Shown here one piece after another: positions 1 to 64,000 of a DNA stretch of 64,000 bases. A program made the position numbers and the translations under genes. The notes beneath the pieces are model-generated. The model was not told the DNA's origin. It saw nothing but the letters and a program-made list of their open reading frames with translations, and ran no database searches. The DNA lies in the NCBI GenBank assembly GCA_002842215.1, contig PHCC01000005.1, positions 124,001 to 188,000 on the forward strand, written 5' to 3'. The DNA is from Betaproteobacteria bacterium HGW-Betaproteobacteria-9 (GTDB lineage Bacteria > Pseudomonadota > Gammaproteobacteria > Burkholderiales > Burkholderiaceae_C). Position 1 is the first letter of the stretch. Each line of letters starts with the position of its first letter.

Positions 1-791
1 CGATCGCTCACGTGACGAACGACCGCCAGGTTGTGGCTGATGAACAGATAGGTCAGACCACGCTCGCGCTGCAGGTCCTTCATGATGTTGAGCACCTGCG
101 CCTGCACGCTCACGTCCAGCGCCGAGGTCGGCTCATCGCAGACCAGAAACTCGGGCTGCGTGGCCAGCGCACGCGCGATCGAGATGCGCTGGCGCTGCCC
201 GCCCGAGAACTGGTGCGGGTACTTCACACGGTCGTGCGGCGACAGGCCCACGGAGTGCAACAGTGCATCGACGCGGGCGCGCAGGGCCACGGGTTCGGTC
301 TCGATGCCGTGGTCGCGCAGCGGTTCGGCAATGATGTCTTCCACCACCCAGCGCGGGTTGAGGCTGGCATACGGATCCTGGAAGATCATCTGGATGCGGC
401 GACGCAGTTGGCGGCCCGCCGGCGTCTTGAACGCGGCGTGGGCATCCTGCCCGTCAAACTCAAAGCCGCCGCGCGTCGGCTCGTACAGCCCCACCAGCAG
501 GCGCGCCACCGTGCTCTTGCCGCAGCCCGACTCGCCCACCAGCGCCAGCGTCTCGCCGCGCGGAATGTCAAAGGAAACCCCGTCCACCGCGCGCAGGAGT
601 TGTCGCGGCTGGCGTTCGAGCACGCGGTTGAGCCAGGGAGCCGAGACGTCGAAGGTCTTGGCCAGATCGGTCGCGCGCACCAGCGGCGCCTGGGCCTCTG
701 ACAGTCCCGCTTGCGAGAGCACGGGTGTCTGCGATGGAGTCAGCTCTGGCTCGTGGCGCAACACCGCTGGATCGGTCAGGTCCGCACTCAT
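1..791 (-). CDS. Peptide ABC transporter ATP-binding subunit (DppF/OppF type), 3' end outside window
   Basis: Cytoplasmic ATPase that powers peptide import with the other genes of this operon. The visible N-terminal ~263 residues show Walker [10 protein letters not shown] near residue 85, a Q-loop [10 protein letters not shown], the ABC signature FSGGQRQR and Walker [14 protein letters not shown]. The ATG at 791 overlaps the stop of the preceding ATPase gene by 4 bp (ATGA), which fixes the start and implies translational coupling. The C-terminus lies beyond position 1. Assignment to the DppF/OppF half of the ATPase pair follows from being the second ATPase in the operon and from the DppF-like spacing of motifs; the peptide specificity is not known. 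Confidence 0.92.
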
Positions 792-1777
792 GCCACCACC
801 GCCTGCGCAAGGGTCGGCGCTGCGGCATGCAGCCAGCAGGCCGCCCGGGTCACGCCCGCGGGCATCAGATCGGGGCGCTCGGCATGGCAGCGGTCAAACA
901 CGCGGTCACAGCGCGGGTTGTAGGCGCAACCCGCCGGAATCGCGTTGAGCCGCGGCATGGCGCCATCGATCTGGTGCAGGCGCTCGCGGTCCACGCTCAT
1001 GTCCGGAATGCAGGCCATGAGCCCGGCGGTGTATGGATGGGCCGGGTGGTTGATGACTTCATGCACCGGGCCGATCTCGGCAATGCGCCCGGCGTACATC
1101 ACGGCCACGCGGTCGCAGGTCTCGGCGATCACGCCCATGTCGTGCGTGATCAGCATCACCGCCGCCCCACGGTCTTTGCAGATGGTCTTGAGCAGCGTGA
1201 TGATCTGCGCCTGGATCGACACGTCCAGCGCGGTGGTCGGCTCGTCGGCCACGATCAGCTGCGGCTCTGCGGCCAGCGCCAGCGCAATCACGACCCGCTG
1301 ACGCATGCCGCCCGAGAACTGGTGCGGGAAATGGTCGATGCGCTGCTCGGCCGCCGGGATGCCGGTGTCACGCAGCAGTTGGATGGCGCGTTGCCGCGCT
1401 TCGGCCTGATTCACCGGCAGGTGGGTGGTGATGGTTTCGATCAGCTGGCGACCCACCGAATACAGCGGGTTCAGCGAAGTGAGCGGATCCTGGAAGATGG
1501 CGCCGATCTGGCGCCCGCGCACCTTGCGCATGTCATCAAACGGCAGGTTGTCAATGCGTCGTTCGTTCAGCAGGATCTCGCCCGAGGCCACTCGCCCGGG
1601 CGGCTCCAGCAGGCCGATGATGGAAGCGCCGGTGAGCGACTTGCCCGCGCCGGATTCGCCCACCACACCGAGAATTTCGCCGGGTGCGATGTCGAAGGAG
1701 ATGTCGTCGAGCGCACGCAAGGTGCCCCTTCGGTGGGGAAACTCGACAACGAGGTTCTTGACTTGCAACAGGCTCAT
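788..1777 (-). CDS. Peptide ABC transporter ATP-binding subunit (DppD/OppD type)
   Basis: First of the two ATPases of a dipeptide/oligopeptide importer, 329 aa. Walker A GESGAGKS is at residues 40-47, followed by the Q-loop [10 protein letters not shown], signature SGGMRQR and Walker [14 protein letters not shown]. The C-terminus has the Cys-containing OppD/DppD tail ([14 protein letters not shown]). It lies 6 bp after the permease C gene and overlaps the next ATPase by 4 bp. Length and motif order match the family. Confidence 0.94.
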
Positions 1778-1783
1778 CGTGGT

Positions 1784-2695
1784 TCACCGGAGTCTTGGGT
1801 TGAGCGCGTCGCGCAGCCAGTCGCCGAGCAGGTTCACCGAGAGCGCGATCAGCACCAGCATCGCGCCCGGGAAGATGGTGATCCACCACTCACCCGAGAA
1901 CAGGTAGTCGTTGCCGACCCGGATCAGCGTGCCCAGCGAGGGTGAAGTGGGTGGCGCACCCACACCCAGAAACGACAGCGTGGCTTCGGTGATGATGGCG
2001 GTGGCCACCTGAATGGTGGCCAGCACCATCACCGGCCCCATGACGTTGGGCAGCACATGGCGGCGCATGATGCGCAGCGGCGCCACGCCCGTCACCCGCG
2101 CGGCCTGCACGTATTCCTTGTTGCGCTCCACCATTGTGGAACCGCGCACCGTGCGCGCGTACTGCACCCAGCCCGTGAGCGTGATCGACAGGATGAGCAC
2201 ACCAAAGGCCAGCGAGTCGTGGGCATCCGGAAACAGCGCCCGCCCCACGCCCGCGATCAGCAGCGCCACCAGTATGGCGGGGAACGACAGCATCACGTCG
2301 CACAGGCGCATGAGAAAGGCGTCCAGCCAGCCCCCCAGAAAACCCGCCAGCAGACCGAACGCCACACCGATCACCACGGACAGCACCACCGAAGCCAGAC
2401 CCACCGCCAGCGAAATGCGCGCGCCATACATCAGGGCCGAAAGGATGTCGCGCCCCTGGTCGTCGGTGCCAAGCAGGAACTGGGACACACCGCCCTCGCT
2501 CCACGACGGCGGCAAACGCGCATTCGAAAGCTCCAGCGTGGCCAGGTCGAACGGGTTGTGCGGGGCCACCCAAGGAGCAAACAGCGCGCAGAACAGGCAG
2601 ACGAAAGCGATCGCCGCCGCGACGATGGCGGTGGGCGAGGTGCGGAAACTGTGGCCGACATCACTGTCAAGCCAGCGGCGAACAAAGGCAATCAA
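1784..2695 (-). CDS. Peptide ABC transporter permease (DppC/OppC type)
   Basis: Inner-membrane permease, about 303 aa, with an N-terminal OppC_N-like segment, a hydrophobic first helix and the binding-protein-dependent transport domain. The coupling-helix region near EYVQAARVTGV matches the EAA loop. The start is uncertain: the reading frame begins with TTG at 2695 and stays open further upstream without an ATG, and no strong Shine-Dalgarno sequence is seen. A GC-rich repeat fills the gap to the binding-protein gene. Same operon as the downstream ATPases. Confidence 0.9.
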   Translation of the reverse strand: MIAFVRRWLDSDVGHSFRTSPTAIVAAAIAFVCLFCALFAPWVAPHNPFDLATLELSNARLPPSWSEGGVSQFLLGTDDQGRDILSALMYGARISLAVGLASVVLSVVIGVAFGLLAGFLGGWLDAFLMRLCDVMLSFPAILVALLIAGVGRALFPDAHDSLAFGVLILSITLTGWVQYARTVRGSTMVERNKEYVQAARVTGVAPLRIMRRHVLPNVMGPVMVLATIQVATAIITEATLSFLGVGAPPTSPSLGTLIRVGNDYLFSGEWWITIFPGAMLVLIALSVNLLGDWLRDALNPRLR

Positions 2696-2757
2696 TTGGG
2701 GGCTTTCGATGCGTATGAACCAGCCGCAGAAGGGAAGCCCATCCAGGGCCTGCGAGG

Positions 2758-2826
2758 AACCGGCTCCGCCGGGCCGTTGCAGGCGTCCCCCTGGGGGGAA
2801 GCCGCGCAGCGGCGCAGGGGGGGGAC
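2758..2826 (-). repeat. Stop-proximal GC-rich repeat, copy 1 (after the binding-protein gene)
   Basis: Read on the minus strand it starts 3 nt after the TAA of the binding-protein gene. It runs as a C-run, a TGCGCCGC...GCGGC hairpin, CCCCCC-AGGGGG, then the hairpin CCGGC-GGA-GCCGG. It shares this module order with the copies near 15.3, 16.4, 30.8, 46.5, 50.5 and 52.9 kb. It could act as an RNA hairpin or partial attenuator between the binding protein and permease C; the role is inferred only from position. Confidence 0.75.
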
Positions 2827-2827
2827 C

Positions 2828-4405
2828 TTATTTCACGCTCATGTAGCGGAACGGCATCTGGTTGTCGGCCCGTTGCGTCAACTGCACGTTGTTGGCCACA
2901 CCCCAGGCCAAGGCCTGCTGGTGCAGCGGCAGATGACCCACGTCGTTCGAATGCAGGGTGAACGCTTCCTTGATCATGGCGTTGCGCTTGGCCTGGTCGG
3001 TTTCAGACTGGATCTTGAGCGTGAGTTCGTCCACCTTCGGGTTGCAATAGGCCCCCAGGTTGAACTGGCCCGACCCCTTGTCGTCCACGCAGCGGATCAG
3101 AGCATTCAGCACGTTGTGCGCATCGTAGGTGCTGGGCGACCAGCCCAGCAGGTAGAAACTGGTGTCGCGCTTGAGAATTTTGGGGAAATAGGTGCCCTTG
3201 GTTTCCACCTGCAGGTTGACCTTGACACCGATGCGGGCCAGGTTGGCGGCCACGGCCTGGCAGATGTTGCCGTCGTTCACGTAGCGGTCGTTCGGGCAAT
3301 TCATGCCGACCTCAAAACCATTCGGGTAACCGGCCTCGGCCAGCAGTTTCTTGGCGATTTCCGGATCGTAGGGCAGGCGCTTGTCCATGCTCGGATCGAA
3401 GCCGTTGATGCCCGGACCAATCAGCAGAGCCGCTGGCGTAGCCGCACCACGCATCACCGTTTTCTGAATACCGTTGATGTCAATGGCCTGGTAGAACGCC
3501 TGACGCACGCGCTTGTCCTTGAACGGGTTCTTGCCCTTCACGCTGGAGTACAGCAACTCGTCGCGCTTCTGGTCCATGCCCAGAAAGATCCAGCGCAGCT
3601 CGGGGCCCTGGAGCACCTTGGCCTTGCCGCTGGCGTTGACGCGTGCCACGTCCTGCACCGGCACCGGTTCCATGACGTCCACCTGGCCCGACAGCAGCGC
3701 GGCCACGCGGGTCGAATCGTTGCCAATCGGGGTGTATTCCACGTTGACCACGTTGCCTTCGATCCTGCCCCAGTAGTTGCCGTTGCGCACGAAGCTGGAC
3801 TTCACGCCGGGCTGGCGCTCGCGCAGGCGGAATGGCCCTGTGCCGTTGGCGCGGAACGACGCGGCGTTCTCAATGCCCTTGCGGCGGTCCACCGGACGGG
3901 TGGCCTGGTTTTCCTCGCTCCACTGCTTGCTCATGATGTAGAAGAACGACAACACACCCGGCAGGATGGGGAACGGCGCCTTGGTTTCAAACTCCACCGT
4001 GTGCGCGTCGATCTTGCGGACTTCCTTGATGTCGTTCGTGTAGCTCTTCATGTCCGAGCCGTCACCCGACCCTCGGATAAAGCTGAACAGCACATCGTCA
4101 GCGGTGAAAGGTTTGCCGTCATGAAACGTCACGCCCTTGCGCAGTTCGAACCGCCAGACGTTGGGTGAAGTCTGCTTCCAGCTGGTGGCCAGCGCGGGCT
4201 CCAGCTGCAGTTCTTTTCCGCGGGTAACCAGGGGCTCGTACACATTGCCCGTCACGCTGAGTTGCAAGGACTCGTTGAGCGAGTGCGGGTCCATCGACAG
4301 CGCATCACCCTGGTTGCCGATGCGCACGGTTTGCGCCTGCGCGGCCCCCAGAGTGGCGAGGGCAACGGTCGCTGCACAGACCGTCAACGTTTGCTTGAAC
4401 TTCAT
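2828..4405 (-). CDS. Peptide ABC transporter periplasmic binding protein (SBP family 5)
   Basis: Periplasmic solute-binding protein, 525 aa, with a Sec signal peptide (MKFKQTLTVCAATVALATLG, cleavage likely after AQA). It then has the SBP_bac_5 pattern, including ATSWKQTSPNVWRFELRKGV and FHDGKPFTADDV near residues 75-105. The start is supported by a TAGGAG Shine-Dalgarno just upstream. It sits between an M20 amidohydrolase and permease C, so the ligand may be a peptide, acyl-amino acid or similar amide. No residue in the sequence fixes the ligand. Confidence 0.92.
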   Translation of the reverse strand: MKFKQTLTVCAATVALATLGAAQAQTVRIGNQGDALSMDPHSLNESLQLSVTGNVYEPLVTRGKELQLEPALATSWKQTSPNVWRFELRKGVTFHDGKPFTADDVLFSFIRGSGDGSDMKSYTNDIKEVRKIDAHTVEFETKAPFPILPGVLSFFYIMSKQWSEENQATRPVDRRKGIENAASFRANGTGPFRLRERQPGVKSSFVRNGNYWGRIEGNVVNVEYTPIGNDSTRVAALLSGQVDVMEPVPVQDVARVNASGKAKVLQGPELRWIFLGMDQKRDELLYSSVKGKNPFKDKRVRQAFYQAIDINGIQKTVMRGAATPAALLIGPGINGFDPSMDKRLPYDPEIAKKLLAEAGYPNGFEVGMNCPNDRYVNDGNICQAVAANLARIGVKVNLQVETKGTYFPKILKRDTSFYLLGWSPSTYDAHNVLNALIRCVDDKGSGQFNLGAYCNPKVDELTLKIQSETDQAKRNAMIKEAFTLHSNDVGHLPLHQQALAWGVANNVQLTQRADNQMPFRYMSVK

Positions 4406-4442
4406 GAGTCGCTCCTAGGCGTGGTTGGGAAAAAGGAAAACA

Positions 4443-5669
4443 TCAGTCGGCGCTGGCCAGCGGCATGCCCTGCTCAATCAGGCCGGCGTGCAGCGCGGCG
4501 CCCAGCGGCAGCACATCGTCGTTGAAATCGTAGCGGCTGTTGTGCAGGAAACAGCTGCCCACGCCGTTCTCGGCGCCCTGACCGAGCCGCAGATAAGCCC
4601 CGGGCTTGACCTGCAGCATGAAAGAAAAATCCTCGGCGCCCATACTGGGTTCCAGGTCGCGGTCCACGTGGTCGTGCCCCAGCAGCTTCTGAGCCACTTC
4701 GGCAGCGAACCGGGCCTCCTGTCGGCTGTTGATGGTCGCGGGGTAAATGCGCTCGTAATTCACATGGGCCGCGGCACCCAGTCCCAGCGCCACACCGGAA
4801 CACACCTCGTGCAGCCGGCGCTCTACCAGGTCCTGAACCTCCGGGTTGAAGGTGCGCACCGTGCCCCTGAGCGTCGCCTTGCCCGGCATCACGCTGAACG
4901 CGCCCATGTCGCCAGCCTGCATCGCGCACAGGCTCACCACGGCGCTGTCGATCGCCCGCACATTGCGCGAAACAATGCTTTGCAACGCCGTGATGATGTG
5001 GGCCGAGACCAGCACCGGGTCCACGGTCTGGTAGGGATGCGCGCCGTGGCCGCCTTTGCCGGTGATATCGATCGTGATGCGGTCGGCCGCAGCCATCATG
5101 GGCCCGGGGTTGATGCCCACCGTGCCGGGGCGCATCTGCGGCCAGTTGTGCATGGCGTAGACCGATTGCACGGGGAAGCGGTCGAACAGACCGTCTTCGA
5201 TCATGGCCTTGGCACCGGCAAAACCTTCTTCACCGGGCTGGAAGATCAGCACCGCGGTGCCATCGAACTGCCGCGTTTCGGCCAGGTAGCGGGCCGCGCC
5301 CACCAGCATGGCGGTGTGACCGTCGTGGCCGCAGCCGTGCATCATGCCCGGTTTGAGGGATTTCCAGGCAAAGTCGTTGTGCTCCGTCATGGGGAGGGCA
5401 TCCATGTCGGCGCGCAAGCCGATCATGTGGCCACTCTGGCGCTGGCTGCCGTGGATCACGGCCACCACCCCTGTCTTGCCGATGCCGGTGTGGATTTCAT
5501 CCACGCCACACACCTTGAGCGCCTCGACCACGCGCTGCGCGGTGTAGTGCTCCTCGAAACCGATTTCGGGGTGCGCGTGCAGATCGCGCCTCAACGAGGT
5601 GAGCTCCGGGAGATAAGCCGCGATGTGCGCGAAGGCGCGCCCATGGGCCTTGATGCGGGGCGCCAGCAT
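4443..5669 (-). CDS. M20D-family amidohydrolase (hippurate hydrolase/N-acyl-amino acid amidohydrolase type)
   Basis: Cytoplasmic dinuclear metal amidohydrolase, 408 aa. Visible metal and catalytic motifs are LRADMDALP, HGCGHDGHT, FQPGEEG and a late GAEDF, all typical of the HipO/IAA-amino-acid hydrolase family. The ATG at 5669 is chosen because it follows the permease stop by one base; the longer frame starting at 5732 would overlap the permease by about 60 bp. Lying inside the peptide-transport operon, it probably cleaves an imported N-acyl amino acid or peptide amide. The exact substrate is unknown. Confidence 0.9.
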   Translation of the reverse strand: MLAPRIKAHGRAFAHIAAYLPELTSLRRDLHAHPEIGFEEHYTAQRVVEALKVCGVDEIHTGIGKTGVVAVIHGSQRQSGHMIGLRADMDALPMTEHNDFAWKSLKPGMMHGCGHDGHTAMLVGAARYLAETRQFDGTAVLIFQPGEEGFAGAKAMIEDGLFDRFPVQSVYAMHNWPQMRPGTVGINPGPMMAAADRITIDITGKGGHGAHPYQTVDPVLVSAHIITALQSIVSRNVRAIDSAVVSLCAMQAGDMGAFSVMPGKATLRGTVRTFNPEVQDLVERRLHEVCSGVALGLGAAAHVNYERIYPATINSRQEARFAAEVAQKLLGHDHVDRDLEPSMGAEDFSFMLQVKPGAYLRLGQGAENGVGSCFLHNSRYDFNDDVLPLGAALHAGLIEQGMPLASAD

Positions 5670-5670
5670 G

Positions 5671-6651
5671 TCAGTGCGCCCCCGCTTTGTCGGCGCGCAG
5701 GCGCGGGTCAACGGCGAAATACAGCAGGTCAACGACCAGGTTGATCACCACGAAGATGAGGGCGATCAGGCACAGGTAGGCCGCCATGACCGGGATGTCT
5801 GCAAAGGTTACCGCCTGGATGAACAGCAGCCCCATGCCCGGCCACTGGAATACGGTTTCGGTGATGATGGCAAAGGCGATCAAGCCGCCCAGCTGCAGGC
5901 CAGTGATCGTCATCACGGGCACCAGGGTGTTTTTCAGGGCGTGCCCGAAATGCACGGCCCGGTTGGTGAGGCCGCGCGCACGGGCGAACTTGATGTAGTC
6001 GGTGCGCAGCACTTCCAGCATCTCGGCGCGCACCAGCCGCATGATCAGCGTGAGCTGGAAGATCGCCAGCGTGATCGCCGGCAGCGTGATGTGCAGCCAG
6101 CCTTTGGCAGTCAGCAGCCCGCTGCTCCACCAACCCAGCTGCACCACGTCGCCACGGCCAAAGCTGGGAAACCACCCCAGTTGCACAGCAAACACCAGGA
6201 TCAGCAAGATGCCGATCAGGAAGGTGGGCAGCGATACCCCCAGCAGCGAGATCGTCATGAACAGCTGACTGGTGAAGCTGCCGCGCTTGAGCGCTGCGTA
6301 CACACCCATGGGAATACCCAGCGCCAGCGCCATCACGCCAGCCACCAACGCCAGTTCCAGCGTAGCGGGCAAGCGTTCACCGATCAGGCGCGACACTTTG
6401 GCTCCCTGGCGCAAACTGAGTCCGAATTCGCCTTGAACCGCGTTGACCAGGAAATGCCAGAACTGCACCACAAACGGCTGGTCAAGCCCAAGGTCGACGC
6501 GGAGTTCGCGAATCTGTTCCGGCGTGGCGTCCTGCCCCAACAGGAAGACGACTGGATCACCCACATACTGGAACAGCATGAAGGCGATCAAAGCCACGCT
6601 GACCATCACCACCACAGCCTGCGCCAGGCGCCTAAGAATGAATGCGAACAT
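5671..6651 (-). CDS. Peptide ABC transporter permease (DppB/OppB type)
   Basis: Inner-membrane permease, 326 aa. It has a first transmembrane helix at residues 1-30 (FAFILRRLAQAVVVM...), the periplasmic loop LGQDATPEQIRELR, five further helices and an EAA-like loop at DYIKFARARGLTNRAV. This is the first gene of the operon. ATG at 6651 is preferred over the GTG at 6693 because it places the membrane helix at the N-terminus as usual in the family. No strong ribosome binding site is seen at either. Confidence 0.92.
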   Translation of the reverse strand: MFAFILRRLAQAVVVMVSVALIAFMLFQYVGDPVVFLLGQDATPEQIRELRVDLGLDQPFVVQFWHFLVNAVQGEFGLSLRQGAKVSRLIGERLPATLELALVAGVMALALGIPMGVYAALKRGSFTSQLFMTISLLGVSLPTFLIGILLILVFAVQLGWFPSFGRGDVVQLGWWSSGLLTAKGWLHITLPAITLAIFQLTLIMRLVRAEMLEVLRTDYIKFARARGLTNRAVHFGHALKNTLVPVMTITGLQLGGLIAFAIITETVFQWPGMGLLFIQAVTFADIPVMAAYLCLIALIFVVINLVVDLLYFAVDPRLRADKAGAH

Positions 6652-6711
6652 CTTGTGGGGAAGAAGAGGGCCAACCCAGCCGGTGGGCGACACCCTGCCG
6701 GCTGACTGAAA

Positions 6712-6867
6712 TCAGTTTACCGTGATGAGGCGCAAGTCCATCCAGTTGTCGGTGCGGTGCACCACCTCGGTGTTTTTCTTTATGGTCCATGGGATCACCT
6801 GATTGAGTCGGGGAATACGGACCCCAACAGCCAGTGCTGCACACCAGAGCACGAGCGGTGTTTTCAT
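6712..6867 (-). pseudogene. Remnant of an SBP family 5 gene: leader plus C-terminal tail
   Basis: A 51-codon open frame whose first ~16 residues look like a signal peptide (MKTPLVLWCAALAVG). Its last 27 residues align without gaps to the last 27 residues of the intact binding protein encoded at 2828-4405: 8 identities, including W, R, DN, M and R, and both end at the same point. The ~470 residues between are missing. The likely reading is a binding-protein gene that lost its middle; a short expressed peptide cannot be excluded. It lies upstream of the permease gene in the same orientation. Confidence 0.6.
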
Positions 6868-7278
6868 TGCTTGACATCTAAATGAATAGCAGTAGCCGCA
6901 CTATGCAACAACCGTTCCACAACCCAGAACGGGACTAACCCCTAGCGGCCCCTAGCCGGACACCGACTTCACCTCCACAGGTTTGCCCAGCCCGACCCAA
7001 CCCGGCCCGGCCCGGCCCGGCCCGTTCAATGGTCAGGGCGTGTTGGCGCAAAACCGGCGAGATTTCCCTGCAAGCTTCTTCGATGCGCTTCAGCGTCTCA
7101 CATATACAACTATTTGCTTATAAGTTCAACCCCATTCACCCAAGAATCCTCCGTATCCCCCAAATGCGGGAGGGACATTCAATGCCGACTCCTCTAAATT
7201 TCGTCTAGGTGTGTTTGTTACACGCCAACGTCGCGCCCAGCTCAAACCCGAGCAACAGCGCTTTTTCAATCTGTATCC
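6868..7278. other. Intergenic region with a pentanucleotide run
   Basis: About 410 bp without a convincing gene. It contains four full copies of CCCGG plus CCCG at 7001-7024, an AT-rich stretch around 7100-7130 that could hold a promoter, and the leader of the downstream helix-hairpin-helix gene. A short minus-strand frame near 7020-7110 is coding-like but unsupported. Confidence 0.5.
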
Positions 7279-7290
7279 AGGGAGTTTTGA

Positions 7291-7632
7291 ATGATCAGGA
7301 AGATGATGATGGCCTTGCTCGCGCTGTTCGCCGCCAGCGCATTTGCCGCCGTTGACGTGAACAGCGCCAGCGAAGCCGATCTTGACAGCATCAAAGGCAT
7401 TGGTCCAGGCACCTCGACCCGCATTCTGAGCGAACGCAAGGTGGGCAAATTCAAGGATTGGGCAGACCTGATCCAACGGGTTTCCGGCATTGGCGAAAAA
7501 CGCGCCGCGAAGCTGTCAGCGGAAGGTCTGACCGTCAATGGTGTCGCACATCAGGCCAACTCAGTACCCGTCAAGCCCAAGCTTGAGAAGGCGGGAACCA
7601 AAGCCACGCCAGTTGCTGGAACCGCTCAGTAA
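7291..7632 (+). CDS. ComEA-like secreted helix-hairpin-helix DNA-binding protein
   Basis: Small protein of 113 aa with a signal peptide (residues ~1-20, MIRKMMMALLALFAASAFA) followed by two helix-hairpin-helix motifs (LDSIKGIGPG and VSGIGEKRAAKL) and a Lys/Pro-rich tail. The family binds DNA in the periplasm, for example during natural transformation (ComEA). The ribosome site AGGGAG at 7279-7284 supports the ATG. The gene stands alone, with a terminator 20 bp downstream. Many betaproteobacterial members of this family have no proven role. Confidence 0.85.
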   Translation: MIRKMMMALLALFAASAFAAVDVNSASEADLDSIKGIGPGTSTRILSERKVGKFKDWADLIQRVSGIGEKRAAKLSAEGLTVNGVAHQANSVPVKPKLEKAGTKATPVAGTAQ

Positions 7633-7651
7633 GACAGCCAACCCACCAATG

Positions 7652-7687
7652 AAAAAGCCCCCGGGGACACATCCCCGGGGGCTTTTG
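7652..7687. terminator. Bidirectional rho-independent terminator
   Basis: Stem AGCCCCCGGGGA / TCCCCGGGGGCT with a CACA loop, flanked by A-run and T-run. It lies between the convergent ends of the helix-hairpin-helix gene and the first porin gene, so it can serve both. Confidence 0.92.
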
Positions 7688-7724
7688 TTCTGCGATTCCA
7701 ACGGCCTCAGGGCCGTCTGGGATA

Positions 7725-8651
7725 TCAGAACTTGTGGTTCAGGCCAACAGCGAAGAAGTCTTTGTCGACGCCGGTGGCCTTGCGGTCTTCAGCACGGAAG
7801 CCGGTGTACACCATGGTGCGCTTGGACAGGCTGTAAGCTGCGGCCACACCGAAGGCGCTGTCGCTCTCGGAGGCACCGTCGGCCTTGGAGCTGGCGTAAC
7901 CCACGGACAGCGTGAACGCGCCCAGGGGAATGTCAGCGCCAAGCTGGTAGGAGTTCACTTCAGCGTCGGCAACGCCGCCAGTGTCCTTGGTCGTGTAGTA
8001 GCTGGCCAGCAGCTTGGCAGCGCCCAGGTCGTACGAGCCGTTGAGCATGGTACCCTTCTGACCGACTTCGTTCGTTTCGTAGCCGAGGGCCGCAGCCACT
8101 GGACCACCGGCGTACTTCACGTGGAGAGCGGAGATACGCTTGCCACCAGCGGGAACGTTGCCGTTCAGCTGGGAGCTCACAGCACCGCTGACGCCAGCAA
8201 ACTCAGGCGTAGCGTAGTACAGCTGTGCATCGGCGGCGCCGGTGTAGCTGTTCTGCCAGACGTTAGCGGCCGACAGAGCCGAGTCAAAGCCGCTGTTGGA
8301 AGCGCCAAAAATGTCGTCCATGGCGTTCCAGTTGCGACCCAGCTTGAGGGTACCGAAGCCGCCGGCCAAGCCGACGTTGGCTTGACGATCAAACAGCTTG
8401 TCGTTGGTCGAACCATCGCCCAAGCTCAGCTTTTGCTCGAACTGGAAGATGGCAGACAGACCGCCGCCCAGATCTTCAGAGCCCTTGAAGCCCAAGCGGC
8501 TGGTGTTCACACCGCCACTGCCAGCAACAGCGGACTCACCCTTGACCTTGCCAACCCAGATGTCAGCGATACCGTACAGGGTCACGCTGGACTGGGCCAT
8601 GGCAGCGCCCGAAGCAGCCAGAACGGCCAGAGCAATCAGAGACTTTTTCAT
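7725..8651 (-). CDS. Outer-membrane general porin
   Basis: 308-aa porin with signal peptide MKKSLIALAVLAASGAAMAQ. The mature start SSVTLYGIADIWVG and the repeated aromatic/alternating beta-strand pattern belong to the betaproteobacterial trimeric porin family. The C-terminus ends in Phe (GLNHKF), the outer-membrane insertion signal. The loop-3-like segment lies around residues 110-140. It is a paralogue of the next gene; the pair probably passes small solutes. It ends at a shared terminator. Confidence 0.93.
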   Translation of the reverse strand: MKKSLIALAVLAASGAAMAQSSVTLYGIADIWVGKVKGESAVAGSGGVNTSRLGFKGSEDLGGGLSAIFQFEQKLSLGDGSTNDKLFDRQANVGLAGGFGTLKLGRNWNAMDDIFGASNSGFDSALSAANVWQNSYTGAADAQLYYATPEFAGVSGAVSSQLNGNVPAGGKRISALHVKYAGGPVAAALGYETNEVGQKGTMLNGSYDLGAAKLLASYYTTKDTGGVADAEVNSYQLGADIPLGAFTLSVGYASSKADGASESDSAFGVAAAYSLSKRTMVYTGFRAEDRKATGVDKDFFAVGLNHKF

Positions 8652-8870
8652 GAGATGTTTCCTTGTTTGAAAAATCCAGTCCCGTATATCGAAACCGGCT
8701 GTGAAGCGAAATCACGCTTCAAATACTAAACCGCGCTCTCGGCCCCACAAGGGTTTTCCCGCAAAAAACGACCACGCTTGCTCAAGTTTGTCGGTTTTTT
8801 GATACAACGACATACCCCAGAAGAAACCAGAAGTGAGCCATAAGACCACATGCAACGAAACCACCAATAA

Positions 8871-8902
8871 AAAACCCCTGCCGGCTAACCGGCAGGGGTT
8901 TT
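8871..8902. terminator. Rho-independent terminator of the second porin
   Basis: Perfect stem AAAACCCCTGCCGG / CCGGCAGGGGTTTT with a CTAA loop, 36 bp past the stop of the minus-strand porin gene. The remaining ~220 bp toward the first porin (8652-8870) are AT-richer and should hold that porin's promoter and leader. Confidence 0.92.
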
Positions 8903-8938
8903 GATTCGGATCAGTCGCCAGCGCAAGCCGGCGTCAGA

Positions 8939-9892
8939 TCAGAAGTTGTGGCGAACGCCCAGAGCCAAGTGGTTGAAGTTCTTGGCGTCTTCACCCTTGC
9001 CATCACGAACGATCGCTGCGTAGGTGAAGGTGCGCTTGCTCAGAGCGTACTTGGCTTCAACCAGCAGATCGGTGTCTTTGGCTTCGGTGTCGCGTGCGAC
9101 ATCCAGAGTCAGGGTCACAGGGCCCATGGTGGTGCTGCCGCCCAGCGTGAAGCCCTTGGCAACGCCAGAAGGATCCATCACAGAACCGGCCAGCTTGAAG
9201 CCACCGAAGTCGTAGCTGGCGCCCAGCACCTTGCCGGCGTCGGCATCCTGGACCTTGTCGTAAGAGAAGGCCACAACGATCGGGCCATTGCGGTAAATGG
9301 CGTTCAGGTTGTTGCGCGCACGCTCAACACCAGCGATAGCGGGAGTTGTGGCGGTAGCGGCCACGGCGCCAACCAAGTTGTTGCCCTTGAGCACGTGAGC
9401 ATAGCTGACGGAGAAGCCGGCCATGCTGGGAGTCGTGTACATGATCTGGGCAGAACTGCGGGTGTTCAGGAAGCCGAACTGCGAGCCCACGACCGAGTAG
9501 TTGGCGGTGCCGGTCAGTTCCCAGGCAGCGATGCCATAGAACGACGGGGTCAGGCTGCGACCCAGGCGCAGGTCACCGAAACCGCCACTCAGGTTCATCC
9601 AGGCAGCACGACCAAAATCACCAGCGCCGGCGGTGGAGATGGAACCATCGCCCAAGCTGAGACCTTGCTCGAAGTTGAAACCGGCCTTCAGACCGCCACC
9701 GAGGTCTTCGGTGCCACGCACGCCCCAACGGCTGGTACCGTTGTTCAAACTGCCAGCGCTCATCACAGCGGCGGAGGTGTCGGTCGACTTGGTCAGGGCC
9801 ACGTCGGCCACGCCGTACAAGGTCACGGAAGATTGAGCGAAAGCGGCGCCGGTGGCAGCCACGGCGGCCAGAGCAATCAGGGTCTTTTTCAT
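8939..9892 (-). CDS. Outer-membrane general porin (paralogue)
   Basis: 317-aa porin. The ATG at 9892 begins a standard signal peptide (MKKTLIALAAVAATGAAFAQ); the open frame extends upstream but that part lacks porin features. The mature protein starts SSVTLYGVADVALTK and ends in Phe (LGVRHNF). It shares the family layout with the porin at 7725-8651, but the loops differ, so the two may differ in pore selectivity. It is the first gene upstream and divergent to coq7; the 283-bp gap between them must hold both promoters. Confidence 0.93.
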   Translation of the reverse strand: MKKTLIALAAVAATGAAFAQSSVTLYGVADVALTKSTDTSAAVMSAGSLNNGTSRWGVRGTEDLGGGLKAGFNFEQGLSLGDGSISTAGAGDFGRAAWMNLSGGFGDLRLGRSLTPSFYGIAAWELTGTANYSVVGSQFGFLNTRSSAQIMYTTPSMAGFSVSYAHVLKGNNLVGAVAATATTPAIAGVERARNNLNAIYRNGPIVVAFSYDKVQDADAGKVLGASYDFGGFKLAGSVMDPSGVAKGFTLGGSTTMGPVTLTLDVARDTEAKDTDLLVEAKYALSKRTFTYAAIVRDGKGEDAKNFNHLALGVRHNF

Positions 9893-10175
9893 TGAGAGTA
9901 TCTCCAAGGTTGAATAAGAGGCCGTGGGTCTTAAGCCCTCGAGCCAACCTCCGTTCGTGGAAGCTGTTGCGATTGCACCAGAAGGGGCAGCCCGATGCAA
10001 AGCTTTCAGCCACCGGGGCACAGCTTTGTTGCAAAAAAGCGACAAGCCGTACACCCCAATGCATTTCGAACCACCAACAAAATAAGGGTAAATACCAAGT
10101 ACGTCGCCTATCTGCGGGAAAATAGCCTTCTGTTTGGCCCAATTGGTACCGAACCCACTCCCTGGAGATCTGCGT

Positions 10176-10823
10176 ATGGATGCCTTGCTCAATGCCGCCG
10201 ACTCGGCATTACGCACCATTTTTGTGCACCCTCGCGCCTCACGCGCCTGTCCCACAGTTCCCGAGTGTGGCGACGAGCAACTGAGCGAATCGGACCGGAT
10301 ATTGTCTGGCGCCCTGATGAGGGTGAATCATGTTGGTGAGGTGTGCGCTCAAGCGTTGTACACCGCGCAAGCGCTGGCGGCACGCTCACCCCGGTCCAAC
10401 CAACGGACGGCCCATCCGGCACTGGCGGTCCAGCTGGAGGCCGCAGGCAAAGAAGAAACCGATCACTTGGCCTGGACGCGACAGCGCCTGGACGAACTGG
10501 GCGCACGACCCTCTCTGCTGAATCCGCTCTGGTATGCGGGTGCTTTTGGACTGGGCTTGCTGGCTGGGCGCTTTGGGCCGGGCGTGAGTCTGGGCTTTGT
10601 GGTGGAGACGGAGCGCCAGGTGGAAGCGCATCTGGCCAGTCACATGGACCGCCTGCCCCCCGGTGATCAGGCCTCACGGGCCATCGTGGCTCAGATGAAG
10701 GACGACGAAGCACGCCACGCCCGCGAGGCCCAACACGCGGGGGCCACCGAGTTGCCAGAACCCGTCAGAGGCCTGATGCGACTTGCCGCCCGTGTGATGA
10801 CAACGGTGGCGCATCGGATCTGA
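10176..10823 (+). CDS. coq7: 2-polyprenyl-3-methyl-6-methoxy-1,4-benzoquinone monooxygenase
   Basis: Membrane-associated diiron hydroxylase of ubiquinone biosynthesis, 215 aa. Iron-ligand motifs typical of the family are visible: HVGEVCAQ (Glu), [14 protein letters not shown] and DDEARHA. The ATG at 10176 is preferred because CTGGAG lies 9 nt upstream and because the family begins about here; an upstream frame start at 10134 is less likely. Monocistronic as far as seen. Confidence 0.93.
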
Positions 10824-10850
10824 GCGCCTGAAGACGCCGTCAGCACGGGC

Positions 10851-11300
10851 TCAGACTTCCAGCACGTCAAAACCGGTGGTGATTTCCGCCGTCTTGCCCA
10901 GCATGATGCTGGCAGAACAGTATTTGTCGTGACTCATGGCAATGGCTCGCTCCACCGCCGCGGGCGGGATGGTCTTGCCGGTGACCGTGAAATGCATGTG
11001 GATCTTGGTGAAGACCTTGGGATCGGTCTCGGCCCGTTCGGTGCTGAGCTTGACGCTGCAGCCCCGAACATCGTGGCGGCCACGTTTCAGGATCAGCACC
11101 ACGTCGTAGGCAGTACAGCCACCAGTGCCAGCCAGAAGTGTTTCCATGGGCCGCGGCGCCATGTTGGCCCCGCCATTTTCAGGTTTCGCGGCGTCTGGAG
11201 CACCGTCCATCACCAACACATGACCACTGCCGGTTTCCGCCACAAAACCCATGTGCGATCGGGTGCCGGTGGCGCCGGTCCAGGAGACGGTGCATTCCAT
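10851..11300 (-). CDS. OsmC family protein
   Basis: 149-aa member of the OsmC/Ohr superfamily (YhfA-like branch). It has the conserved Cys in LAGTGGCTAYDV, a second Cys in SHDKYCSAS, and the central helix-strand layout. Some family members reduce organic hydroperoxides through two cysteines; here the two Cys positions are present but the substrate is not known. It converges with coq7 and is divergent from the small-RNA/ilvA unit. Confidence 0.88.
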   Translation of the reverse strand: MECTVSWTGATGTRSHMGFVAETGSGHVLVMDGAPDAAKPENGGANMAPRPMETLLAGTGGCTAYDVVLILKRGRHDVRGCSVKLSTERAETDPKVFTKIHMHFTVTGKTIPPAAVERAIAMSHDKYCSASIMLGKTAEITTGFDVLEV

Positions 11301-11376
11301 GAAGCTTCCAGATGTGAAATAAACGACGATTTTGGAATCTGCTCCCTAAAAAGGAGCGAATTCACGATTCAGGATG

Positions 11377-11404
11377 TTGCGTTGCAGCATGCGAGCGCTA
11401 TACT
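11377..11404 (+). promoter_or_regulatory. Sigma-70-type promoter for the small RNA upstream of ilvA
   Basis: TTGCGT (-35 like) and TATACT (-10 like) with a 16-bp spacer. The expected transcription start is near 11411, which would yield a ~79-nt transcript up to the terminator ending at 11489. Read from sequence only. Confidence 0.6.
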
Positions 11405-11410
11405 AGCGTT

Positions 11411-11489
11411 ATTGTATTGAAGGTTGTCTCCTCTGCCCTCCAAGGGTGGATTTAAACCCGGACCGGTTCTTCCAGTCCGGGTTTTTTTT
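11411..11489 (+). ncRNA. Candidate small RNA or ilvA leader with its own terminator
   Basis: Transcript-like unit between a good promoter and an intrinsic terminator (CCCGGAC stem at 11457-11463 and 11475-11481, followed by eight T). Before the terminator lies a pyrimidine-rich stretch with CTCCTCT and CCCTCC, the latter partly in a small hairpin CCCT-CCA-AGGG. CU-rich anti-Shine-Dalgarno-like patches of this kind occur in some betaproteobacterial small RNAs. It could alternatively be an attenuated leader of ilvA, which starts 44 nt downstream, but no leader peptide rich in Ile/Val/Leu/Thr codons was found. Confidence 0.55.
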
Positions 11490-11532
11490 GGCCGACTGGC
11501 GCGCTCTATATGATGAGCACCGAGGAAACACC

Positions 11533-13143
11533 ATGCCCGTCAGCCCCAAAAAGCCCGCCGCCCCTGCCGCTCTGCCGGCCTCGTCCCCCGTCACAACGCT
11601 GACACCCGCCGAATACCTCAAGAAGATCCTGACAGCCCGGGTCTATGACGTGGCGGTTGAATCGGCCTTGGAACCGGCAAAAAACCTGGGCCGGCGTCTG
11701 CACAACACGGTGCTGCTCAAGCGCGAAGACCAGCAACCCGTTTTCAGCTTCAAGCTTCGCGGTGCCTACAACAAGATGGCGCAGCTGACACCCGAGCAGC
11801 TGAAAAAGGGGGTGATCTGTGCCTCGGCCGGCAACCACGCCCAAGGCGTGGCGCTGGGCGGCCACAAGCTGGGCACCCGCGCGGTGATCGTGATGCCAAC
11901 CACCACGCCACAGGTGAAGGTGGATGCGGTTCGGGCGCTCGGTGGTGACGTGGTGTTGCATGGCGACAGCTACTCCGATGCCTACACCCACGCGGTGGCG
12001 CTGCAAAAAAAGCAGGGCCTGACTTTCGTGCACCCCTTTGACGACCCGGACGTGATCGCCGGCCAGGGCACGATTGCCATGGAAATCCTGCGACAGCTGC
12101 AAAGTCTGGGTTCGGACCACTTGGACGCGGTGTTCGTCGCGATTGGCGGCGGCGGCCTGATTTCGGGTGTGGCCAACTACATCAAGGCGGTGCGACCGGA
12201 AATCAAGGTGATCGGCGTGCAGACCGTGGACTCCGACGCCATGATGCAATCGGTCCAGGCTGGCCAGCGCATCACGCTGGCCGATGTGGGTCTTTTCGCG
12301 GACGGTACGGCCGTCAAGCTCGTGGGCGAAGAAACCTTCCGCATCGCCAGCGGTCTGGTGGACGAGTTCATGGTGGTCGACACCGACGCGGTGTGTGCCG
12401 CCATCAAGGACATCTTTATCGACACGCGCAGCATCGTGGAACCCTCGGGCGCGATGGCGGTGGCCGCTGTCAAGCAGTACGTGGCCAAGCACAAGACCAA
12501 AGGCGAGACCTACGCCGCTATCCTGTGCGGCGCCAACATGAACTTTGACCGGCTGCGCTTCGTGGCCGAACGCGCCGAAGTGGGTGAAGAGCGGGAAGCA
12601 CTGTTCGCCGTGACCATCCCCGAAGAGCGCGGCAGCTTCAAACGTTTTCTGGAAACCATTGGTGGCCTGCCCGGCGGTCCGCGCAACGTGACCGAGTTCA
12701 ACTACCGGATCGGCAACGCCGACACGGCGCACGTTTTTGTGGGACTGACCACGCAGGGCAAGGGTGAGTCGGCCCGGATCGCCGCCAATTTCAAGCGCCA
12801 GGGTTTCGAGGCGCTGGACCTCACGCACGACGACCTGGCCAAAGAACATATTCGCCACATGGTAGGTGGGCATTCACCGCTGGCCCAGGACGAGCGTCTG
12901 TTGCGCTTCGTCTTTCCCGAGCGGCCAGGCGCCTTGCTCAAGTTTCTCAGCCTGATGCGCCCGGGCTGGAACATCAGCCTGTTTCACTACCGCAACCAGG
13001 GTGCTGACTACGGCCGCATCCTGGTTGGGCTCCAGGTGCCTCCCAAGGACGACAAGGCGTTTGCGCGCTTCCTCGACACACTGGGCTACCCGTACGTCGA
13101 GGAAACCGCCAATCCGGTGTACCGTCTGTTTCTCAAAAGCTGA
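11533..13143 (+). CDS. ilvA: Biosynthetic threonine ammonia-lyase
   Basis: PLP-dependent threonine deaminase, 536 aa, first step of isoleucine synthesis (threonine to 2-oxobutanoate). Seen: the PLP-lysine motif FSFKLRGAYNKM, ASAGNHAQGVA, the glycine loop IGGGGLISG, and a long C-terminal regulatory part with two ACT-like domains (EERGSFKRFLETIGG and PERPGALLKFLSLM). The ATG at 11533 is chosen because GAGG at 11522-11525 precedes it; an upstream start would run through the terminator hairpin. cobT follows after 12 bp. Confidence 0.95.
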   Translation: MPVSPKKPAAPAALPASSPVTTLTPAEYLKKILTARVYDVAVESALEPAKNLGRRLHNTVLLKREDQQPVFSFKLRGAYNKMAQLTPEQLKKGVICASAGNHAQGVALGGHKLGTRAVIVMPTTTPQVKVDAVRALGGDVVLHGDSYSDAYTHAVALQKKQGLTFVHPFDDPDVIAGQGTIAMEILRQLQSLGSDHLDAVFVAIGGGGLISGVANYIKAVRPEIKVIGVQTVDSDAMMQSVQAGQRITLADVGLFADGTAVKLVGEETFRIASGLVDEFMVVDTDAVCAAIKDIFIDTRSIVEPSGAMAVAAVKQYVAKHKTKGETYAAILCGANMNFDRLRFVAERAEVGEEREALFAVTIPEERGSFKRFLETIGGLPGGPRNVTEFNYRIGNADTAHVFVGLTTQGKGESARIAANFKRQGFEALDLTHDDLAKEHIRHMVGGHSPLAQDERLLRFVFPERPGALLKFLSLMRPGWNISLFHYRNQGADYGRILVGLQVPPKDDKAFARFLDTLGYPYVEETANPVYRLFLKS

Positions 13144-13155
13144 GGCACCGAGACC

Positions 13156-14241
13156 ATGGACGCAAGGACTGAAACAGTGGTTGAAGAACCCCGGAACGGA
13201 GCGTCCTTGCCGGAACCCCAATGGCCGCAGGTGGAGCCCACGGATGACGCTGAACTGGAGTCGTACCTCCGGCAGCAGCTCCGGCCGGAGCACCTGCCCG
13301 AACACGCCTTGGGCCGCATGGAAACACTGGCCCTGCAACTGGCCGGCATCCAGCACGCCAGCCCGCTGATTTTCGATCAGGTCCGCCTCGACCAACCGCA
13401 GTTGCTGGTGTTTGCCGGCGACCACGGCATTGCCGACGAAGGCGTTTCGCTGTCTGAACAGGGCCTCACCCGCCAGCGCGTGCTGCACATGTTGCAGGGC
13501 ACGTCACTGGTCAACAGCCTGGCCGAGCAGCAGGGCTTCAATCTGACGGTGGTGGACGCGGGTGTGGCCTCCCACATCCTGCTGCCCGACGATGCCCCGT
13601 CGCAAGTCCCGCTCCTGCTGCGCAAGATCGGTTACGGCACCCGCAACATGGTGCTGGGTCCGGCCATGTCGGTTCCGCAGGCCATTGCCGCGTTGAACGC
13701 AGGCATGGACGTGGTGAAGCACCTGCCCGGCAACGTGCTCGCCCTCGGCGATGTCGGCGTGGCCAACACATCCTGCGCTGCGCTGCTGCTGTCGCGCCTT
13801 TGCGGGGTGCCACTGAGCGATGCCTGTGGAGTCGGTGCCGGCCCGGACGAGGTCCGCCTGAAGCACAAGCTGGAGAAACTCTTCGCCGCCGCCAGCCGGC
13901 ACCGCAAAGCGGTCAAGCCACTGGACGCGCTGGCCGCCATGGGCGGATTTGAAATCGCCATGATGGCCGGCGCGATGCTGCAGGCTGCGAGCGAGCGGCG
14001 CGTGGTGCTGGTGGACGGGTTTGTGGCCGGAGCGGCAGCGCTGGTGGCGCGCGGCCTGGTCCCTGCTGTGGCGGACTACCTGGTGTTTGCCCACCGGTCG
14101 GCCGACCCGGGCCACCGCTTGCTGCTGATCCACCTGCAAGCCCAGCCACTGCTGGACATGGAACTGCGCATGGGCCAGGGTGTGGGCACCTTGCTGGCCT
14201 GGCCCCTGCTGCAGGCGGCCCAGCGGCTCTTGGCGCGCTGA
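13156..14241 (+). CDS. cobT: CobT-like nicotinate-nucleotide:dimethylbenzimidazole phosphoribosyltransferase homologue
   Basis: 361-aa member of the CobT family, which makes alpha-ribazole phosphate for the lower ligand of cobamides. Conserved blocks are visible: VFAGDHGIADEGVS, LGDVGVANTS, and MGGFEIAMMAGAML. Two positions depart from the usual family residues: the GEMGIGNT block reads GDVGVANT, and the C-terminal block with the catalytic Glu (usually LGEGTG/LGEGSG) reads MGQGVGT. The enzyme may therefore have changed activity. It lies 12 bp after ilvA; no other cobalamin genes are in the window. Confidence 0.82.
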   Translation: MDARTETVVEEPRNGASLPEPQWPQVEPTDDAELESYLRQQLRPEHLPEHALGRMETLALQLAGIQHASPLIFDQVRLDQPQLLVFAGDHGIADEGVSLSEQGLTRQRVLHMLQGTSLVNSLAEQQGFNLTVVDAGVASHILLPDDAPSQVPLLLRKIGYGTRNMVLGPAMSVPQAIAALNAGMDVVKHLPGNVLALGDVGVANTSCAALLLSRLCGVPLSDACGVGAGPDEVRLKHKLEKLFAAASRHRKAVKPLDALAAMGGFEIAMMAGAMLQAASERRVVLVDGFVAGAAALVARGLVPAVADYLVFAHRSADPGHRLLLIHLQAQPLLDMELRMGQGVGTLLAWPLLQAAQRLLAR

Positions 14242-14252
14242 ACCGGGGTCTT

Positions 14253-14753
14253 TCAGTCCTCGACCTTCGGCAGGACCAGCTGCACCGTGCTGGGCCCGAT
14301 GCGCTGGGGTCCCAGCCGGGCTTCACGGCCGTTCACCGACTGCAGCACCAAACCCGCCTCCAGCACATCGCCCACCCGCACGGGGCGCGGCGGCTGGTCG
14401 TCGATCGCGATCAGGGCTGCGCCGTCCTGCCCTGGGCGGACCGCCAGACCGATCAGCCGGTAACGCGTCGTTGGCGGCGGCGGCGCGCCCTCGGCCACCT
14501 CCTGTGAGGGCCGCGATCCCAGCGCGCGGGCCACCGCAGCCACGTCGACCTGGGGCGCCGATACCGCCAGCGCAGCCAGCGGGGTCAAAGGACCCTGCCC
14601 CCACACACGCAGCGCCCAGTACCCGGCACTCAGGCCCGCCGCCAGCCAGAACAGGCCGGCGGCCAGAGCGGGCCAGAAACGGCCACCCGTCCAGCCCGCT
14701 GCCGCACTGGCCACAGGGTTGAAGACGCGCCCGGAGAATGCCCGTTTGTTCAT
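14253..14753 (-). CDS. gspC: Type II secretion system protein GspC
   Basis: Inner-membrane linker between the T2SS assembly platform and the secretin, 166 aa. It has one transmembrane helix at residues ~28-50, then a Pro/Ala linker and the HR domain (TTRYRLIGLAVRP...AALIAIDDQPPRPVRVGD). The chain ends soon after the HR domain, so there is no PDZ or coiled-coil C-terminal domain. It is divergent from gspG and converges on cobT. Confidence 0.85.
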   Translation of the reverse strand: MNKRAFSGRVFNPVASAAAGWTGGRFWPALAAGLFWLAAGLSAGYWALRVWGQGPLTPLAALAVSAPQVDVAAVARALGSRPSQEVAEGAPPPPTTRYRLIGLAVRPGQDGAALIAIDDQPPRPVRVGDVLEAGLVLQSVNGREARLGPQRIGPSTVQLVLPKVED

Positions 14754-14858
14754 GGCCGCATTATGATCGACCGCCTGTCACGACCCTCTGTGGGTGTGCC
14801 TGCCGCTGGATGCCGTTCAGACCGGCGCACCCCAGCCATCTGCTCCCGGGAGATCGCC

Positions 14859-15326
14859 TTGAAACACCACCCTCTGTCCCCACACGCCACGTCTTTGATG
14901 CCCACCTGGCGGCGTTCGCTACAGCGCGGCTTCACGCTCATTGAACTGATGGTGGTGCTGGTCATCATCGGCGTGCTGGCCGCGCTGATCGTGCCCAACG
15001 TGCTCGATCGTGCCGACGACGCGCGAGTCACCGCGGCCAAGACCGACGTCAACAACCTGATGCAAGCGCTCAAGCTGTACCGCCTCGACAACCAGCGCTA
15101 CCCCACGAGCGAGCAGGGCCTGAACGCACTGCTCGTCAAGCCCACGATCAACCCGGTGCCGCCCAACTGGCGGCCTTATGTGGAAAAGCTGCCGGGTGAC
15201 CCCTGGAGCCGCCCTTACCAGTACCTCAACCCCGGCGTGCACGGCGAAGTCGACGTGCTGTCGCTGGGCGCCGACGGCCAGCCGGGTGGCGAAGGCCGCG
15301 ACGCCGACGTCGGCAGTTGGATGTGA
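14859..15326 (+). CDS. gspG: Major pseudopilin GspG
   Basis: Main subunit of the T2SS pseudopilus. The prepilin site is RG/FTLIELMVVLVIIG, followed by a hydrophobic helix and the GspG calcium-site/C-terminal pattern (DNQRYPTSEQGL, DPWSRPYQYLNPG). The start is uncertain: TTG at 14859 has a well-placed CGGGAG ribosome site 6 nt upstream (156 aa), whereas ATG at 14898 gives a more usual 11-residue leader (142 aa) but has no visible ribosome site. First gene of the long gsp operon. Confidence 0.93.
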   Translation: MKHHPLSPHATSLMPTWRRSLQRGFTLIELMVVLVIIGVLAALIVPNVLDRADDARVTAAKTDVNNLMQALKLYRLDNQRYPTSEQGLNALLVKPTINPVPPNWRPYVEKLPGDPWSRPYQYLNPGVHGEVDVLSLGADGQPGGEGRDADVGSWM

Positions 15327-15327
15327 A

Positions 15328-15425
15328 CAAACTCCCCCCTGCGCCGCTGTGCGGCTTCCCCCCAGGGGGACGGTGCCCTTGGACCGGCGTAGCCGGATCT
15401 TCGGCACCCGCTGGGCAGAGGCACG
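15328..15425 (+). repeat. Stop-proximal GC-rich repeat, copy 2 (gspG-gspH)
   Basis: Begins 7 nt after the gspG stop. It shows the C-run, TGCGCCGC-TGT-GCGGC hairpin, CCCCCC-AGGGGG and ACCGGC-GTA-GCCGG hairpin in the same order as copy 1. It fills most of the gspG-gspH gap and may adjust expression of the minor pseudopilins relative to GspG. Confidence 0.75.
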
Positions 15426-15494
15426 CAGCGCGAAGGGGTCTGTTGACTCCATCCCGATGGTTCGGGCACCCGAACGCATTGCAGGAGTGTTGAA

Positions 15495-15977
15495 GTGCCG
15501 TCGGCCCTGCCACGCACCAGCCCGATCCAACGGGGATTCACCCTGCTGGAGCTGATGGTCGTGGTGGCCATCGTGGCGCTGGCCACGGCCGGCGTGAGCC
15601 TGACCTTGCGCGACAACGACGGCAGCCGGTTGGAAACCGAAGCCCTGCGCCTCTCGGCGCTGCTTGAATCGGCGCGCGCCCAGTCGCGCAGCAGCGGTGT
15701 GCCGGTGTACTGGCGCCCGACAGCGGAGGGGTTCGAATTCCTGGGCGCGCCAGCGCGGCCGCAGGCGCCGGCTTCTCTGGCGCAGGAACGCAGCTGGCTG
15801 CACCCGGAGACCCGGGTGCAGATCGCCCAGCCCACTGGAGCGAGCAGCCTGGTGCTGGGTCCCGAGCCCCTGATCGCGGCGCAGCGCCTGCGGCTAATGC
15901 ACGGCGCGCACCAACTGACGTTGGGCACCGACGGGCTCTCTCCGTTCGCCGTGTTGCCCGAGGCCGCTGCGCCATGA
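15495..15977 (+). CDS. gspH: Minor pseudopilin GspH
   Basis: 160-aa minor pseudopilin. The leader MPSALPRTSPIQRG is followed by FTLLELMVVVAIVALATAG, the type IV prepilin signal with Glu at +5 and a membrane helix; a beta-rich globular domain follows. GTG start, with AGGAG at 15483-15487. It overlaps gspI by 4 bp. Confidence 0.9.
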   Translation: MPSALPRTSPIQRGFTLLELMVVVAIVALATAGVSLTLRDNDGSRLETEALRLSALLESARAQSRSSGVPVYWRPTAEGFEFLGAPARPQAPASLAQERSWLHPETRVQIAQPTGASSLVLGPEPLIAAQRLRLMHGAHQLTLGTDGLSPFAVLPEAAAP

Positions 15978-16363
15978 ACTCCGCTCGTTCTGGTGAACAC
16001 CGTGCCCGGGGTTTCACCCTGATCGAAATCCTCGTCGCGCTGGCGGTGGTGGCGATCACGCTGGCCGCCGGCATGCAGGCCACCGGCGCCCTCACCCGCG
16101 CCGCGGAGCGGCAAAGTGATCAATGGCTGGCCCAGCTCTGCGCCGAAAACGAGTTGACCAAGCTGCGCCTGAACCGCCAGCTGCCGGGTGTGGGCGAGAG
16201 CACGAGCACCTGCGAACAGGCAGGACGGCAGCTGCAGGTGCGACTGGCCGTGTTGCCGACGCCGAACCCCAACTTCCGGCGCGTCGACGCCGTGGTCGAG
16301 GGGCCGGTGCAAGGGGTGAATGCGCGGCTGCTCACCCTGTCCACGGTGATGGGACGGTATTGA
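15974..16363 (+). CDS. gspI: Minor pseudopilin GspI
   Basis: 129-aa minor pseudopilin with prepilin site RG/FTLIEILVALAVVAI and the GspI-type C-terminus (LAQLCAENELTKLRL...). Members form the tip complex with GspJ and GspK. ATG overlaps the gspH stop. A repeat follows immediately. Confidence 0.92.
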   Translation: MNSARSGEHRARGFTLIEILVALAVVAITLAAGMQATGALTRAAERQSDQWLAQLCAENELTKLRLNRQLPGVGESTSTCEQAGRQLQVRLAVLPTPNPNFRRVDAVVEGPVQGVNARLLTLSTVMGRY

Positions 16364-16367
16364 GATG

Positions 16368-16472
16368 AAACACCCCCCGCGCCGCTTCGCGTCACCCCCC
16401 TCAAGGGGGGCCGCACTGGCCGTCCGGCAAAGCCGGCCCGGCGGTGCCTCTGGGTGGCGTTGTTTCATGCGT
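16368..16472 (+). repeat. Stop-proximal GC-rich repeat, copy 3 (gspI-gspJ), including the gspJ start
   Basis: C-run about 10 nt after the gspI stop, then GCGCCGC-TTC-GCG, CCCCCC-TCAA-GGGGGG and CCGGC-AAA-GCCGG. Its tail, about 30 nt around GGTGCCTCTGGGTGGCG and ending TTTCATGCGT, is nearly identical to the tail of copy 7 at 52900-52934. The gspJ ATG lies in that tail. Confidence 0.78.
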
Positions 16473-17177
16473 CGAGGGTCGGCGCGCTACCAGCACCGAG
16501 GCTTCACCCTGATTGAACTGCTGGTGGCGCTGGCGGTGATGGGCTTGCTGGCCTTGCTCAGCTGGCGCTCGCTCGATGGCATGAACCGCGCCCAGGAAAT
16601 CACCCAGCAGCGCGCCGACGAGGTCCTGCGGCTGCAGGCGGCACTGGGTCAGTGGGGCGCCGATCTGGACGCCCTGGTCGAAACCGGCGAACTGGGCGCG
16701 CTGGATTTTGACGGCCGCGTGCTGCGCCTGACCCGGCGCGACAGCACCGAAAACGCACTGCAGAGTCCGGGCATCCGTGTGGTCGCATGGACGCGCAAGG
16801 ACCCGGCGGCCGGCGGCACCGGCGGCCCGCAATGGACGCGCTGGCAATCGCCGCCGCTGCGCCACCGCGACGAACTCGCGCAAGCCTGGGAACGGGCCTC
16901 GCAGTGGGGACTTGGTGAAAAACAACGCGATGGGGCGGGTGTCAACGACACCGCGCTCGCGCTGATCAGCATCGACCGCTGGCAACTTTTTTACCACCGC
17001 GGCGCCACCTGGGGCAATCCGCTGTCCTCCATCGGCAATGAAAGCGGTGGCGTGGCGGGCGTGAGCCTGCTGCCCAACGGGGTGCGCCTGGAGCTCAGCC
17101 TGTCCGCGGGGCAGGGCCTCTCGGGCACGCTGGTGCGCGACTGGGTGCGTCCGACGCTGACGGCCGGATCGCCATGA
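16467..17177 (+). CDS. gspJ: Minor pseudopilin GspJ
   Basis: Minor pseudopilin of 236 aa from ATG 16467, with prepilin site RG/FTLIELLVALAVMGLL and the GspJ core (DGMNRAQEITQQRADEVLRL). The frame is open back to 16365, but that extension is translated repeat DNA and would give an over-long leader, so 16467 is preferred. The start codon lies in the tail of the upstream repeat. It overlaps gspK by 4 bp. Confidence 0.9.
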   Translation: MRRGSARYQHRGFTLIELLVALAVMGLLALLSWRSLDGMNRAQEITQQRADEVLRLQAALGQWGADLDALVETGELGALDFDGRVLRLTRRDSTENALQSPGIRVVAWTRKDPAAGGTGGPQWTRWQSPPLRHRDELAQAWERASQWGLGEKQRDGAGVNDTALALISIDRWQLFYHRGATWGNPLSSIGNESGGVAGVSLLPNGVRLELSLSAGQGLSGTLVRDWVRPTLTAGSP

Positions 17178-18184
17178 TGAAGATGAAGAGCCACCGAGGC
17201 TTCATCAGTCGCCAGCGCGGCGCGGCGCTGCTGCTGGCCATGCTGGTCGTGACCCTGGTCGCCACGCTGGCCTCGGCCGCGGTGTGGCAACAATGGCGTT
17301 CGGCCGAGGTGGAGGCGGCCGAACGCCAGCGCGTGCAGGCGAGCTGGATACTCACCGGTGCGCTGGACTGGGCACGGCTGATCCTGCGGGAAGATGCCCG
17401 GGGCAACCGCAACAGCGGCCACGCCGATCACCTGGGCGAACCCTGGGCCACACCGCTCGAAGAAGCCCAGCTCTCCAGCTTTCTGGCCGCCGACAAGAAC
17501 AACAACAGCAACAGCGCCGACGACATGATGCCGGCCTTCATGTCGGGCGAGATGTCCGACGCACAGTCGCGCCTGAACGCCTTGAATCTGGTTCGCAAAA
17601 CCGGCAGTGGCGCGAAAGCCCAGGTCGAGGTCTCGCCGCCCGATCTGGCGGCGTTCACCAAGCTCTACCAGTTGCTGGACCGGCCACAGGCAGAACTCGA
17701 CAACCTGGTTTCGGCCCTGCTGAGCACGTCGAACCTGGCGCTGAACGACCCCAAGCCCTCGCCGACACCGCTGATCCCGACACGCTTCGCGCAGCTCGGC
17801 TGGCTGGGGGTGAGCCCGGCCAGCCTGAAGGCCTTGCAGCCCCACGTCACGGTGCTGCCCGAACGCAGCACCCTGAACCTGAACACCGCCAGCGCCGAAG
17901 CACTGAGCGCCAGCATCCCCGGTCTGGACCTGGCCCAGGCGCAACTGCTGGTCAGCGAGCGCGCCGACCGGCCCTTCCGGGATCTGCCTGGCGCGCAGGC
18001 GCGCATTCCCGGCGCCACCAGCGAGACCGTCAACAGCCAGCAACACGATGTGCGCAGCCGCTTTTTCGAGGTCCGGGTCCGCTTGCGACTGGACGACACC
18101 GTGACCGAAGAACATTCGCTGGTGGTGCGCAGCGGACTCAACGTCAACGTCCGGTGGCGCGAGCGCGTCGCCGCCCGCCCATGA
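17174..18184 (+). CDS. gspK: Minor pseudopilin GspK
   Basis: 336-aa tip pseudopilin. The leader MMKMKSHRGFISRQRG is followed by AALLLAMLVVTLVATLA, which lacks Glu at +5 as is normal for GspK. Two helical domains follow, with the T2SSK helix-hairpin-helix-like motif NLNTASAEALSASIPGL. ATG overlaps the gspJ stop. Confidence 0.92.
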   Translation: MMKMKSHRGFISRQRGAALLLAMLVVTLVATLASAAVWQQWRSAEVEAAERQRVQASWILTGALDWARLILREDARGNRNSGHADHLGEPWATPLEEAQLSSFLAADKNNNSNSADDMMPAFMSGEMSDAQSRLNALNLVRKTGSGAKAQVEVSPPDLAAFTKLYQLLDRPQAELDNLVSALLSTSNLALNDPKPSPTPLIPTRFAQLGWLGVSPASLKALQPHVTVLPERSTLNLNTASAEALSASIPGLDLAQAQLLVSERADRPFRDLPGAQARIPGATSETVNSQQHDVRSRFFEVRVRLRLDDTVTEEHSLVVRSGLNVNVRWRERVAARP

Positions 18185-18291
18185 CGCGCCGGCAGGGTGT
18201 GCGACACCACGGGCGATCCGCCGGCACGCGGCCGGTCCCTAAAATGCAGAACATCCCGCGTGCGCGCACCCTTCCCTGACCCAGGCCCGAC

Positions 18292-19539
18292 GTGCTGATC
18301 CTCACACCCACATCGTTCTCCGTCGCCAGCGCCACCGCCTCCGGTGCGACGCTGGACTGGGCGCGTTCAGGCAACGGGCAACAACTGGCCGAACACGGCA
18401 CCTGCGCGGCCGCGCTGCTGCCCGCCGACGACGACGTGGTGCTGGTGTTACCACCCCACGCCGTGTCCTGGCACCGCGCCACCCTGCCCCGCGTGGCCAA
18501 TGCCAAGCTGCGAGCCGTGCTCGACGGCGTGCTGGAAGAACACCTGCTGAGTGACAGCGCCGAACTGCATTTCGCGCTCGAACCCGGTGGCCGATCCGGG
18601 CAGACGGTGTGGGTGGCCGCCTGCCACAAGGCCTGGCTCAAGACCTGGCTGCAAATCCTCGAGGACGCCGGCCGTCCGGTCTCGCGCATCGTGCCGTCGA
18701 TCTGGCCGCACCTCGCCTCGTCGCGCAGCGCGACCCCTGCGACCGTTCACTGGGCCCACCACCAGGCCGGTCGGCCCTGGCTCGCGAGCGCGAGCGCGCT
18801 GGGTGTGGTCTGCACGCCGCTGCAACCCGGCAGCACAGGCGTGGCGGCCCTGGTCACCCCCACCTCGGGGGATACCGATACGCCCGACGGCGCCATTCAG
18901 TGGCTGGCCGAGCCCGCCGCCGCGGCCGAAGCCGAACAGCTGCTCGGCCAGCGCTTTGAGCTCGTGGCGCTGCCGGCCTGGCTGCTGCGCTGCGCCCAGT
19001 CCGAATGGAATCTGGCGCAGTTCGACCTCAGCCTGTCCAGCACCGCCCGGCGCGGCCAGCGCCTGCGCCAGACCCTGCGCCAGTGGCGCAGCGCGCCGGC
19101 CTGGCGGCCTGCGCGCTGGGGGCTGGCCGCGCTGCTGGTGGTTCAACTCATCGGCCTGAATGCCGCCGCCTGGCAGGAACGGCGCGTGCTCGCGGCCAAA
19201 CAGCAGGCCCTGGGGCAGACGCTGCAGCGCAGCTTTCCGCAAGTCAAGCTGGTGCTCGACGCCCCCTTGCAGATGCAGCGCGAACTGACCCGCCTGCAGC
19301 AGGCCAGCGGCACGCTGTCCCACGGCGACCTCGAGGCCATGCTCGGCGTGCTGGGCCAGGCCACCGACGACCCCGCAGCCGCACTGAGCAGCATCGATTT
19401 CAGCAGCGCCGAAGGCCGTTTCACCGTGACACCCGGCAGCGAAGCCGCTCTGCCAACGCTGCAGCAAACCCTGCAGCGCAGCGGCTGGCAGGCGCAGCTC
19501 AAAGACACCGAGCTCACCCTGCGCCCGGCAACCCCCTGA
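18292..19539 (+). CDS. gspL: Type II secretion system protein GspL
   Basis: 415-aa bitopic assembly-platform protein: an actin-like cytoplasmic domain (residues ~1-270) that recruits the GspE ATPase, a single transmembrane helix near residues 275-300 (WGLAALLVVQLIGLNAAAW), and a periplasmic ferredoxin-like domain. GTG start. The 107-bp gap to gspK is the only sizeable gap in this part of the operon. Confidence 0.9.
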   Translation: MLILTPTSFSVASATASGATLDWARSGNGQQLAEHGTCAAALLPADDDVVLVLPPHAVSWHRATLPRVANAKLRAVLDGVLEEHLLSDSAELHFALEPGGRSGQTVWVAACHKAWLKTWLQILEDAGRPVSRIVPSIWPHLASSRSATPATVHWAHHQAGRPWLASASALGVVCTPLQPGSTGVAALVTPTSGDTDTPDGAIQWLAEPAAAAEAEQLLGQRFELVALPAWLLRCAQSEWNLAQFDLSLSSTARRGQRLRQTLRQWRSAPAWRPARWGLAALLVVQLIGLNAAAWQERRVLAAKQQALGQTLQRSFPQVKLVLDAPLQMQRELTRLQQASGTLSHGDLEAMLGVLGQATDDPAAALSSIDFSSAEGRFTVTPGSEAALPTLQQTLQRSGWQAQLKDTELTLRPATP

Positions 19540-19544
19540 CACCG

Positions 19545-20084
19545 ATGAACACTCGCACCCGACCCACCGCCGCCCTGGCCCGTTTCGGACAGGGCTTGGG
19601 CGCGGCGCTCAAACGCCTGTCACCCCGCGAACGGCGTGCCGTGTTCGCCGCCGCCTGGGTGGTGGGTCTGGGTCTGCTGTGGTGGCTGGCGCTCGCGCCG
19701 GCCCTGAGCACGCTGCGCCAGGCACCCGAACGCCATGCCCGGCTGGACACCCAACTGGCGCAGATGCAACAACTGGCCGCCAGTGCCGAACAGCTGCGCT
19801 CGCTCAACAGCAGCCCGCCGCCGGGCCGCGCCGCCACGCTGCGCGCGCTGGAGCAATACACCAGCCAGCTGGGTGGCAGCGCGCAGGTCTCGGTGCAGGG
19901 CGACCGCGCGAGCGTGAACTTCCGGGGCACCGCGCCTGAGGCCCTGTCCCAGTGGCTGAACCAGATGCGCGTCAACGCCCGCCTGCTGCCGGTGCAGGCC
20001 CGGCTCCAGCAGCAAGCGAACCCCGCCGGATGGAGCGGGAACCTGGTGCTGGCGGGGCCCGGTCTGCAGTCGGACGAACGATGA
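19545..20084 (+). CDS. gspM: Type II secretion system protein GspM
   Basis: 179-aa partner of GspL. It has a short cytoplasmic N-terminus with the motif LSPRERR, one membrane helix (AVFAAAWVVGLGLLWWLALAP), and a periplasmic ferredoxin-like domain. ATG at 19545 is 5 bp after gspL; the longer open frame upstream is the shadow of gspL. It overlaps gspN by 4 bp. Confidence 0.88.
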   Translation: MNTRTRPTAALARFGQGLGAALKRLSPRERRAVFAAAWVVGLGLLWWLALAPALSTLRQAPERHARLDTQLAQMQQLAASAEQLRSLNSSPPPGRAATLRALEQYTSQLGGSAQVSVQGDRASVNFRGTAPEALSQWLNQMRVNARLLPVQARLQQQANPAGWSGNLVLAGPGLQSDER

Positions 20085-20875
20085 GCAGCCGCTGGTCCGT
20101 GCGCCTGGCCTGGCTCGGCGGCTGCCTCGGCCTGTTGCTGGCGATGCTGCTGTTTGCGCCTGCGCGCTGGCTCGCCGCGGCCGTGCACGGCGCCAGCGCG
20201 GGCCAGGTGCAACTGGTCAACGCGCGCGGCAGCGTCTGGCAGGGCCAGGCCGACCTGCTGCTCACTGGCGGCGAAGGCAGCCGCAGCCTGAGCGCCCTGC
20301 CCCAGGGGCTGCGCTGGCGGCTGGCGCCGGCCTGGGCTTCGGGCCAGCCAGCCGTCGCGCTCCAACTCAGCACACCCTGCTGTTCACCCGAGCCGCTGGA
20401 CATCCTGCTGCTGCCCGGCTGGCAGGGCATGGAACTGCGTGTCGCCGCCTTCAGCAGCCAGTGGCCCGCCGTGTTGCTGGTGGGTCTGGGCACCCCCTGG
20501 AACACTTTGCGGCCCGATGGCCAGCTCGCGCTGCGCTCCAGCGGCCTGGTCGTGCAGCAGGTGCAGGGTCGTCTGGGCCTGCAAGGTGGCCTGACCGTGG
20601 ACGCGCTGGACATGGCGTCCCGCCTGTCCACCCTGCGCCCGCTGGGCAGTTACCGGCTGGAACTGCAGGCCGCGGCCGGCGGCCACAGCACCACGCTGAA
20701 CCTGAGCACGCTGCGCGGCGGGCTGCGGCTGCAGGGCAGCGGCCAGTGGGTGGGTGGACGGCTGCGCTTCCAGGGCGAGGCCCAGGCCGCCCCCGGGCGC
20801 GAGCCGGCGCTGGACAACCTGCTCAACATCCTCGGGCGCCGACAGGGACCGCGCTCGATTCTGAACATTGGCTGA
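20081..20875 (+). CDS. gspN: Type II secretion system protein GspN
   Basis: 264-aa inner-membrane-anchored accessory protein with one N-terminal helix (LAWLGGCLGLLLAMLLF) and a long beta-rich periplasmic part typical of the T2SSN family. Its role in secretion is not settled; many systems lack it. The ATG overlaps the gspM stop (ATGA). Confidence 0.85.
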   Translation: MSSRWSVRLAWLGGCLGLLLAMLLFAPARWLAAAVHGASAGQVQLVNARGSVWQGQADLLLTGGEGSRSLSALPQGLRWRLAPAWASGQPAVALQLSTPCCSPEPLDILLLPGWQGMELRVAAFSSQWPAVLLVGLGTPWNTLRPDGQLALRSSGLVVQQVQGRLGLQGGLTVDALDMASRLSTLRPLGSYRLELQAAAGGHSTTLNLSTLRGGLRLQGSGQWVGGRLRFQGEAQAAPGREPALDNLLNILGRRQGPRSILNIG

Positions 20876-20920
20876 GGCGTGGCGCTGCCGATGCCCAGCA
20901 CTTCGCGATAGGATCAAGCG

Positions 20921-23080
20921 ATGAACCGCAAACCCTCCCGAGCCCAGCCCACCCGGGTCCACCCGAAACCCGGGCAGACCGCGGGTCTGCTGAGAACGCT
21001 CACCCTGGCCGGCAGCCTGGTGCTGTGCCTGCTGCCCGGGCCGGTCGCGCTGGCGCAAAGCGGGCGCAACGAGCCCGTGGTGCTGAGTTTTGTCGACGCC
21101 GAGATCGAAGCGGTCGCCCGCACCATGGCGTCCATCAGCGGGCGCAACGTGGTGGTGGATCCGCGTGTCAAGGGCACCATCAGCCTGTCCACCGACCGGC
21201 CCGTGTCGCCCGCTGCCGCACTCAACCAGTTCAGCGCCGCGCTGCGGTTGCTGGGCTTCGCCCTGGTGGACACCGGCGGCCTGTACAAGATCGTGCCCGA
21301 GGCCGATGCCAAGCTGCAGGGCAACCCGGTGAACGCGGGCCCGGTGAGCTCACTGCCTTCGTCGAACCAGATCGTGACCCAGATCTTCCGCCTCAACCAC
21401 GAGGCCGCCAACAACCTGGTGCCCGTGCTGCGGCCGCTGATCGGCCCCAACAACACCATCAACGTCAACCCCGGCAACAACTCGCTGGTGATCACCGACT
21501 ACGCCGACAACCTGCAGCGCATCGGGCGCATCGTCGCCGCGCTCGACGTGGCCGGTGCCACCGATGTCGAGATCATCCCGCTGCAGCACGCCATCGCGAT
21601 CGACATCGCCCCGCTGATCACGCGCCTGATCGAACCCGCCACCGTGGGCGCTGGCCAGGCCGCCGACACCGCCTACAAGACCACGCTGGTGGCCGAGCCG
21701 CGCAGCAACACCCTGGTGCTGCGCGCGGCCAACCCGGCGCGCCTGGCGCTGGTGCGCTCGCTGGTGAGCAAGCTGGACCAGCCCCGGGGACAGGAAGCGA
21801 GCGGCAACATCCATGTGGTCTACCTGAAAAACGCCGACGCCACTTCGCTGGCCACCACGTTGCGCGCGGCCATGGCCGGCGAGGGCAGCGCGGGCGGGGC
21901 CGGTGCGCTGACCAGTGCCCCCACCGCCGTCGCCATCCGTGCGGCGGCCGGGTCCACCGCCGCCGGCAGCCCGCAGGCCACAGCGCCCGTGGCCGCCAGC
22001 GCCAGCCCGTCCACCGGCGGGCAGATCCAGGCCGACCCGGCCACGAACGCGCTCATCATCACCGCGCCCGAGCCGCAATACCGGCAGTTGCGCGCGGTGA
22101 TCGACCAGCTCGACGGGCGCCGCGCTCAGGTCTACGTGGAAAGCCTGATCGCCGAGGTCAACGCCGACAAGGCGGCCGAGTTCGGCATCCAGTGGCAAGG
22201 CCCTCTGGGCCGTTTTGGCGACAGCGTGGTGGGCCTGATGGGCACCAACTTCGGCACCGGTGGCAACAACATCCTGACCAACCTGCTGCCCGTCGCACAG
22301 GGCGACACCGCCAGCATCACAGCGCCCGGCACCGGGCTGAATTTCGGCGTCGCCCAGCAACGCAACGGCGTCTACATCCTTGGTTTTCTGGCGCGCTTCC
22401 TGCAGCAGAACGGCGAGGGCAACATCCTGTCCACGCCCAATCTGCTGACCTTGGACAACGAAGAAGCCAAGATCGTGATCGGCCAGAACGTGCCCTTCGT
22501 GACCGGCCAGTTCACCAACACCGGCAGCAACGAGGGCTCGGTCAACCCGTTCCAGACCATCGAGCGCCAGGACGTCGGCCTGACCCTGCGCGTGAAGCCG
22601 CAGATCAGCGAAAACGGCACCATCAAGATGACCATCTTCCAGGAAGTCAGCAGCGTGCAGGCGTCGTCGATCAACTCGGCCACCGGCCTGATCACCAACA
22701 AGCGCACCATCGAGTCGACCGTGCTGGTCGACGACGGCGGCATCGTCGTGCTGGGCGGCCTGCTGCAGGACGAGTACGCGGGCAACCAGGAAAAAGTGCC
22801 CGGTCTGGGCGATGTGCCCTTCTTTGGCAACCTGTTCAAGAGCGAGACCCGCAGCCGCAAGAAGACCAACCTGATGGTCTTCCTGCGCCCGGTGGTGCTG
22901 CGCGACGCGCGTGCCACGACCAACCTCTCGCTCGACCGCTACGACCTCATGCGCGCCGCGCAGAAAGACGCCCAGCCCGTGCCCAGCAGCGCGCTTCGCG
23001 TGAACACCGCGCCCGTGCTGCCGCCCCAGCGCGCGCCCGAAGCGGCGCAGCCGACACCGCCCGCCGCCCCGGCCAACTGA
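20921..23080 (+). CDS. gspD: Type II secretion system secretin GspD
   Basis: Outer-membrane channel subunit, 719 aa. After a long signal peptide (cleavage near ALAQ) come N0 (VVLSFVDAEIEAVARTMASI), N1-N3 KH-like domains with an Ala/Gly/Ser-rich insertion in N3 (residues ~320-365), and the secretin beta-barrel region (VPFVTGQFTNTGS, VLGGLLQDEYAGNQEKVPGL, LMVFLRPVVL). The tail is Pro/Ala-rich. No pilotin gene is seen here. Confidence 0.95.
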   Translation: MNRKPSRAQPTRVHPKPGQTAGLLRTLTLAGSLVLCLLPGPVALAQSGRNEPVVLSFVDAEIEAVARTMASISGRNVVVDPRVKGTISLSTDRPVSPAAALNQFSAALRLLGFALVDTGGLYKIVPEADAKLQGNPVNAGPVSSLPSSNQIVTQIFRLNHEAANNLVPVLRPLIGPNNTINVNPGNNSLVITDYADNLQRIGRIVAALDVAGATDVEIIPLQHAIAIDIAPLITRLIEPATVGAGQAADTAYKTTLVAEPRSNTLVLRAANPARLALVRSLVSKLDQPRGQEASGNIHVVYLKNADATSLATTLRAAMAGEGSAGGAGALTSAPTAVAIRAAAGSTAAGSPQATAPVAASASPSTGGQIQADPATNALIITAPEPQYRQLRAVIDQLDGRRAQVYVESLIAEVNADKAAEFGIQWQGPLGRFGDSVVGLMGTNFGTGGNNILTNLLPVAQGDTASITAPGTGLNFGVAQQRNGVYILGFLARFLQQNGEGNILSTPNLLTLDNEEAKIVIGQNVPFVTGQFTNTGSNEGSVNPFQTIERQDVGLTLRVKPQISENGTIKMTIFQEVSSVQASSINSATGLITNKRTIESTVLVDDGGIVVLGGLLQDEYAGNQEKVPGLGDVPFFGNLFKSETRSRKKTNLMVFLRPVVLRDARATTNLSLDRYDLMRAAQKDAQPVPSSALRVNTAPVLPPQRAPEAAQPTPPAAPAN

Positions 23081-23084
23081 TCCC

Positions 23085-24524
23085 ATGAGACACCCGCTGC
23101 CCTACGCCTTTGCACGCCAGCACCTCTGGCTGCTCGAAGACGATGGCCAGGGCCTGACCCTGCTGGGCAGCAGCACACCCGCGGCCGACCCGGCCGTGCA
23201 GACGCAGCGCCTCTCGGCACTCTCGGAAATCCTGCGTTGCCACGAGGTGCGCGAGTTCCTGTGGGAGCCGGGCGACACGCTCACGCAGCGCATCAGCGCG
23301 GCCTATGCCCAGGGCGAATCGAGCGCAGCCGCCGTGGTCAGCGAAGTGCAGAGCGACGCCGACCTGAGCCGCATGATGCAGGAGCTGCCGGCGATCGAAG
23401 ACCTGCTGGAGACCGCCGACGACGCGCCCATCATCCGCATGCTCAACGCCCTGCTCACGCAGGCCGCGCGCGACGGCGCGAGCGACATACACATCGAGCC
23501 CTTCGAGCGCCATTCCAGCGTGCGCTTCCGCATCGACGGCGTGCTGCGCGAGGTGGTGCAACCCAACCGCGCGCTGCACGCCGCGCTGATCTCGCGCCTG
23601 AAGATCATGGCCGAGCTCGACATCTCCGAAAAACGCCTGCCGCAGGACGGCCGCATCTCGCTGCGCATCGGTACCCGCGCGGTCGACGTGCGCGTGTCCA
23701 CCCTGCCCAGCGCTCACGGCGAACGCGCCGTGCTGCGCCTGCTTGACAAGAGCGAAAGCCGCCTCAACCTCGAAGCCGTGGGCATGCAGGGCGATGTGCT
23801 GGCCCAGTTCGAACACCTGGTGCAGCAGCCGCACGGCATCATCCTGGTGACCGGCCCGACCGGCTCGGGCAAGACCACCACGCTCTACGCCGCCCTGCAG
23901 CGCCTGGACGCCGGCACGCTCAACATCATGACGGTGGAAGACCCGATCGAATACGAGCTGTCGGGTGTGGGTCAGACCCAGGTCAACCCCAAGATCGACC
24001 TCGACTTTGCCAAGGCCCTGCGCGCCATCCTGCGCCAGGACCCGGACGTGATCATGATCGGCGAGATCCGCGACTTCGAGACCGCGCAGATCGCCATCCA
24101 GGCATCGCTCACCGGCCACCTGGTGCTCGCCACGCTGCACACCAACGATTCGGTGAGCGCCGTGACGCGCCTGACCGACATGGGCGTCGAACCCTTCCTG
24201 CTCTCCAGCTCGCTGCTGGGTGTGCTGGCGCAGCGTCTGGTGCGAAAACTCTGCGTGCATTGCCGTCGACAGGACGAAAACGGCCGCTGGACCGCGCCCG
24301 GTTGTGCGCACTGCAACGCGGGCTACAAGGGCCGCACCGGTGTCTACGAACTGCTGGTGGTGGACGACCCGATCCGTGCACTGATCCACAGCCGGGCGGC
24401 CGAAAGCGAACTGCTGGCGGCGGCGACGACGACGGGCCTGCGCTCCATGCGCGAAGATGGCCAGCGGCTGGTGAACACCGGCGTCACCAGCCAGGAAGAA
24501 GTCCTGCGCACCACGCGGGATTGA
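23085..24524 (+). CDS. gspE: Type II secretion ATPase GspE
   Basis: Cytoplasmic hexameric ATPase, 479 aa. Walker A ILVTGPTGSGKTTT is near residue 255, with the Asp box, Walker B (RQDPDVIMIGEIRD) and His box (TGHLVLATLHTND). The zinc-binding segment has paired CxxC motifs (CVHCRRQ...CAHCNAGYKGRTG). It starts 4 bp after gspD. Its usual downstream partner gspF is displaced by 5 kb. Confidence 0.95.
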   Translation: MRHPLPYAFARQHLWLLEDDGQGLTLLGSSTPAADPAVQTQRLSALSEILRCHEVREFLWEPGDTLTQRISAAYAQGESSAAAVVSEVQSDADLSRMMQELPAIEDLLETADDAPIIRMLNALLTQAARDGASDIHIEPFERHSSVRFRIDGVLREVVQPNRALHAALISRLKIMAELDISEKRLPQDGRISLRIGTRAVDVRVSTLPSAHGERAVLRLLDKSESRLNLEAVGMQGDVLAQFEHLVQQPHGIILVTGPTGSGKTTTLYAALQRLDAGTLNIMTVEDPIEYELSGVGQTQVNPKIDLDFAKALRAILRQDPDVIMIGEIRDFETAQIAIQASLTGHLVLATLHTNDSVSAVTRLTDMGVEPFLLSSSLLGVLAQRLVRKLCVHCRRQDENGRWTAPGCAHCNAGYKGRTGVYELLVVDDPIRALIHSRAAESELLAAATTTGLRSMREDGQRLVNTGVTSQEEVLRTTRD

Positions 24525-24972
24525 CAGTGTTCCGGTGGCGACGCCCCGCCCCGGGTCTGCTGTGTCCAAGCCTGCATCGATGCCCTGGATACAGGTGTCT
24601 TCATGGTGTTTCTTTCAGACTCAAAAGTTACAGAAACTATCGTCACCAAGCTGTTGACGGAGGGACACAGGCATTGTCAACACCACCGACCTGAGCGACG
24701 TTTGGCGCCTTGGTGAGCTTCAGAATCGAGGTCTTTCCGATTCAGCCCGTGTCAAAGAGCCGGACAAGGTTGTCACCAGTTTTATGGATTGACGCTGAAA
24801 CGGGCCGGGCAAAAACTGTGCTCAGCGGATCACACATGTAAACAAATGCGCGGGAAGGGGAGGTGCACTGCTGCTGAAGCCGGCGTTTCCCGGGACACAC
24901 GTGACAGACCCGTCCTGGCCGCCAGACCAGGCATCTTCTGGTGGTTCATTCAACCCGCCCGGAGGTCACAGC
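24525..24972 (+). promoter_or_regulatory. Regulatory region upstream of multicopper oxidase 1
   Basis: A 448-bp gap after gspE. Elements seen: CAAAAGTTACA at 24622-24632; an inverted repeat TGTTGAC (24652-24658) / GTCAACA (24676-24682); GATTGACGC at 24787-24795, containing a -35-like TTGACG; and TCACACATGTAA at 24830-24841 followed by CAAA. Three of these blocks recur upstream of the second oxidase at nearly the same spacing. The ribosome site GGAGG is at 24961-24965. Confidence 0.6.
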
Positions 24973-26685
24973 ATGTCTGAATCCACAACCCTTCAAGGGC
25001 CGCGTCTCAGCCGTCGGCAGTCCATCCAGTTGGGGGCTGCTGGCGTTGCCGCGGCTTCGGCGATCCCGCTCAGCCAAGAAGCCCCTGCCAAAAGCCCGGA
25101 CCCCGCCGTGGGGCCGACCACCACCCCCTGGGTCGAGCCGCTGCCGGTGTACCAGCCCAAACAGGACGTGGCTTCACTCGACCCCGCGCCTGCCCAGTAC
25201 CCGTGGGACGGCGAGTGCGGCCGCTCAGCGCACCAGTTCTGGCCGGCGGGAGGCCCCGGCAAGCTCTACAACATCCACGCGCAGGTGGCGCAGCACGGGT
25301 TTCACCCGCAACTGCCCATGAACACCGTCTGGGCCTACGACGGCATGTTGCCCGGCCCGACGATCGTGGCGCGCTACAACGAACCGGTCCTGGTGCGCTT
25401 CCATGCCGACATCGATCCTTATGCCATCGGCTACGGATCGCCCGAGATCACGGTCCATCTGCACAACATGCACGCCGCCTCGGAGAGCGACGGATTCGCA
25501 GGCGACTACTTCAGTACCGCGAGGTACGGCCCAAGTCTCACGCGTGCGGGCGCCTTCAAGGACCATCTCTACCTGAACCGCTACGCCGGCTTCAGCACCG
25601 ACCCGTCCGGCATCGGCGACCCGCGCGAAGCGCTTGGCACGCTCTGGTACCACGACCACCGCATGGACTTCACCGAGCAGAACGTCTACCGCGGCATGTT
25701 CGGCACCTACCTGCTGTTTGACGACGTCGACTCGGGCGACGAGCACGATACCAACCCCAAGGCCCTGAGATTGCCCAGCGGGGTGGGCCGCTACGACATC
25801 CCGCTGCTGTTCGCCGACTTCCTGATGGACAAGAGCGGCTACGTGCTCTACAACCCCCTCGAAATCAAGAAAGGCCACCTGGGCAACAAGCTCACGGTCA
25901 ACGGCAAGATCCAGCCCTTCTTCAAGGTCGAACGCCGCAAGTACCGTTTCCGCCTCATCAACGCCAGTGTGGCCCGGTTCTACGAGTTCTATCTGATGAA
26001 CGGAACCACCAGCCAGAACTTCACCCGCATCGCCACCGACGGCAACCTGCTGCCCGCTCCGCTGACCATGAACAACGCGCGCGTGCCGCCCGCCGCGCGC
26101 GCCGATATCGTGGTCGACTTCAGCAAATACCCGACAGGCAGCCAGCTGTTCCTGGTCAACCGCCTGGCCATGGCCGACGGCCGGGGACCTTCCGGACTCA
26201 CCGCCAACGACCAGGTGTTGCGCTTCGATGTCGACAGCGACCCCGCCGAACCCGATGTCAGCCGGGTGCCCTCCACGCTGCGGGCCCTGCCGCCCATTGA
26301 GCTGCACAAGGTGGTTTACCGCCGCCGGTTCGAGTTCAAGAAGGAAGTCAACGACATCTGGGTGGTGAACGACAAGATATTCGACGTCGAAAAAGCCGCG
26401 CACAACGTCAAGCGGGGCACGGCCGAGATCTGGGAGCTGATCGGCCATGGCGACTGGCACCACCCGATCCACATCCATCTGGAGGAAGGGCGCATCCTCA
26501 AACGCAACGGCAAGGCACCACCGGCCCACGAGCGGGGACGCATGGACGTGTACACGCTGGCGCCCGAAGAAAAGGTGGAGGTGTTCATCCGCTTCAGGGA
26601 CTTCACCGGCAAGTACCTCATGCACTGCCACAACCTATCCCACGAGGACCACGCCATGATGCTGCGCTTTGACGTCAAGCCATGA
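24973..26685 (+). CDS. Tat-exported multicopper oxidase (CotA/laccase-like), copy 1
   Basis: 570-aa copper oxidase. The N-terminus carries a twin-arginine signal (RLSRRQSIQL, RR at 14-15, then Ala-rich). The copper sites are complete: HLHNMH near 162, WYHDH (His 227/229), HHPIHIH (near 497-502) and HCHNLSHEDHAMM with the type-1 Cys at 552 and an axial Met. The overall pattern is like bacterial CotA/phenoxazinone-synthase-type oxidases; substrate unknown (phenols, metals or others). GGAGG lies 8 nt before the ATG; the GTG at 24901 is not favoured. It sits inside the gsp operon, so folded export by Tat then T2SS is plausible. Confidence 0.9.
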   Translation: MSESTTLQGPRLSRRQSIQLGAAGVAAASAIPLSQEAPAKSPDPAVGPTTTPWVEPLPVYQPKQDVASLDPAPAQYPWDGECGRSAHQFWPAGGPGKLYNIHAQVAQHGFHPQLPMNTVWAYDGMLPGPTIVARYNEPVLVRFHADIDPYAIGYGSPEITVHLHNMHAASESDGFAGDYFSTARYGPSLTRAGAFKDHLYLNRYAGFSTDPSGIGDPREALGTLWYHDHRMDFTEQNVYRGMFGTYLLFDDVDSGDEHDTNPKALRLPSGVGRYDIPLLFADFLMDKSGYVLYNPLEIKKGHLGNKLTVNGKIQPFFKVERRKYRFRLINASVARFYEFYLMNGTTSQNFTRIATDGNLLPAPLTMNNARVPPAARADIVVDFSKYPTGSQLFLVNRLAMADGRGPSGLTANDQVLRFDVDSDPAEPDVSRVPSTLRALPPIELHKVVYRRRFEFKKEVNDIWVVNDKIFDVEKAAHNVKRGTAEIWELIGHGDWHHPIHIHLEEGRILKRNGKAPPAHERGRMDVYTLAPEEKVEVFIRFRDFTGKYLMHCHNLSHEDHAMMLRFDVKP

Positions 26686-26689
26686 CTTT

Positions 26690-26714
26690 GAAGGGGGGCC
26701 AATGCCCCCTTCAG
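26690..26714 (+). terminator. Hairpin after multicopper oxidase 1
   Basis: GAAGGGGG-GCCAAT-GCCCCCTTC hairpin a few bases past the stop. It lacks a T-run, so it may be a weak terminator or an mRNA 3'-end stabiliser. Confidence 0.45.
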
Positions 26715-27116
26715 GGCCATCCCTCATGGAAAGGAAAAACCGGCGCCTGAAACTTAAAACAGCAAAAGTTACATAACGACACAAACACATTGAAACAACT
26801 GACAAATGTGAATTCATGCTTATTCATCGAGCGACGGCGACATTCAGGTACCAATGTTTTGGCATTTATTAGTACTTTAGAGAACATTAGCCTTTCATTC
26901 ATCAAGGACTTGCGTACCCATTTCTATTGATTGACGCGCCACGCCGCCCGAAAAACACTGACGTCAACGGGTCACACATGTAATCAAAAGCGTGTTTTCT
27001 TCTCCAGCCCCCACGGCCGTTACAGAACCCCACTGACAAACATGTCAGCCCGCCCAGGCAGCAGGACACCGGCATCCCCCGGACCTTGCCCCACACACCA
27101 GCTCGGGAGCCATGAA
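26715..27116 (+). promoter_or_regulatory. Regulatory region upstream of multicopper oxidase 2
   Basis: Noticeably AT-rich between about 26740 and 26935 compared with the surroundings. It repeats three blocks of the region before oxidase 1: CAAAAGTTACA (26763-26773), GATTGACGC (26929-26937) and TCACACATGTAA (26972-26983). Distances from the first block to the gene start are 354 versus 351 bp. The inverted repeat TGTTGAC/GTCAACA is not present here. Confidence 0.6.
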
Positions 27117-28826
27117 ATGTCTGATACCACCCAAACCACTGGGCCGCGGCTGAACCGGCGGCAATCCATACAACTGGGCGCGGCAAGCGCCGCTGCGGGC
27201 TTGGTCGCCGCCCGGCCCGGACGCCTGGCCCATGCAGGGGATCCGCCCCAAGGCCCCACCACCGCGCCCTGGACGATGCCGCTGACGGTGCCCGTCCCCA
27301 AACAGACTGTGGCTTCGCTGAGCCCCGAACCCAGCCTATATCCGGTTGCGGGTGAAGCCGGACGCGACCCGCACCAGACCTGGACCGGCGCCGCGCCACA
27401 GAAGCTCTACACCATCCATGTCAAGGAGGCCCTGCATTCCTTCCACCCACAACTGCCCACCCAGACCATCTGGGGTTACGACGGGACCTTCCCCGGCCCC
27501 TGCGTCGTGGCGCGCTACGACGAGCCCTGCCTGGTGCGTTTCCACAACGACATCAACCCCTATGCCGTCGGCTACGGCTCGCCCGAAATCTCGGTTCACC
27601 TACACAACCTGCACTGTGCTTCGGAGAGTGACGGTTTTGCTGGCGATTACTGGAGCTCCGTTCGTTACGGCCCCGGCCTCACGCGCGCTGGCCAGTTCAA
27701 GGACCACCTGTTCATGAACCACTATCCGGGGTTCTCCACCGACCCTGCCGGCATCGGTGACACCCGCGAAGCCCTGGGCACCCTGTGGTTTCACGACCAC
27801 CGCCTGGACTTCACCGAGCAGAACGTCTACCGCGGCATGGCCGGCTTCTACCTGATGTTTGACGAAGTGGACTCCGGCAACGAGAAAGACACGAACCCGC
27901 TGGCGCTGAGGTTGCCCAGTGGCGTGGGGCAGTACGACATCCCGCTGATGTTTGCCGACTTCCTGTTCGACCAGAGCGGGTACGTCTACTACAACCCCTT
28001 GATCGACAACAAGGGCCACCTGGGCAACAAGGTCACCGTCAACGGCAAGATCCAGCCCTACTTCAAGGTCCAGCGCCGCAAGTACCGTTTCCGCTTGCTG
28101 GACGCCAGCGTGGCCCGCTTCTACGAGTTCTACCTCATGAACGGGAGCACCAGCCAGAACTTCACCTACATCGCCAACGACGGCAACCTGCTACCCGCCC
28201 CGCTGACCATGAACGCCGTGCGCCTGGCGCCGGCCGAACGTGCCGACATCGTCATCGACTTCAGCAAGTACCCGCACGGCACCCGCCTGTATCTTGTCAA
28301 CCGGCTGCTCATGAAGGATGGCCGAGGGCCCGAGGGCCTGAGCAGCCGGGGGGAACAACTGCTGCGCTTCGATGTCGACACCGATCCCATGGAACCGGAC
28401 GTGAGCCAGGTGCCCGCCCGCTTGCGCGAGCTGCCCCCCATCAACCTCAACGACGTGGTGCGCACCCGCAGATGGGAGTTCGACAAGGACAACGCCATCT
28501 GGACCGTCAACAAGAAGATCTTCGATCCGGAGAAAGCGGCCGCCGTCGTCAAGCGCAACACCGCCGAGATCTGGGAGCTGCGCGGCAACGGCAGCTGGCA
28601 CCACCCGGTGCACATCCACCTGGAGGAAATCCGCATCCTTTCGCGCAACGGCAAACCGCCACCACCCCATGAACAGGGACGCAAGGATGTGATCGTGCTG
28701 AAGCCCGATGAGCGGGTCAAGGTGTTCATCCGCTTCCGGGACTTCACCGGCAAGTACCTGCTGCACTGCCACAACCTCACCCACGAAGACCACGCCATGA
28801 TGGCCCGCTGGGACGTGGTGGCCTGA
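27117..28826 (+). CDS. Tat-exported multicopper oxidase (CotA/laccase-like), copy 2
   Basis: 569-aa paralogue of the preceding oxidase, with the same twin-arginine motif (RLNRRQSIQL, RR at 14-15) and complete copper motifs (HLHNLH, WFHDH, HHPVHIH, HCHNLTHEDHAMM). The ATG at 27117 has GGGAG 7 nt upstream; the open frame back to 26931 covers the shared regulatory block and is not likely coding. The two proteins align along nearly the full length, so a tandem duplication is likely. The SCO-like gene follows after 48 bp. Confidence 0.9.
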   Translation: MSDTTQTTGPRLNRRQSIQLGAASAAAGLVAARPGRLAHAGDPPQGPTTAPWTMPLTVPVPKQTVASLSPEPSLYPVAGEAGRDPHQTWTGAAPQKLYTIHVKEALHSFHPQLPTQTIWGYDGTFPGPCVVARYDEPCLVRFHNDINPYAVGYGSPEISVHLHNLHCASESDGFAGDYWSSVRYGPGLTRAGQFKDHLFMNHYPGFSTDPAGIGDTREALGTLWFHDHRLDFTEQNVYRGMAGFYLMFDEVDSGNEKDTNPLALRLPSGVGQYDIPLMFADFLFDQSGYVYYNPLIDNKGHLGNKVTVNGKIQPYFKVQRRKYRFRLLDASVARFYEFYLMNGSTSQNFTYIANDGNLLPAPLTMNAVRLAPAERADIVIDFSKYPHGTRLYLVNRLLMKDGRGPEGLSSRGEQLLRFDVDTDPMEPDVSQVPARLRELPPINLNDVVRTRRWEFDKDNAIWTVNKKIFDPEKAAAVVKRNTAEIWELRGNGSWHHPVHIHLEEIRILSRNGKPPPPHEQGRKDVIVLKPDERVKVFIRFRDFTGKYLLHCHNLTHEDHAMMARWDVVA

Positions 28827-28874
28827 CACAGCTCCGACCGAAACCCGTTCAACCTCCATGAAAGGAAGGTCATC

Positions 28875-29465
28875 ATGAACAGCAAGCGCAACCTGCTCCG
28901 CCTCGCCGGCGGAGCAGCCCTCATGCCCCTCGTGGCCCAGGCCCGGTCGGTCCGCCCCTCTGCCCAACGCAGCCCGTTGGCCGACTACTTCCCCAACGTC
29001 GTGCTCGAAACCCACAACGGCCGCAAGGTCCGTTTCTACGACGACCTGCTCAAGGGCAAGGTGGTCGCCATCAACATGATGTACTCCATCTGCACCGGCA
29101 TCTGCCCCTCCAGCACGGCCAACCTCAAGCAGGTGCAGCAGGCGCTGGGCAAGCGGCTGGGCAAGGACGTCTTCATGTACTCCATCACCCTGCGCCCCGA
29201 GTTCGACAACGGTGCCGCACTGCGTGACTACATCAAGCAGTACGACATCCAGCCCGGCTGGACCTTCCTGACAGGCAAGCCGCAGGACGTGGACCTGGTG
29301 CGCCGCAAGCTGGGTTTTGTCGGTGACACCGAGGCCCTCGACGCCGACATCAACCAGCACACCGGCATGGTGCGCATCGGCAACGAACGGCTTGAACGCT
29401 GGACCATGGCGCCCGCGCTCGGCTCGCACCGCCAGATCCTGCGCACCCTCCTGGAACTCACCTGA
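28875..29465 (+). CDS. SCO1/SenC-family copper chaperone
   Basis: 196-aa thioredoxin-fold protein with a short N-terminal signal or anchor (NLLRLAGGAALMPLVAQA), the copper-binding CxxxC motif (SICTGICPSS) and a distal conserved His (INQHTGMV). Family members deliver copper to cytochrome oxidase or other cuproproteins. Being directly behind two multicopper oxidases, it most likely loads these enzymes. AGGAAGG precedes the ATG. Confidence 0.88.
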   Translation: MNSKRNLLRLAGGAALMPLVAQARSVRPSAQRSPLADYFPNVVLETHNGRKVRFYDDLLKGKVVAINMMYSICTGICPSSTANLKQVQQALGKRLGKDVFMYSITLRPEFDNGAALRDYIKQYDIQPGWTFLTGKPQDVDLVRRKLGFVGDTEALDADINQHTGMVRIGNERLERWTMAPALGSHRQILRTLLELT

Positions 29466-29531
29466 GTCGGGGAGGCGGGCAGCGGTGGTGGTAGCGTCCT
29501 GGCGGTTGACAGGCCGCGCTAACATCACCGC

Positions 29532-30761
29532 ATGCCCGCCTATTCCTTCGAGGCCCTGGACGCCCAGGGCGCCACGCAAAAAGGCCTGATCGATGCCGAC
29601 ACCGCGCGTGCTGCGCGCGGCCTACTGCGCGCGCGCGCCCTGGTGCCTCTGCTGGTCGAACCGGCGGTCAACGCCCAGGGGTCGGCAGCGGGCAGCGGAC
29701 TCAACATCACGCTCTGGGGCGGGCGTGTCTTCAACGCCACCCGCCTCGCCATCTGGACGCGCCAGCTCGCCGGCCTGGTTTCGGCCGGGCTGCCGCTGGA
29801 ACGTGCCCTCTCCGCGCTGGCCGAAGAAGCCGAGGAAGCAGACCAGCAGCGCCTCGTGGCTTCGCTGCGCTCCGAGGTCAACGGCGGTTCGCCCTTTGCC
29901 CGCGCGCTCAGCGCGCACCCGCGCGAGTTCTCCGAGATCTACACCGGCGTGATCGCCGCGGGAGAACAAAGCGGCCAGCTCGGCACCGTGCTCGAACGCC
30001 TGGCCGACGACCTGGAAGAACGCGAGGCGCTCAAGAACAAGCTCATCGCCGCCTCGCTCTACCCGGCCATCGTCACCATCGTGGCGATCGTCATCGTGGT
30101 GTTTCTGGTCAGTTATGTGGTGCCGCAGGTGGCTGGCGTCTTTGCCAGCAGCAAGCGCGCCCTGCCCACCCTCACCGTGATGATGCTGGCCCTCAGCGCC
30201 TTCGTGCGCAGCTACGGCTGGCTGATGCTGGGCGCCTTGATCGCCGCCGCGGGCGGGCTGGTGGTGGCGCGGCGGCAGCCGGCGATGCGCCTGGTCATGG
30301 ACGCCGCCTGGCTGCGCCTGCCGCTGGTGGGCAAGCTCGCGCGCGGCTACAACGCGGCACGCTTCGCCGCCACCCTGGCCATGCTGGCGGCCGCGGGTGT
30401 GCCCATTCTTCGTGCGCTGCAGACCGCCGCCGAAACCCTGAGCAACCAGGCCATGCGCGCCGATGCGCTGGACGCCCTGGTGCTGGTGCGCGAAGGCGCT
30501 CCGCTGGCCTCTGCCATGGCCAGCAAGAAACGTTTTCCGCCGCTGCTGGCCATGTTTGCGCGCATGGGTGAGCAGACCGGCCAGCTGCCCGCCATGCTCG
30601 GCCGGGCCGCCAAACAGCTCGGCGCCGAGGTACAGCGCCGCGCCATGCACCTCGCCACCATCCTGGAGCCGCTGCTCATCGTGGGCATGGGCGCGGTGGT
30701 GATGCTGATCGTGCTGGCGGTGCTGATGCCGATCATTCAGCTGAATCAACTGGTGAGGTGA
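29532..30761 (+). CDS. gspF: Type II secretion inner-membrane platform protein GspF
   Basis: 409-aa polytopic core of the T2SS platform: N-terminal PAYSFEALDAQGATQKGLID, two T2SSF repeats each followed by membrane helices (near residues 170-230 and 375-405). Normally it follows gspE directly; here it is separated by the oxidase cassette but keeps the same orientation. A repeat copy abuts its stop codon. Confidence 0.94.
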   Translation: MPAYSFEALDAQGATQKGLIDADTARAARGLLRARALVPLLVEPAVNAQGSAAGSGLNITLWGGRVFNATRLAIWTRQLAGLVSAGLPLERALSALAEEAEEADQQRLVASLRSEVNGGSPFARALSAHPREFSEIYTGVIAAGEQSGQLGTVLERLADDLEEREALKNKLIAASLYPAIVTIVAIVIVVFLVSYVVPQVAGVFASSKRALPTLTVMMLALSAFVRSYGWLMLGALIAAAGGLVVARRQPAMRLVMDAAWLRLPLVGKLARGYNAARFAATLAMLAAAGVPILRALQTAAETLSNQAMRADALDALVLVREGAPLASAMASKKRFPPLLAMFARMGEQTGQLPAMLGRAAKQLGAEVQRRAMHLATILEPLLIVGMGAVVMLIVLAVLMPIIQLNQLVR

Positions 30762-30762
30762 C

Positions 30763-30855
30763 TCCCCCCGCGCCGCGCCTAAGGGCGCGTCACCCCCCAG
30801 GGGGCAACGCGTGCGGCCCGGCAAAGCCGGTTCCGCCGCGTTCTGGGCGGGACTC
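30763..30855 (+). repeat. Stop-proximal GC-rich repeat, copy 4 (after gspF)
   Basis: C-run starts 2 nt after the gspF TGA. Then GCGCCGC...GGGCGCG, CCCCCC-AGGGGG, GGCCCGGC-AAA-GCCGG and TTCCGC. It has the full module set of the family. Confidence 0.78.
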
Positions 30856-30932
30856 CCCTTCTCTTGTCGCGCCTCTTCGCTGTTCGGCTACGCTTGCCGC
30901 TTCTCTTGTTTTGTTCGCGGAGAACTTTCCCC

Positions 30933-31829
30933 ATGCCTGTAACGCTTGACGGCCAGCTCGTTGTCGCGATTTCTTCGCGGGCGCTGTTCGACTTCGAAGA
31001 AGAGAACCGCCTGTTCGAGACTGGCGACGACCGGTCTTACATGAAACTGCAGCTGGACCGGCTGGAGGTGCCTGCCCAGCCGGGCGTGGCGTTTTCGCTG
31101 GTGAGAAAGCTGCTGGCGTTCAACGATGTGAACACGCAGCGGGTGGAGGTGGTGATCCTCTCGCGCAACGACCCGGTCTCGGGCATGCGTGTGTTCCGTT
31201 CAGCGCAACACTACGGCCTGCCGATCCAGCGCGGCAGCTTCACGCGCGGCCAGCCGCCCTGGCGCTACCTGCGGCCGCTGCGCGCCAACCTGTTCCTATC
31301 GACCCATCTGGCCGATGTGCGCGCCGCGCTCGACGCTGGCGTGCCCGCCGCGCAGGTGTACCCGCAATCGGTGCACGCCGGAGATGCCTACCCGCACGAG
31401 GTGCGCATCGCCTTTGACGGCGACGCGGTGCTGTTCTCCGACGAGGCCGAACGCGTCTTCCAGGCCGAAGGCTTGTCGGCTTTCCAGGCCCACGAGGCGT
31501 CCCATGCCGGGCAACCACTGGCCGGTGGCCCGTTCAAGCCGCTGCTCGAAGCCCTGCACCGCCTGCAGGCCGAAGGCACGAGCGCCATGCGCATCCGCAC
31601 CGCGCTGGTCACCGCCCGCAGCGCCCCCGCGCACGAGCGCGCCATCCGCACGCTAATGGACTGGAACATCGAGGTGGACGAGGCCATGTTCCTCGGCGGC
31701 CTGCCCAAGGGCGAGTTCCTGCGCGAGTTCGAACCCGACTTTTTCTTCGACGACCAGACCGGCCACATCGAATCGGCGGCGATGCACGTGCCATCCGGGC
31801 ATGTGGCCAGCGGCATCTCGAACGGGTGA
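30933..31829 (+). CDS. 5'-nucleotidase (NT5C-like, PF06189 type)
   Basis: 298-aa cytoplasmic HAD-like nucleotidase: N-terminal LVVAISSRALFDFEEEN (nucleophile region), RVEVVILSRNDPVSG and VRIAFDGDAVLFSDEAE (DGD/D loop), ending in FFFDDQTGHIE. The length fits the family. Removes phosphate from nucleoside monophosphates; the specificity is not readable. The ATG at 30933 is the family-like start (GGAG about 10 nt upstream); the upstream frame is repeat-derived. The ABC gene follows after 4 bp. Confidence 0.85.
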   Translation: MPVTLDGQLVVAISSRALFDFEEENRLFETGDDRSYMKLQLDRLEVPAQPGVAFSLVRKLLAFNDVNTQRVEVVILSRNDPVSGMRVFRSAQHYGLPIQRGSFTRGQPPWRYLRPLRANLFLSTHLADVRAALDAGVPAAQVYPQSVHAGDAYPHEVRIAFDGDAVLFSDEAERVFQAEGLSAFQAHEASHAGQPLAGGPFKPLLEALHRLQAEGTSAMRIRTALVTARSAPAHERAIRTLMDWNIEVDEAMFLGGLPKGEFLREFEPDFFFDDQTGHIESAAMHVPSGHVASGISNG

Positions 31830-31833
31830 CTCC

Positions 31834-33630
31834 ATGACCGAACCCATGTCCAAACTCCAGAGCTTCCGCCAGTTCGCCGCCAAGGTCGGCGCGCTCACCC
31901 TGCCCTACTTCCAGTCGGAAGAGAAGTGGAAAGCGCGCGCCCTGCTGGCGGCCATCGTCGCGCTCAACCTCGGCGCGGTCTACATGCTGGTGCTCATCAA
32001 CGAGTGGAACCGCGTGTTCTACGACGCGCTGCAGAACAAGGACGCCGCCGTGTTCTGGCGCGAGCTGGGGCGTTTCACCTACCTCGCGTTCGGGTTCATC
32101 ATCATCGCGGTCTACCGCTTCTACCTCACCCAGCTGCTGGAGCTCAAATGGCGCGCCTGGATGACGGCGCACTACCTCGACCGCTGGCTCGCCAACAAGG
32201 CCTTCTACCACCTGGAGCTCGCGCGCTTCTCGAAGGCCGAGGACTCGATTCCCGACAACCCGGACCAGCGAATTTCCGAGGACATCAACCAGTTCACCAC
32301 CTACACCGTGAGCCTCTCCATGGGCCTGCTCAACGCGGTGGTCACGCTGGCGAGCTTTGTCGGCATCCTGTGGACGCTCTCGGGCAGCTTCGCGTTTTCG
32401 TACAACGGCAGCGCCTACACCATCCCCGGCTTCATGGTCTGGATGGCGGTGCTCTACGCGGCAGCGGGCAGCGTGATCGCGCACTACCTGGGCCGACCGC
32501 TGATCGGGCTCAATTTCCGCCAGCAGCGCGTGGAAGCCGACTTCCGCCACCACATGGTGCGCGTGCGCGAATACAGCGAATCGATCGCGCTCGACCGCGG
32601 CGAGCCGGTGGAACGCGAGCAGATCGGCGGCCGCTTCAGCGCCGTGCTGGCCAACTACCTGAACCTGATCCGCATGCAGAAGCGCCTGATCTGGTTCACC
32701 AGCGGCTACGGCCAGGCCGCCGTGGTGTTCCCCTTCATCGTGGCCGCTCCGCGCTTCTTCAGCGGCGCCATCCAGCTCGGTGAGCTGATGCAGATCTCGT
32801 CGGCCTTCGGGCGCGTGCAGGACTCGCTGTCCTGGTTCGTCGACAACTACGACAGCCTGGCCGCCTGGCGCGCCACCACCGACCGCCTGACCAGCTTCGA
32901 GGCCAGCTTCCAACAACTGCAGACCGCGGTGGCCGCCGCCGCGACCGACACCACCACCGGCGCGCCCGACACACTGGCCATCGACAGCCTGCAACTCGGC
33001 CTGCCCGACGGCCGCGAGCTGCTGGCCGTGACCGGCCTGCAGGTGGCCGCGGGCGACTCGCTGCTCATCAAAGGCCCCTCGGGCAGCGGCAAGTCCACCC
33101 TGTTCCGCGCGCTCGCGGGCATCTGGCCCTGGGCGAAGAGCCGCGTGCGCCGGCCGGCGGACTTTGATACCCGCGTCATGTTTCTGCCGCAGCGGCCCTA
33201 CTTCCCCAACGGCGCATTGCGCCACGCGCTGGCTTACCCGGCACTGGCCGGGCAGTACACCGACGCCGCGCTGCAGCAAGCCCTGCGCGATGCGCTGCTG
33301 CCGCACCTGGCCGACGAGCTCGACCGCGAAGACACCTGGGGCCAGAAGCTCTCTGGCGGCGAGCAGCAGCGCCTCGCGATCGCGCGCGCGCTGCTGAAAA
33401 AACCGCGTTGGCTGTTTGTGGACGAAGCCAGCAGCGCGCTGGATGAGACGGCGGAGCGCACGCTGTACGAACACCTGAACGCCATGGTGGCGAAAGAGAA
33501 CGGCGCCATGGTCTCCATCGCCCACCGGCCCACGGTGGCCGCCTTCCACCAGCGGCACTGGACGCTGGAGCCCATGGCGGGCAGCCACGGGCCCGACGAA
33601 CCGCCGCGCTACCAGCTCGTGGCATCCTGA
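31834..33630 (+). CDS. ABC transporter with fused permease and ATPase (SbmA/BacA-YddA type)
   Basis: 598-aa half-transporter. Membrane domain (ABC_membrane_2) with about 5-6 helices in residues 25-340, then the ATPase with Walker A GPSGSGKST near residue 415, signature LSGGEQQR and Walker B WLFVDEASSALDE. Relatives take up peptides or vitamin B12-like compounds, or remain uncharacterised. It starts 4 bp after the 5'-nucleotidase stop and is probably cotranscribed. Confidence 0.88.
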   Translation: MTEPMSKLQSFRQFAAKVGALTLPYFQSEEKWKARALLAAIVALNLGAVYMLVLINEWNRVFYDALQNKDAAVFWRELGRFTYLAFGFIIIAVYRFYLTQLLELKWRAWMTAHYLDRWLANKAFYHLELARFSKAEDSIPDNPDQRISEDINQFTTYTVSLSMGLLNAVVTLASFVGILWTLSGSFAFSYNGSAYTIPGFMVWMAVLYAAAGSVIAHYLGRPLIGLNFRQQRVEADFRHHMVRVREYSESIALDRGEPVEREQIGGRFSAVLANYLNLIRMQKRLIWFTSGYGQAAVVFPFIVAAPRFFSGAIQLGELMQISSAFGRVQDSLSWFVDNYDSLAAWRATTDRLTSFEASFQQLQTAVAAAATDTTTGAPDTLAIDSLQLGLPDGRELLAVTGLQVAAGDSLLIKGPSGSGKSTLFRALAGIWPWAKSRVRRPADFDTRVMFLPQRPYFPNGALRHALAYPALAGQYTDAALQQALRDALLPHLADELDREDTWGQKLSGGEQQRLAIARALLKKPRWLFVDEASSALDETAERTLYEHLNAMVAKENGAMVSIAHRPTVAAFHQRHWTLEPMAGSHGPDEPPRYQLVAS

Positions 33631-33839
33631 GCGTCCGGCAGTGCCGCTTCGCGGCCTGCGGGCGCCGCGCATGGACGTGCAGAACCAAGGGTTTCTACCA
33701 AGCCTATGCACCCGGTTTCACCGACGGTGGCACCATCGCGGGCTCGTGCTCGCGCACACAGCCTGAGCGCTGCCTGCCCCGCTCCCACCCCTCCGCACCA
33801 GGTCACCTGCGTGGCCCAGCTCTTTCCCGCCCGCCGCCC

Positions 33840-35099
33840 GTGTCCAGCCCCACCTCCTCCGAGCTTGTCTCGACGTCCCCCTCCATCCCCGCCGCCCACC
33901 CCGGCCGCGCCATGCTCGCCTTGGGACTCGGCAGCTTCGCCATCGGCACCGGTGAGTTCGTCATCATGGGTCTGCTGCCCGAGGTGGCGGCCGACATCGG
34001 CGTCACCATCCCGCAGGCCGGCCACGTCATCAGCGCCTACGCGCTCGGCGTGGTGATCGGTGCACCGGTGCTCGCCGTGCTCGCCGCCCGCTGGGGGCGC
34101 CGCGCCCTGCTGGTGGCGCTGATGCTGGTGTTCGCGCTGGGCAATTTCGCCAGCGCCGCCGCGCCGGGCTACGCCAGCCTCAACGCGCTGCGCTTCATCG
34201 CCGGCATGCCGCACGGCACCTACTTCGGCGTGGCTGCGCTGGTGGCGGCCGGGCTTGCCGCGCCAGGCCAGCGGGCACGGGCCGTCGGCCTGGTGATGAC
34301 CGGTCTCACGCTCGCCACGCTGCTCGGCGTGCCGCTGGCGGCCTGGCTGGGCCAGCTGTTCGGCTGGCGCGCCGCCTTCGTGCTGGTGGGCGGCATCGCC
34401 CTGCTGGCCGCGGGCATGATCCAGCGCGAGCTGCCCGCCATCGCGGCACCCGCCGACGCCAGCCCGCTGCGCGAGCTCGACGCGCTGCGCAACAAACAGG
34501 TGTGGCTCACGCTCGGCATCGGCGCCATCGGCTTCGGCGGCCTGTTTGCGGTGTTCAGCTACGTGAAGCCCACCATGATCGAAGTCGCCGGCCTGCCGCT
34601 GGCCGGCGTGCCGGTGGTGCTGGCCCTGTTCGGCCTGGGCATGGTGATCGGCAACGTGCTCGGCTCGCGCCTGGCCGACCGCGCGCTCATGCCCACCGTG
34701 GGCGGCATGCTGGTGTGGTCCATCGTGGTGCTGGTCGCCTTTGTCTTCACCGCACAGCATGTGGTGCTGGGGTCCATCAACATCTTCCTCATCGGCACCG
34801 TGGTCGCCATCGGTCCGGCGCTGCAGATCCGGCTGATGGACGTGGCCGGTGAAGCGCAGGTGCTCGCCGCGGCACTCAACCACTCGGCCTTCAACGTCGC
34901 CAACGCGCTCGGCGCCTGGCTCGGCGGCGTGGCCATCAGCGCCGGCCTGGGCTGGACCTCGACCGGCTGGGTCGGCGCGCTGCTGGCCCTGGCCGGGCTG
35001 GGCGTGTTCGCCTGGGCGGTGGTGGATGGGCGCTCGCGCCCGGCTGTGGGGCACAAGGGGCCGGTGCGCGTGACGCCGCCAGCGAGCGGCCCGGCCTGA
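33840..35099 (+). CDS. MFS transporter (AraJ/YdhP-like efflux family)
   Basis: 12-helix inner-membrane transporter of 419 aa (GTG 33840) or 395 aa (ATG 33912). The TM1 motif FAIGTGEFVIMGLLPEVA and the A-motif-like loop GAPVLAVLAARWGRRALL mark the drug:H+ antiporter-1 type arabinose-efflux subfamily. Substrate unknown. Part of its 3' region is copied, with an internal deletion, at 37420-37496. Confidence 0.88.
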   Translation: MSSPTSSELVSTSPSIPAAHPGRAMLALGLGSFAIGTGEFVIMGLLPEVAADIGVTIPQAGHVISAYALGVVIGAPVLAVLAARWGRRALLVALMLVFALGNFASAAAPGYASLNALRFIAGMPHGTYFGVAALVAAGLAAPGQRARAVGLVMTGLTLATLLGVPLAAWLGQLFGWRAAFVLVGGIALLAAGMIQRELPAIAAPADASPLRELDALRNKQVWLTLGIGAIGFGGLFAVFSYVKPTMIEVAGLPLAGVPVVLALFGLGMVIGNVLGSRLADRALMPTVGGMLVWSIVVLVAFVFTAQHVVLGSINIFLIGTVVAIGPALQIRLMDVAGEAQVLAAALNHSAFNVANALGAWLGGVAISAGLGWTSTGWVGALLALAGLGVFAWAVVDGRSRPAVGHKGPVRVTPPASGPA

Positions 35100-35161
35100 G
35101 CCGGGTTCGGGTGCGCTGACCCCGGTTCACCACCGGAAGCCTGGCATCTCACCGGGCGACT

Positions 35162-35575
35162 TCAGCGCGACTGGTTCGTACCGGCGCTGGCCGGTGGGCG
35201 GTTCTTGCGGTAGGAGTTCTTCAAGGCGATCTTGCCGTCCCGAAAAGTGAACAGGTCACATCCCTGCACTTCCACGCGGCTGCCATCGGCTCGTGTCCCG
35301 GTGAACGTCCACTCCGAGACGCCGCGATCCCCCTGAACCCAGTGACGCGCATGCCCCCAGTGGGCATCGGGAAAGGTCGCCCAGACCTCTGAAAATCCAG
35401 CACGAACGGCCTCGCGGCCGGCGTATCGGGTGCCGCAGATGTCGGGACCTGCCGAAGATTCAAAAACACAATCGTCGGTCATGAACGACATGAGGGCATC
35501 GATGTCGTGGCGATTCCAGGCATCGGCAAAGGCCTGCAGGACATCGGTCGTGAGATCGGGAATCGTGGTTGCCAT
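35162..35575 (-). CDS. SnoaL-like/NTF2-fold protein
   Basis: 138-aa cone-fold protein (polyketide-cyclase-like SnoaL family): LQAFADAWNRHDIDALMSF, RYAGREAVRAGFSEVWATF, then WTFTGTRADG. ATG at 35575 is preceded by AGAGGA. Members may be small hydrolases/isomerases or have no known activity; no clear catalytic set is assigned. It converges on the MFS gene. Confidence 0.82.
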   Translation of the reverse strand: MATTIPDLTTDVLQAFADAWNRHDIDALMSFMTDDCVFESSAGPDICGTRYAGREAVRAGFSEVWATFPDAHWGHARHWVQGDRGVSEWTFTGTRADGSRVEVQGCDLFTFRDGKIALKNSYRKNRPPASAGTNQSR

Positions 35576-35776
35576 GGTCTGTCCTCTTTCCAGTGGGTTG
35601 CGCAACCGCCCGGCGAACAAGAAAAGAGCTCAACGGCTGGCGTGGCTCGTCCTGCTGGTGGACACCTGCGGACCTTGACCTTACCCGGTTGCAGGGTTGC
35701 AGGGGCTGCACTTCAGACTTGAACCCACTGGTGTCATGCCCCTGAAAAAAGCTTGCCGGCTCACGCCGTGGCGTGG

Positions 35777-35816
35777 TTCACGGCTTCACGGCTTCACGGC
35801 TTCACGGCTTCACGGG
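35777..35816. repeat. Tandem 8-bp repeat (TTCACGGC) at the 3' end of a lipoprotein gene
   Basis: Four perfect TTCACGGC units and a fifth with one mismatch. The stop codon of the lipoprotein gene lies inside the repeat. Gain or loss of units outside the first one would not alter the protein. Confidence 0.85.
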
Positions 35817-36476
35817 CGGCACCATCAACGCGGGCGGCACCGATTCGATCTTCCGTTCAACGACCCCGTCGCTCCACGGGCCCAGCGGCAACAGCCTGAC
35901 CTGCACGCGGCCCTTGATCGCCGGCACCTTGCGCTCGGCAATCGCCAGGTCGAGATCATGGCGATCCCGAACCTCCGGCAGCGCCCCGGCGATCACGGAC
36001 ATGCCGAACACGTTGCGACCTGTGGTGTGGTTCAGGTTCAGGTTGCCGATGTAGATCACCTCGCCCGCCTTGACCTCAAAGCGCAGCGGCGGCAGCGCGT
36101 TGCGCGGCACGATACGCACCGTGTCACCTGCGGACTGCCACGAATCCACCGAGTGCACCCCGGGTTCGACGTCCAGCACATAGACACGGCCACGCTCGTC
36201 GTCAAAGTCGCTGCCCTTCGGAATCCCCATGACCTCTTCCACCGAACGCAGCAGCCGCGTCTCGAACGGCTTGGCTTGTCTGTCGAGGGTGAACAGTGCC
36301 CGTGCCCGGCGACCGGTTTCCGCATCGTGCGTGACGGACACGACCACCACGCCCCTGTCTTTGGTTGATTCGGGCGTGGCCTCCTTCGCCACCTGGGGAC
36401 CGGCGCAGCCCAGCAGGAACGCCGAAGAAAGACAGGCCACCAAGGGCCAGCGAAAACGTGAAAGTGACAGCTTCAT
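35802..36476 (-). CDS. Putative lipoprotein, unknown function
   Basis: 224-aa protein with a lipoprotein signal: MKLSLSRFRWPLVACLSSAF followed by LLGC at the cleavage site. The mature part is beta-rich (VVVVSVTHDAETGRRARALF...VKAGEVIYIGNLN) and resembles Ig-like or DUF2846-type envelope proteins without a certain match. The start at 36476 puts the signal at the N-terminus; the longer frame to 36524 is less likely. No operon partner. Confidence 0.7.
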   Translation of the reverse strand: MKLSLSRFRWPLVACLSSAFLLGCAGPQVAKEATPESTKDRGVVVVSVTHDAETGRRARALFTLDRQAKPFETRLLRSVEEVMGIPKGSDFDDERGRVYVLDVEPGVHSVDSWQSAGDTVRIVPRNALPPLRFEVKAGEVIYIGNLNLNHTTGRNVFGMSVIAGALPEVRDRHDLDLAIAERKVPAIKGRVQVRLLPLGPWSDGVVERKIESVPPALMVPPVKP

Positions 36477-36568
36477 GTGACAGTTTTTAAAAAAGGCCGT
36501 GATCCGCACGGCAACAGTATTCAAACAGCAGCATCAGCGAGGCGACGTCTGCGCTGGGGTTCATGGTC

Positions 36569-37204
36569 TTAGCCTCGCACGCGCCATTCCTGCAGCGTCA
36601 CCGAGAGCAACCGCAAGCCGAACGCACCGACCAGCCCGGCCGCGCCCCGGTTGAGCGCCACGCGCGAGCGCTGGTAGACCGACTGGATGCGCCCCTGCGA
36701 AAAGGCCAGCGCGAGGAACACATGCCAGACCACGGCGTTGAACCACACCAGCAGCACCGCCGCGAGCAGCACCCACACGCTCGGCAACGGCGGCAACGCG
36801 GTGGCGAACACGCTGCCGAAAAACAGCGCGGTCTTGGGGTTGAACACGTTGGTGATGAAACCCATGCGGAACGCCGCAGCGCGGCTCGTCGTGACCGGCT
36901 TCACCTCGACGCTCGCGACAACGGGGGGCGAGCGCCAGAGCTTGAACGCCACATAACAGAGGTAGGCACCGCCCGCGACCTGGAACGCCTGGCGCAGCGC
37001 CGGATGGGCCGCGAAGACCGCGCCCATGCCGAGGATCGCCAACGTCGCCCAGGTCAGCGTGACCGTGGTGATGCCGGCCACGGCCGCGAGTGAGACGCTG
37101 CGCGTGCTGCCCGCAGCCAGCTGCGCGATGAGCACGAAGTTGACGCCCGGGATCACGAGAACGACCCAGTGCAGGACAGCGATGGTGAGGAAGGTGGTCA
37201 GCAT
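36569..37204 (-). CDS. LysE/RhtB-family amino-acid exporter
   Basis: About 211-aa inner-membrane protein with six predicted helices: FLTIAVLHWVVLVIPGVNFV, the LysE motif MGFITNVFNPKTALFFGSVF, and a final helix pair. Members export amino acids or homoserine-type compounds. Starts at 37222 and 37261 are also possible; MLTTFLTIAVL at 37204 is the most family-like. The upstream region is gene debris. Confidence 0.85.
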   Translation of the reverse strand: MLTTFLTIAVLHWVVLVIPGVNFVLIAQLAAGSTRSVSLAAVAGITTVTLTWATLAILGMGAVFAAHPALRQAFQVAGGAYLCYVAFKLWRSPPVVASVEVKPVTTSRAAAFRMGFITNVFNPKTALFFGSVFATALPPLPSVWVLLAAVLLVWFNAVVWHVFLALAFSQGRIQSVYQRSRVALNRGAAGLVGAFGLRLLSVTLQEWRVRG

Positions 37205-37269
37205 GGTGGGGTCATTGTCCATCGGCGGGTTGAAAAGCACCGGTCTCGGCGTTGCGCGCAAAGGCCGAA

Positions 37270-37413
37270 CCCAGGGGCGGATCGAATACGCCCGTCATCG
37301 ATGCGCCAGCGCACACCGTCGATCCAGCCGAAGCACAGCGCCTCGTCCACCGACTCAGACCACGACATGCACAGCCGCCCCGAATCTACCTTGTGAAAGC
37401 CGACCAACAGTTC
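37270..37413 (-). pseudogene. YdeI/OmpD-associated family gene fragment
   Basis: Only the core motif of this family remains: LLVGFHKVDSG, SESVDEALCFGWIDGVR and WRIDD, at about 37294-37410. The normal N-terminal ~25 residues and everything after WRIDD are missing or out of register. The fragment ends abruptly against the MFS-derived segment at 37420, pointing to a deletion or recombination scar. Confidence 0.72.
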
Positions 37414-37419
37414 CGGCGC

Positions 37420-37496
37420 GGTGATCGTCAACGTGCTCGGCTCGCGCCTGGCCGACCGCGCGCTCGCGCCCGGCTGTGGGGCACAAGGGGCCGGTG
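37420..37496 (+). pseudogene. Internally deleted duplicate of the MFS transporter gene tail
   Basis: A 77-bp segment made of two pieces that match the MFS gene in this window: 37420-37465 matches 34643-34688 (one mismatch), and 37466-37496 matches 35036-35066 (no mismatch). The pieces are joined at the shared hexamer GCGCTC, removing 347 bp. Same orientation as the source gene. No function expected. Confidence 0.88.
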
Positions 37497-37524
37497 CTGA
37501 ACCCGGGGTACCGGGCTGTCAGGA

Positions 37525-37950
37525 TCAGGCGCCCCCTTCTACTTCGACAACGATTGGACCGAGTCTCGAAAAGACGGATACGCACTCCTGATAACCGGCA
37601 ATCAAAAACTCTCGAACAGGAGATTCGTGCTGCGTATAAAAGTTGTCTCGGGTGGCCTCAAGATCAAACCAGCCACCAGCTCGAACCTCAAACAGCCACG
37701 TCGCCTTCAAATCCTCCCTGTCAGTGCCCAGCCACATTCCTGTTAAGTCCAATTCCCCGAGAACTCTTAGTCCAACGTCATCCTGAAATTCGACTCGTCC
37801 TCGACGACCAGATCGCATCGAGACCAGATCGATGACGGTTGAGCTGCTGTCGCTCCAGCGCACACCCTCAACCTTCACAGCGTCATCTCGGAAGGGAACG
37901 GCCATGGGGACGAGCTCAGCGGCGTGCATCTTTTGAGGTTTAAGGTTCAC
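37525..37950 (-). CDS. Hypothetical protein
   Basis: 141-aa soluble protein with no recognised family. It is acidic and mixed alpha/beta, with a Trp/Phe-rich C-terminal half (WLFEVRAGGWFDLEATRDNF) and no signal peptide. GC content is lower than in the flanking operons. Small size, isolation and placement beside gene debris resemble orphan immunity genes of toxin systems, but this is only a guess. Confidence 0.6.
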   Translation of the reverse strand: MNLKPQKMHAAELVPMAVPFRDDAVKVEGVRWSDSSSTVIDLVSMRSGRRGRVEFQDDVGLRVLGELDLTGMWLGTDREDLKATWLFEVRAGGWFDLEATRDNFYTQHESPVREFLIAGYQECVSVFSRLGPIVVEVEGGA

Positions 37951-37998
37951 TTGGACCTTGCTCCGAAATGTGGGAAGGTTGGCTGTGCAAAGCCGTCT

Positions 37999-38277
37999 CT
38001 ATATAAATTGCTGAGGCCGACGGAGGTATCTCCCAAGCAAAAGTAAGACTGCGCCCGCTCCGATCAGCAAAACTTCTATCCAGAATAAGTGTTCAACCGG
38101 GACGATGCGGTAATAGCTTGTACTGGGACCAGAGCTGAAGAGGTTGAGATCGTTCAGGGAAAAAGTGACCGGAAGCAGGTCGGACAGTGGCGATAAGAAG
38201 ACCAATCCGCGTAACACGAGTGCAAAGCCAGCGAAACGAAACAGTGCTGCGACCATTTTTTGCATAAGGAGGCCCAT
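37999..38277 (-). CDS. Small membrane protein, unknown function
   Basis: About 92 aa from 38277 (88 aa if from ATG 38265), with two hydrophobic segments (LFRFAGFALVLRGLVFL and HLFWIEVLLIGAGAVLLLLG) separated by a short loop and an Arg-rich C-terminus. No clear ribosome site. Base composition is lower in GC than the queC side. The longer frame to 38421 overlaps the queC 3' end and is not favoured. Confidence 0.5.
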   Translation of the reverse strand: MGLLMQKMVAALFRFAGFALVLRGLVFLSPLSDLLPVTFSLNDLNLFSSGPSTSYYRIVPVEHLFWIEVLLIGAGAVLLLLGRYLRRPQQFI

Positions 38278-38350
38278 TTTTGATGTATTCGACAAAGTTG
38301 TCAGTGGGGCCAACGCCGCTGACTCACGAAAAACGAGGCACGGCAAGGCC

Positions 38351-39100
38351 TCACGCTTCCCCGATATACCCCACCCACCCCCGCGCCCGCAACTCACAAG
38401 CCGGACAACTCCCACACCCATAACCCCAGGCCTGCCGGTGTTCGCGGTCGCCGAGGTAGCAGGTGTGGGTGTGCTCCACGATCAGGTCCACCAGGGCCTG
38501 CCCGCCGCCGGGTACGCCGCTGGCTTCGCCCAGCTCTTGCGCCATGCGCCAGGTGGCGGCTTTGTCTATCCACATGAGCGGGGTGTCGATGAGGAAGCGG
38601 TGGTCCATGCCGAGGCTGAGCGCGACCTGCAGGGCTTTCATGGTGTCGTCGCGGCAGTCGGGGTAACCACTGAAGTCGGTCTCGCAGACGCCGGTGACGA
38701 TGACCTGGATGCCCCGGCGGTAGGCGAGTGCGGCGGCGAGTGTGAGGAAGAGCAGGTTGCGCCCCGGCACGAAGGTGTTGGGCAGGCCGCTCTCTTCCAT
38801 GCGGAAGGCCATGTCGCGGGTGAGCGAGGTTTCGCTGACCTTGCCGAGCACGGCAAGGTCGAGCAGGTGGTCTTCGCCCAGGCGTTCGCTCCAGGCGGGA
38901 AAACGTTCGCGCAGTTCGCGCAGCACGACCAGGCGCGCCTGCAGCTCCACGCTGTGGCGCTGGCCGTAGTCGAAGCCGAGCGTTTCGACGCGCGGGTAGC
39001 GCGCCAGCGCGTGGGCGAGGCAGGTGGTGGAGTCTTGCCCGCCCGAAAACAGGACGAGCGCGCTGGTGTGGTGGGGGGCAGAGGTCGGCGACGGGTTCAT
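38351..39100 (-). CDS. queC: 7-cyano-7-deazaguanine synthase
   Basis: 249-aa enzyme of queuosine precursor synthesis (converts carboxydeazaguanine to preQ0). Seen: ATP PP-loop [10 protein letters not shown] near residue 17, [11 protein letters not shown], and the C-terminal zinc motif [10 protein letters not shown]...CGSCPAC. No other queuosine gene is in the window. It lies 41 bp after the HDOD gene and may be read with it. Confidence 0.95.
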
Positions 39101-39141
39101 GCGCGCGATGGTAGCGCGCCCCTGGCTGCCGCGCCGGCCCT

Positions 39142-40395
39142 TCAGGCCCGGTGCGCCGGCTCCGGTGCACCACCGTGGTCGCGGCTGGTGGCGAGCATGC
39201 GGATGAGGCCGCGGTTGACGACCTCCAGACCCATGTCGTGTTGTTCGCAGATGGCCGGCAACTGGTGCGGGCGATCGAATTCGCCCTGCGCGCGGGCGAT
39301 GTCGAGCAGAGGGTGGTAAGGACCGTCCTGGCGCAGCAGCACATCGTAGATGCGGCCCGAGAGCGGCAGCTTGTTGAGCAGGTCACCCAGCGGTTTTTGT
39401 TCCAGGCGGTCCAGCTGGGCGAACAGGGCCGCAAGGTAGACCTCGGCACGCAGGTTTTCTTCGGAACTCGGGTCCAGCAGGTGCTGGGCCAGGCGGGCCC
39501 GCATGACCTGGGCATAGCGGATCGGGTGCAGCGCGGCATCGGTGTCGCTGCCCGGGAGCTGGGTCGAGAGCCAGGTGCCCAGGGCGGTGAAGCCGAGCAT
39601 CATGATCGCGTGGCGCAGGGAGTCGATTTCGTGCTTCAGGCCGTAGGCGGCGGAGTTGACCAGCAGCAGCAGCCGGTAGGCGAGCACGGGGTCCTGGCGC
39701 ACGAAGCGCTCGATCTGGTCGAGCGAGCTGTCGCGGTCGATGGCCTGACGGATCTGGGCGATCACGCTGGCGTCACAGGCCATGGGCTGGTGGCGCCAGG
39801 TGTGGAGTACGTCGTCTTCGGGCCAGCCCGCCAGCCCCCAGGCCTCGGCCTCGTCGAGGCAGTGGGTGGCCAGCGCGTGGCTGCAGACGCCTTCGTACAA
39901 CTGGCCGGGCACGATCGGGCTGCGGCGAACCACCGGGGAAGCGCCGTCCACCGGCCGGGAGCGCAGGGCCTCCAACGCTTCTTCGGCGCTGGGGCTCAGC
40001 AGGCTGCGCACGTCGAGCGGCGCGATCACTTCGCGGCGCACATCGGCCAGCGGCGCGTGGCGCAGCAACTGGTGGCCTCGGCGGATGGCGACGGCCAGCC
40101 GGGCCATGCCTTCGGGTGTGGTGAACCAGGCGCCCGGTACCTCGATCCAGGTGTGGTGCACCGGCTCGGTGTTGAGGGCCTGCTCCAGCAGCGCGGCCGA
40201 GGTGAACGAGAGGATCAGCAGCGGCGCGGCCGCTGGCCAGTCGCCGCCCAGGTTCTGCATCAGGTGCTGGGCGTCCACCGACTCGTGGTGCACGGTCAGC
40301 ACGTTCAAGCGCACGGCCGCGAGCTGGCGGCGGCGGTTCCACACCGGCTGGTAGGTCAGCGCGACGCTGTCAAGAACCGTGTGGTGGTGGAGCAT
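39142..40395 (-). CDS. HDOD-domain signalling protein
   Basis: 417-aa protein. The N-terminal ~200 residues resemble a degenerate EAL-like domain ([17 protein letters not shown]), and the C-terminal half is an HDOD domain ([26 protein letters not shown] split by helices, with [17 protein letters not shown]). HDOD proteins act in motility and cyclic-di-GMP-linked signalling. It begins 3 bp after the flgL stop, so it is probably in the flagellar operon. Confidence 0.85.
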
Positions 40396-40398
40396 GCA

Positions 40399-41619
40399 TC
40401 ACCCGATGTACTGGAACAGCGAGAGGCGCTGCACCTGCGCATACGACTGCAGCGCGGCCTGCAGCCCCACCTGCTGGTTCTGGAAGTCCGAAATGCCCTT
40501 GATCATGTCCAGGTCTTCGAGGCGCGATTTTTCGCTCTCGTGGTCCACGGCGCGGTCGGACAGCACCGCATCGACCGCCTCGCCGCGGTTGAGCCATTCG
40601 CCTGCCTGGGCGCGCGCCAGCAGCACGCGGTCGTGCCCGGCGTCGAGCTCGGTGAGCGAGCGACCGATGGTCTGCGTGAGCTGGGCGGTCTGGCCGGTGC
40701 TGGCGCCGCGCAGCGCGTCCACCGCGTTCTGCATCACCTGGAACAGATCGGTCGGCGCCGTCACCGGGAGCAGCTCGACCGTGTCGCCGCTGGCGGGCTG
40801 GCCCAGCATCTGGAAGGACATACCGTCGAACTCGATGGAGCTGCCCGAGGTGTAGGGCACGCCGACCTGGCCGGCCACCGGCGTGGCGGTGGTGGTGTTG
40901 GTCACGGTGTACTGCATCACGCCAGCCACCTGGGCAAAGCCGATGCTGTAGTCGTTGCCGGTGAGCGCGCTGGGGTTGGTCACCTGGCCCATGTCGGTGC
41001 GCACGCTGCCGGTGTTGCCGGCCGGCAGGTCGAGGCGGAAGGTGCCGTTGCCTTCGGGCACGCGCATCCAGATCGCGTTGCCGTCCAGCGCCTGCGGCAG
41101 GCTGTTGGCGCCGGTGGCCTCCTGGCCACGCTGGCCATCGAAGCGCACCACCCCGGCGCCGCTGGGGCCGTAGAGCTCGACGAAGGGCGTGGACGAGCCG
41201 CCCAGGCCGCCAAAGAGGGTGCGGCCGAAGCTGTCTTTCTGGTTGACCACGCCGAGCAGGCGCTCGCGCAGGCCCTCGATCTGCTGCGCCAGGTCTTTGT
41301 ATTCGTTGCCGCTGTAGCCGCCGTTGCCGGCCGCCACCAGCAGGTCGCGCACGTCCTGGATCAGCTCGCCGGCGTCGCCCAGCGCGCTCTCGGCCTGGGT
41401 CAGGCTGGTGACCGAGGCTTCGAGGGAACGTTTGTCCGCCTCGACCCGCGACAGGCGGTTCTGCGCCGTCTCGGAGAGCACGGCGGCCACCGGGTCGTCG
41501 CTGGCACGCTGCACCCGCTTGCCGGTGGAGATGTGTTCCTGCAGAGTGGACAGCTCGGCCTGGCGTTTGTTCAGGGCGGCGATCGTGTTGTCGTAGCTGT
41601 TGGCGGTGGCGACTCTCAT
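40399..41619 (-). CDS. flgL: Flagellar hook-filament junction protein FlgL
   Basis: 406-aa HAP3, which with FlgK joins hook and filament outside the cell. N-terminal flagellin-like helix (VATANSYDNTIAALNKRQ...LQEHISTGKRV) and C-terminal helix (KGISDFQNQQVGLQAALQSY) are clear; the middle is the variable outer domain. It follows flgK by 26 bp. Confidence 0.93.
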   Translation of the reverse strand: MRVATANSYDNTIAALNKRQAELSTLQEHISTGKRVQRASDDPVAAVLSETAQNRLSRVEADKRSLEASVTSLTQAESALGDAGELIQDVRDLLVAAGNGGYSGNEYKDLAQQIEGLRERLLGVVNQKDSFGRTLFGGLGGSSTPFVELYGPSGAGVVRFDGQRGQEATGANSLPQALDGNAIWMRVPEGNGTFRLDLPAGNTGSVRTDMGQVTNPSALTGNDYSIGFAQVAGVMQYTVTNTTTATPVAGQVGVPYTSGSSIEFDGMSFQMLGQPASGDTVELLPVTAPTDLFQVMQNAVDALRGASTGQTAQLTQTIGRSLTELDAGHDRVLLARAQAGEWLNRGEAVDAVLSDRAVDHESEKSRLEDLDMIKGISDFQNQQVGLQAALQSYAQVQRLSLFQYIG

Positions 41620-41645
41620 GGTGGGGTTCCTTCGGGTGCGTGCGC

Positions 41646-43559
41646 TCAGCGGCCCACGGTCTGCAGCAGCGTGTCGAACGTGCTCTGCGCGATCTGCAGG
41701 AACTTGGCCGAGGCCTGGTAGGCCTGCTGGAACTGCAGCAGCCGCGCCGCCTCTTCGTCGAGGTTGACGCCCGAGACCGCGGCGCGTGCGGTCTCGGTGC
41801 TGGTGGCCAACTGGCCGGAAAAACTGGCCGAGAACTTGGCCCCCTGCACCTGGGTGCCGAGGTGGGACAAGACGCTGGTGTAGCCGTCGGCCAGCGCCAC
41901 GCCTTCGAAGGTGGCCTGGTCGCGCAGCGCCAGCACCGCCTTGGCGTTGCCGGCGTTCTGCTGGGTGCTGCCCGGCGGGGCGGCGGCGATGTCGAAACTG
42001 TCGCCCGGGCTCGGGCTGCCGCGCAGCGTGAGGCTCCAGCCGTTGAACTGGATCGGCTGGCCCGGCGTGTAGTTGTAGCTCGCGGGCGGGCCGACGTTGT
42101 CGGGCGGCGGGTTGCCCGGGCCCAGGCCGGTGGCGGTGAAGCTGCCGTCGGCCAGGAAGGTGATGTTCACCGGATCGGTGAGGTTGGCCGAAGGGTCGGT
42201 GGCGTACAGGCTTTCGATGCTCAGGCCGCTGGCGTTGGCTGTGCCGGGCGTCACGGCCACCGGGCTGGCCGCGGCCAGGCTGTCGGGCGAGCCGATGGCC
42301 AGGGTCATGGCGCGCGCCACGTTCACGTAGGGGCGCACCAGGAAGCTGTCGCCCACGGCGCCGGCGCCGGCATCGAGCTGAAAGCTCAGGCCGTCCAGAT
42401 CGGCGGGCAGGCTGGCAAACGAGGTGCTCACGCCATCGGACAGGCGCTCAATGCTGACCCCGGCGGCCTCGAAGCGGATGCGGTAGTCCGACGCCATCAG
42501 CGCGGTCGGGTCGCTGACCTCGCTGTGGATCTGCGCCGTGCCGGTGTTGCTGGCGGCGGGCAGGCCGGCGACATCTGGCGCGGGCGCGAAGAAGTCGCCA
42601 CCAGGGTTGCCCCGCTGGTCCACGCCCAGGTTGTGCTGGGTGTTGATCTCGGTGTTGAGCGCCAGCGCCATGCGCCCGAGCAGGTTCTGCATCTCGGGCA
42701 GGTCTTCGTTCAGGAATTCCAGGTCGCCGCCGATCTGGCCACCGAGCGCGGTCTGGGGCAGCTCGCGCGTCACGCCGCCCTGCACGAACGAGACGCGCAA
42801 CTGCGTGTTGTCGGTGGTGTCGCGCGTGGCGACCAGGGCGTTGGCCTGGCTCCCCAGCACCAGCGGCTGGCTACCGGCCACGAACACGCTGACGCTGCCA
42901 TCGTCGGCCGCCACGGTGCTGGTCTGAACATATTTGTTGAGCTCGCTGAGCAGCGCGTCGCGCTGGTCGAGCAGGTCGTTCGGCTCGCCGCGCGAGCTCC
43001 CCGTGTCGATGATGCGCTGGTTGATCGAGGCGATGTCCTGTGCCAGGCGGTTGACCGCCGTCACCGAACTCTGCACCTGCTGCTGTGCGCCATAGGCCAG
43101 CGCGTCCATCTGGCCGGCGGTGTCGCGCAGGCGGGCCGCGAACTCGTCGGCGCGCGCGATCACCACCACGCGGGCCGACTGGTTGGAGGGCGCGGACGCC
43201 ACGTCCGCCCAGGCGTTGAGCATGTCGTTCATGGCCGCGCCCAGCCCGCTCGCACCGGTGGGAAACAGCGATTCGAGCTTGGTGAGCTTGGCCAGGCGCT
43301 CGGCGTCGGCCGCGGCCACCGAGGTGGCCAGCTGCGCTTCGCGCGTGAGGTAGGCGTCGTGCGAGCGCGAGACGGTGCCCAGCTCGACGCCCTTGCCGAA
43401 ATAGTTGCCGCCGAGCTGCTGGTAGCCGGCGCTCTGGGTGTTGACCGTCTGGCGCGAATAACCGGCCGTGTTGGCGTTGGCGATGTTGTGGCCAATGACC
43501 TGCAGCGCCGCCAGGTTGGTGGACAGCGCGTTGGCACCGATGTTGAGGGCAGAGGACAT
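41646..43559 (-). CDS. flgK: Flagellar hook-filament junction protein FlgK
   Basis: 637-aa HAP1. Conserved ends: LQVIGHNIANANTAGYSRQT at the N-terminus and SGVNLDEEAARLLQFQQAYQ at the C-terminus; the middle is a variable outer domain. Exported through the flagellar type III apparatus, hence no signal peptide. It follows flgJ by 36 bp. Confidence 0.94.
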   Translation of the reverse strand: MSSALNIGANALSTNLAALQVIGHNIANANTAGYSRQTVNTQSAGYQQLGGNYFGKGVELGTVSRSHDAYLTREAQLATSVAAADAERLAKLTKLESLFPTGASGLGAAMNDMLNAWADVASAPSNQSARVVVIARADEFAARLRDTAGQMDALAYGAQQQVQSSVTAVNRLAQDIASINQRIIDTGSSRGEPNDLLDQRDALLSELNKYVQTSTVAADDGSVSVFVAGSQPLVLGSQANALVATRDTTDNTQLRVSFVQGGVTRELPQTALGGQIGGDLEFLNEDLPEMQNLLGRMALALNTEINTQHNLGVDQRGNPGGDFFAPAPDVAGLPAASNTGTAQIHSEVSDPTALMASDYRIRFEAAGVSIERLSDGVSTSFASLPADLDGLSFQLDAGAGAVGDSFLVRPYVNVARAMTLAIGSPDSLAAASPVAVTPGTANASGLSIESLYATDPSANLTDPVNITFLADGSFTATGLGPGNPPPDNVGPPASYNYTPGQPIQFNGWSLTLRGSPSPGDSFDIAAAPPGSTQQNAGNAKAVLALRDQATFEGVALADGYTSVLSHLGTQVQGAKFSASFSGQLATSTETARAAVSGVNLDEEAARLLQFQQAYQASAKFLQIAQSTFDTLLQTVGR

Positions 43560-43595
43560 GTCAGTGACTCACGAAGTGGGCAAGCAACGGGGTGG

Positions 43596-44480
43596 TCATA
43601 CTTGCGCCCGTTGCAGGCTCAGGGTCATGTTGATGGCCCGGCTGAGCTTGGCCGCGTACTGCGGATCGGTGGCGTAGCCGGCTTTCTGCAGGCCGCTCGC
43701 AAAGCCCTGCACCGAACCCACCTGGTCCATCACCTGGTCGTAGCGCGGGCTCTTGGTGATCAGGCGCGCGTAATCGCGGAACGAGTCGGCGTAGGAGTCG
43801 TAGGCGCGGAACTTCGCCACCGTCTTGCGCGGTGTGCCGTTGACGTATTCGGTGGTGGTGACCTCGGCGACCTTGCCCTTCCAGGCGGACGTGGCCTTGA
43901 TGCCGAACAGGTTGAACGAGGGCGAGCCGTCCCGGTGGCGGATCTCGCTCTTGCCCCAGCCGGTCTCGTGGCCGGCCTGGCCAATCATGTAGCTCGCCGG
44001 AATGCCGGACTCGCGCGCCACCTGGGCCGCGGACTGGCTGTGCCGGTCCACAAAACCGGCCTGTCGCGTGCCGGCCGAAGCGCGCGACACGGTGCTGGCC
44101 ATGGGCGCGGCGTTCGCCACCGGTGCGGCCTTCGCGCCATCGGCAGCGGCAGCCGGTTCGGCCGGCGCCATCTGGCGGCTGAGCTGGCGTTCGATGGCGC
44201 CCGACAGACCGCCAGGCATGCCGGAGAGCTGCACGGCGAACTGCTGGTCGAGCAGGTCGTTGCCCAGGTTGCCGCCCTCGCCCTCGAGCAGGCCGGACTT
44301 CATGGTCGCCTCGCGCATGCTCTTGATGAGTTCGCGCATGAACAGCGCCTCGAACTGTTTCGCGGTTTCCTTCAGCGCGGCCTTGCCCTTGTCGCCCTCC
44401 TGCCCCGCGCTGAACTTCAGCGCGTTGAGCGATCCGGGGTCGCTGGCCAGGCGTTGGTTGGACAACCCAGGGGTGTTCAT
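43596..44480 (-). CDS. flgJ: Flagellar rod-cap/peptidoglycan hydrolase FlgJ
   Basis: 294-aa bifunctional protein. The N-terminal rod-binding domain (KQFEALFMRELIKSMREATM) is followed by an Ala-rich linker and a glucosaminidase domain with the catalytic Glu in GQAGHETGWGKSE. It cuts peptidoglycan while the rod passes the periplasm. It directly abuts the flgI stop. Confidence 0.93.
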   Translation of the reverse strand: MNTPGLSNQRLASDPGSLNALKFSAGQEGDKGKAALKETAKQFEALFMRELIKSMREATMKSGLLEGEGGNLGNDLLDQQFAVQLSGMPGGLSGAIERQLSRQMAPAEPAAAADGAKAAPVANAAPMASTVSRASAGTRQAGFVDRHSQSAAQVARESGIPASYMIGQAGHETGWGKSEIRHRDGSPSFNLFGIKATSAWKGKVAEVTTTEYVNGTPRKTVAKFRAYDSYADSFRDYARLITKSPRYDQVMDQVGSVQGFASGLQKAGYATDPQYAAKLSRAINMTLSLQRAQV

Positions 44481-45680
44481 CTAGATCACCTCGAGTTCGG
44501 CGTTCATCGCGCCGGCCGCCTTGATGGCTTGAAGAATGGCGAGCAGGTCCTGCGGCGTGGCGCCCAGGCCGTTGAGCATGCGCACCAGATCCGACAGCTG
44601 CGGCGCTGCGTCCATCTGGATGATGGCGCCGCTGTCCTGGCTGATCTTGATGTCGGCTTTTTCGGCCACCACGGTTTCACCCCTGGACAGCGGGTTGGGC
44701 TGGCTGACCACCGGCGTGGAGCTGATGGTGACCGAGAGGTTGCCGTGCGCCACGGCGCAGGAGCCGAGCGTGACCGCCTGGTTCATGACGATGGAGCCGG
44801 TGCGGGTGTTGATGATGACGCGCGCGGCCGGGATCGTGGCTTCGAGCTGCAGCTCTTCCACCTCGGCCAGGAAGCTCACGCGGGCGTCGGGGTTGGCCGG
44901 CGCGCGCAGGCGCACCACGCGCCCGTCCACGGCGCTGGCCACGCCAGCGCCCATGCGGGCATTGACCGCCTCGGCCACGCGGCGCGCGGTCAGGAAATCG
45001 GACGAGTTCAGGCCGAGGTCGATGGTGTCACCGAGGGCGAAGGCGGTCGGCACACTGCGCTCGACCTGCGCCCCGCTGGGGATGCGACCGGCGCTCAGGT
45101 GGTTGATCTGCACCTTGCTGCCGCCGGCCGACGCACCGGCGCCACCGACCAGCAGGTTGCCCTGGGCCAGCGCGTAGATTTCGCCATCGGCGCCCTTGAG
45201 CGGCGTGGTGATGAGGGTGCCGCCGCGCAGCGATTTGGCGTTGCCCATGGAGGACACCGTCACGTCGATCATCTGGCCGGGCTGGGCGAATGCGGGCAGT
45301 TGCGCGGTCACGAGCACCGCGGCCACGTTCTTGAGCTGCACCTTGGCGTCGGCCGGCAGGTTCAGGCCGAGCTGCTGCAGGTAGTTGCTCATGCCCTGCG
45401 AGGTGTAGGGCATCTGGGTGGTCTGGTCGCCCGTGCCGTCGAGACCGACGACCAGGCCAAAGCCGGTCAGCTGGTTGGTGCGAACGCCCTGCACCGCGGC
45501 GATCTCCTTGATGCGGATCGCGTGCGCGTCCTGTGGCCAGCCGAGCCAGGCCAGGCCCGCCAGCAGCAGGCTGCTCCAGACCATCAGCTGGCGCAGCCAG
45601 GCCCTGCGGCCGGTGCGGGCAACGAGGCGGTTGAGGTGGGACGGCGTGTGCATGGGGTTCACCGGGTACGGGGACTTCAT
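44481..45680 (-). CDS. flgI: Flagellar P-ring protein FlgI
   Basis: About 399 aa, periplasmic P-ring subunit. A long Sec signal (helix LMVWSSLLLAGLAWLG, cleavage near DAHA) is followed by IRIKEIAAVQGVRTNQLTGF and the family core GLVVGLDGTGDQT. Starts at 45701, 45680 and 45653 are all possible; 45680 gives a reasonable signal length. Adjacent to flgH. Confidence 0.92.
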   Translation of the reverse strand: MKSPYPVNPMHTPSHLNRLVARTGRRAWLRQLMVWSSLLLAGLAWLGWPQDAHAIRIKEIAAVQGVRTNQLTGFGLVVGLDGTGDQTTQMPYTSQGMSNYLQQLGLNLPADAKVQLKNVAAVLVTAQLPAFAQPGQMIDVTVSSMGNAKSLRGGTLITTPLKGADGEIYALAQGNLLVGGAGASAGGSKVQINHLSAGRIPSGAQVERSVPTAFALGDTIDLGLNSSDFLTARRVAEAVNARMGAGVASAVDGRVVRLRAPANPDARVSFLAEVEELQLEATIPAARVIINTRTGSIVMNQAVTLGSCAVAHGNLSVTISSTPVVSQPNPLSRGETVVAEKADIKISQDSGAIIQMDAAPQLSDLVRMLNGLGATPQDLLAILQAIKAAGAMNAELEVI

Positions 45681-45700
45681 GACCCTGATGCTAGGCCGCA

Positions 45701-46393
45701 TCAGAACGGGAAAACGTTCAAAAAGAACCGCGACAACCAGCCAATTGAGAGCGCTTCGCTGACCGCACCGCGCCCTTTGGACTCGATGCGCGCGTTGGCC
45801 ACCTGGGTGGAAGCGACCACGTTGCCGGGCCGCACGTGGCGCGGATCGACCGTGCCGGAGAAGCGCAGCACGTCGACGTTGTTGTTGACGCCGATCTGTT
45901 TCTCGCCCGCCACCAGCAGGTGGCCGTTGGGCAGCACCTGCTGCACGGTGACCGTGATCACGCCCGAGAAGTCGTTGGCGTTTTCGTTGTCGCCTTTGCC
46001 TGCAAAGTTGTTTTCGGACTCGCCGCCGAGGTTGAAGTTGCGGTCGCGCGTGAGCTCCTTGGCCACGATGCCCGGCAGGGCCGAGACGCCGCCCGAGGCA
46101 CTGCCGCTGCGATCGATCGAGGCAGAAGACGACTGGCTGGCGCTGATCTTCTCGGTGATCTGGACCGTCAGGGTGTCACCGGGCCAGCGCGCACGCGGGT
46201 CTTCAAACGCGGGGCGGTAACTCGCGGTCCGGAACAGGCTGCCGTTGGTGGGCGTGGCGACCGCAGCGGCCGGGTAGTTGATGGGCCCGACCGGCACCAC
46301 CTCGACCGGCTTGGTCATGCAGGCGGTGAGCGGGATCACAACGCCCAGGCAGGCCAGCGGACGGGCGAGTTGGAACAGGAAAGCGCGGATCAT
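45701..46393 (-). CDS. flgH: Flagellar L-ring lipoprotein FlgH
   Basis: 230-aa outer-membrane lipoprotein. Lipobox LTAC follows a hydrophobic signal (MIRAFLFQLARPLACLGVVI). Family motifs RWPGDTLTVQITEKISASQS and VLPNGHLLVAGEKQIGVN are visible. The frame is open back to 46537, but that part is translated repeat DNA, so 46393 is chosen. Confidence 0.93.
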   Translation of the reverse strand: MIRAFLFQLARPLACLGVVIPLTACMTKPVEVVPVGPINYPAAAVATPTNGSLFRTASYRPAFEDPRARWPGDTLTVQITEKISASQSSSASIDRSGSASGGVSALPGIVAKELTRDRNFNLGGESENNFAGKGDNENANDFSGVITVTVQQVLPNGHLLVAGEKQIGVNNNVDVLRFSGTVDPRHVRPGNVVASTQVANARIESKGRGAVSEALSIGWLSRFFLNVFPF

Positions 46394-46439
46394 GATGGTC
46401 TTTCGATGCAGCGTTGCGGAGGCGCGAAGGGTTTTCGAC

Positions 46440-46533
46440 CAGGGATCCCGCGGAACCGGCTTCGCCGGGCCGCCAGGATCGCCCCCTTGAGGGGGGATGC
46501 GGCTACGCGCAGCGAGCAAGCAACGGGGGTGGG
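46440..46533 (-). repeat. Stop-proximal GC-rich repeat, copy 5 (flgG-flgH)
   Basis: On the minus strand it starts at the flgG TGA with a C-rich run, then a GCTGCGCGTAGC-type hairpin, CCCCCC-TCAA-GGGGG and GGCCCGGC-GAA-GCCGG-TTCCGCGG. Same module order and sense orientation as the other copies. Confidence 0.75.
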
Positions 46534-47316
46534 TCATAACTGGCCGAGGCGTTGCAGCATCTGGTCGGAGGTCTGGATCGCCTTGGAATTCATCTCGTAG
46601 GCGCGCTGGGTCTGGATCATGGTCACCAGCTCCTGCACCACGTTGACGTTGGAGGTTTCGACATAGCCCTGCATCAGGGTGCCCAGACCCGCGGAGCCGG
46701 GCGCGCCGTTGACCGGATTGCCCGAGGCCACGGTCTCGGTGTAGAGGTTGCCGCCGCGCGGCTCCAGGCCGGCCGGGTTGACGAAGCTGGCGAGTTCGAT
46801 GTTGCCCACCTGCTGCGGCTGGGCATTGCCCGGCAGCTTGACCGTGACCACGCCGTCGTTGCCGACGGTGACGCTCTGGGCTTCGGCGGGAATGGTGATG
46901 TCACCGGCCACGGGCAGGCCGCTGGCGGTGACGAGCCGGCCCTGGGCGTCCACCTGCAGGCTGCCGTCGCGTGTGTAGCCGGTGGTGCCGTCGGGCAAAG
47001 CCACCTGGATGAAGCCGCTGCCGTTGATGGCCAGGTCGAGCTGGTTGCCCGACTGTTGCAGGCTGCCCTGTGTGAACGAGCGCGAGGTCGCCACGGTGCG
47101 CACACCCAGGCCGATCTGCAGGCCGGTGGGCAGGTTGTTCTGCTCGGTGTCGGCGGCGCCGACCTGGCGCAGGTTCTGGTACATCAGGTCCTCGAACACG
47201 GCGCTGGCGCGCTTGAAGCCGTTCGTGGACACGTTGGCCATGTTGTTGGAGATCACGTCCAGCTGCGTCTGCTGGGCCTGCATGCCGGTCTTGGAAATCC
47301 AGAGGGAATTGATCAT
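46534..47316 (-). CDS. flgG: Flagellar distal rod protein FlgG
   Basis: 260-aa rod protein with the N-terminal rod signature [19 protein letters not shown] and the C-terminal helix [19 protein letters not shown]. 260-262 aa is the normal length. It follows flgF by 23 bp. Confidence 0.95.
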
Positions 47317-47339
47317 GGTGTGCTCCTGGAAAGGGGAAA

Positions 47340-48080
47340 TCAGCCGTTCATGCTGAGCAGCCGCGAAGCGGTCTGGTCGTTCTTTTCGCCGTTCTGCAGC
47401 ATGCGCATCTGCAGCTCGAACTGGCGCGAGACGGCGATCATCCCGACCATGGCCTCGATGGGGTTCACGTTGCTGCCTTCGAGCGCGCCGCTCTGCACGC
47501 GGGCCTGCGCGTTGCTGGGCAGCGGCTCGCCCTGCGTGCCGCGGAACAGACCGTCTTCGCTGCGCCGCAGGCGGTTCTCGCCATCGGATGTGACGAGCTT
47601 GAGTTTGCCCAGGGCCTGCGCCGGCTGGTCGCCCACGCGGGCACTGACACTGCCGTCGGCCCCGATGTCGATCTGGGCGTTGGCCGGCACGACGATGGGC
47701 GCGCCGCCGTCGCTGAGCACGGGCAGGCCCTGGGCGCTGACGAGGGTGCCGTCGGCGTTGACTTCAAAGGCACCGGCGCGGGTGTAGGCCTCGGTGCCGT
47801 CCAGGCCCTGCACCGCGAAATAGGCGTCGCCCTTGGCGGCGACGTCGAGGCTGCGCCCGGTCGGGTTGATCGGGCCGGGGGTGTCCAGGTGACCGGCGGT
47901 GGCTTCGAGCGCGAAGACGCGCGTGGTGGAGCCGTCGCCGCGCACCGGCACGGCGCGGAAAGTGGCGAGCTCGGCGCGAAAGCCCGGCGTGGACGCATTG
48001 GCCAGGTTGTTGGCCAGCACCTGCTGGCGCTGCTGCGCCGCGTTGGCGCCGGTCATGGCGGTGTAGATCATGCGGTCCAT
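47340..48080 (-). CDS. flgF: Flagellar proximal rod protein FlgF
   Basis: 246-aa rod protein. N-terminal [20 protein letters not shown] and C-terminal [20 protein letters not shown] match the family. It follows flgE by 37 bp. Confidence 0.94.
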
Positions 48081-48117
48081 GGCGTGCTCCGGGGTTCTTT
48101 CGCGTCAACGGACGGCA

Positions 48118-49332
48118 TCAGCGCATGTTCAAGAGCGTGCTGAGCACCTGGTCCTGCGTCTTGATGGTCTGCGCGTTCGCCTGGTAGGCGCGCTGCGCGG
48201 TCATCATGTTGACCAGCTCGCCCGTGAGGTCGATGTTGGAATCTTCCAGCGCGCCCGCGCGCAGGGCACCGAGCTTGCCTTCACCCGGTGCACCTCGCAC
48301 CGGCTCGCCCGACTCGAAGGTCGTGGCCCAGTTGCCGCCACCGGTGGGCACGAGGCCCTGCACGTTGCGGAAGTTCACCAGCGAGATCTGGCCCGCCGCC
48401 TGCGACTGGCCGTTGGAATACCGCGCCATGATCACGCCCGACTCGTCGATGCCCAGGCTGGTGAGCTCACCCGGGCGGTAGCCGTCCTGCGTCAGGTCGG
48501 AAACCGCGAAGTCGGCGCCGAATTGCGTGGCATCGCCAAAGTCCAGGTCCACGTTGAAGGTCTGGGCCGGGTCGTTGGGCGAGGCCAGTTGCAGCTGCGG
48601 GATCACGCTGGCCGGGTCGAGCGAACCGTCGGCCAGGAAGGAGATGGTGAACGGGGTCGACAGGGCCGGGTCTGAGTTGTTGACGCTGGTGTAGACGTTC
48701 CACTGGTTGTTGCCGATCTTGTCGAACACCAGGCCGACCGGGATCTCCAGGCCCTGGGGGTCGAAGGCGTTGAGCGAGGTGGCGTAGGTGCCCAGCGGTG
48801 TGGGCGGCACCACCGTGGCGGCGATGGGCGCGCTCGCGTCCAGGTTGAATTCGGCCGCGATCGCCGTGGTCTGCTTGGCCGGGATCGGGCCGCCCGTGGG
48901 CAGGGTCAGTGGCACGGAGTCGAAGCCCTGGCGCACGCCCGCGGCGTCGGTCGGGTAGCCCATGAGCTGGCCGCCCGTGTTGGTGATGATGTTGCCCTCG
49001 CGGTCCAGCTTGAACATGCCGGCGCGGGAATAGGCCATGGAGCCGTCGGGCATGGCGAGTTCGAAGAAGCCGTTGCCGTTGATGGCGACGTCCATGTCAT
49101 TGCCGGTGACGCTGATGTTGCCCTGGGTGAACATCTGCGACACGGTGGCCACGGTCACGCCTATGCCGGAGTTGACGCCGCCCGAGGCGTTGATGGAGCT
49201 GGCGTAGAGCTCGGCGAACTCGGCACGCGAGGCTTTCATGCCCACGGTGTTGGCGTTGGCGATGTTGTGGCCGATCACGTCCAGGTTGCGACTGGCGGTG
49301 TTCAGACCGGAGAGACCTTGCTGGAAAGCCAT
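48118..49332 (-). CDS. flgE: Flagellar hook protein FlgE
   Basis: 404-aa hook subunit. N-terminal LNTASRNLDVIGHNIANANT and C-terminal LVNMMTAQRAYQANAQTIKT are the conserved axial ends; the middle (D1/D2) is variable. Exported by the flagellar apparatus. It follows flgD by 40 bp. Confidence 0.95.
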   Translation of the reverse strand: MAFQQGLSGLNTASRNLDVIGHNIANANTVGMKASRAEFAELYASSINASGGVNSGIGVTVATVSQMFTQGNISVTGNDMDVAINGNGFFELAMPDGSMAYSRAGMFKLDREGNIITNTGGQLMGYPTDAAGVRQGFDSVPLTLPTGGPIPAKQTTAIAAEFNLDASAPIAATVVPPTPLGTYATSLNAFDPQGLEIPVGLVFDKIGNNQWNVYTSVNNSDPALSTPFTISFLADGSLDPASVIPQLQLASPNDPAQTFNVDLDFGDATQFGADFAVSDLTQDGYRPGELTSLGIDESGVIMARYSNGQSQAAGQISLVNFRNVQGLVPTGGGNWATTFESGEPVRGAPGEGKLGALRAGALEDSNIDLTGELVNMMTAQRAYQANAQTIKTQDQVLSTLLNMR

Positions 49333-49372
49333 GGTGATGTCCTTGGAAAGTGGGATGAAGAAAGAACCGCGC

Positions 49373-50038
49373 TCACATGAAGCCGCGGGCCTGGTCGTAG
49401 GCCACGGCTCGTCCGTTGGCCAGTTGCAGCGAGATCGCCCCGTTGGCGAAGTTGACCGAATCGATGCGCTGGGGTGACAGCGCCGTGTTGGCCACCGCCT
49501 CGCCGCCGGTGGAGACCGAGCGCACGACGAAACGCGAGACGGTGGCCGGGTCGATGCTGCCGGCGTCCCAGCTGAAACTGTGCTGGCCCGCGCCTTTGGC
49601 GCCGAGCTTGACCGTGTCCAGCACCTGACCGGTGCTGCCCATCACGTCCACTTCCACCGAGCCGGCATCGGCCGCGAGGTTGAAGGCGCCCTTGCCGGTG
49701 CTGCCGTCGAAGGCCAGCGCATCACCTTCGACCAGCGCCTGACGGCCGATCAGGGCGGCGCCCTGCAGGGAACCGAGCGCGGCCGACTGCTCGGCCATGC
49801 CCTTGAGCGTGGCATTGAGTTCCTGGATGCCGCTGACCGTGTTGATCTGCGCCATCTGGGTCGTCATCTGCGCGTTGTCCATCGGGTTGAGCGGATCCTG
49901 GTTGTTGATCTGCGCGACCAGCAGCTTGAGGAAACGGTCCTGCGAGGCCTGGGGATCGGAGGCGTTGTTGCTGTTGACCGCCGTGGTGCTGCCCACGGTG
50001 GTGCCGAGGTTGCTGAGGTCGAGGGCTGACGTGAGCAT
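49373..50038 (-). CDS. flgD: Flagellar hook-capping protein FlgD
   Basis: 221-aa scaffold for hook growth. The N-terminal export/cap motif QDRFLKLLVAQINNQDPLNP is followed by a FLG-D tudor-like and FnIII-like part. It follows flgC by 14 bp. Confidence 0.94.
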   Translation of the reverse strand: MLTSALDLSNLGTTVGSTTAVNSNNASDPQASQDRFLKLLVAQINNQDPLNPMDNAQMTTQMAQINTVSGIQELNATLKGMAEQSAALGSLQGAALIGRQALVEGDALAFDGSTGKGAFNLAADAGSVEVDVMGSTGQVLDTVKLGAKGAGQHSFSWDAGSIDPATVSRFVVRSVSTGGEAVANTALSPQRIDSVNFANGAISLQLANGRAVAYDQARGFM

Positions 50039-50052
50039 GGTTCAAAGGCCTT

Positions 50053-50457
50053 TCACTGCCCCATCTGGAGCGTTTTGAGCAGCAACGATTTCGCCGTGTT
50101 CATGACTTCGACGTTGTTCTGGTAGGAGCGCGAGGCCGACATCATGTTGACCATCTCCTCCACCGGGTTGACGTTGGAATGGGTGACGTAACCCTCGGCG
50201 TCGGCGCTGGGGTGGCTGGGGTTGTGCACGCGGCGCCCGGGCGCATCGCTTTCCTGGATGTCCTGCACCTTGACGCCCGCGTTGCCGGAACCGCCCATGG
50301 GAACGGTCTGGAACAGCACCTGGCGCGCCTTGTAGCTCTGGCCGTCCGGTCCGGCCACGGCGTCGGCGTTGGCCAGGTTGCTGGCCACGACGTTGAGGCG
50401 CTGCGACTGCGAACTGATCGCGCTGCCCGAGACACCGAAGATGGCAAACATCGACAT
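50053..50457 (-). CDS. flgC: Flagellar proximal rod protein FlgC
   Basis: 134-aa rod protein: [18 protein letters not shown] and the C-terminal [20 protein letters not shown]. Normal family length. Confidence 0.95.
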
Positions 50458-50504
50458 GACTAAGTCCTTTCAGCCAAAACAACACCCCGGCGCAAAGTGC
50501 CCAA

Positions 50505-50592
50505 AACCAAGAACACCGCGGAACTGGCTTTGCCAGGCCGCTGGTGTTGCCCTCCTTGGGGGGTAGCGCCGAAGGCGATGCGGGGGGTGTTC
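50505..50592 (-). repeat. Stop-proximal GC-rich repeat, copy 6 (flgB-flgC)
   Basis: On the minus strand it follows the flgB TAA by about 9 nt: C-run, GCATCGCC-TTC-GGCGC, CCCCCC-AAGGAGGG, then GGCCTGGC-AAA-GCCAG. The last stem differs from other copies by a paired change (C-G to T-A in both arms), which supports a selected hairpin. Confidence 0.78.
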
Positions 50593-50596
50593 ATGG

Positions 50597-51010
50597 TTAT
50601 TGCCCCGTGATGGCGCTGAGCATCGTCTTCACATGCGAATTGATGAAACGCAGCGTGGACTCGTAGCGGATGCTGTTGTCGACGAAGTTGGCGCGCTCGC
50701 GGTCCAGGTCGACCGAGTTGCCGTCCTGGCTGGGCTGGGTCTGCACCGTGTAGGCCATGTCGGGGCTGCGCGGATCGGTGGAGCCCAGGCGCAGGTGCTG
50801 CGCGTGGGTGCGGTCCGGCGCCGAGCGCAGGCCCGACGGATCCTGCAGGCCCGCAGCGTCCTTGAGCGCGGCGGCGAAGTCAAAATCGCGGGCCACATAG
50901 CCGGGCGTGTCGGCGTTGGCGATGTTGCTGGCGATCACCTGCTGGCGCTGCGAGCGCAGCAGGAGCGCGTTGGACTGGAAGTTCAGTCCTGCGGTCATCT
51001 GTTCAAGCAT
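50597..51010 (-). CDS. flgB: Flagellar proximal rod protein FlgB
   Basis: 137-aa rod protein, first gene of the flgBCDEFGHIJKL operon. Motif QRQQVIASNIANADTPGYVA and the C-terminal SIRYESTLRFINSHVKTMLS. ATG at 51010 gives the usual family length; the frame extends to 51112 without family sequence. The 237-bp gap to the divergent flgA should hold both promoters. Confidence 0.94.
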   Translation of the reverse strand: MLEQMTAGLNFQSNALLLRSQRQQVIASNIANADTPGYVARDFDFAAALKDAAGLQDPSGLRSAPDRTHAQHLRLGSTDPRSPDMAYTVQTQPSQDGNSVDLDRERANFVDNSIRYESTLRFINSHVKTMLSAITGQ

Positions 51011-51247
51011 GGCGTTCTCCAGACAGGGTTGAGGGGGGCGGCAAAAGCGCAGGCTTGCACCGACATGAACGCAAGTATGGGAAAACTTGAGCCCCTGCAA
51101 TGGCCCGAACAAACGCCACTTAGTCGGGCATTTCGCCGCTTTGATGGTTGCCGGGCCGGCCTAAAGTGGCTCACAGCAGGCATGGGCTGGGCACACCCGT
51201 CCGCCTTTGCGCCGGCAGCAGCCGGACCGCCTGCGGAGGTCTTCCCG

Positions 51248-52030
51248 ATGAACAAGCACACTTCTTTCTGTTTTCTGCGGTCCGCCCGAGCCAGCGCCGC
51301 CGGGTGGCTCGCCGCCGGGCTGCTGCTCGCCGGCCTGACCGGCCCGGCCCGGGCGCAGTTCGCCGTGGCACCGGCCACCAGCGCCGACGACCGCGCCCTG
51401 CTCGCGCAGATGGCGCGCGACTACGTCGAACCGGCCCTGGCCAACGCCCTGAGCGAAAACGCCGGCGGCGTGCTGCGGCCCGAGGTGGTCATGGGCGCGC
51501 TGGACTCGCGCCTGCGCCTGAGCCCCTGTCCCCGCATCGAACCCTATCTGCCCCCCGGCACCCGCCTCTGGGGGCGCAGCCGCATCGGCCTGCGCTGCCT
51601 GGAGGGCCAGGTGCGCTGGAACGTGTTTGTGCCCGTCACCATCAAGGCCTGGGGCCCGGCCTGGGTGCTCAGACGCCCGGTGCCCGCCGGCACCGCCCTG
51701 GTTCAAGAAGACGCCGAACTGGCCGAAATGGACTGGGCCGAGCAGTCGGCCAGCGTGCTGGTCACGCCCGAAAGCTGGATCGGCCAGCAGGCGGCCTTTG
51801 CGCTGAACCCGGGGCAGACCCTGCGCGAGAACATGGTGCGCCCGGTGCCGGCATTTGACCGGGGCGCTCAGGTCAAGGTAAAAAGCGAAGGCACTGGCTT
51901 TCAGGTGGTGGTCAGCGGCGAGGCCATGGGGGTGGGCGTCGTGGGCCAGACGGTCCGCGTGAGGCTCAACGGCGGTCGCGTGGTCACCGGGACGGTGCGC
52001 GATGGACCGCTGGTGGAGGTCCGGCTTTGA
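51248..52030 (+). CDS. flgA: Flagellar P-ring assembly chaperone FlgA
   Basis: 260-aa periplasmic chaperone. Sec signal (SAAGWLAAGLLLAGLTGPARA), then a SAF domain with the motif RRPVPAGTALVQEDAELAEM and the C-terminal conserved block NPGQTLRENMVRPVP. GGAGG lies about 10 nt before the ATG. Divergent from flgB. Confidence 0.93.
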   Translation: MNKHTSFCFLRSARASAAGWLAAGLLLAGLTGPARAQFAVAPATSADDRALLAQMARDYVEPALANALSENAGGVLRPEVVMGALDSRLRLSPCPRIEPYLPPGTRLWGRSRIGLRCLEGQVRWNVFVPVTIKAWGPAWVLRRPVPAGTALVQEDAELAEMDWAEQSASVLVTPESWIGQQAAFALNPGQTLRENMVRPVPAFDRGAQVKVKSEGTGFQVVVSGEAMGVGVVGQTVRVRLNGGRVVTGTVRDGPLVEVRL

Positions 52031-52086
52031 GCCCGCCAGTACCGCTTTGTCAGCAGTTCCCGTGATCTATTCAGCAAAAAAGACCT

Positions 52087-52113
52087 TAAGTACGCCTTCT
52101 TTTGTGCCGATAG
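52087..52113 (+). promoter_or_regulatory. Sigma-28 (FliA) promoter of flgM
   Basis: TAAG, 15-bp spacer, GCCGATAG: an almost perfect match to the FliA consensus (TAAA-N15-GCCGATAA). It lies 40 bp before the flgM ATG. fliA itself is encoded at 59843-60568. Confidence 0.88.
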
Positions 52114-52126
52114 TCATTCCACAACG

Positions 52127-52140
52127 CCTCGAATTCGAGG
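52127..52140. promoter_or_regulatory. 14-bp perfect palindrome in the flgM leader
   Basis: CCTCGAATTCGAGG, located between the sigma-28 -10 element and the flgM ribosome site. In RNA it would be a stem without a proper loop, so a protein-binding DNA site is as likely. Function unknown. Confidence 0.6.
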
Positions 52141-52153
52141 TTTGGAGAGTGAA

Positions 52154-52495
52154 ATGAAAGTCGAATCATCATCACCGGATTCCTACATTGGTTCCGTCGC
52201 CGGGGGTCCGCAGAAGACGGCCGACAACCCGTCGGCTGGCGCCCAGGGTGCTGCCGGGGCGGCGGCCAAGCCGCAGGCGAATGCGGGCGTGACCGTCACC
52301 CTGTCGTCGTCGACCGTGTCGGCGATGCAGAGCGCCTCCGCGAGCGGCAACGAGGTGTTCAACGCCGAAAAGGTCGAGTCGATGAAGGCGGCCATCGCCA
52401 ACGGGAGCTTCCAGGTCAACGCCGAAGCGATTGCTGACAAAATGTTGTCCAACGCGGCTGAAATGCTCAGCGGCGCCAGCGGCAACCGCGCCTGA
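52154..52495 (+). CDS. flgM: Anti-sigma-28 factor FlgM
   Basis: 113-aa protein with a Gly/Ala-rich N-terminus and the FliA-binding C-terminal part (AEKVESMKAAIANG-like block, then ADKMLSNAAEMLSGA). It holds FliA inactive until the hook is complete, then is exported. ATG at 52154 follows GGAGAG; the upstream TTG is not favoured. flgN starts 23 bp after its stop. Confidence 0.9.
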   Translation: MKVESSSPDSYIGSVAGGPQKTADNPSAGAQGAAGAAAKPQANAGVTVTLSSSTVSAMQSASASGNEVFNAEKVESMKAAIANGSFQVNAEAIADKMLSNAAEMLSGASGNRA

Positions 52496-52518
52496 TCACC
52501 CCCCACCGGACCACCGCC

Positions 52519-52887
52519 ATGAGCCAAGCTCCCGACACCCACCCCTGGATCGCCTCGCTGCAGACCGGGCTGGACCGTCTGGAACGGGCTTTGCTCGACA
52601 GCGATCCCGACGGTGTGGAGAAGGCCAGCGCCCAGATCCAGATGGTGTTGCAGAAGGCCCCGAAGACCGCCGAATTTGCCGTGCCCGGCAGCAGCCTGCG
52701 CATCGACATGCTGCAGGCCGCCCAGCGCTTTGGGCAACTGCGCCAGACCGTGCTGCGCGCGGGTGCGCAAAGCCAGCGTGCACTCAACAGCCTGCTGCCC
52801 CAGCAGGCCCAACCGCCCACCTACAACCGCCTCGTCGGCCCGGCCTCCTCCATCGGCGGCGCTGGACGGGGCTATCTCTCCGCTTGA
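52519..52887 (+). CDS. flgN: Flagellar export chaperone FlgN
   Basis: 122-aa, mainly helical chaperone for FlgK and FlgL (SLQTGLDRLERALLDSD...). Low sequence conservation is usual; the assignment rests on position after flgM and on size and helix pattern. Confidence 0.85.
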   Translation: MSQAPDTHPWIASLQTGLDRLERALLDSDPDGVEKASAQIQMVLQKAPKTAEFAVPGSSLRIDMLQAAQRFGQLRQTVLRAGAQSQRALNSLLPQQAQPPTYNRLVGPASSIGGAGRGYLSA

Positions 52888-52892
52888 GCTGA

Positions 52893-52934
52893 GACACCCC
52901 CGGCGGTGCCTCTGGGAGGCGTTGCTTCATGCGT
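52893..52934 (+). repeat. Stop-proximal GC-rich repeat, copy 7 (after flgN), shortened
   Basis: Starts about 9 nt after the flgN stop with a C-run and goes directly to the tail GGTGCCTCTGGGAGGCG...TTCATGCGT, which matches the end of copy 3. The middle hairpin modules are missing. Confidence 0.65.
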
Positions 52935-52971
52935 TGCGGGTGGCGCTCCGGTGCCATGGACAACTGAAACG

Positions 52972-52994
52972 AACCGGCCCTGGCCGGTTTTTTT
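52972..52994 (+). terminator. Rho-independent terminator after flgN
   Basis: CCGGCC-CT-GGCCGG stem followed by seven T. It ends the flgA-flgM-flgN unit. Confidence 0.9.
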
Positions 52995-53107
52995 GTACCT
53001 GCGCCAGGGGACCCCGGCCGCCGCGCCACTTGACCCGCCGTTCGGCCGGATTTAACGTGCAACTCCGACGTCCGGCCATCGCGCCGCTCCCGCCACAGGA
53101 GGTGCCC

Positions 53108-54205
53108 GTGGAAACATCCGCCTTGCTGACCGTCCGTGAACTGCGCGTGCGCGCGGTTCATGTGCCCATGCCGCTGCCGCTGCGCACCAGCAGCGGCACG
53201 ATCCAGATCGCACCACTGGCCCTGATCGACCTGCTCACCGAGCAAGGCATCACCGGGCACACCTACCTGTTCTGCTACACGCCGCTGGTGCTCAAGCCGG
53301 TGGTGCAACTGCTGGAGAACCTGTCGCCCCTGATCCAGGGCGACCCGGTGGCCCCGCTGGCGCTGGAGCGCAAGCTGCAGGGGATGTTCCGGCTGCTCGG
53401 GCTCAAGGGGGTGACGGGCATGGCGCTGGCGGGCATTGACATGGCGGCCTGGGACGCGCAGGCGCGGGCCCAGGGCCTGCCACTGGCCCGGCTGCTCGGC
53501 GCCGACCGCGACCGTGTGCCGGCCTACAACAGCTGCGGGCTGGGCATGATCGGCAGCCACGATGCCCCCGCCGAAGCCGAGCACCTGCTGGTGCACGGCT
53601 TCGAGGCGATCAAGGTCCGGCTGGGCTATGTCGAGGCGCGGACCGACGTGGAAGTGGTCTGGGCGGTGCGGCGCGCCATCGGCGAGCAGGTGGCCCTGAT
53701 GGCCGACTACAACCAGATCCTGTCGGTGGCCGAGGCGGTGCGGCGCACCGATATGCTGCAAGACGAAGACCTGCACTGGGTGGAAGAGCCGACGCTGGCC
53801 GACGATTTCAGCGGCCACGCGCAGATCCGCAGCCGGACGCGCATTCCGGTGCAGATGGGCGAGAACTGGTGGGGCACGCACGACATGGCCAAGAGCCTGG
53901 CGGCCGGCGCATCAGACCTGGGCATGCCCGATGCGATGAAGATCGGCGGCGTCTCGGGCTGGCAACGCGCCGCGGCCCTGGCCGAGGCGGCTGGCATGCC
54001 GCTGTCCAGCCACCTGTTTCCCGAAGTCAGCGCCCACCTGCTGGCCGCCACGCCCACCGCCCACTGGCTGGAGTACGTGGACTGGGCCAATCCGGTGCTG
54101 CGGTCGCCACTGCACATCGAACTTGGCCAGGCCGTGGTGTCCGACCGGCCGGGCTCGGGCATCGAGTGGGACGAGGACGCCGTAGCGCAGTACCTGGTGA
54201 ACTGA
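53108..54205 (+). CDS. Enolase-superfamily enzyme (mandelate racemase/muconate lactonising type)
   Basis: 365-aa TIM-barrel enzyme. Catalytic pattern: KVR motif in FEAIKVRLGY, metal ligands in MADYNQ, WVEEPT and QMGENW, and the distal Asp/His pair in DAMKIGGVSG and SSHLFPEVS. The exact dehydratase, racemase or cycloisomerase activity cannot be read. GTG start with a perfect AGGAGG 5 nt upstream. It is not a flagellar gene although it lies within that region. A long palindrome begins at its stop codon. Confidence 0.9.
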   Translation: METSALLTVRELRVRAVHVPMPLPLRTSSGTIQIAPLALIDLLTEQGITGHTYLFCYTPLVLKPVVQLLENLSPLIQGDPVAPLALERKLQGMFRLLGLKGVTGMALAGIDMAAWDAQARAQGLPLARLLGADRDRVPAYNSCGLGMIGSHDAPAEAEHLLVHGFEAIKVRLGYVEARTDVEVVWAVRRAIGEQVALMADYNQILSVAEAVRRTDMLQDEDLHWVEEPTLADDFSGHAQIRSRTRIPVQMGENWWGTHDMAKSLAAGASDLGMPDAMKIGGVSGWQRAAALAEAAGMPLSSHLFPEVSAHLLAATPTAHWLEYVDWANPVLRSPLHIELGQAVVSDRPGSGIEWDEDAVAQYLVN

Positions 54206-54365
54206 GAGGCTGAGAGTCTTTCGCTCATGCCCGCTCACCACCCCAAAACGCACCGGATCTGCGTTGCAAATGCGCGCCATAGCCCGAGCTATGGCTGTGC
54301 TTTGCGCCTTGATCGGGCACGTTTTGGAGCGTTGCTCGGTCACGCCCGAAAAACTCTCAGCCTCT
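54205..54365. repeat. 161-bp imperfect palindrome after the enolase-family gene
   Basis: Outer arms 54205-54223 and 54347-54365 pair over 19 bp with one mismatch. A middle pair CCAAAACG/CGTTTTGG and a central hairpin GCCATAGC-CCGA-GCTATGGC (54276-54295) share the same axis. The left arm begins with the last base of the stop codon. No open reading frame is credible inside. Confidence 0.85.
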
Positions 54366-54570
54366 GATTCCCGACGGTGATCGTGCCGCCCAGTGCGGGT
54401 GCGCCGATCAGGGCCTGTTCATGGGGCAATCGTCCGAACAAGCGTCTTCAGGGCGATGTGTTCAGGGCTTCAGCCCGAAAGCGCACTGCTACATTGACTT
54501 TCACCCCGCAAGGCAGGGCCACGGCCAGCCCTGCGCTCACGGCCCCAGGCCCGGCAGGAAGTCTCCCCCC
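54366..54570 (+). other. Leader region before the HAD-type gene
   Basis: About 200 bp between the palindrome and the ATG at 54571. It should contain the promoter; no clear -35/-10 pair, operator or small gene could be assigned. Confidence 0.4.
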
Positions 54571-57051
54571 ATGAATCAAGAAATTGGCGCTCACGAACTG
54601 GACACCTTGCTGGAGCAGCTCCCGCCCCAGACCAAGGTCCTTTCGCTCGATTGTTTTGACACCATCCTGTGGCGCAAGGTGGCCCGACCAACCGATGTGT
54701 TTTTCAGCCTGCAGTCGCTGGAGCCTTTCCGTTCGGCCGGCATCACCGCCGCCTTGCGGGCCAAAGCCGAATCGGAACTGCGCCGCCGCAAGCAGCTGCT
54801 CACCGGCATCAGCGAAGTCACCCTGGAAGACATTCACCGGGAACTGCTGCCGCACGCAACCCCCCAAGGCATTGCCCAGGCCGGCGAGGTCGAAGTCGCC
54901 TGCGAGATCGCACACGCCTTCATCTTCGAACCGATCGCGCGGCTGATCCGGAGCGCGCGCGCCCAGGGCTTGCGTGTGATCGTGGTGAGCGACATCTACT
55001 TCACCGGCCAGCAGCTCGGCCACATGCTCGGCGCCCTGATGGGCGAGACCGCCGACGCCATCTCGCACATCTATTGCTCTTGCGATGTCGGTGCGTCCAA
55101 GACCACGGGCATCTGGAAAGAAGTGCTGCGGCGGGAAAAAGTCCAGCCGCAACAGGTGTTTCATCTGGGGGACAACCGCCACGCCGACCTGCAAGGCCCG
55201 GCACCGCATGGCATCGCCTCGGCCTGGCTCCGACAACATCCAGCCTCCGTCACCAGCCAGTTGGACCAGCGCGCCAGCGCCGCCGTTCAGCTCATGCCCG
55301 AGCTGCGCAACACACACGCGCTGCCCAGCTACTTTCACGGCCTGCTGGCCGCGACCGATACGGAAACGCTGAGCGCCGCGCAGCAAATCGGCTACCGCTC
55401 GCTGGGCCCCATTCTCTACAGCTTTGGCCGCTTCATCGAGCAGCAACTCCAGGCGCTCAAGGCGGCCGGCAAACACGTCAAGATCGCCTTTCTGCTGCGC
55501 GACGGCTACCTGCCCGCGAAGGTGTGCGAGGTCCTGATGGGTTCCGAGGGCCTGCATCAGATCAACGTCTCGCGGTTCACCGCCATCGCGTCCTCGCTGC
55601 AGACCAAGGCCGACGTGGTCCGTCTGTTGACGAGCAGCCTGTCAGAGAGCTCCATGCCGGCCATTGCCAAACAGCTGCTGCTGCCGCCGGCAAAGGCCCA
55701 GGCGCTGCTGGACCAGGCCACCCGATCGGACCAGCCAACCCACACCTTCACCCGCCTGGTGCTGCGCGACGACACCCTGAAACTGGTGTTCCAGCAATCG
55801 GCCGCCTTTCGCGAGCGCATGTTCACCCATGTCAGGCAGCGCACCAGTCTGGCACCGGGAGAGACCCTGGTGCTGGTGGACCTCGGCTACAGCGGCACGG
55901 CACAAACCCGCCTGGCCCCGGTGTTCAAGCAGGCCATGGATGTCGATCTCTTCGGCCTCTACCTCATCGCCAGCCGCATCAAGGGCCAGCAGACCGACCG
56001 CAAGGGCCTGATCGATGCCAGCTGGGCCGACGAACGCCTGATCCTCGCCATGACGGCGTACATCGGCCTGTTCGAGATGATGTGCACGACGCCAGAGGCC
56101 AGCACGGTGGACTACACCGAACAGGGCGAACCCATCCGAAGCCAGTCCAACACCGCGCGTCCGCAGTCGGAGGTGGTGGCCGACATCCAGGCGGCCTGTC
56201 TGCGTTTCGTGGCCGACATGGCGCGCACACCCGAGCGCCACCAACCGCGCCAGACGCCACTGGAACTGGCGCAACAGGCGGCGGCCGACCTCGGCCGACT
56301 GCTCTACTTCCCCAGTGCGCCAGAGATCGCCTGCCTCTCCGCGTTCGAGTTCGACTTCAACCTGGGGACCGACCTGCTGCTGCCCACGGCCAACCTGCAG
56401 GCCGGCATCCACGAGTACCGCAAGGAGGGCTTCGCCCTCATGACCCAGGAACTCAAGGCGATGCGCATCAGCTACCCCATGGAGATGCGGCAGATGGACA
56501 TCTCGCTGGCCACCACGCTGCTGTCGGCGCAGCGGTTTGGCTACAGCCTCGCGCCGTCCGAAGCCAGCTTCCGGACCACCACCATTCCGACGCTGATCGC
56601 GAACCGCGACCAGCACGCTGTCGTCCAGACACGGGCCACCGCCACCTTCGACGGCTACTACCGCCTGCACCTGCCCATGAGCGCCGCCTTCGACCAGAGC
56701 CTGCTGCTGGGGCAGACCCACGAGTGGCTGCAGCTCGACAGCATCCAGAAGGTGCCTTTGAACGAGAACGACAGGGAACCGGGCCAAGACCTGGCCCTGG
56801 GCGAGGCGGTGCTGCTCGACGGCCTGGAGCAGGTCGAAGGCACGTTGGTCAAGTTCAGCCCCGGCGGCATGATGTATTTCCCGGCCTGCGGTTCGAAGGA
56901 ACATGGCAAATTCATGATCCGCGTGGTGTTCCGCCCGGTGCTGGCGCGGGCCGAGTCCACCCCTGTGGCTTCGCACAGCGCCCACGAAGCAGCGGCTCCC
57001 TACCGACCGGTCACCACCACCGCCTCAAGCCCCATCAATGAGCCGGTATGA
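54571..57051 (+). CDS. Large HAD-superfamily protein (COG5610-like)
   Basis: 826-aa protein. N-terminal HAD phosphatase-like domain: motif I LSLDCFDTILWR (residues ~25-36), a helical cap, VVSDIYFTG, and motif IV FHLGDNRHADLQGP. A second conserved part follows (RSLGPILYSFGRFIEQQLQ, IAFLLRDGYLPAKV, LVDLGYSGTAQTRL), then a less conserved C-terminus. Relatives often lie in surface-polysaccharide or glycosylation loci. ATG at 54571 follows AGGAAG. It converges with the methyltransferase unit. Confidence 0.8.
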   Translation: MNQEIGAHELDTLLEQLPPQTKVLSLDCFDTILWRKVARPTDVFFSLQSLEPFRSAGITAALRAKAESELRRRKQLLTGISEVTLEDIHRELLPHATPQGIAQAGEVEVACEIAHAFIFEPIARLIRSARAQGLRVIVVSDIYFTGQQLGHMLGALMGETADAISHIYCSCDVGASKTTGIWKEVLRREKVQPQQVFHLGDNRHADLQGPAPHGIASAWLRQHPASVTSQLDQRASAAVQLMPELRNTHALPSYFHGLLAATDTETLSAAQQIGYRSLGPILYSFGRFIEQQLQALKAAGKHVKIAFLLRDGYLPAKVCEVLMGSEGLHQINVSRFTAIASSLQTKADVVRLLTSSLSESSMPAIAKQLLLPPAKAQALLDQATRSDQPTHTFTRLVLRDDTLKLVFQQSAAFRERMFTHVRQRTSLAPGETLVLVDLGYSGTAQTRLAPVFKQAMDVDLFGLYLIASRIKGQQTDRKGLIDASWADERLILAMTAYIGLFEMMCTTPEASTVDYTEQGEPIRSQSNTARPQSEVVADIQAACLRFVADMARTPERHQPRQTPLELAQQAAADLGRLLYFPSAPEIACLSAFEFDFNLGTDLLLPTANLQAGIHEYRKEGFALMTQELKAMRISYPMEMRQMDISLATTLLSAQRFGYSLAPSEASFRTTTIPTLIANRDQHAVVQTRATATFDGYYRLHLPMSAAFDQSLLLGQTHEWLQLDSIQKVPLNENDREPGQDLALGEAVLLDGLEQVEGTLVKFSPGGMMYFPACGSKEHGKFMIRVVFRPVLARAESTPVASHSAHEAAAPYRPVTTTASSPINEPV

Positions 57052-57114
57052 AGGGCGTCGCATGGAGGGCTTGCGCCGCATGGGCGGTGACCGCCTGATC
57101 CATGGGTGACGCAC

Positions 57115-57618
57115 CTACTTGAATGCCTCGACGTTGAGGTGCCAGGGCTCGCTGTCTTTGCCTTGCTGGAGTTGTCGGACATTCGTGAACCCGATCGCTT
57201 GCAGGTGGGCGGCCAACGTCTCGAATGAGTATCCCCAGCGGTGGCTGTCATGGATGTCGCCACCACGGTCCGGATCACACCAACCGTAGAACCCGGCCAT
57301 CGCATGCTCATACTGATCAGGAAAGGCGCTGGATTCCAGCCCCAGCAGTTGCCTGGCATGAAAAAGAATGTCAGGAACAACGATGTGCAAACGCCCCTGT
57401 GGGGCCAGCAGCTGAAACCATGAGCGCAGGGTCAGGATCGCCTGGTGTCGGGGCAGGTGCTCCAGCATGTGGCGAGAGTAGACCTCGGCAACCTGTCCTG
57501 GAGGCAGATCAATCGCCCATGCATCACAGACCAGGTCTGTGATGGGCGTTTGCCTGGCATCCACGTGCACGTATCCCTCCAGGCGATGCACGTTGCCGCA
57601 GCCGACGTTGAGCTTCAT
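57115..57618 (-). CDS. Class I SAM-dependent methyltransferase (short)
   Basis: 167-aa methyltransferase. SAM-binding motif I is KLNVGCGNVHRLEG at the N-terminus, then HMLEHLPRHQA and LAPQGRLHIVVPD. Such small enzymes methylate sugars or polysaccharide ends, but the target is unknown. Its ATG overlaps the upstream stop by 4 bp; third gene of a tightly coupled unit. Confidence 0.85.
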   Translation of the reverse strand: MKLNVGCGNVHRLEGYVHVDARQTPITDLVCDAWAIDLPPGQVAEVYSRHMLEHLPRHQAILTLRSWFQLLAPQGRLHIVVPDILFHARQLLGLESSAFPDQYEHAMAGFYGWCDPDRGGDIHDSHRWGYSFETLAAHLQAIGFTNVRQLQQGKDSEPWHLNVEAFK

Positions 57619-58628
57619 CCGGGGACTCCTGGTAGGGCGGGGTTCGCTGTCTGTCCGCCGGGTTGTTCGCCTTCACGCGAGAACATGAGCATGATGAACT
57701 GGCTGCGATCGGTCAGGGGGCGCAAGTGCATCTGGCTCTCGGGCAGCAGGCCCGTCAAGCGCTGGTCCTGCACCTGATACACCTGCTGTCCAGCACTGGC
57801 CAGCACATAGGGAAAGCCCAGACGGCTCATGAACTGGCAGATGTCTTCCGATGTGAAGTGACGGCAGTGGAAGCCGAATTGGGCCGAGAAGTCGGCATGG
57901 GGAAGGGCTCGCTCATTCGGGACCGACAGGAACACAGGGCCCTTCGTGGAACGGCAGATCTGTGCCAGCAGCGCTTCGCTGTCGGGAACGTGTTCGACCG
58001 ATTCGAAGGAGACCGCGTAATCGAACAGACCGGGCGTCAGTTCAAACGGAAAGACGGCCTGCCCAAACGCAACCAGGTGGTTACCGTAGTGTCTTTCTGC
58101 CAGCTCCACGGCTTCGGTGGAACCGTCAATCCCGATCACGCGCGATCCGGTCAGGTTGCTGATCATCCGGCTGCCATACCCGTTGCCGCAAAAGGCATCC
58201 AGTCCTGTGAGGCCGGAGCGATCCCGGAAGTGGCTGCGCAGCAGCCGGGCAGTCCACGCATACCTGGCCCGGTGATCGGCACGAATGTTGTGAATATGGG
58301 GGGCGGTCTGACGCTCGCCGCTGTCCAGAGAAAAGTCGTGTCCATCGGGGGCGGCCAAACCCATCTGTTCGGACACACAGAACAGCAGTTCTTGCCGGAC
58401 AATTTCATCTTTTGGGGAGAGCACCAGTGCCTTCCAGCTGGCGTCCATGGCGGCCTCTGCTTGTCCACACGCGCGATGAAGAATCGCTTGCATTGTTCGC
58501 AGCCGGGCATCGTGGGGAAAGCCGTTGATCGCCGCTTGCGCGTCTGGCAGCAAGTCGGCGGCGGGCACTTCTTGCGCGCACTGGAGCAAGTGGGCCAGCG
58601 CCTCGTCAGGATATGAATATGTGTTCAT
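57615..58628 (-). CDS. Class I SAM-dependent methyltransferase with helical N-terminal repeat region
   Basis: 337 aa. The N-terminal ~100 residues are helical, TPR-like (LLQCAQEVPAADLLPDAQAA, ILHRACGQAEAAMDASWKAL). The methyltransferase part has motif I GLDAFCGNGYGSRM, VIGIDGSTEAVELAE and YAVSFESVEHVPD. ATG at 58628 overlaps the upstream stop (ATGA). The TPR-plus-methyltransferase layout is common in surface-glycan loci. Confidence 0.82.
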   Translation of the reverse strand: MNTYSYPDEALAHLLQCAQEVPAADLLPDAQAAINGFPHDARLRTMQAILHRACGQAEAAMDASWKALVLSPKDEIVRQELLFCVSEQMGLAAPDGHDFSLDSGERQTAPHIHNIRADHRARYAWTARLLRSHFRDRSGLTGLDAFCGNGYGSRMISNLTGSRVIGIDGSTEAVELAERHYGNHLVAFGQAVFPFELTPGLFDYAVSFESVEHVPDSEALLAQICRSTKGPVFLSVPNERALPHADFSAQFGFHCRHFTSEDICQFMSRLGFPYVLASAGQQVYQVQDQRLTGLLPESQMHLRPLTDRSQFIMLMFSREGEQPGGQTANPALPGVPG

Positions 58629-59758
58629 GCCACCACCTTGCCAATCTGCCCATAGCCCCAGTCCGCGTTCATGGTTCTGCGCAGTCGATCGGGCATCCAT
58701 TGCGCAACGGTCAGCGATGGCACCGTCTCAAGTGACAACAGCTCCCCCCAGAATGCCGCGTCCAGCCATGAAGGTGTCTGGGAAAGCAGGGCGCCCGGAA
58801 GACCGTCGCGAGGACCATGGTGGGCATCGAAGTCATAAAGGCAGGGTTTGAAACGCACCACCTCTTTGTCGAAATAACGGGCTTCGAACAGGCAACTGGA
58901 GTTCAAGGCGGCGATGGTCCTGATGTTGTCCTGTGCCATCAGGTGGTACGCATTGGCGGACGTGAACTCCACCGAGCCGATGTGGCGAATGGCACGAACG
59001 GAGGGGCTTTCTTGAACGTCATAGGGGTGCGGCTTGAAGTACGCATGGGCGTGCGAATGGCACAGCTCGACCAGTTCTTGCAGATGATTTTCCAGGCTGC
59101 AGAATCCGACACCCTCGGTTTTGACCAGCGACCGGTCGCCGTGGACCTGTCCGAAGATCACCAAGGAGCCTGGAGCTGCGTCGACGGGTGCAGGCATCCA
59201 GGCAGTCTTGGCCTTGATATCGGCTGCTCGGCTCCAGATATCGGCTTCCTGAACGGTGTTGAACGACAGCGACCCGTGCAGATCCGGGTGGTTGGTTCGC
59301 ATGGCAAACATCAGGTCCGGCATGAACCGCACAGCGTGCAAGACCACATCGATGTAGGGTACGCCCAGTTCGGTCAGTGCGTCCAACATCAGGTCGGGCA
59401 TCTCGTAGCCGATGACCAGCGCATCTTTGACCGTCGGTGCGAGTTGATCGATCAGGGCCTCTGGTGCTGACTTCAGGGATGCCAGGGTCGTCCAGCTGGC
59501 CATGCCCAGTTCAAGCCCGAGCCGGTCGTACAGCGCGGGCGCATCAAAGTAGGTGCTTCTTTTCGGATGGAGTTGAGGATCCCATGTCAAGGATCCGTGA
59601 TCGACGCCCAGGCGCTCGAGATGTGGCGCGACGAGGGCCTGCAGCCATCGGATGTTTTTCCACGTGGCGCTTTCCCATTCGCTTCCATGGGCAAAGGGCC
59701 GAAGCAGATCGCCGGTGAAAACGACCCGCGTGAACTTGGGTTTTCTGGCTGTGTGCAT
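58625..59758 (-). CDS. Glycosyltransferase-like protein, possibly surface or flagellar glycan
   Basis: 377-aa protein without a confident family match. The layout resembles GT-B/capsule-type transferases: an N-terminal start RVVFTGDLLRPF, a middle FGQVHGDRSLV, then HAYFKPHPYD (as in KpsS/polysaccharide transferases) and AALNSSCLFEARYFDKEVV. First gene of the overlapping three-gene unit with two methyltransferases. GC is slightly lower than in the flg operon. The role is inferred from motifs and neighbours. Confidence 0.6.
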   Translation of the reverse strand: MHTARKPKFTRVVFTGDLLRPFAHGSEWESATWKNIRWLQALVAPHLERLGVDHGSLTWDPQLHPKRSTYFDAPALYDRLGLELGMASWTTLASLKSAPEALIDQLAPTVKDALVIGYEMPDLMLDALTELGVPYIDVVLHAVRFMPDLMFAMRTNHPDLHGSLSFNTVQEADIWSRAADIKAKTAWMPAPVDAAPGSLVIFGQVHGDRSLVKTEGVGFCSLENHLQELVELCHSHAHAYFKPHPYDVQESPSVRAIRHIGSVEFTSANAYHLMAQDNIRTIAALNSSCLFEARYFDKEVVRFKPCLYDFDAHHGPRDGLPGALLSQTPSWLDAAFWGELLSLETVPSLTVAQWMPDRLRRTMNADWGYGQIGKVVA

Positions 59759-59842
59759 GTCGGTTGCTCGCGCGTTGGATGCAAAAATCGGGCGCGTTCG
59801 TCAAAGCAGCGGCAAGACGCGCGTCGACGCCCGAGCCAGACC

Positions 59843-60568
59843 TCAGTGCTCCCGCAGCTTGGCGCGAAGCCGCGCAATCGACTGGCTGTGCAGCTGGCAG
59901 ATGCGCGACTCGGTCACGCCGAGCACGGCCGCGATTTCCTTCAGGTTCATGTCGTGCTCGTAGTACATGCTCATGATCTGCTGCTCGCGGTCGGGCAGCA
60001 CCTTGATCGCAGCCACCAGGGCCATGCGCATGCGCTGGTCCTGCAGCACGGCCGAGGGTTCGGCGTCGGTCTCGCCCATGTGGCGGTCGAGAAAACTGTC
60101 TTCGTCGTCGCCGTGGCCGCTGATGTCTTCCAGGTACACCAGCTGTGTGCCGCGCACCTTGGCCAGCAGCGACTGGTAATCCACCAGGGTCATGCCCAGC
60201 TCTTTGGCGATCTCGGATTCCAGCGGTGCGCGGTGCAGCTTCTGCTGCAGGCGGTGCACCGCGCCTTCGATGTCCTTCTGGCTCTTGCGTGAGCCGCGCG
60301 ACATCCAGTCGCCCTCGCGCAATTCGTCGATCATGGCGCCGCGGATGCGCTGGCTGGCGAAGGTCTCGAACTGCACGCCCTGCGCGGGCTCGAAGCGCGC
60401 AATGGCTTCGGTCAGGCCGATCATGCCGACCTGGATCAGGTCGTCGATCTCCACGCTGGGCGGCAGCTTGGCGATCATATGGTGGGCCAGCCGGCGCACC
60501 AGCGGGCTGTATTTGCGCAACTGGTCGTCCCGGTTGAGGGTGCCTTTGGCGGTGTACATCGTCGTCAA
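59843..60568 (-). CDS. fliA: Flagellar sigma-28 factor FliA
   Basis: 241-aa RNA polymerase sigma factor. Region 2 (YSPLVRRLAHHMIAKLPPSV, DDLIQVGMIGLTEAIARF), region 3 (REGDWMSRGSRKSQKDIE) and region 4 helix-turn-helix (LKEIAAVLGVTESRICQLHS) are all present. Recognises the class-3 promoters such as that of flgM here. The ATG overlaps the flhG stop by 4 bp. Confidence 0.96.
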   Translation of the reverse strand: MTTMYTAKGTLNRDDQLRKYSPLVRRLAHHMIAKLPPSVEIDDLIQVGMIGLTEAIARFEPAQGVQFETFASQRIRGAMIDELREGDWMSRGSRKSQKDIEGAVHRLQQKLHRAPLESEIAKELGMTLVDYQSLLAKVRGTQLVYLEDISGHGDDEDSFLDRHMGETDAEPSAVLQDQRMRMALVAAIKVLPDREQQIMSMYYEHDMNLKEIAAVLGVTESRICQLHSQSIARLRAKLREH

Positions 60569-61374
60569 CTCCAGGGTGTGTGGGCAGCCAGCTGGCGGGC
60601 GCCCGGGGCAGTGTGGCGCTGACCGCGCTGCCCTTCGTGGGTGTGCAGGTGTTCGGTGGCGGGCACGACCTGGGCGCTCGCTTGCACGCGCGTGGCCCAG
60701 TTCTCCAGCGGCCAGGTGTCAACCGCGTAGCCGAGGTGGCGCCGTGCGCAATCGGTCACCGCCTGCACCACCTGCTGCAGCGGGGCCTGCGCGGGTTCCA
60801 GATCGTGGTCCAGCGGCGCGAGCACCGGCGACAGCCCGGCACCGCGCAGCAGCTTGAGCGAGCCGTAGGCGTCGATGCTGGCCTGGGCCTGGGGCAGCAC
60901 GGGCACCAGGGCGCGCGCCTGCGACCCCGCCATCAGCGAAGCCAGCTGCATGGCGGGGGCGTACAGCAGCACCAGGGTACCCGGGGAAAAAGGCACCAGC
61001 AGGCGCGCAAGCGCCACCGGGGCACCCGCCGCGCGGGCGGTCAGCTGCAAGGTCTGCAGGCCATGTGCACCGGGCATGACCAGCCATTCCGCCCCTTCGG
61101 GTGCGCGGCCCAGACCGGCGATGGAAGGGTCCTGCAGCACGTGCTGCAAGCCGAGGTGGCCGCCATCGTTGCCGCGGCGCGGTGTCGATTCGCTGGCCGT
61201 GCCGTCGATGATGACGGCCTGGTGTCCAAGGGCTCCGAGGTGGGTGGCGAGCGTGCAGAGCAGCTCGTAGGCCCGCGCCGGCTGCGCCGTGCTGGCGACC
61301 GGCATCATGGCCGGGCCGTTGGGGGGTGTTTCGGAGCGCAGGCCGGCGGCCTGGTCCCAGCCAAATTCAAACAT
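60565..61374 (-). CDS. flhG: FlhG-like protein lacking the P-loop
   Basis: 269-aa protein in the flhG position between flhF and fliA. It keeps the MinD/ParA-like fold pattern (THLGALGHQAVIIDGT, EWLVMPGAHGLQTLQL) but the usual N-terminal KGGVGKT nucleotide-binding loop is absent; the region reads PVASTAQPARAYE. It probably no longer hydrolyses ATP, and it may be a structural partner of FlhF or a regulator of flagellar number. ATG 61374 has GGGAG 7 nt upstream and overlaps the flhF stop by 8 bp. Confidence 0.75.
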   Translation of the reverse strand: MFEFGWDQAAGLRSETPPNGPAMMPVASTAQPARAYELLCTLATHLGALGHQAVIIDGTASESTPRRGNDGGHLGLQHVLQDPSIAGLGRAPEGAEWLVMPGAHGLQTLQLTARAAGAPVALARLLVPFSPGTLVLLYAPAMQLASLMAGSQARALVPVLPQAQASIDAYGSLKLLRGAGLSPVLAPLDHDLEPAQAPLQQVVQAVTDCARRHLGYAVDTWPLENWATRVQASAQVVPATEHLHTHEGQRGQRHTAPGARQLAAHTPWS

Positions 61375-62899
61375 GGGCCGCTCCCAGGTCGAGGCCGCGG
61401 GACGAGGCCTGCGAGTAATAGAAACCCATGTCGGTGGAGACCGGGTCGTAGGCGGACTTGCCTTCGGTGCCCATGGACATGCGCACCATCGACGCGGCGT
61501 CGGGGTTCTGCCAGTCCTCGGGCACGCGCTGGCCGTTGGCCACGCCGCGCAGCACCACCTGGTGGCGGATCAGGGCATCGATGGCCGGGCCGAGCTTGAC
61601 GGCTTCGTCCACCTTGGAGAGCACCACGCCGTGCAGCGTGCTGGACTTGAAGGCGGTGAGCACGTCGTCGAGCGTGTCGCCGTGTGAGCCGGCGTTGAGC
61701 ACCAGGGTCTTCTTGACCTTGGGCACGTCGAGCACATCGAGCATGTCCTGGATGCGCTGGTCGCGCTGGCCCAGGCCCGCGGTGTCGATGATCACCATGC
61801 GCTTGTTGGTCAGCAGGTTGAGCAGATCGATCAGCGCCGCACGGTCGTGCGCCAGGTGGGCCACAACGCCGAGCATGCGGCCGTAGGCGCGCAGCTGTTC
61901 GTAGCCCGAGACGCGGTAGGTGTCGAGCGTGATCATGCCCACGCTGCCGGCGCCGTATTGTTTGACGCACTGGGCGGCGAGCTTGGCGGCGGTGGTGGTC
62001 TTGCCGACACCGGTGGCGCCGATCAGGGAGATCACACCGCCTTCGTCGCACAGGCCGGCGCCAGGGGCGGCGGTCTTCAGGTTGCGGCTGAGCACGTCCA
62101 TCAGCCAGCGCATGGCTTCGGGCGCGGCGCTGTCGGCGGGCACGCGTTCGAGCACGGCGCGCGACATGGCGGGCGAATAGCCGGCGCGGATGAGCTTGAG
62201 CATCAGCTGCGACTGGATCGGGTTCTGCTTGGACGAACCGAGCCACGCCAGCGTGTTGAAGCGCTCTTCGATCATGTCCTTGAGCGCCGAGAGTTCCACC
62301 GCCACGCTCGGGCCGCCGTGTTCGGCCTGGCGCTGCGGCGGCAGCGAGTCTTCCCAGCTGGGCTGGACCACCGCGCGGGTGCGGATGGGCGGGGGCGAGG
62401 CATCGGCACGTGGCTTGGCGACGGCGCTTTCGTTGAAACGCTGCACCGGCACCTGGATCGGTGCTGCGGCGCGCGGTGCGGCGGCCATGCGGCGCGGTTC
62501 GGGGACCACGGCGGGCTGCTGGGGTTCCGGCGCCACCGGCTCACCCGAGAGGGCGGCGCGGCGTTTGCGCAGCATGCGCTCGCGCACGTATTCCTGGAAC
62601 GACAGCGTGCTCATGGACAGCGCTTCGGTGTCCTCCTCCACCGAGTCGGAACCCGTTGGCAGGGGTTGCGTCGCGCGGCCGGCCGAAGGCCGGGTCACGA
62701 TGGGTGGCATGCGCTCACCACGGCCGGTCTGCGGGGCTTGGGGGGCCATCGGGGCCAGGCTTTCTTCGGCCGCGGCCATGACCTCGAAACCGTCGCCGGT
62801 GGAGCGCGACGAGAGGATCACGGCGCTGTCGCCGAAGGCGTTGCGCGCCTTGGCCATGGCTTCGCGCGAGGTCGGTGCGGTGAATCGCTGGATGTTCAT
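61367..62899 (-). CDS. flhF: Flagellar SRP-like GTPase FlhF
   Basis: 510-aa GTPase that sets flagellar position. An N-terminal basic part, a long Pro/Ala-rich linker (residues ~60-200), a helical N domain and the GTPase G domain with G1 SLIGATGVGKTTT near residue 290, then ITLDTYRVSGYEQL, IIDTAGLGQRD and VLSKVDEAVKLG. The ATG overlaps the flhA stop (ATGA). Confidence 0.95.
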   Translation of the reverse strand: MNIQRFTAPTSREAMAKARNAFGDSAVILSSRSTGDGFEVMAAAEESLAPMAPQAPQTGRGERMPPIVTRPSAGRATQPLPTGSDSVEEDTEALSMSTLSFQEYVRERMLRKRRAALSGEPVAPEPQQPAVVPEPRRMAAAPRAAAPIQVPVQRFNESAVAKPRADASPPPIRTRAVVQPSWEDSLPPQRQAEHGGPSVAVELSALKDMIEERFNTLAWLGSSKQNPIQSQLMLKLIRAGYSPAMSRAVLERVPADSAAPEAMRWLMDVLSRNLKTAAPGAGLCDEGGVISLIGATGVGKTTTAAKLAAQCVKQYGAGSVGMITLDTYRVSGYEQLRAYGRMLGVVAHLAHDRAALIDLLNLLTNKRMVIIDTAGLGQRDQRIQDMLDVLDVPKVKKTLVLNAGSHGDTLDDVLTAFKSSTLHGVVLSKVDEAVKLGPAIDALIRHQVVLRGVANGQRVPEDWQNPDAASMVRMSMGTEGKSAYDPVSTDMGFYYSQASSRGLDLGAAHV

Positions 62900-64000
62900 G
62901 CTGCAAGCTCCCCAAGAATCGGGCCGATACGGATGAGGTGGGTTTCAGGGATCTCGCTGTGGGCGAGCACCTGGAGGCGGGGCGCCGCGCGCCGCAGGAG
63001 GCGCGCCATGGCGTTGCGGATTGCGTCGGGCACCAGCAGGCAGGCGGGCACGCCTTTTTCTTCCTGCTTGTTGGCGATGTCGGTGGCGGACTTGCTGAGC
63101 ATCTCGGCGACGCCGGGGTCCAGCGCGCCACCGGCGGCACCGGAAAGGGCCTGCATCAGCAAACGCTCCAGACCGGGTTCGATGGCGATCACTTCGAGTT
63201 CTTTCACCGGGCCGTAGATCTGCTGCACGATGGCCGGGGCCAGCGCCATGCGCACACGGCGGGCCAGCTCGACCGGGTCGGTGGTGACAGTCGCGTGTTC
63301 GGCGATGGCTTCGATGATGGTGCGGATGTCGCGCACGTGCACCGACTCTTCCAGCAGCAGCTGCAGCACTTTCTGGAAGGTGGCGATGGAGATCATCTTG
63401 GGCACGACTTCTTCAATCAGTTTCGGGGCCAGGCGGGTCACGTGTTCGACCAGGTCCTGGGTCTCCGTCCGGCTGAGCAATCTCGCGGCCTGGACTTGCA
63501 TCAAGTGTGAAAGATGCGTGGCCAGCACGGTCTCGGAATCAACCACGGTAAAACCCGCCATTTGCGCGTTCTCACGTTGTTTGTCTTCGATCCAGTGCGC
63601 CGGCAGGCCGAAGGCGGGGTCGGTGGTCGGGGTGCCGATGAGCGGGGTGCCGATGCCGCCCGGATCGATGGCCAGGAACATGCCGGGGAAGACCTCGCCC
63701 TCGCCCACCACCACGCCGCGCAGCGTGATGCGGTAGGCGCTGGGGCGCAGTTCCAGGTTGTCGCGCACGTGCACGGCCGGCGGCAGGAAACCCACTTCCT
63801 GGGCGAATTTTTTGCGCACGCCCTTGATGCGGGTGAGCAGGTCGCCCTGGCGGCTCTTGTCGACCATGGCGATCAGGCGGTAGCCCAGTTCCAGGCCCAG
63901 CAGGTCGACCGGCTGCAGGTCGTCCCAGGTGGCTTCGCCGTCGTTGGCGGCGGGGGCCTCGTCCGCCACCGGTGCGGGTTTGCTTTCTTCCTTGAAACGC
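62896..64000 (-). CDS. flhA: Flagellar export gate protein FlhA, C-terminal part (5' end outside window)
   Basis: The last ~367 residues of FlhA: a linker (RFKEESKPAPVADEAP), then the cytoplasmic domain that docks chaperone-substrate complexes (DLLGLELGYRLIAMVDKSRQ, LTRIKGVRKKFAQEVGFLPP, LVEHVTRLAPKLIEEVVPKM). The eight-helix membrane part lies beyond position 64000. Confidence 0.95.
   Translation of the reverse strand, partial: RFKEESKPAPVADEAPAANDGEATWDDLQPVDLLGLELGYRLIAMVDKSRQGDLLTRIKGVRKKFAQEVGFLPPAVHVRDNLELRPSAYRITLRGVVVGEGEVFPGMFLAIDPGGIGTPLIGTPTTDPAFGLPAHWIEDKQRENAQMAGFTVVDSETVLATHLSHLMQVQAARLLSRTETQDLVEHVTRLAPKLIEEVVPKMISIATFQKVLQLLLEESVHVRDIRTIIEAIAEHATVTTDPVELARRVRMALAPAIVQQIYGPVKELEVIAIEPGLERLLMQALSGAAGGALDPGVAEMLSKSATDIANKQEEKGVPACLLVPDAIRNAMARLLRRAAPRLQVLAHSEIPETHLIRIGPILGELAA

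Follow-up and report, generated by a model that had tools for sequence, protein, structure and literature searches.

As far as the available text of Hot et al. (2011; PMC3110155) describes it, the Beta-proteobacterial repeat element (BRE) is a chromosomal, mostly intergenic sequence of 75-91 bp from Bordetella and Comamonadaceae, arranged in tandem at some loci, with a mean G+C content of 69.0% (range 63.7-78.9%). No locus in Table 3 of that text lies between divergent genes, and BRE orientation is set by bprJ, transcribed opposite to both of its neighbours. The repeat described here, from a window of 64,000 nucleotides of Betaproteobacteria bacterium HGW-Betaproteobacteria-9 (contig PHCC01000005.1), is probably kin to BRE, judging by descriptions rather than by sequences: it also occurs in Bordetella and is also found in tandem at some loci. 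The G+C content of 25 copies from Bordetella and Achromobacter (mean 77.5%, range 71.8-80.8%) lies above the BRE mean, with overlapping ranges. In contrast, no stop-codon rule, strand rule or fold is reported for BRE in the available text (PMC3110155). The original prediction had known of no named family for the repeat; BRE is a published candidate (PMC3110155). No repeat was found behind lexA in nine genomes of the Bordetella genus and six related genomes, and model R1 (see below), run on the nine only, gave no match there.

The REP/BIME/REPIN sequences of enterobacteria and pseudomonads are likewise small, GC-rich and palindromic, with numerous copies located at the ends of genes. REP is, however, a single short palindrome (20-40 bp in the available text of PMC3733652), whereas the repeat described here is a three-hairpin module of approximately 85-115 nt. 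REP located within 15 nt of a stop codon is reported to stall ribosomes (available text of PMC12306157, citing Liang et al. 2015). Hairpins in operons shield upstream genes and, similarly to the repeat, are located between operon genes, but they are single, native and not part of a repeat family (PMC5927463, available text). GTAG/CGTC-tagged REPs and YPAL/RU-2 are palindromic repeats near coding regions as well: the ends of GTAG REPs are able to supply a stop codon, while YPAL occurs at empty and filled sites and is possibly co-translated with upstream genes (PMC3733652 and PMC2229807, available texts). They differ from the repeat in their fold, and by eye no common tag is seen; the same texts report no sense-only placement after stop codons. 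A literature search that covered subscription journals in small part found no betaproteobacterial repeat reported to follow stop codons in the sense orientation only.

Anatomy of the repeat and its copies in the window

In the mRNA sense, the stop codon is followed by a short leader, a C-run, a small hairpin, a hairpin of C5-6 and G5-6 arms, and a long hairpin. The covariance model of the repeat, R1, comprises 84 positions and 23 pairs and was built from 21 seed rows, including copies 1 and 2 of the window (copies 3-6 are not among them). Paired bases occupy 95.1% of its pair cells and two-sided change is present at 14 of the 23 pairs; none of 500 shuffles reached as high a value. The most variable part of the repeat, which the original prediction had passed over, is the outer stem of the long hairpin, flanking CCGGC/GCCGG, which varies between copies while remaining self-complementary: an anchor-based test found 30 distinct arms, with five or six of the six positions paired in 60 of 64 copies. 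The enclosed loop is AAA in 38 of the 64 copies, GAA in 13, AGA and GGA in four each, ACA and CAA in two each, and GTA in one. G-U cells outnumber A-C cells overall (84 vs 12) but not once two pairs are removed (6 vs 11), so the wobble argument for the RNA sense is weak. Subfamilies are present among the copies, and one locus (L101) contains a tandem array of five units with a period of approximately 116-117 nt. Gene conversion among copies could imitate selection on the fold.

A pattern of a C4-G4 hairpin followed by CCGGC-N3-GCCGG occurs five times in the window but never in 100 shuffles. The seven window copies (Table 1) had been taken for copies of one module. This is true of six, which R1 matches with 49.4-100.3 bits (the next-best window match scores 20.8 bits); copy 7 has no match and appears by eye to be a truncated remnant, in which the leader and C-run are fused to the 3' portion of a different subtype. 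The C-run of copy 5 immediately adjoins the stop codon. All seven are located after a stop codon and oriented with the gene just ended, as predicted; the C-G to T-A exchange in both arms of the last stem of copy 6 is likewise confirmed, as is the loop variation (AAA, GAA, GGA, GTA), each form of which is present among the 64 copies. The Rfam 15 covariance models gave no match at gathering score in the window; with a relaxed threshold, six loci yielded one sub-gathering match (P9 in L149, E-value 0.038).

Table 1. Copies of the repeat in the window, with R1 scores and neighbouring genes
Copy	Position	Strand	R1 score (bits)	Start past stop (nt)	Genes before and after	Basis of gene names
1	2739-2822	-	85.6	5 (model start)	family-5 solute-binding protein gene (2828-4405, -); OppC-like permease gene	Pfam SBP_bac_5, BPD_transp_1
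2	15334-15417	+	100.3	7	gspG; gspH	Pfam T2SSG; gspH by context
3	16372-16457	+	50.9	8	gspI; gspJ	Pfam T2SSI; gspJ by context
4	30763-30849	+	49.8	1	gspF; 5'-nucleotidase gene	Pfam T2SSF, 5-nucleotidase
5	46435-46533 (with C-run)	-	49.4 (46435-46520)	13 (model start)	flgG; flgH	Pfam FlgE/F/G domains, FlgH
6	50503-50588	-	59.5	8	flgB; flgC	Pfam Flg_bb_rod in both; names by context
7	52895-52960 (ends by eye)	+	no match	~7 (C-run, by eye)	ORF 52519-52887 (+);	no Pfam match

A position and strand rule behind stop codons

The repeat has a conserved fold and follows a rule of position and strand. The counts rest on a census, an R1 search of 864 kb of the genome in which placement was judged from our own gene calls; a search of the whole genome restricted to the best 150 candidates misses at least three window copies. 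The census contains 70 clear copies, extrapolating to approximately 430 per genome, and 61 of the 784 gene ends examined (about 8%) carry the element. Sixty-three copies are intergenic and downstream of a same-sense gene, 56 of them starting at most 13 nt past the stop codon and seven farther away (22-303 nt). The remaining seven of the 70 break the rule, two being located after an opposite-sense gene and five within predicted ORFs. Of random intergenic placements, 4.4% satisfy the 13-nt rule, and the claim that chance insertion would not produce such a bias of position and orientation therefore stands; a lighter placement test gave 61 of 70 copies vs 52 of 3500 random positions. Stop distance, strand bias and covariation beyond shuffled controls, which the original prediction expected a covariance model to reveal, were thus all found. 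The placement is far stricter than that of REP, since in a sample from E. coli K-12 only 2 of 19 intergenic REP heads had a same-sense stop codon no more than 13 nt away vs 56 of 65 intergenic copies here. The first paired base is located 8-23 nt past the stop codon in 56 of 61 copies and closer than 8 nt in none. A second stop trinucleotide is present in 10 of the 25 leaders of 5-13 nt (approximately two expected from length-matched controls).

Five orthologous sites occur both empty and filled, the gene ending at the same codon or close to it in either form, and the operons bearing the repeat differ between species of one genus. At the flgB/C site, two-sided changes between species are present in three helix regions; among five species the core is 86.5% identical (77.2% once L239 is included) vs 48-50% for the tail. 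At the gspF site, an outer pair is broken in one of the orthologues (L140). No target-site duplication was recognised by eye at these two sites. A second, look-alike repeat family (family B) occupies the same gene ends in relatives; in the source genome, 3 of its 12 matches are at most 13 nt past a same-sense stop codon.

Possible roles and origin of the repeat

The repeat may be a spreading, REP/BRE-like RNA module that forms a barrier just past the terminating ribosome, a reading to which we assign about an even chance. Copies would enter immediately past stop codons and then be kept there in the sense orientation. The module would fold within the transcript, facing the leading edge of the terminating ribosome, where such a barrier might protect the message upstream of it against 3' exonucleases and, by analogy with REP in E. 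coli, slow or uncouple ribosomes at the gene boundary. As its placement is stricter than that of REP, the repeat may influence ribosomes as they finish, or else protect mRNA; mRNA stability, processing and translational uncoupling are possible roles. An RNA element with such roles had been proposed from the outset, and the bias of position and strand together with the fold agrees with it, but the partial termination included in that proposal is not supported. Canonical terminators, that is, a hairpin plus a T-run, are present at 7 of the 61 element ends vs 57 of 723 others (p = 0.33) or, when the others are restricted to gaps of at least 40 nt, 56 of 361 (p = 0.56). Nor do convergent ends show a significant excess of the element (20 of 202 vs 41 of 582 other ends, p = 0.22). 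It is thus very improbable that the repeat is itself a terminator, complete or partial: although GC-rich hairpins at gene ends resemble one, and a slight deficit of canonical terminators relative to comparable ends would fit partial replacement and keep some room for termination, no T-run is seen by eye inside the module, and copies within the gsp and flg operons would cut off downstream genes.

A smaller yet appreciable probability belongs to a mobile repeat that is selfish, neutral for the host and strongly inclined to insert at gene ends; its fold would serve mobility, and its leader, which often contains TGA, would spare the protein. The many similar copies, subfamilies, tandem arrays, empty and filled sites and extra leader stops are consistent with this, as is the little effect of gene-end class; moreover, the rule is kept by 10 of the 13 best-scoring copies vs 51 of the 57 others (p = 0.35, at low power), as targeted insertion predicts. 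However, the two-sided changes at flgB/C and the better-kept core suggest upkeep after insertion, and no mobilising enzyme was identified among the two kinds considered, Y1 transposase and reverse transcriptase. RAYT genes are typically present in a single copy per genome, and a Y1_Tnp gene was found in 13 of 15 same-genus genomes, one copy in 12 and two in G008. Spread of the repeat by this transposase, as in a REP/RAYT system, is nevertheless improbable: no R1 match flanks the nine Y1_Tnp genes examined out of 14 in the genus, G002 (at least 14 copies) and G006 (at least 22; 81% complete) yielded no Y1_Tnp, and genomes with one such gene range from 4 to at least 144 copies among those listed. 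Least credible of all is mobility by way of an RNA intermediate that a resident reverse transcriptase would copy; an mRNA target would yield sense-only placement behind genes, but RVT_1 has no match in G003, G004, G007, G008, G010 and G011 (G004 and G008 being only 80-82% complete), each with at least 73-144 copies.

We consider it rather unlikely, although worth stating, that families A, B and C share the rule as mobile RNA modules linked to the termination of translation, with ribosome-dependent insertion or function, reserve stops in the leader and a first stem spaced to the leading edge of the ribosome. About 8% of the examined gene ends hold added RNA structure where ribosomes terminate. 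If the rule is functional, the copies form a natural series for relating post-stop structure to mRNA lifetime, the release of ribosomes and the balance within operons; should it reflect a preference at insertion, a mobile element able to locate stop codons is indicated, for which we know of no precedent. Under either reading, BRE-like repeats now have a described anatomy and a rule of placement.

Carriers beyond the source genome

Twenty-five further stretches contain the element, every one from Bordetella or Achromobacter, and the named carriers include Bordetella petrii and Bordetella genomosp. 2. Two Bordetella genomes have 28 and 3 R1 matches, respectively. At the sensitivity used, no match was found among 50,697 phage records. 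Two plasmid records each contain a 32-base match, both immediately past annotated CDS ends in aromatic-degradation operons, and by eye both copies continue as full-looking elements.

Placement behind stop codons

The repeat family is real, large and strongly structured, and it follows a strict placement rule. In the source genome (5.26 Mb, 57 contigs), a BLAST search with copy 2 returned 43 matches. A covariance model, R1, was built from 21 aligned copies and their common fold (84 positions, 23 pairs). Of the seven copies proposed for the window, R1 recovers six (49.4-100.3 bits; next best at most 20.8 bits), while the seventh appears by eye to be a truncated remnant. The census covered the window and 40 stretches of 20 kb (864 kb), taken at round coordinates because choice by score was to be avoided, from contigs having BLAST or model matches. 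It contains 70 R1 matches of at least 41.8 bits, followed by candidates at 34.5, 31.0, 29.9, 27.0 and 26.3, then at most 21.4 bits; extrapolation gives about 430 copies genome-wide.

Genes were called with a home-made dicodon gene caller (832 genes, 88% coding). Sixty-three of the 70 copies are intergenic with a same-sense gene upstream, two follow an opposite-sense gene, and five lie in predicted ORFs, which may in part be miscalled genes. The start falls -2 to 13 nt from the stop in 56 of the 63 same-sense copies (the others at 22, 22, 23, 29, 39, 263 and 303 nt), whereas only 4.4% of random draws of intergenic position and strand satisfy the 13-nt sense rule, which bears out the original prediction of stop-codon proximity and sense orientation. 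Under a lighter criterion, which asks for an ORF of coding-like dicodon usage whose end lies -3 to 30 nt ahead of the copy, 61/70 copies qualify versus 52/3500 random positions, and 24 of the 30 best genome matches lie within 13 nt of a stop. The placement differs from that of REP heads in Escherichia coli K-12 (three stretches, 150 kb): a same-sense gene precedes 12 of 19 intergenic heads there, but a same-sense stop is found no more than 13 nt upstream in only 2 of 19.

Among the 61 copies with an assigned stop, pairing begins 8-23 nt past that stop in 56 and 32-49 nt past it in five. A ribosome with a stop codon in its A site covers about 10 nt beyond it in toeprint work. The leader holds a second stop trinucleotide in 10 of 25 copies having a 5-13 nt leader; length-matched control ends predict about 2 of 25, and 10,000 draws never gave as many as 10. 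Stop usage, uncorrected for overlapping genes, also differs: TAA (16/61) and TAG (7/61) are commoner in element-bearing genes than in the other predicted genes (70/723 and 35/723).

Covariation and fold

Covariation proves the fold and, as predicted, exceeds the shuffled control. In the alignment of the 70 copies, which was fitted to R1, 95.1% of pair cells hold standard pairs versus 84.0% after shuffling, two-sided changes occur at 14 of 23 pairs, pairing falls to 32-53% when slid by 1-3 columns, and all five fold measures exceed every one of 500 shuffles. Independently of this fit, the outer stem was assessed in the 64 of 70 copies having the CCGGC-N3-GCCGG core, with that core as the only anchor. 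Of the arm registers tried, the best gives 30 distinct left arms, five or six of six positions paired in 60/64 copies, and mean pairing of 93.5% versus 68.7% with partners shuffled (largest of 2000 shuffles, 74.7%). Read in sense, the 70 copies contain 84 G-U versus 12 A-C cells; two pairs supply 78 of the 84, leaving 6 G-U versus 11 A-C elsewhere. Therefore, covariation shows the fold, and the strand of the element is argued from position rather than wobble.

Filled and empty orthologous sites

Sites were picked for a copy in the source genome, and most regions for BLAST matches hinting at filled or empty forms, so the counts of each form are not frequencies. A repeat stands behind the gspG stop in 10 of 20 genomes. 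Behind gspI, family B, another post-stop repeat resembling the element (family A) in architecture at both sites, occurs in three of 19 usable genomes, with 16 lacking a repeat. Behind gspF, seven of 20 genomes carry family A, one has an unlike insert, and the 12 empty ones have their genes 0-6 nt apart; seven of eight copies are fully paired, the eighth, in L140, having a single broken pair. Across the sites, most filled forms retain the codon position of the stop. Among empty forms, the last gspF codon is ACC, ACT, AGC or GGC, with AAG in a single case; most filled forms have AGG, AAG, AAA or TCA there (L127 and L132 have ACT and ACC); insertion can therefore change the last codon.

Four of eight genomes are filled at flgG/H, where all five copies are fully paired and four outer-stem sequences occur among them. 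At flgB/C, five of 12 genomes are filled and seven empty (16-26 nt between genes). Ahead of flgC, an RBS-like GAAAGGA follows the copy in 6/6 filled forms; in 4/7 empty forms it comes immediately after the stop, and the other three have variants. Six species have copies with a common leader and, L239 excepted, a common first hairpin. Their outer stem is fully paired in all six, with a two-sided change (AACACC/GGTGTT vs GACACC/GGTGTC), and the junction and inner stem also show two-sided changes. In five species, core identity is 86.5% and tail identity 48-50% (77.2% and 45-50% with L239); conversion between copies could be another source of this difference.

Loci with filled sites, related repeats and structural variants
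Feature	Locus	Observation
gspG/H, family B	L103, L105-L108, L110-L112	filled
gspG/H, family A	L104	filled
gspG/H, degenerate A-like	L109	filled
gspI/J, family B	L104, L107, L110	filled
gspF, family A	L125-L127, L139-L141; L132	truncated in L132
gspF, unlike insert	L124	
flgG/H	L225, L227, L233, L235	filled
flgB/C	L226, L234, L238-L240	filled
Apparent nested copy	L239:224-387 (G007, flgB/C)	looks like second copy in 5' part of first
Inverted copies	L083:6076-6324	two, between same-strand genes; second copy antisense; start of second gene resembles trmD by eye
Tandem units	L101:1114-1690 (G005)	five of ~116-117 nt behind one stop; neighbouring outer stems differ, each self-complementary
Lengthened C-run/G-run hairpin tip	L066:15769; L097:7462; L143; L144	self-complementary inserts
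Family C	L069:8232-8289; L083:4388-4443; L067:7343-7452; others	
Another post-stop repeat, GAGGCTGAGAG...	window 54205-54365	inverted pair; one more in sample, L077

Distribution and related repeats

R1 matches occur in all 14 same-genus relatives searched (4 to at least 144 among the matches listed, from at most 150 scored candidates per genome), and none was found in nine genomes of other families. Under stricter filters, and among the best 18 candidates per genome, at least eight of 250 genomes of the order have matches (six of family f1, two of f4). The f4-form pattern matches 25 stretches of genome contigs, all Bordetella or Achromobacter. An open frame of at least 70 codons ends 4-16 nt before 20 of these 25 copies and 20 nt before one, the other four being preceded by short frames only; random positions in the same loci meet the open-frame condition in 5.1%.

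Y1_Tnp, a RAYT-type candidate mobiliser, is encoded in 13 of 15 genus genomes, and the flanks scanned (9 of 14 genus genes) contain no element copy. RVT_1 (reverse transcriptase) has no match in six genomes having 73 to at least 144 copies among the matches listed.

From the portion of PMC3110155 available, the nearest named repeat is the Beta-proteobacterial repeat element BRE, and kinship is likely when the element is set beside its published description. An excerpt of PMC8386462, no more than a hint, places bprJ, which defines BRE orientation, among the sRNAs affected in an RNase III mutant. As to function, which we infer, REP near stops and protective hairpins are described in parts of PMC12306157 and PMC5927463.

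Copies in G121 and G161 look, by eye, A-like in the 5' half and B-like in the inner hairpin, and families A and B therefore seem to intergrade. The stop rule is poorly obeyed by family B in the source genome, where a same-sense stop lies no more than 13 nt upstream of 3/12 matches and 5/12 are in predicted ORFs. Of nine matches to family C, which has a different sequence, five follow a same-sense stop by 0-2 nt.
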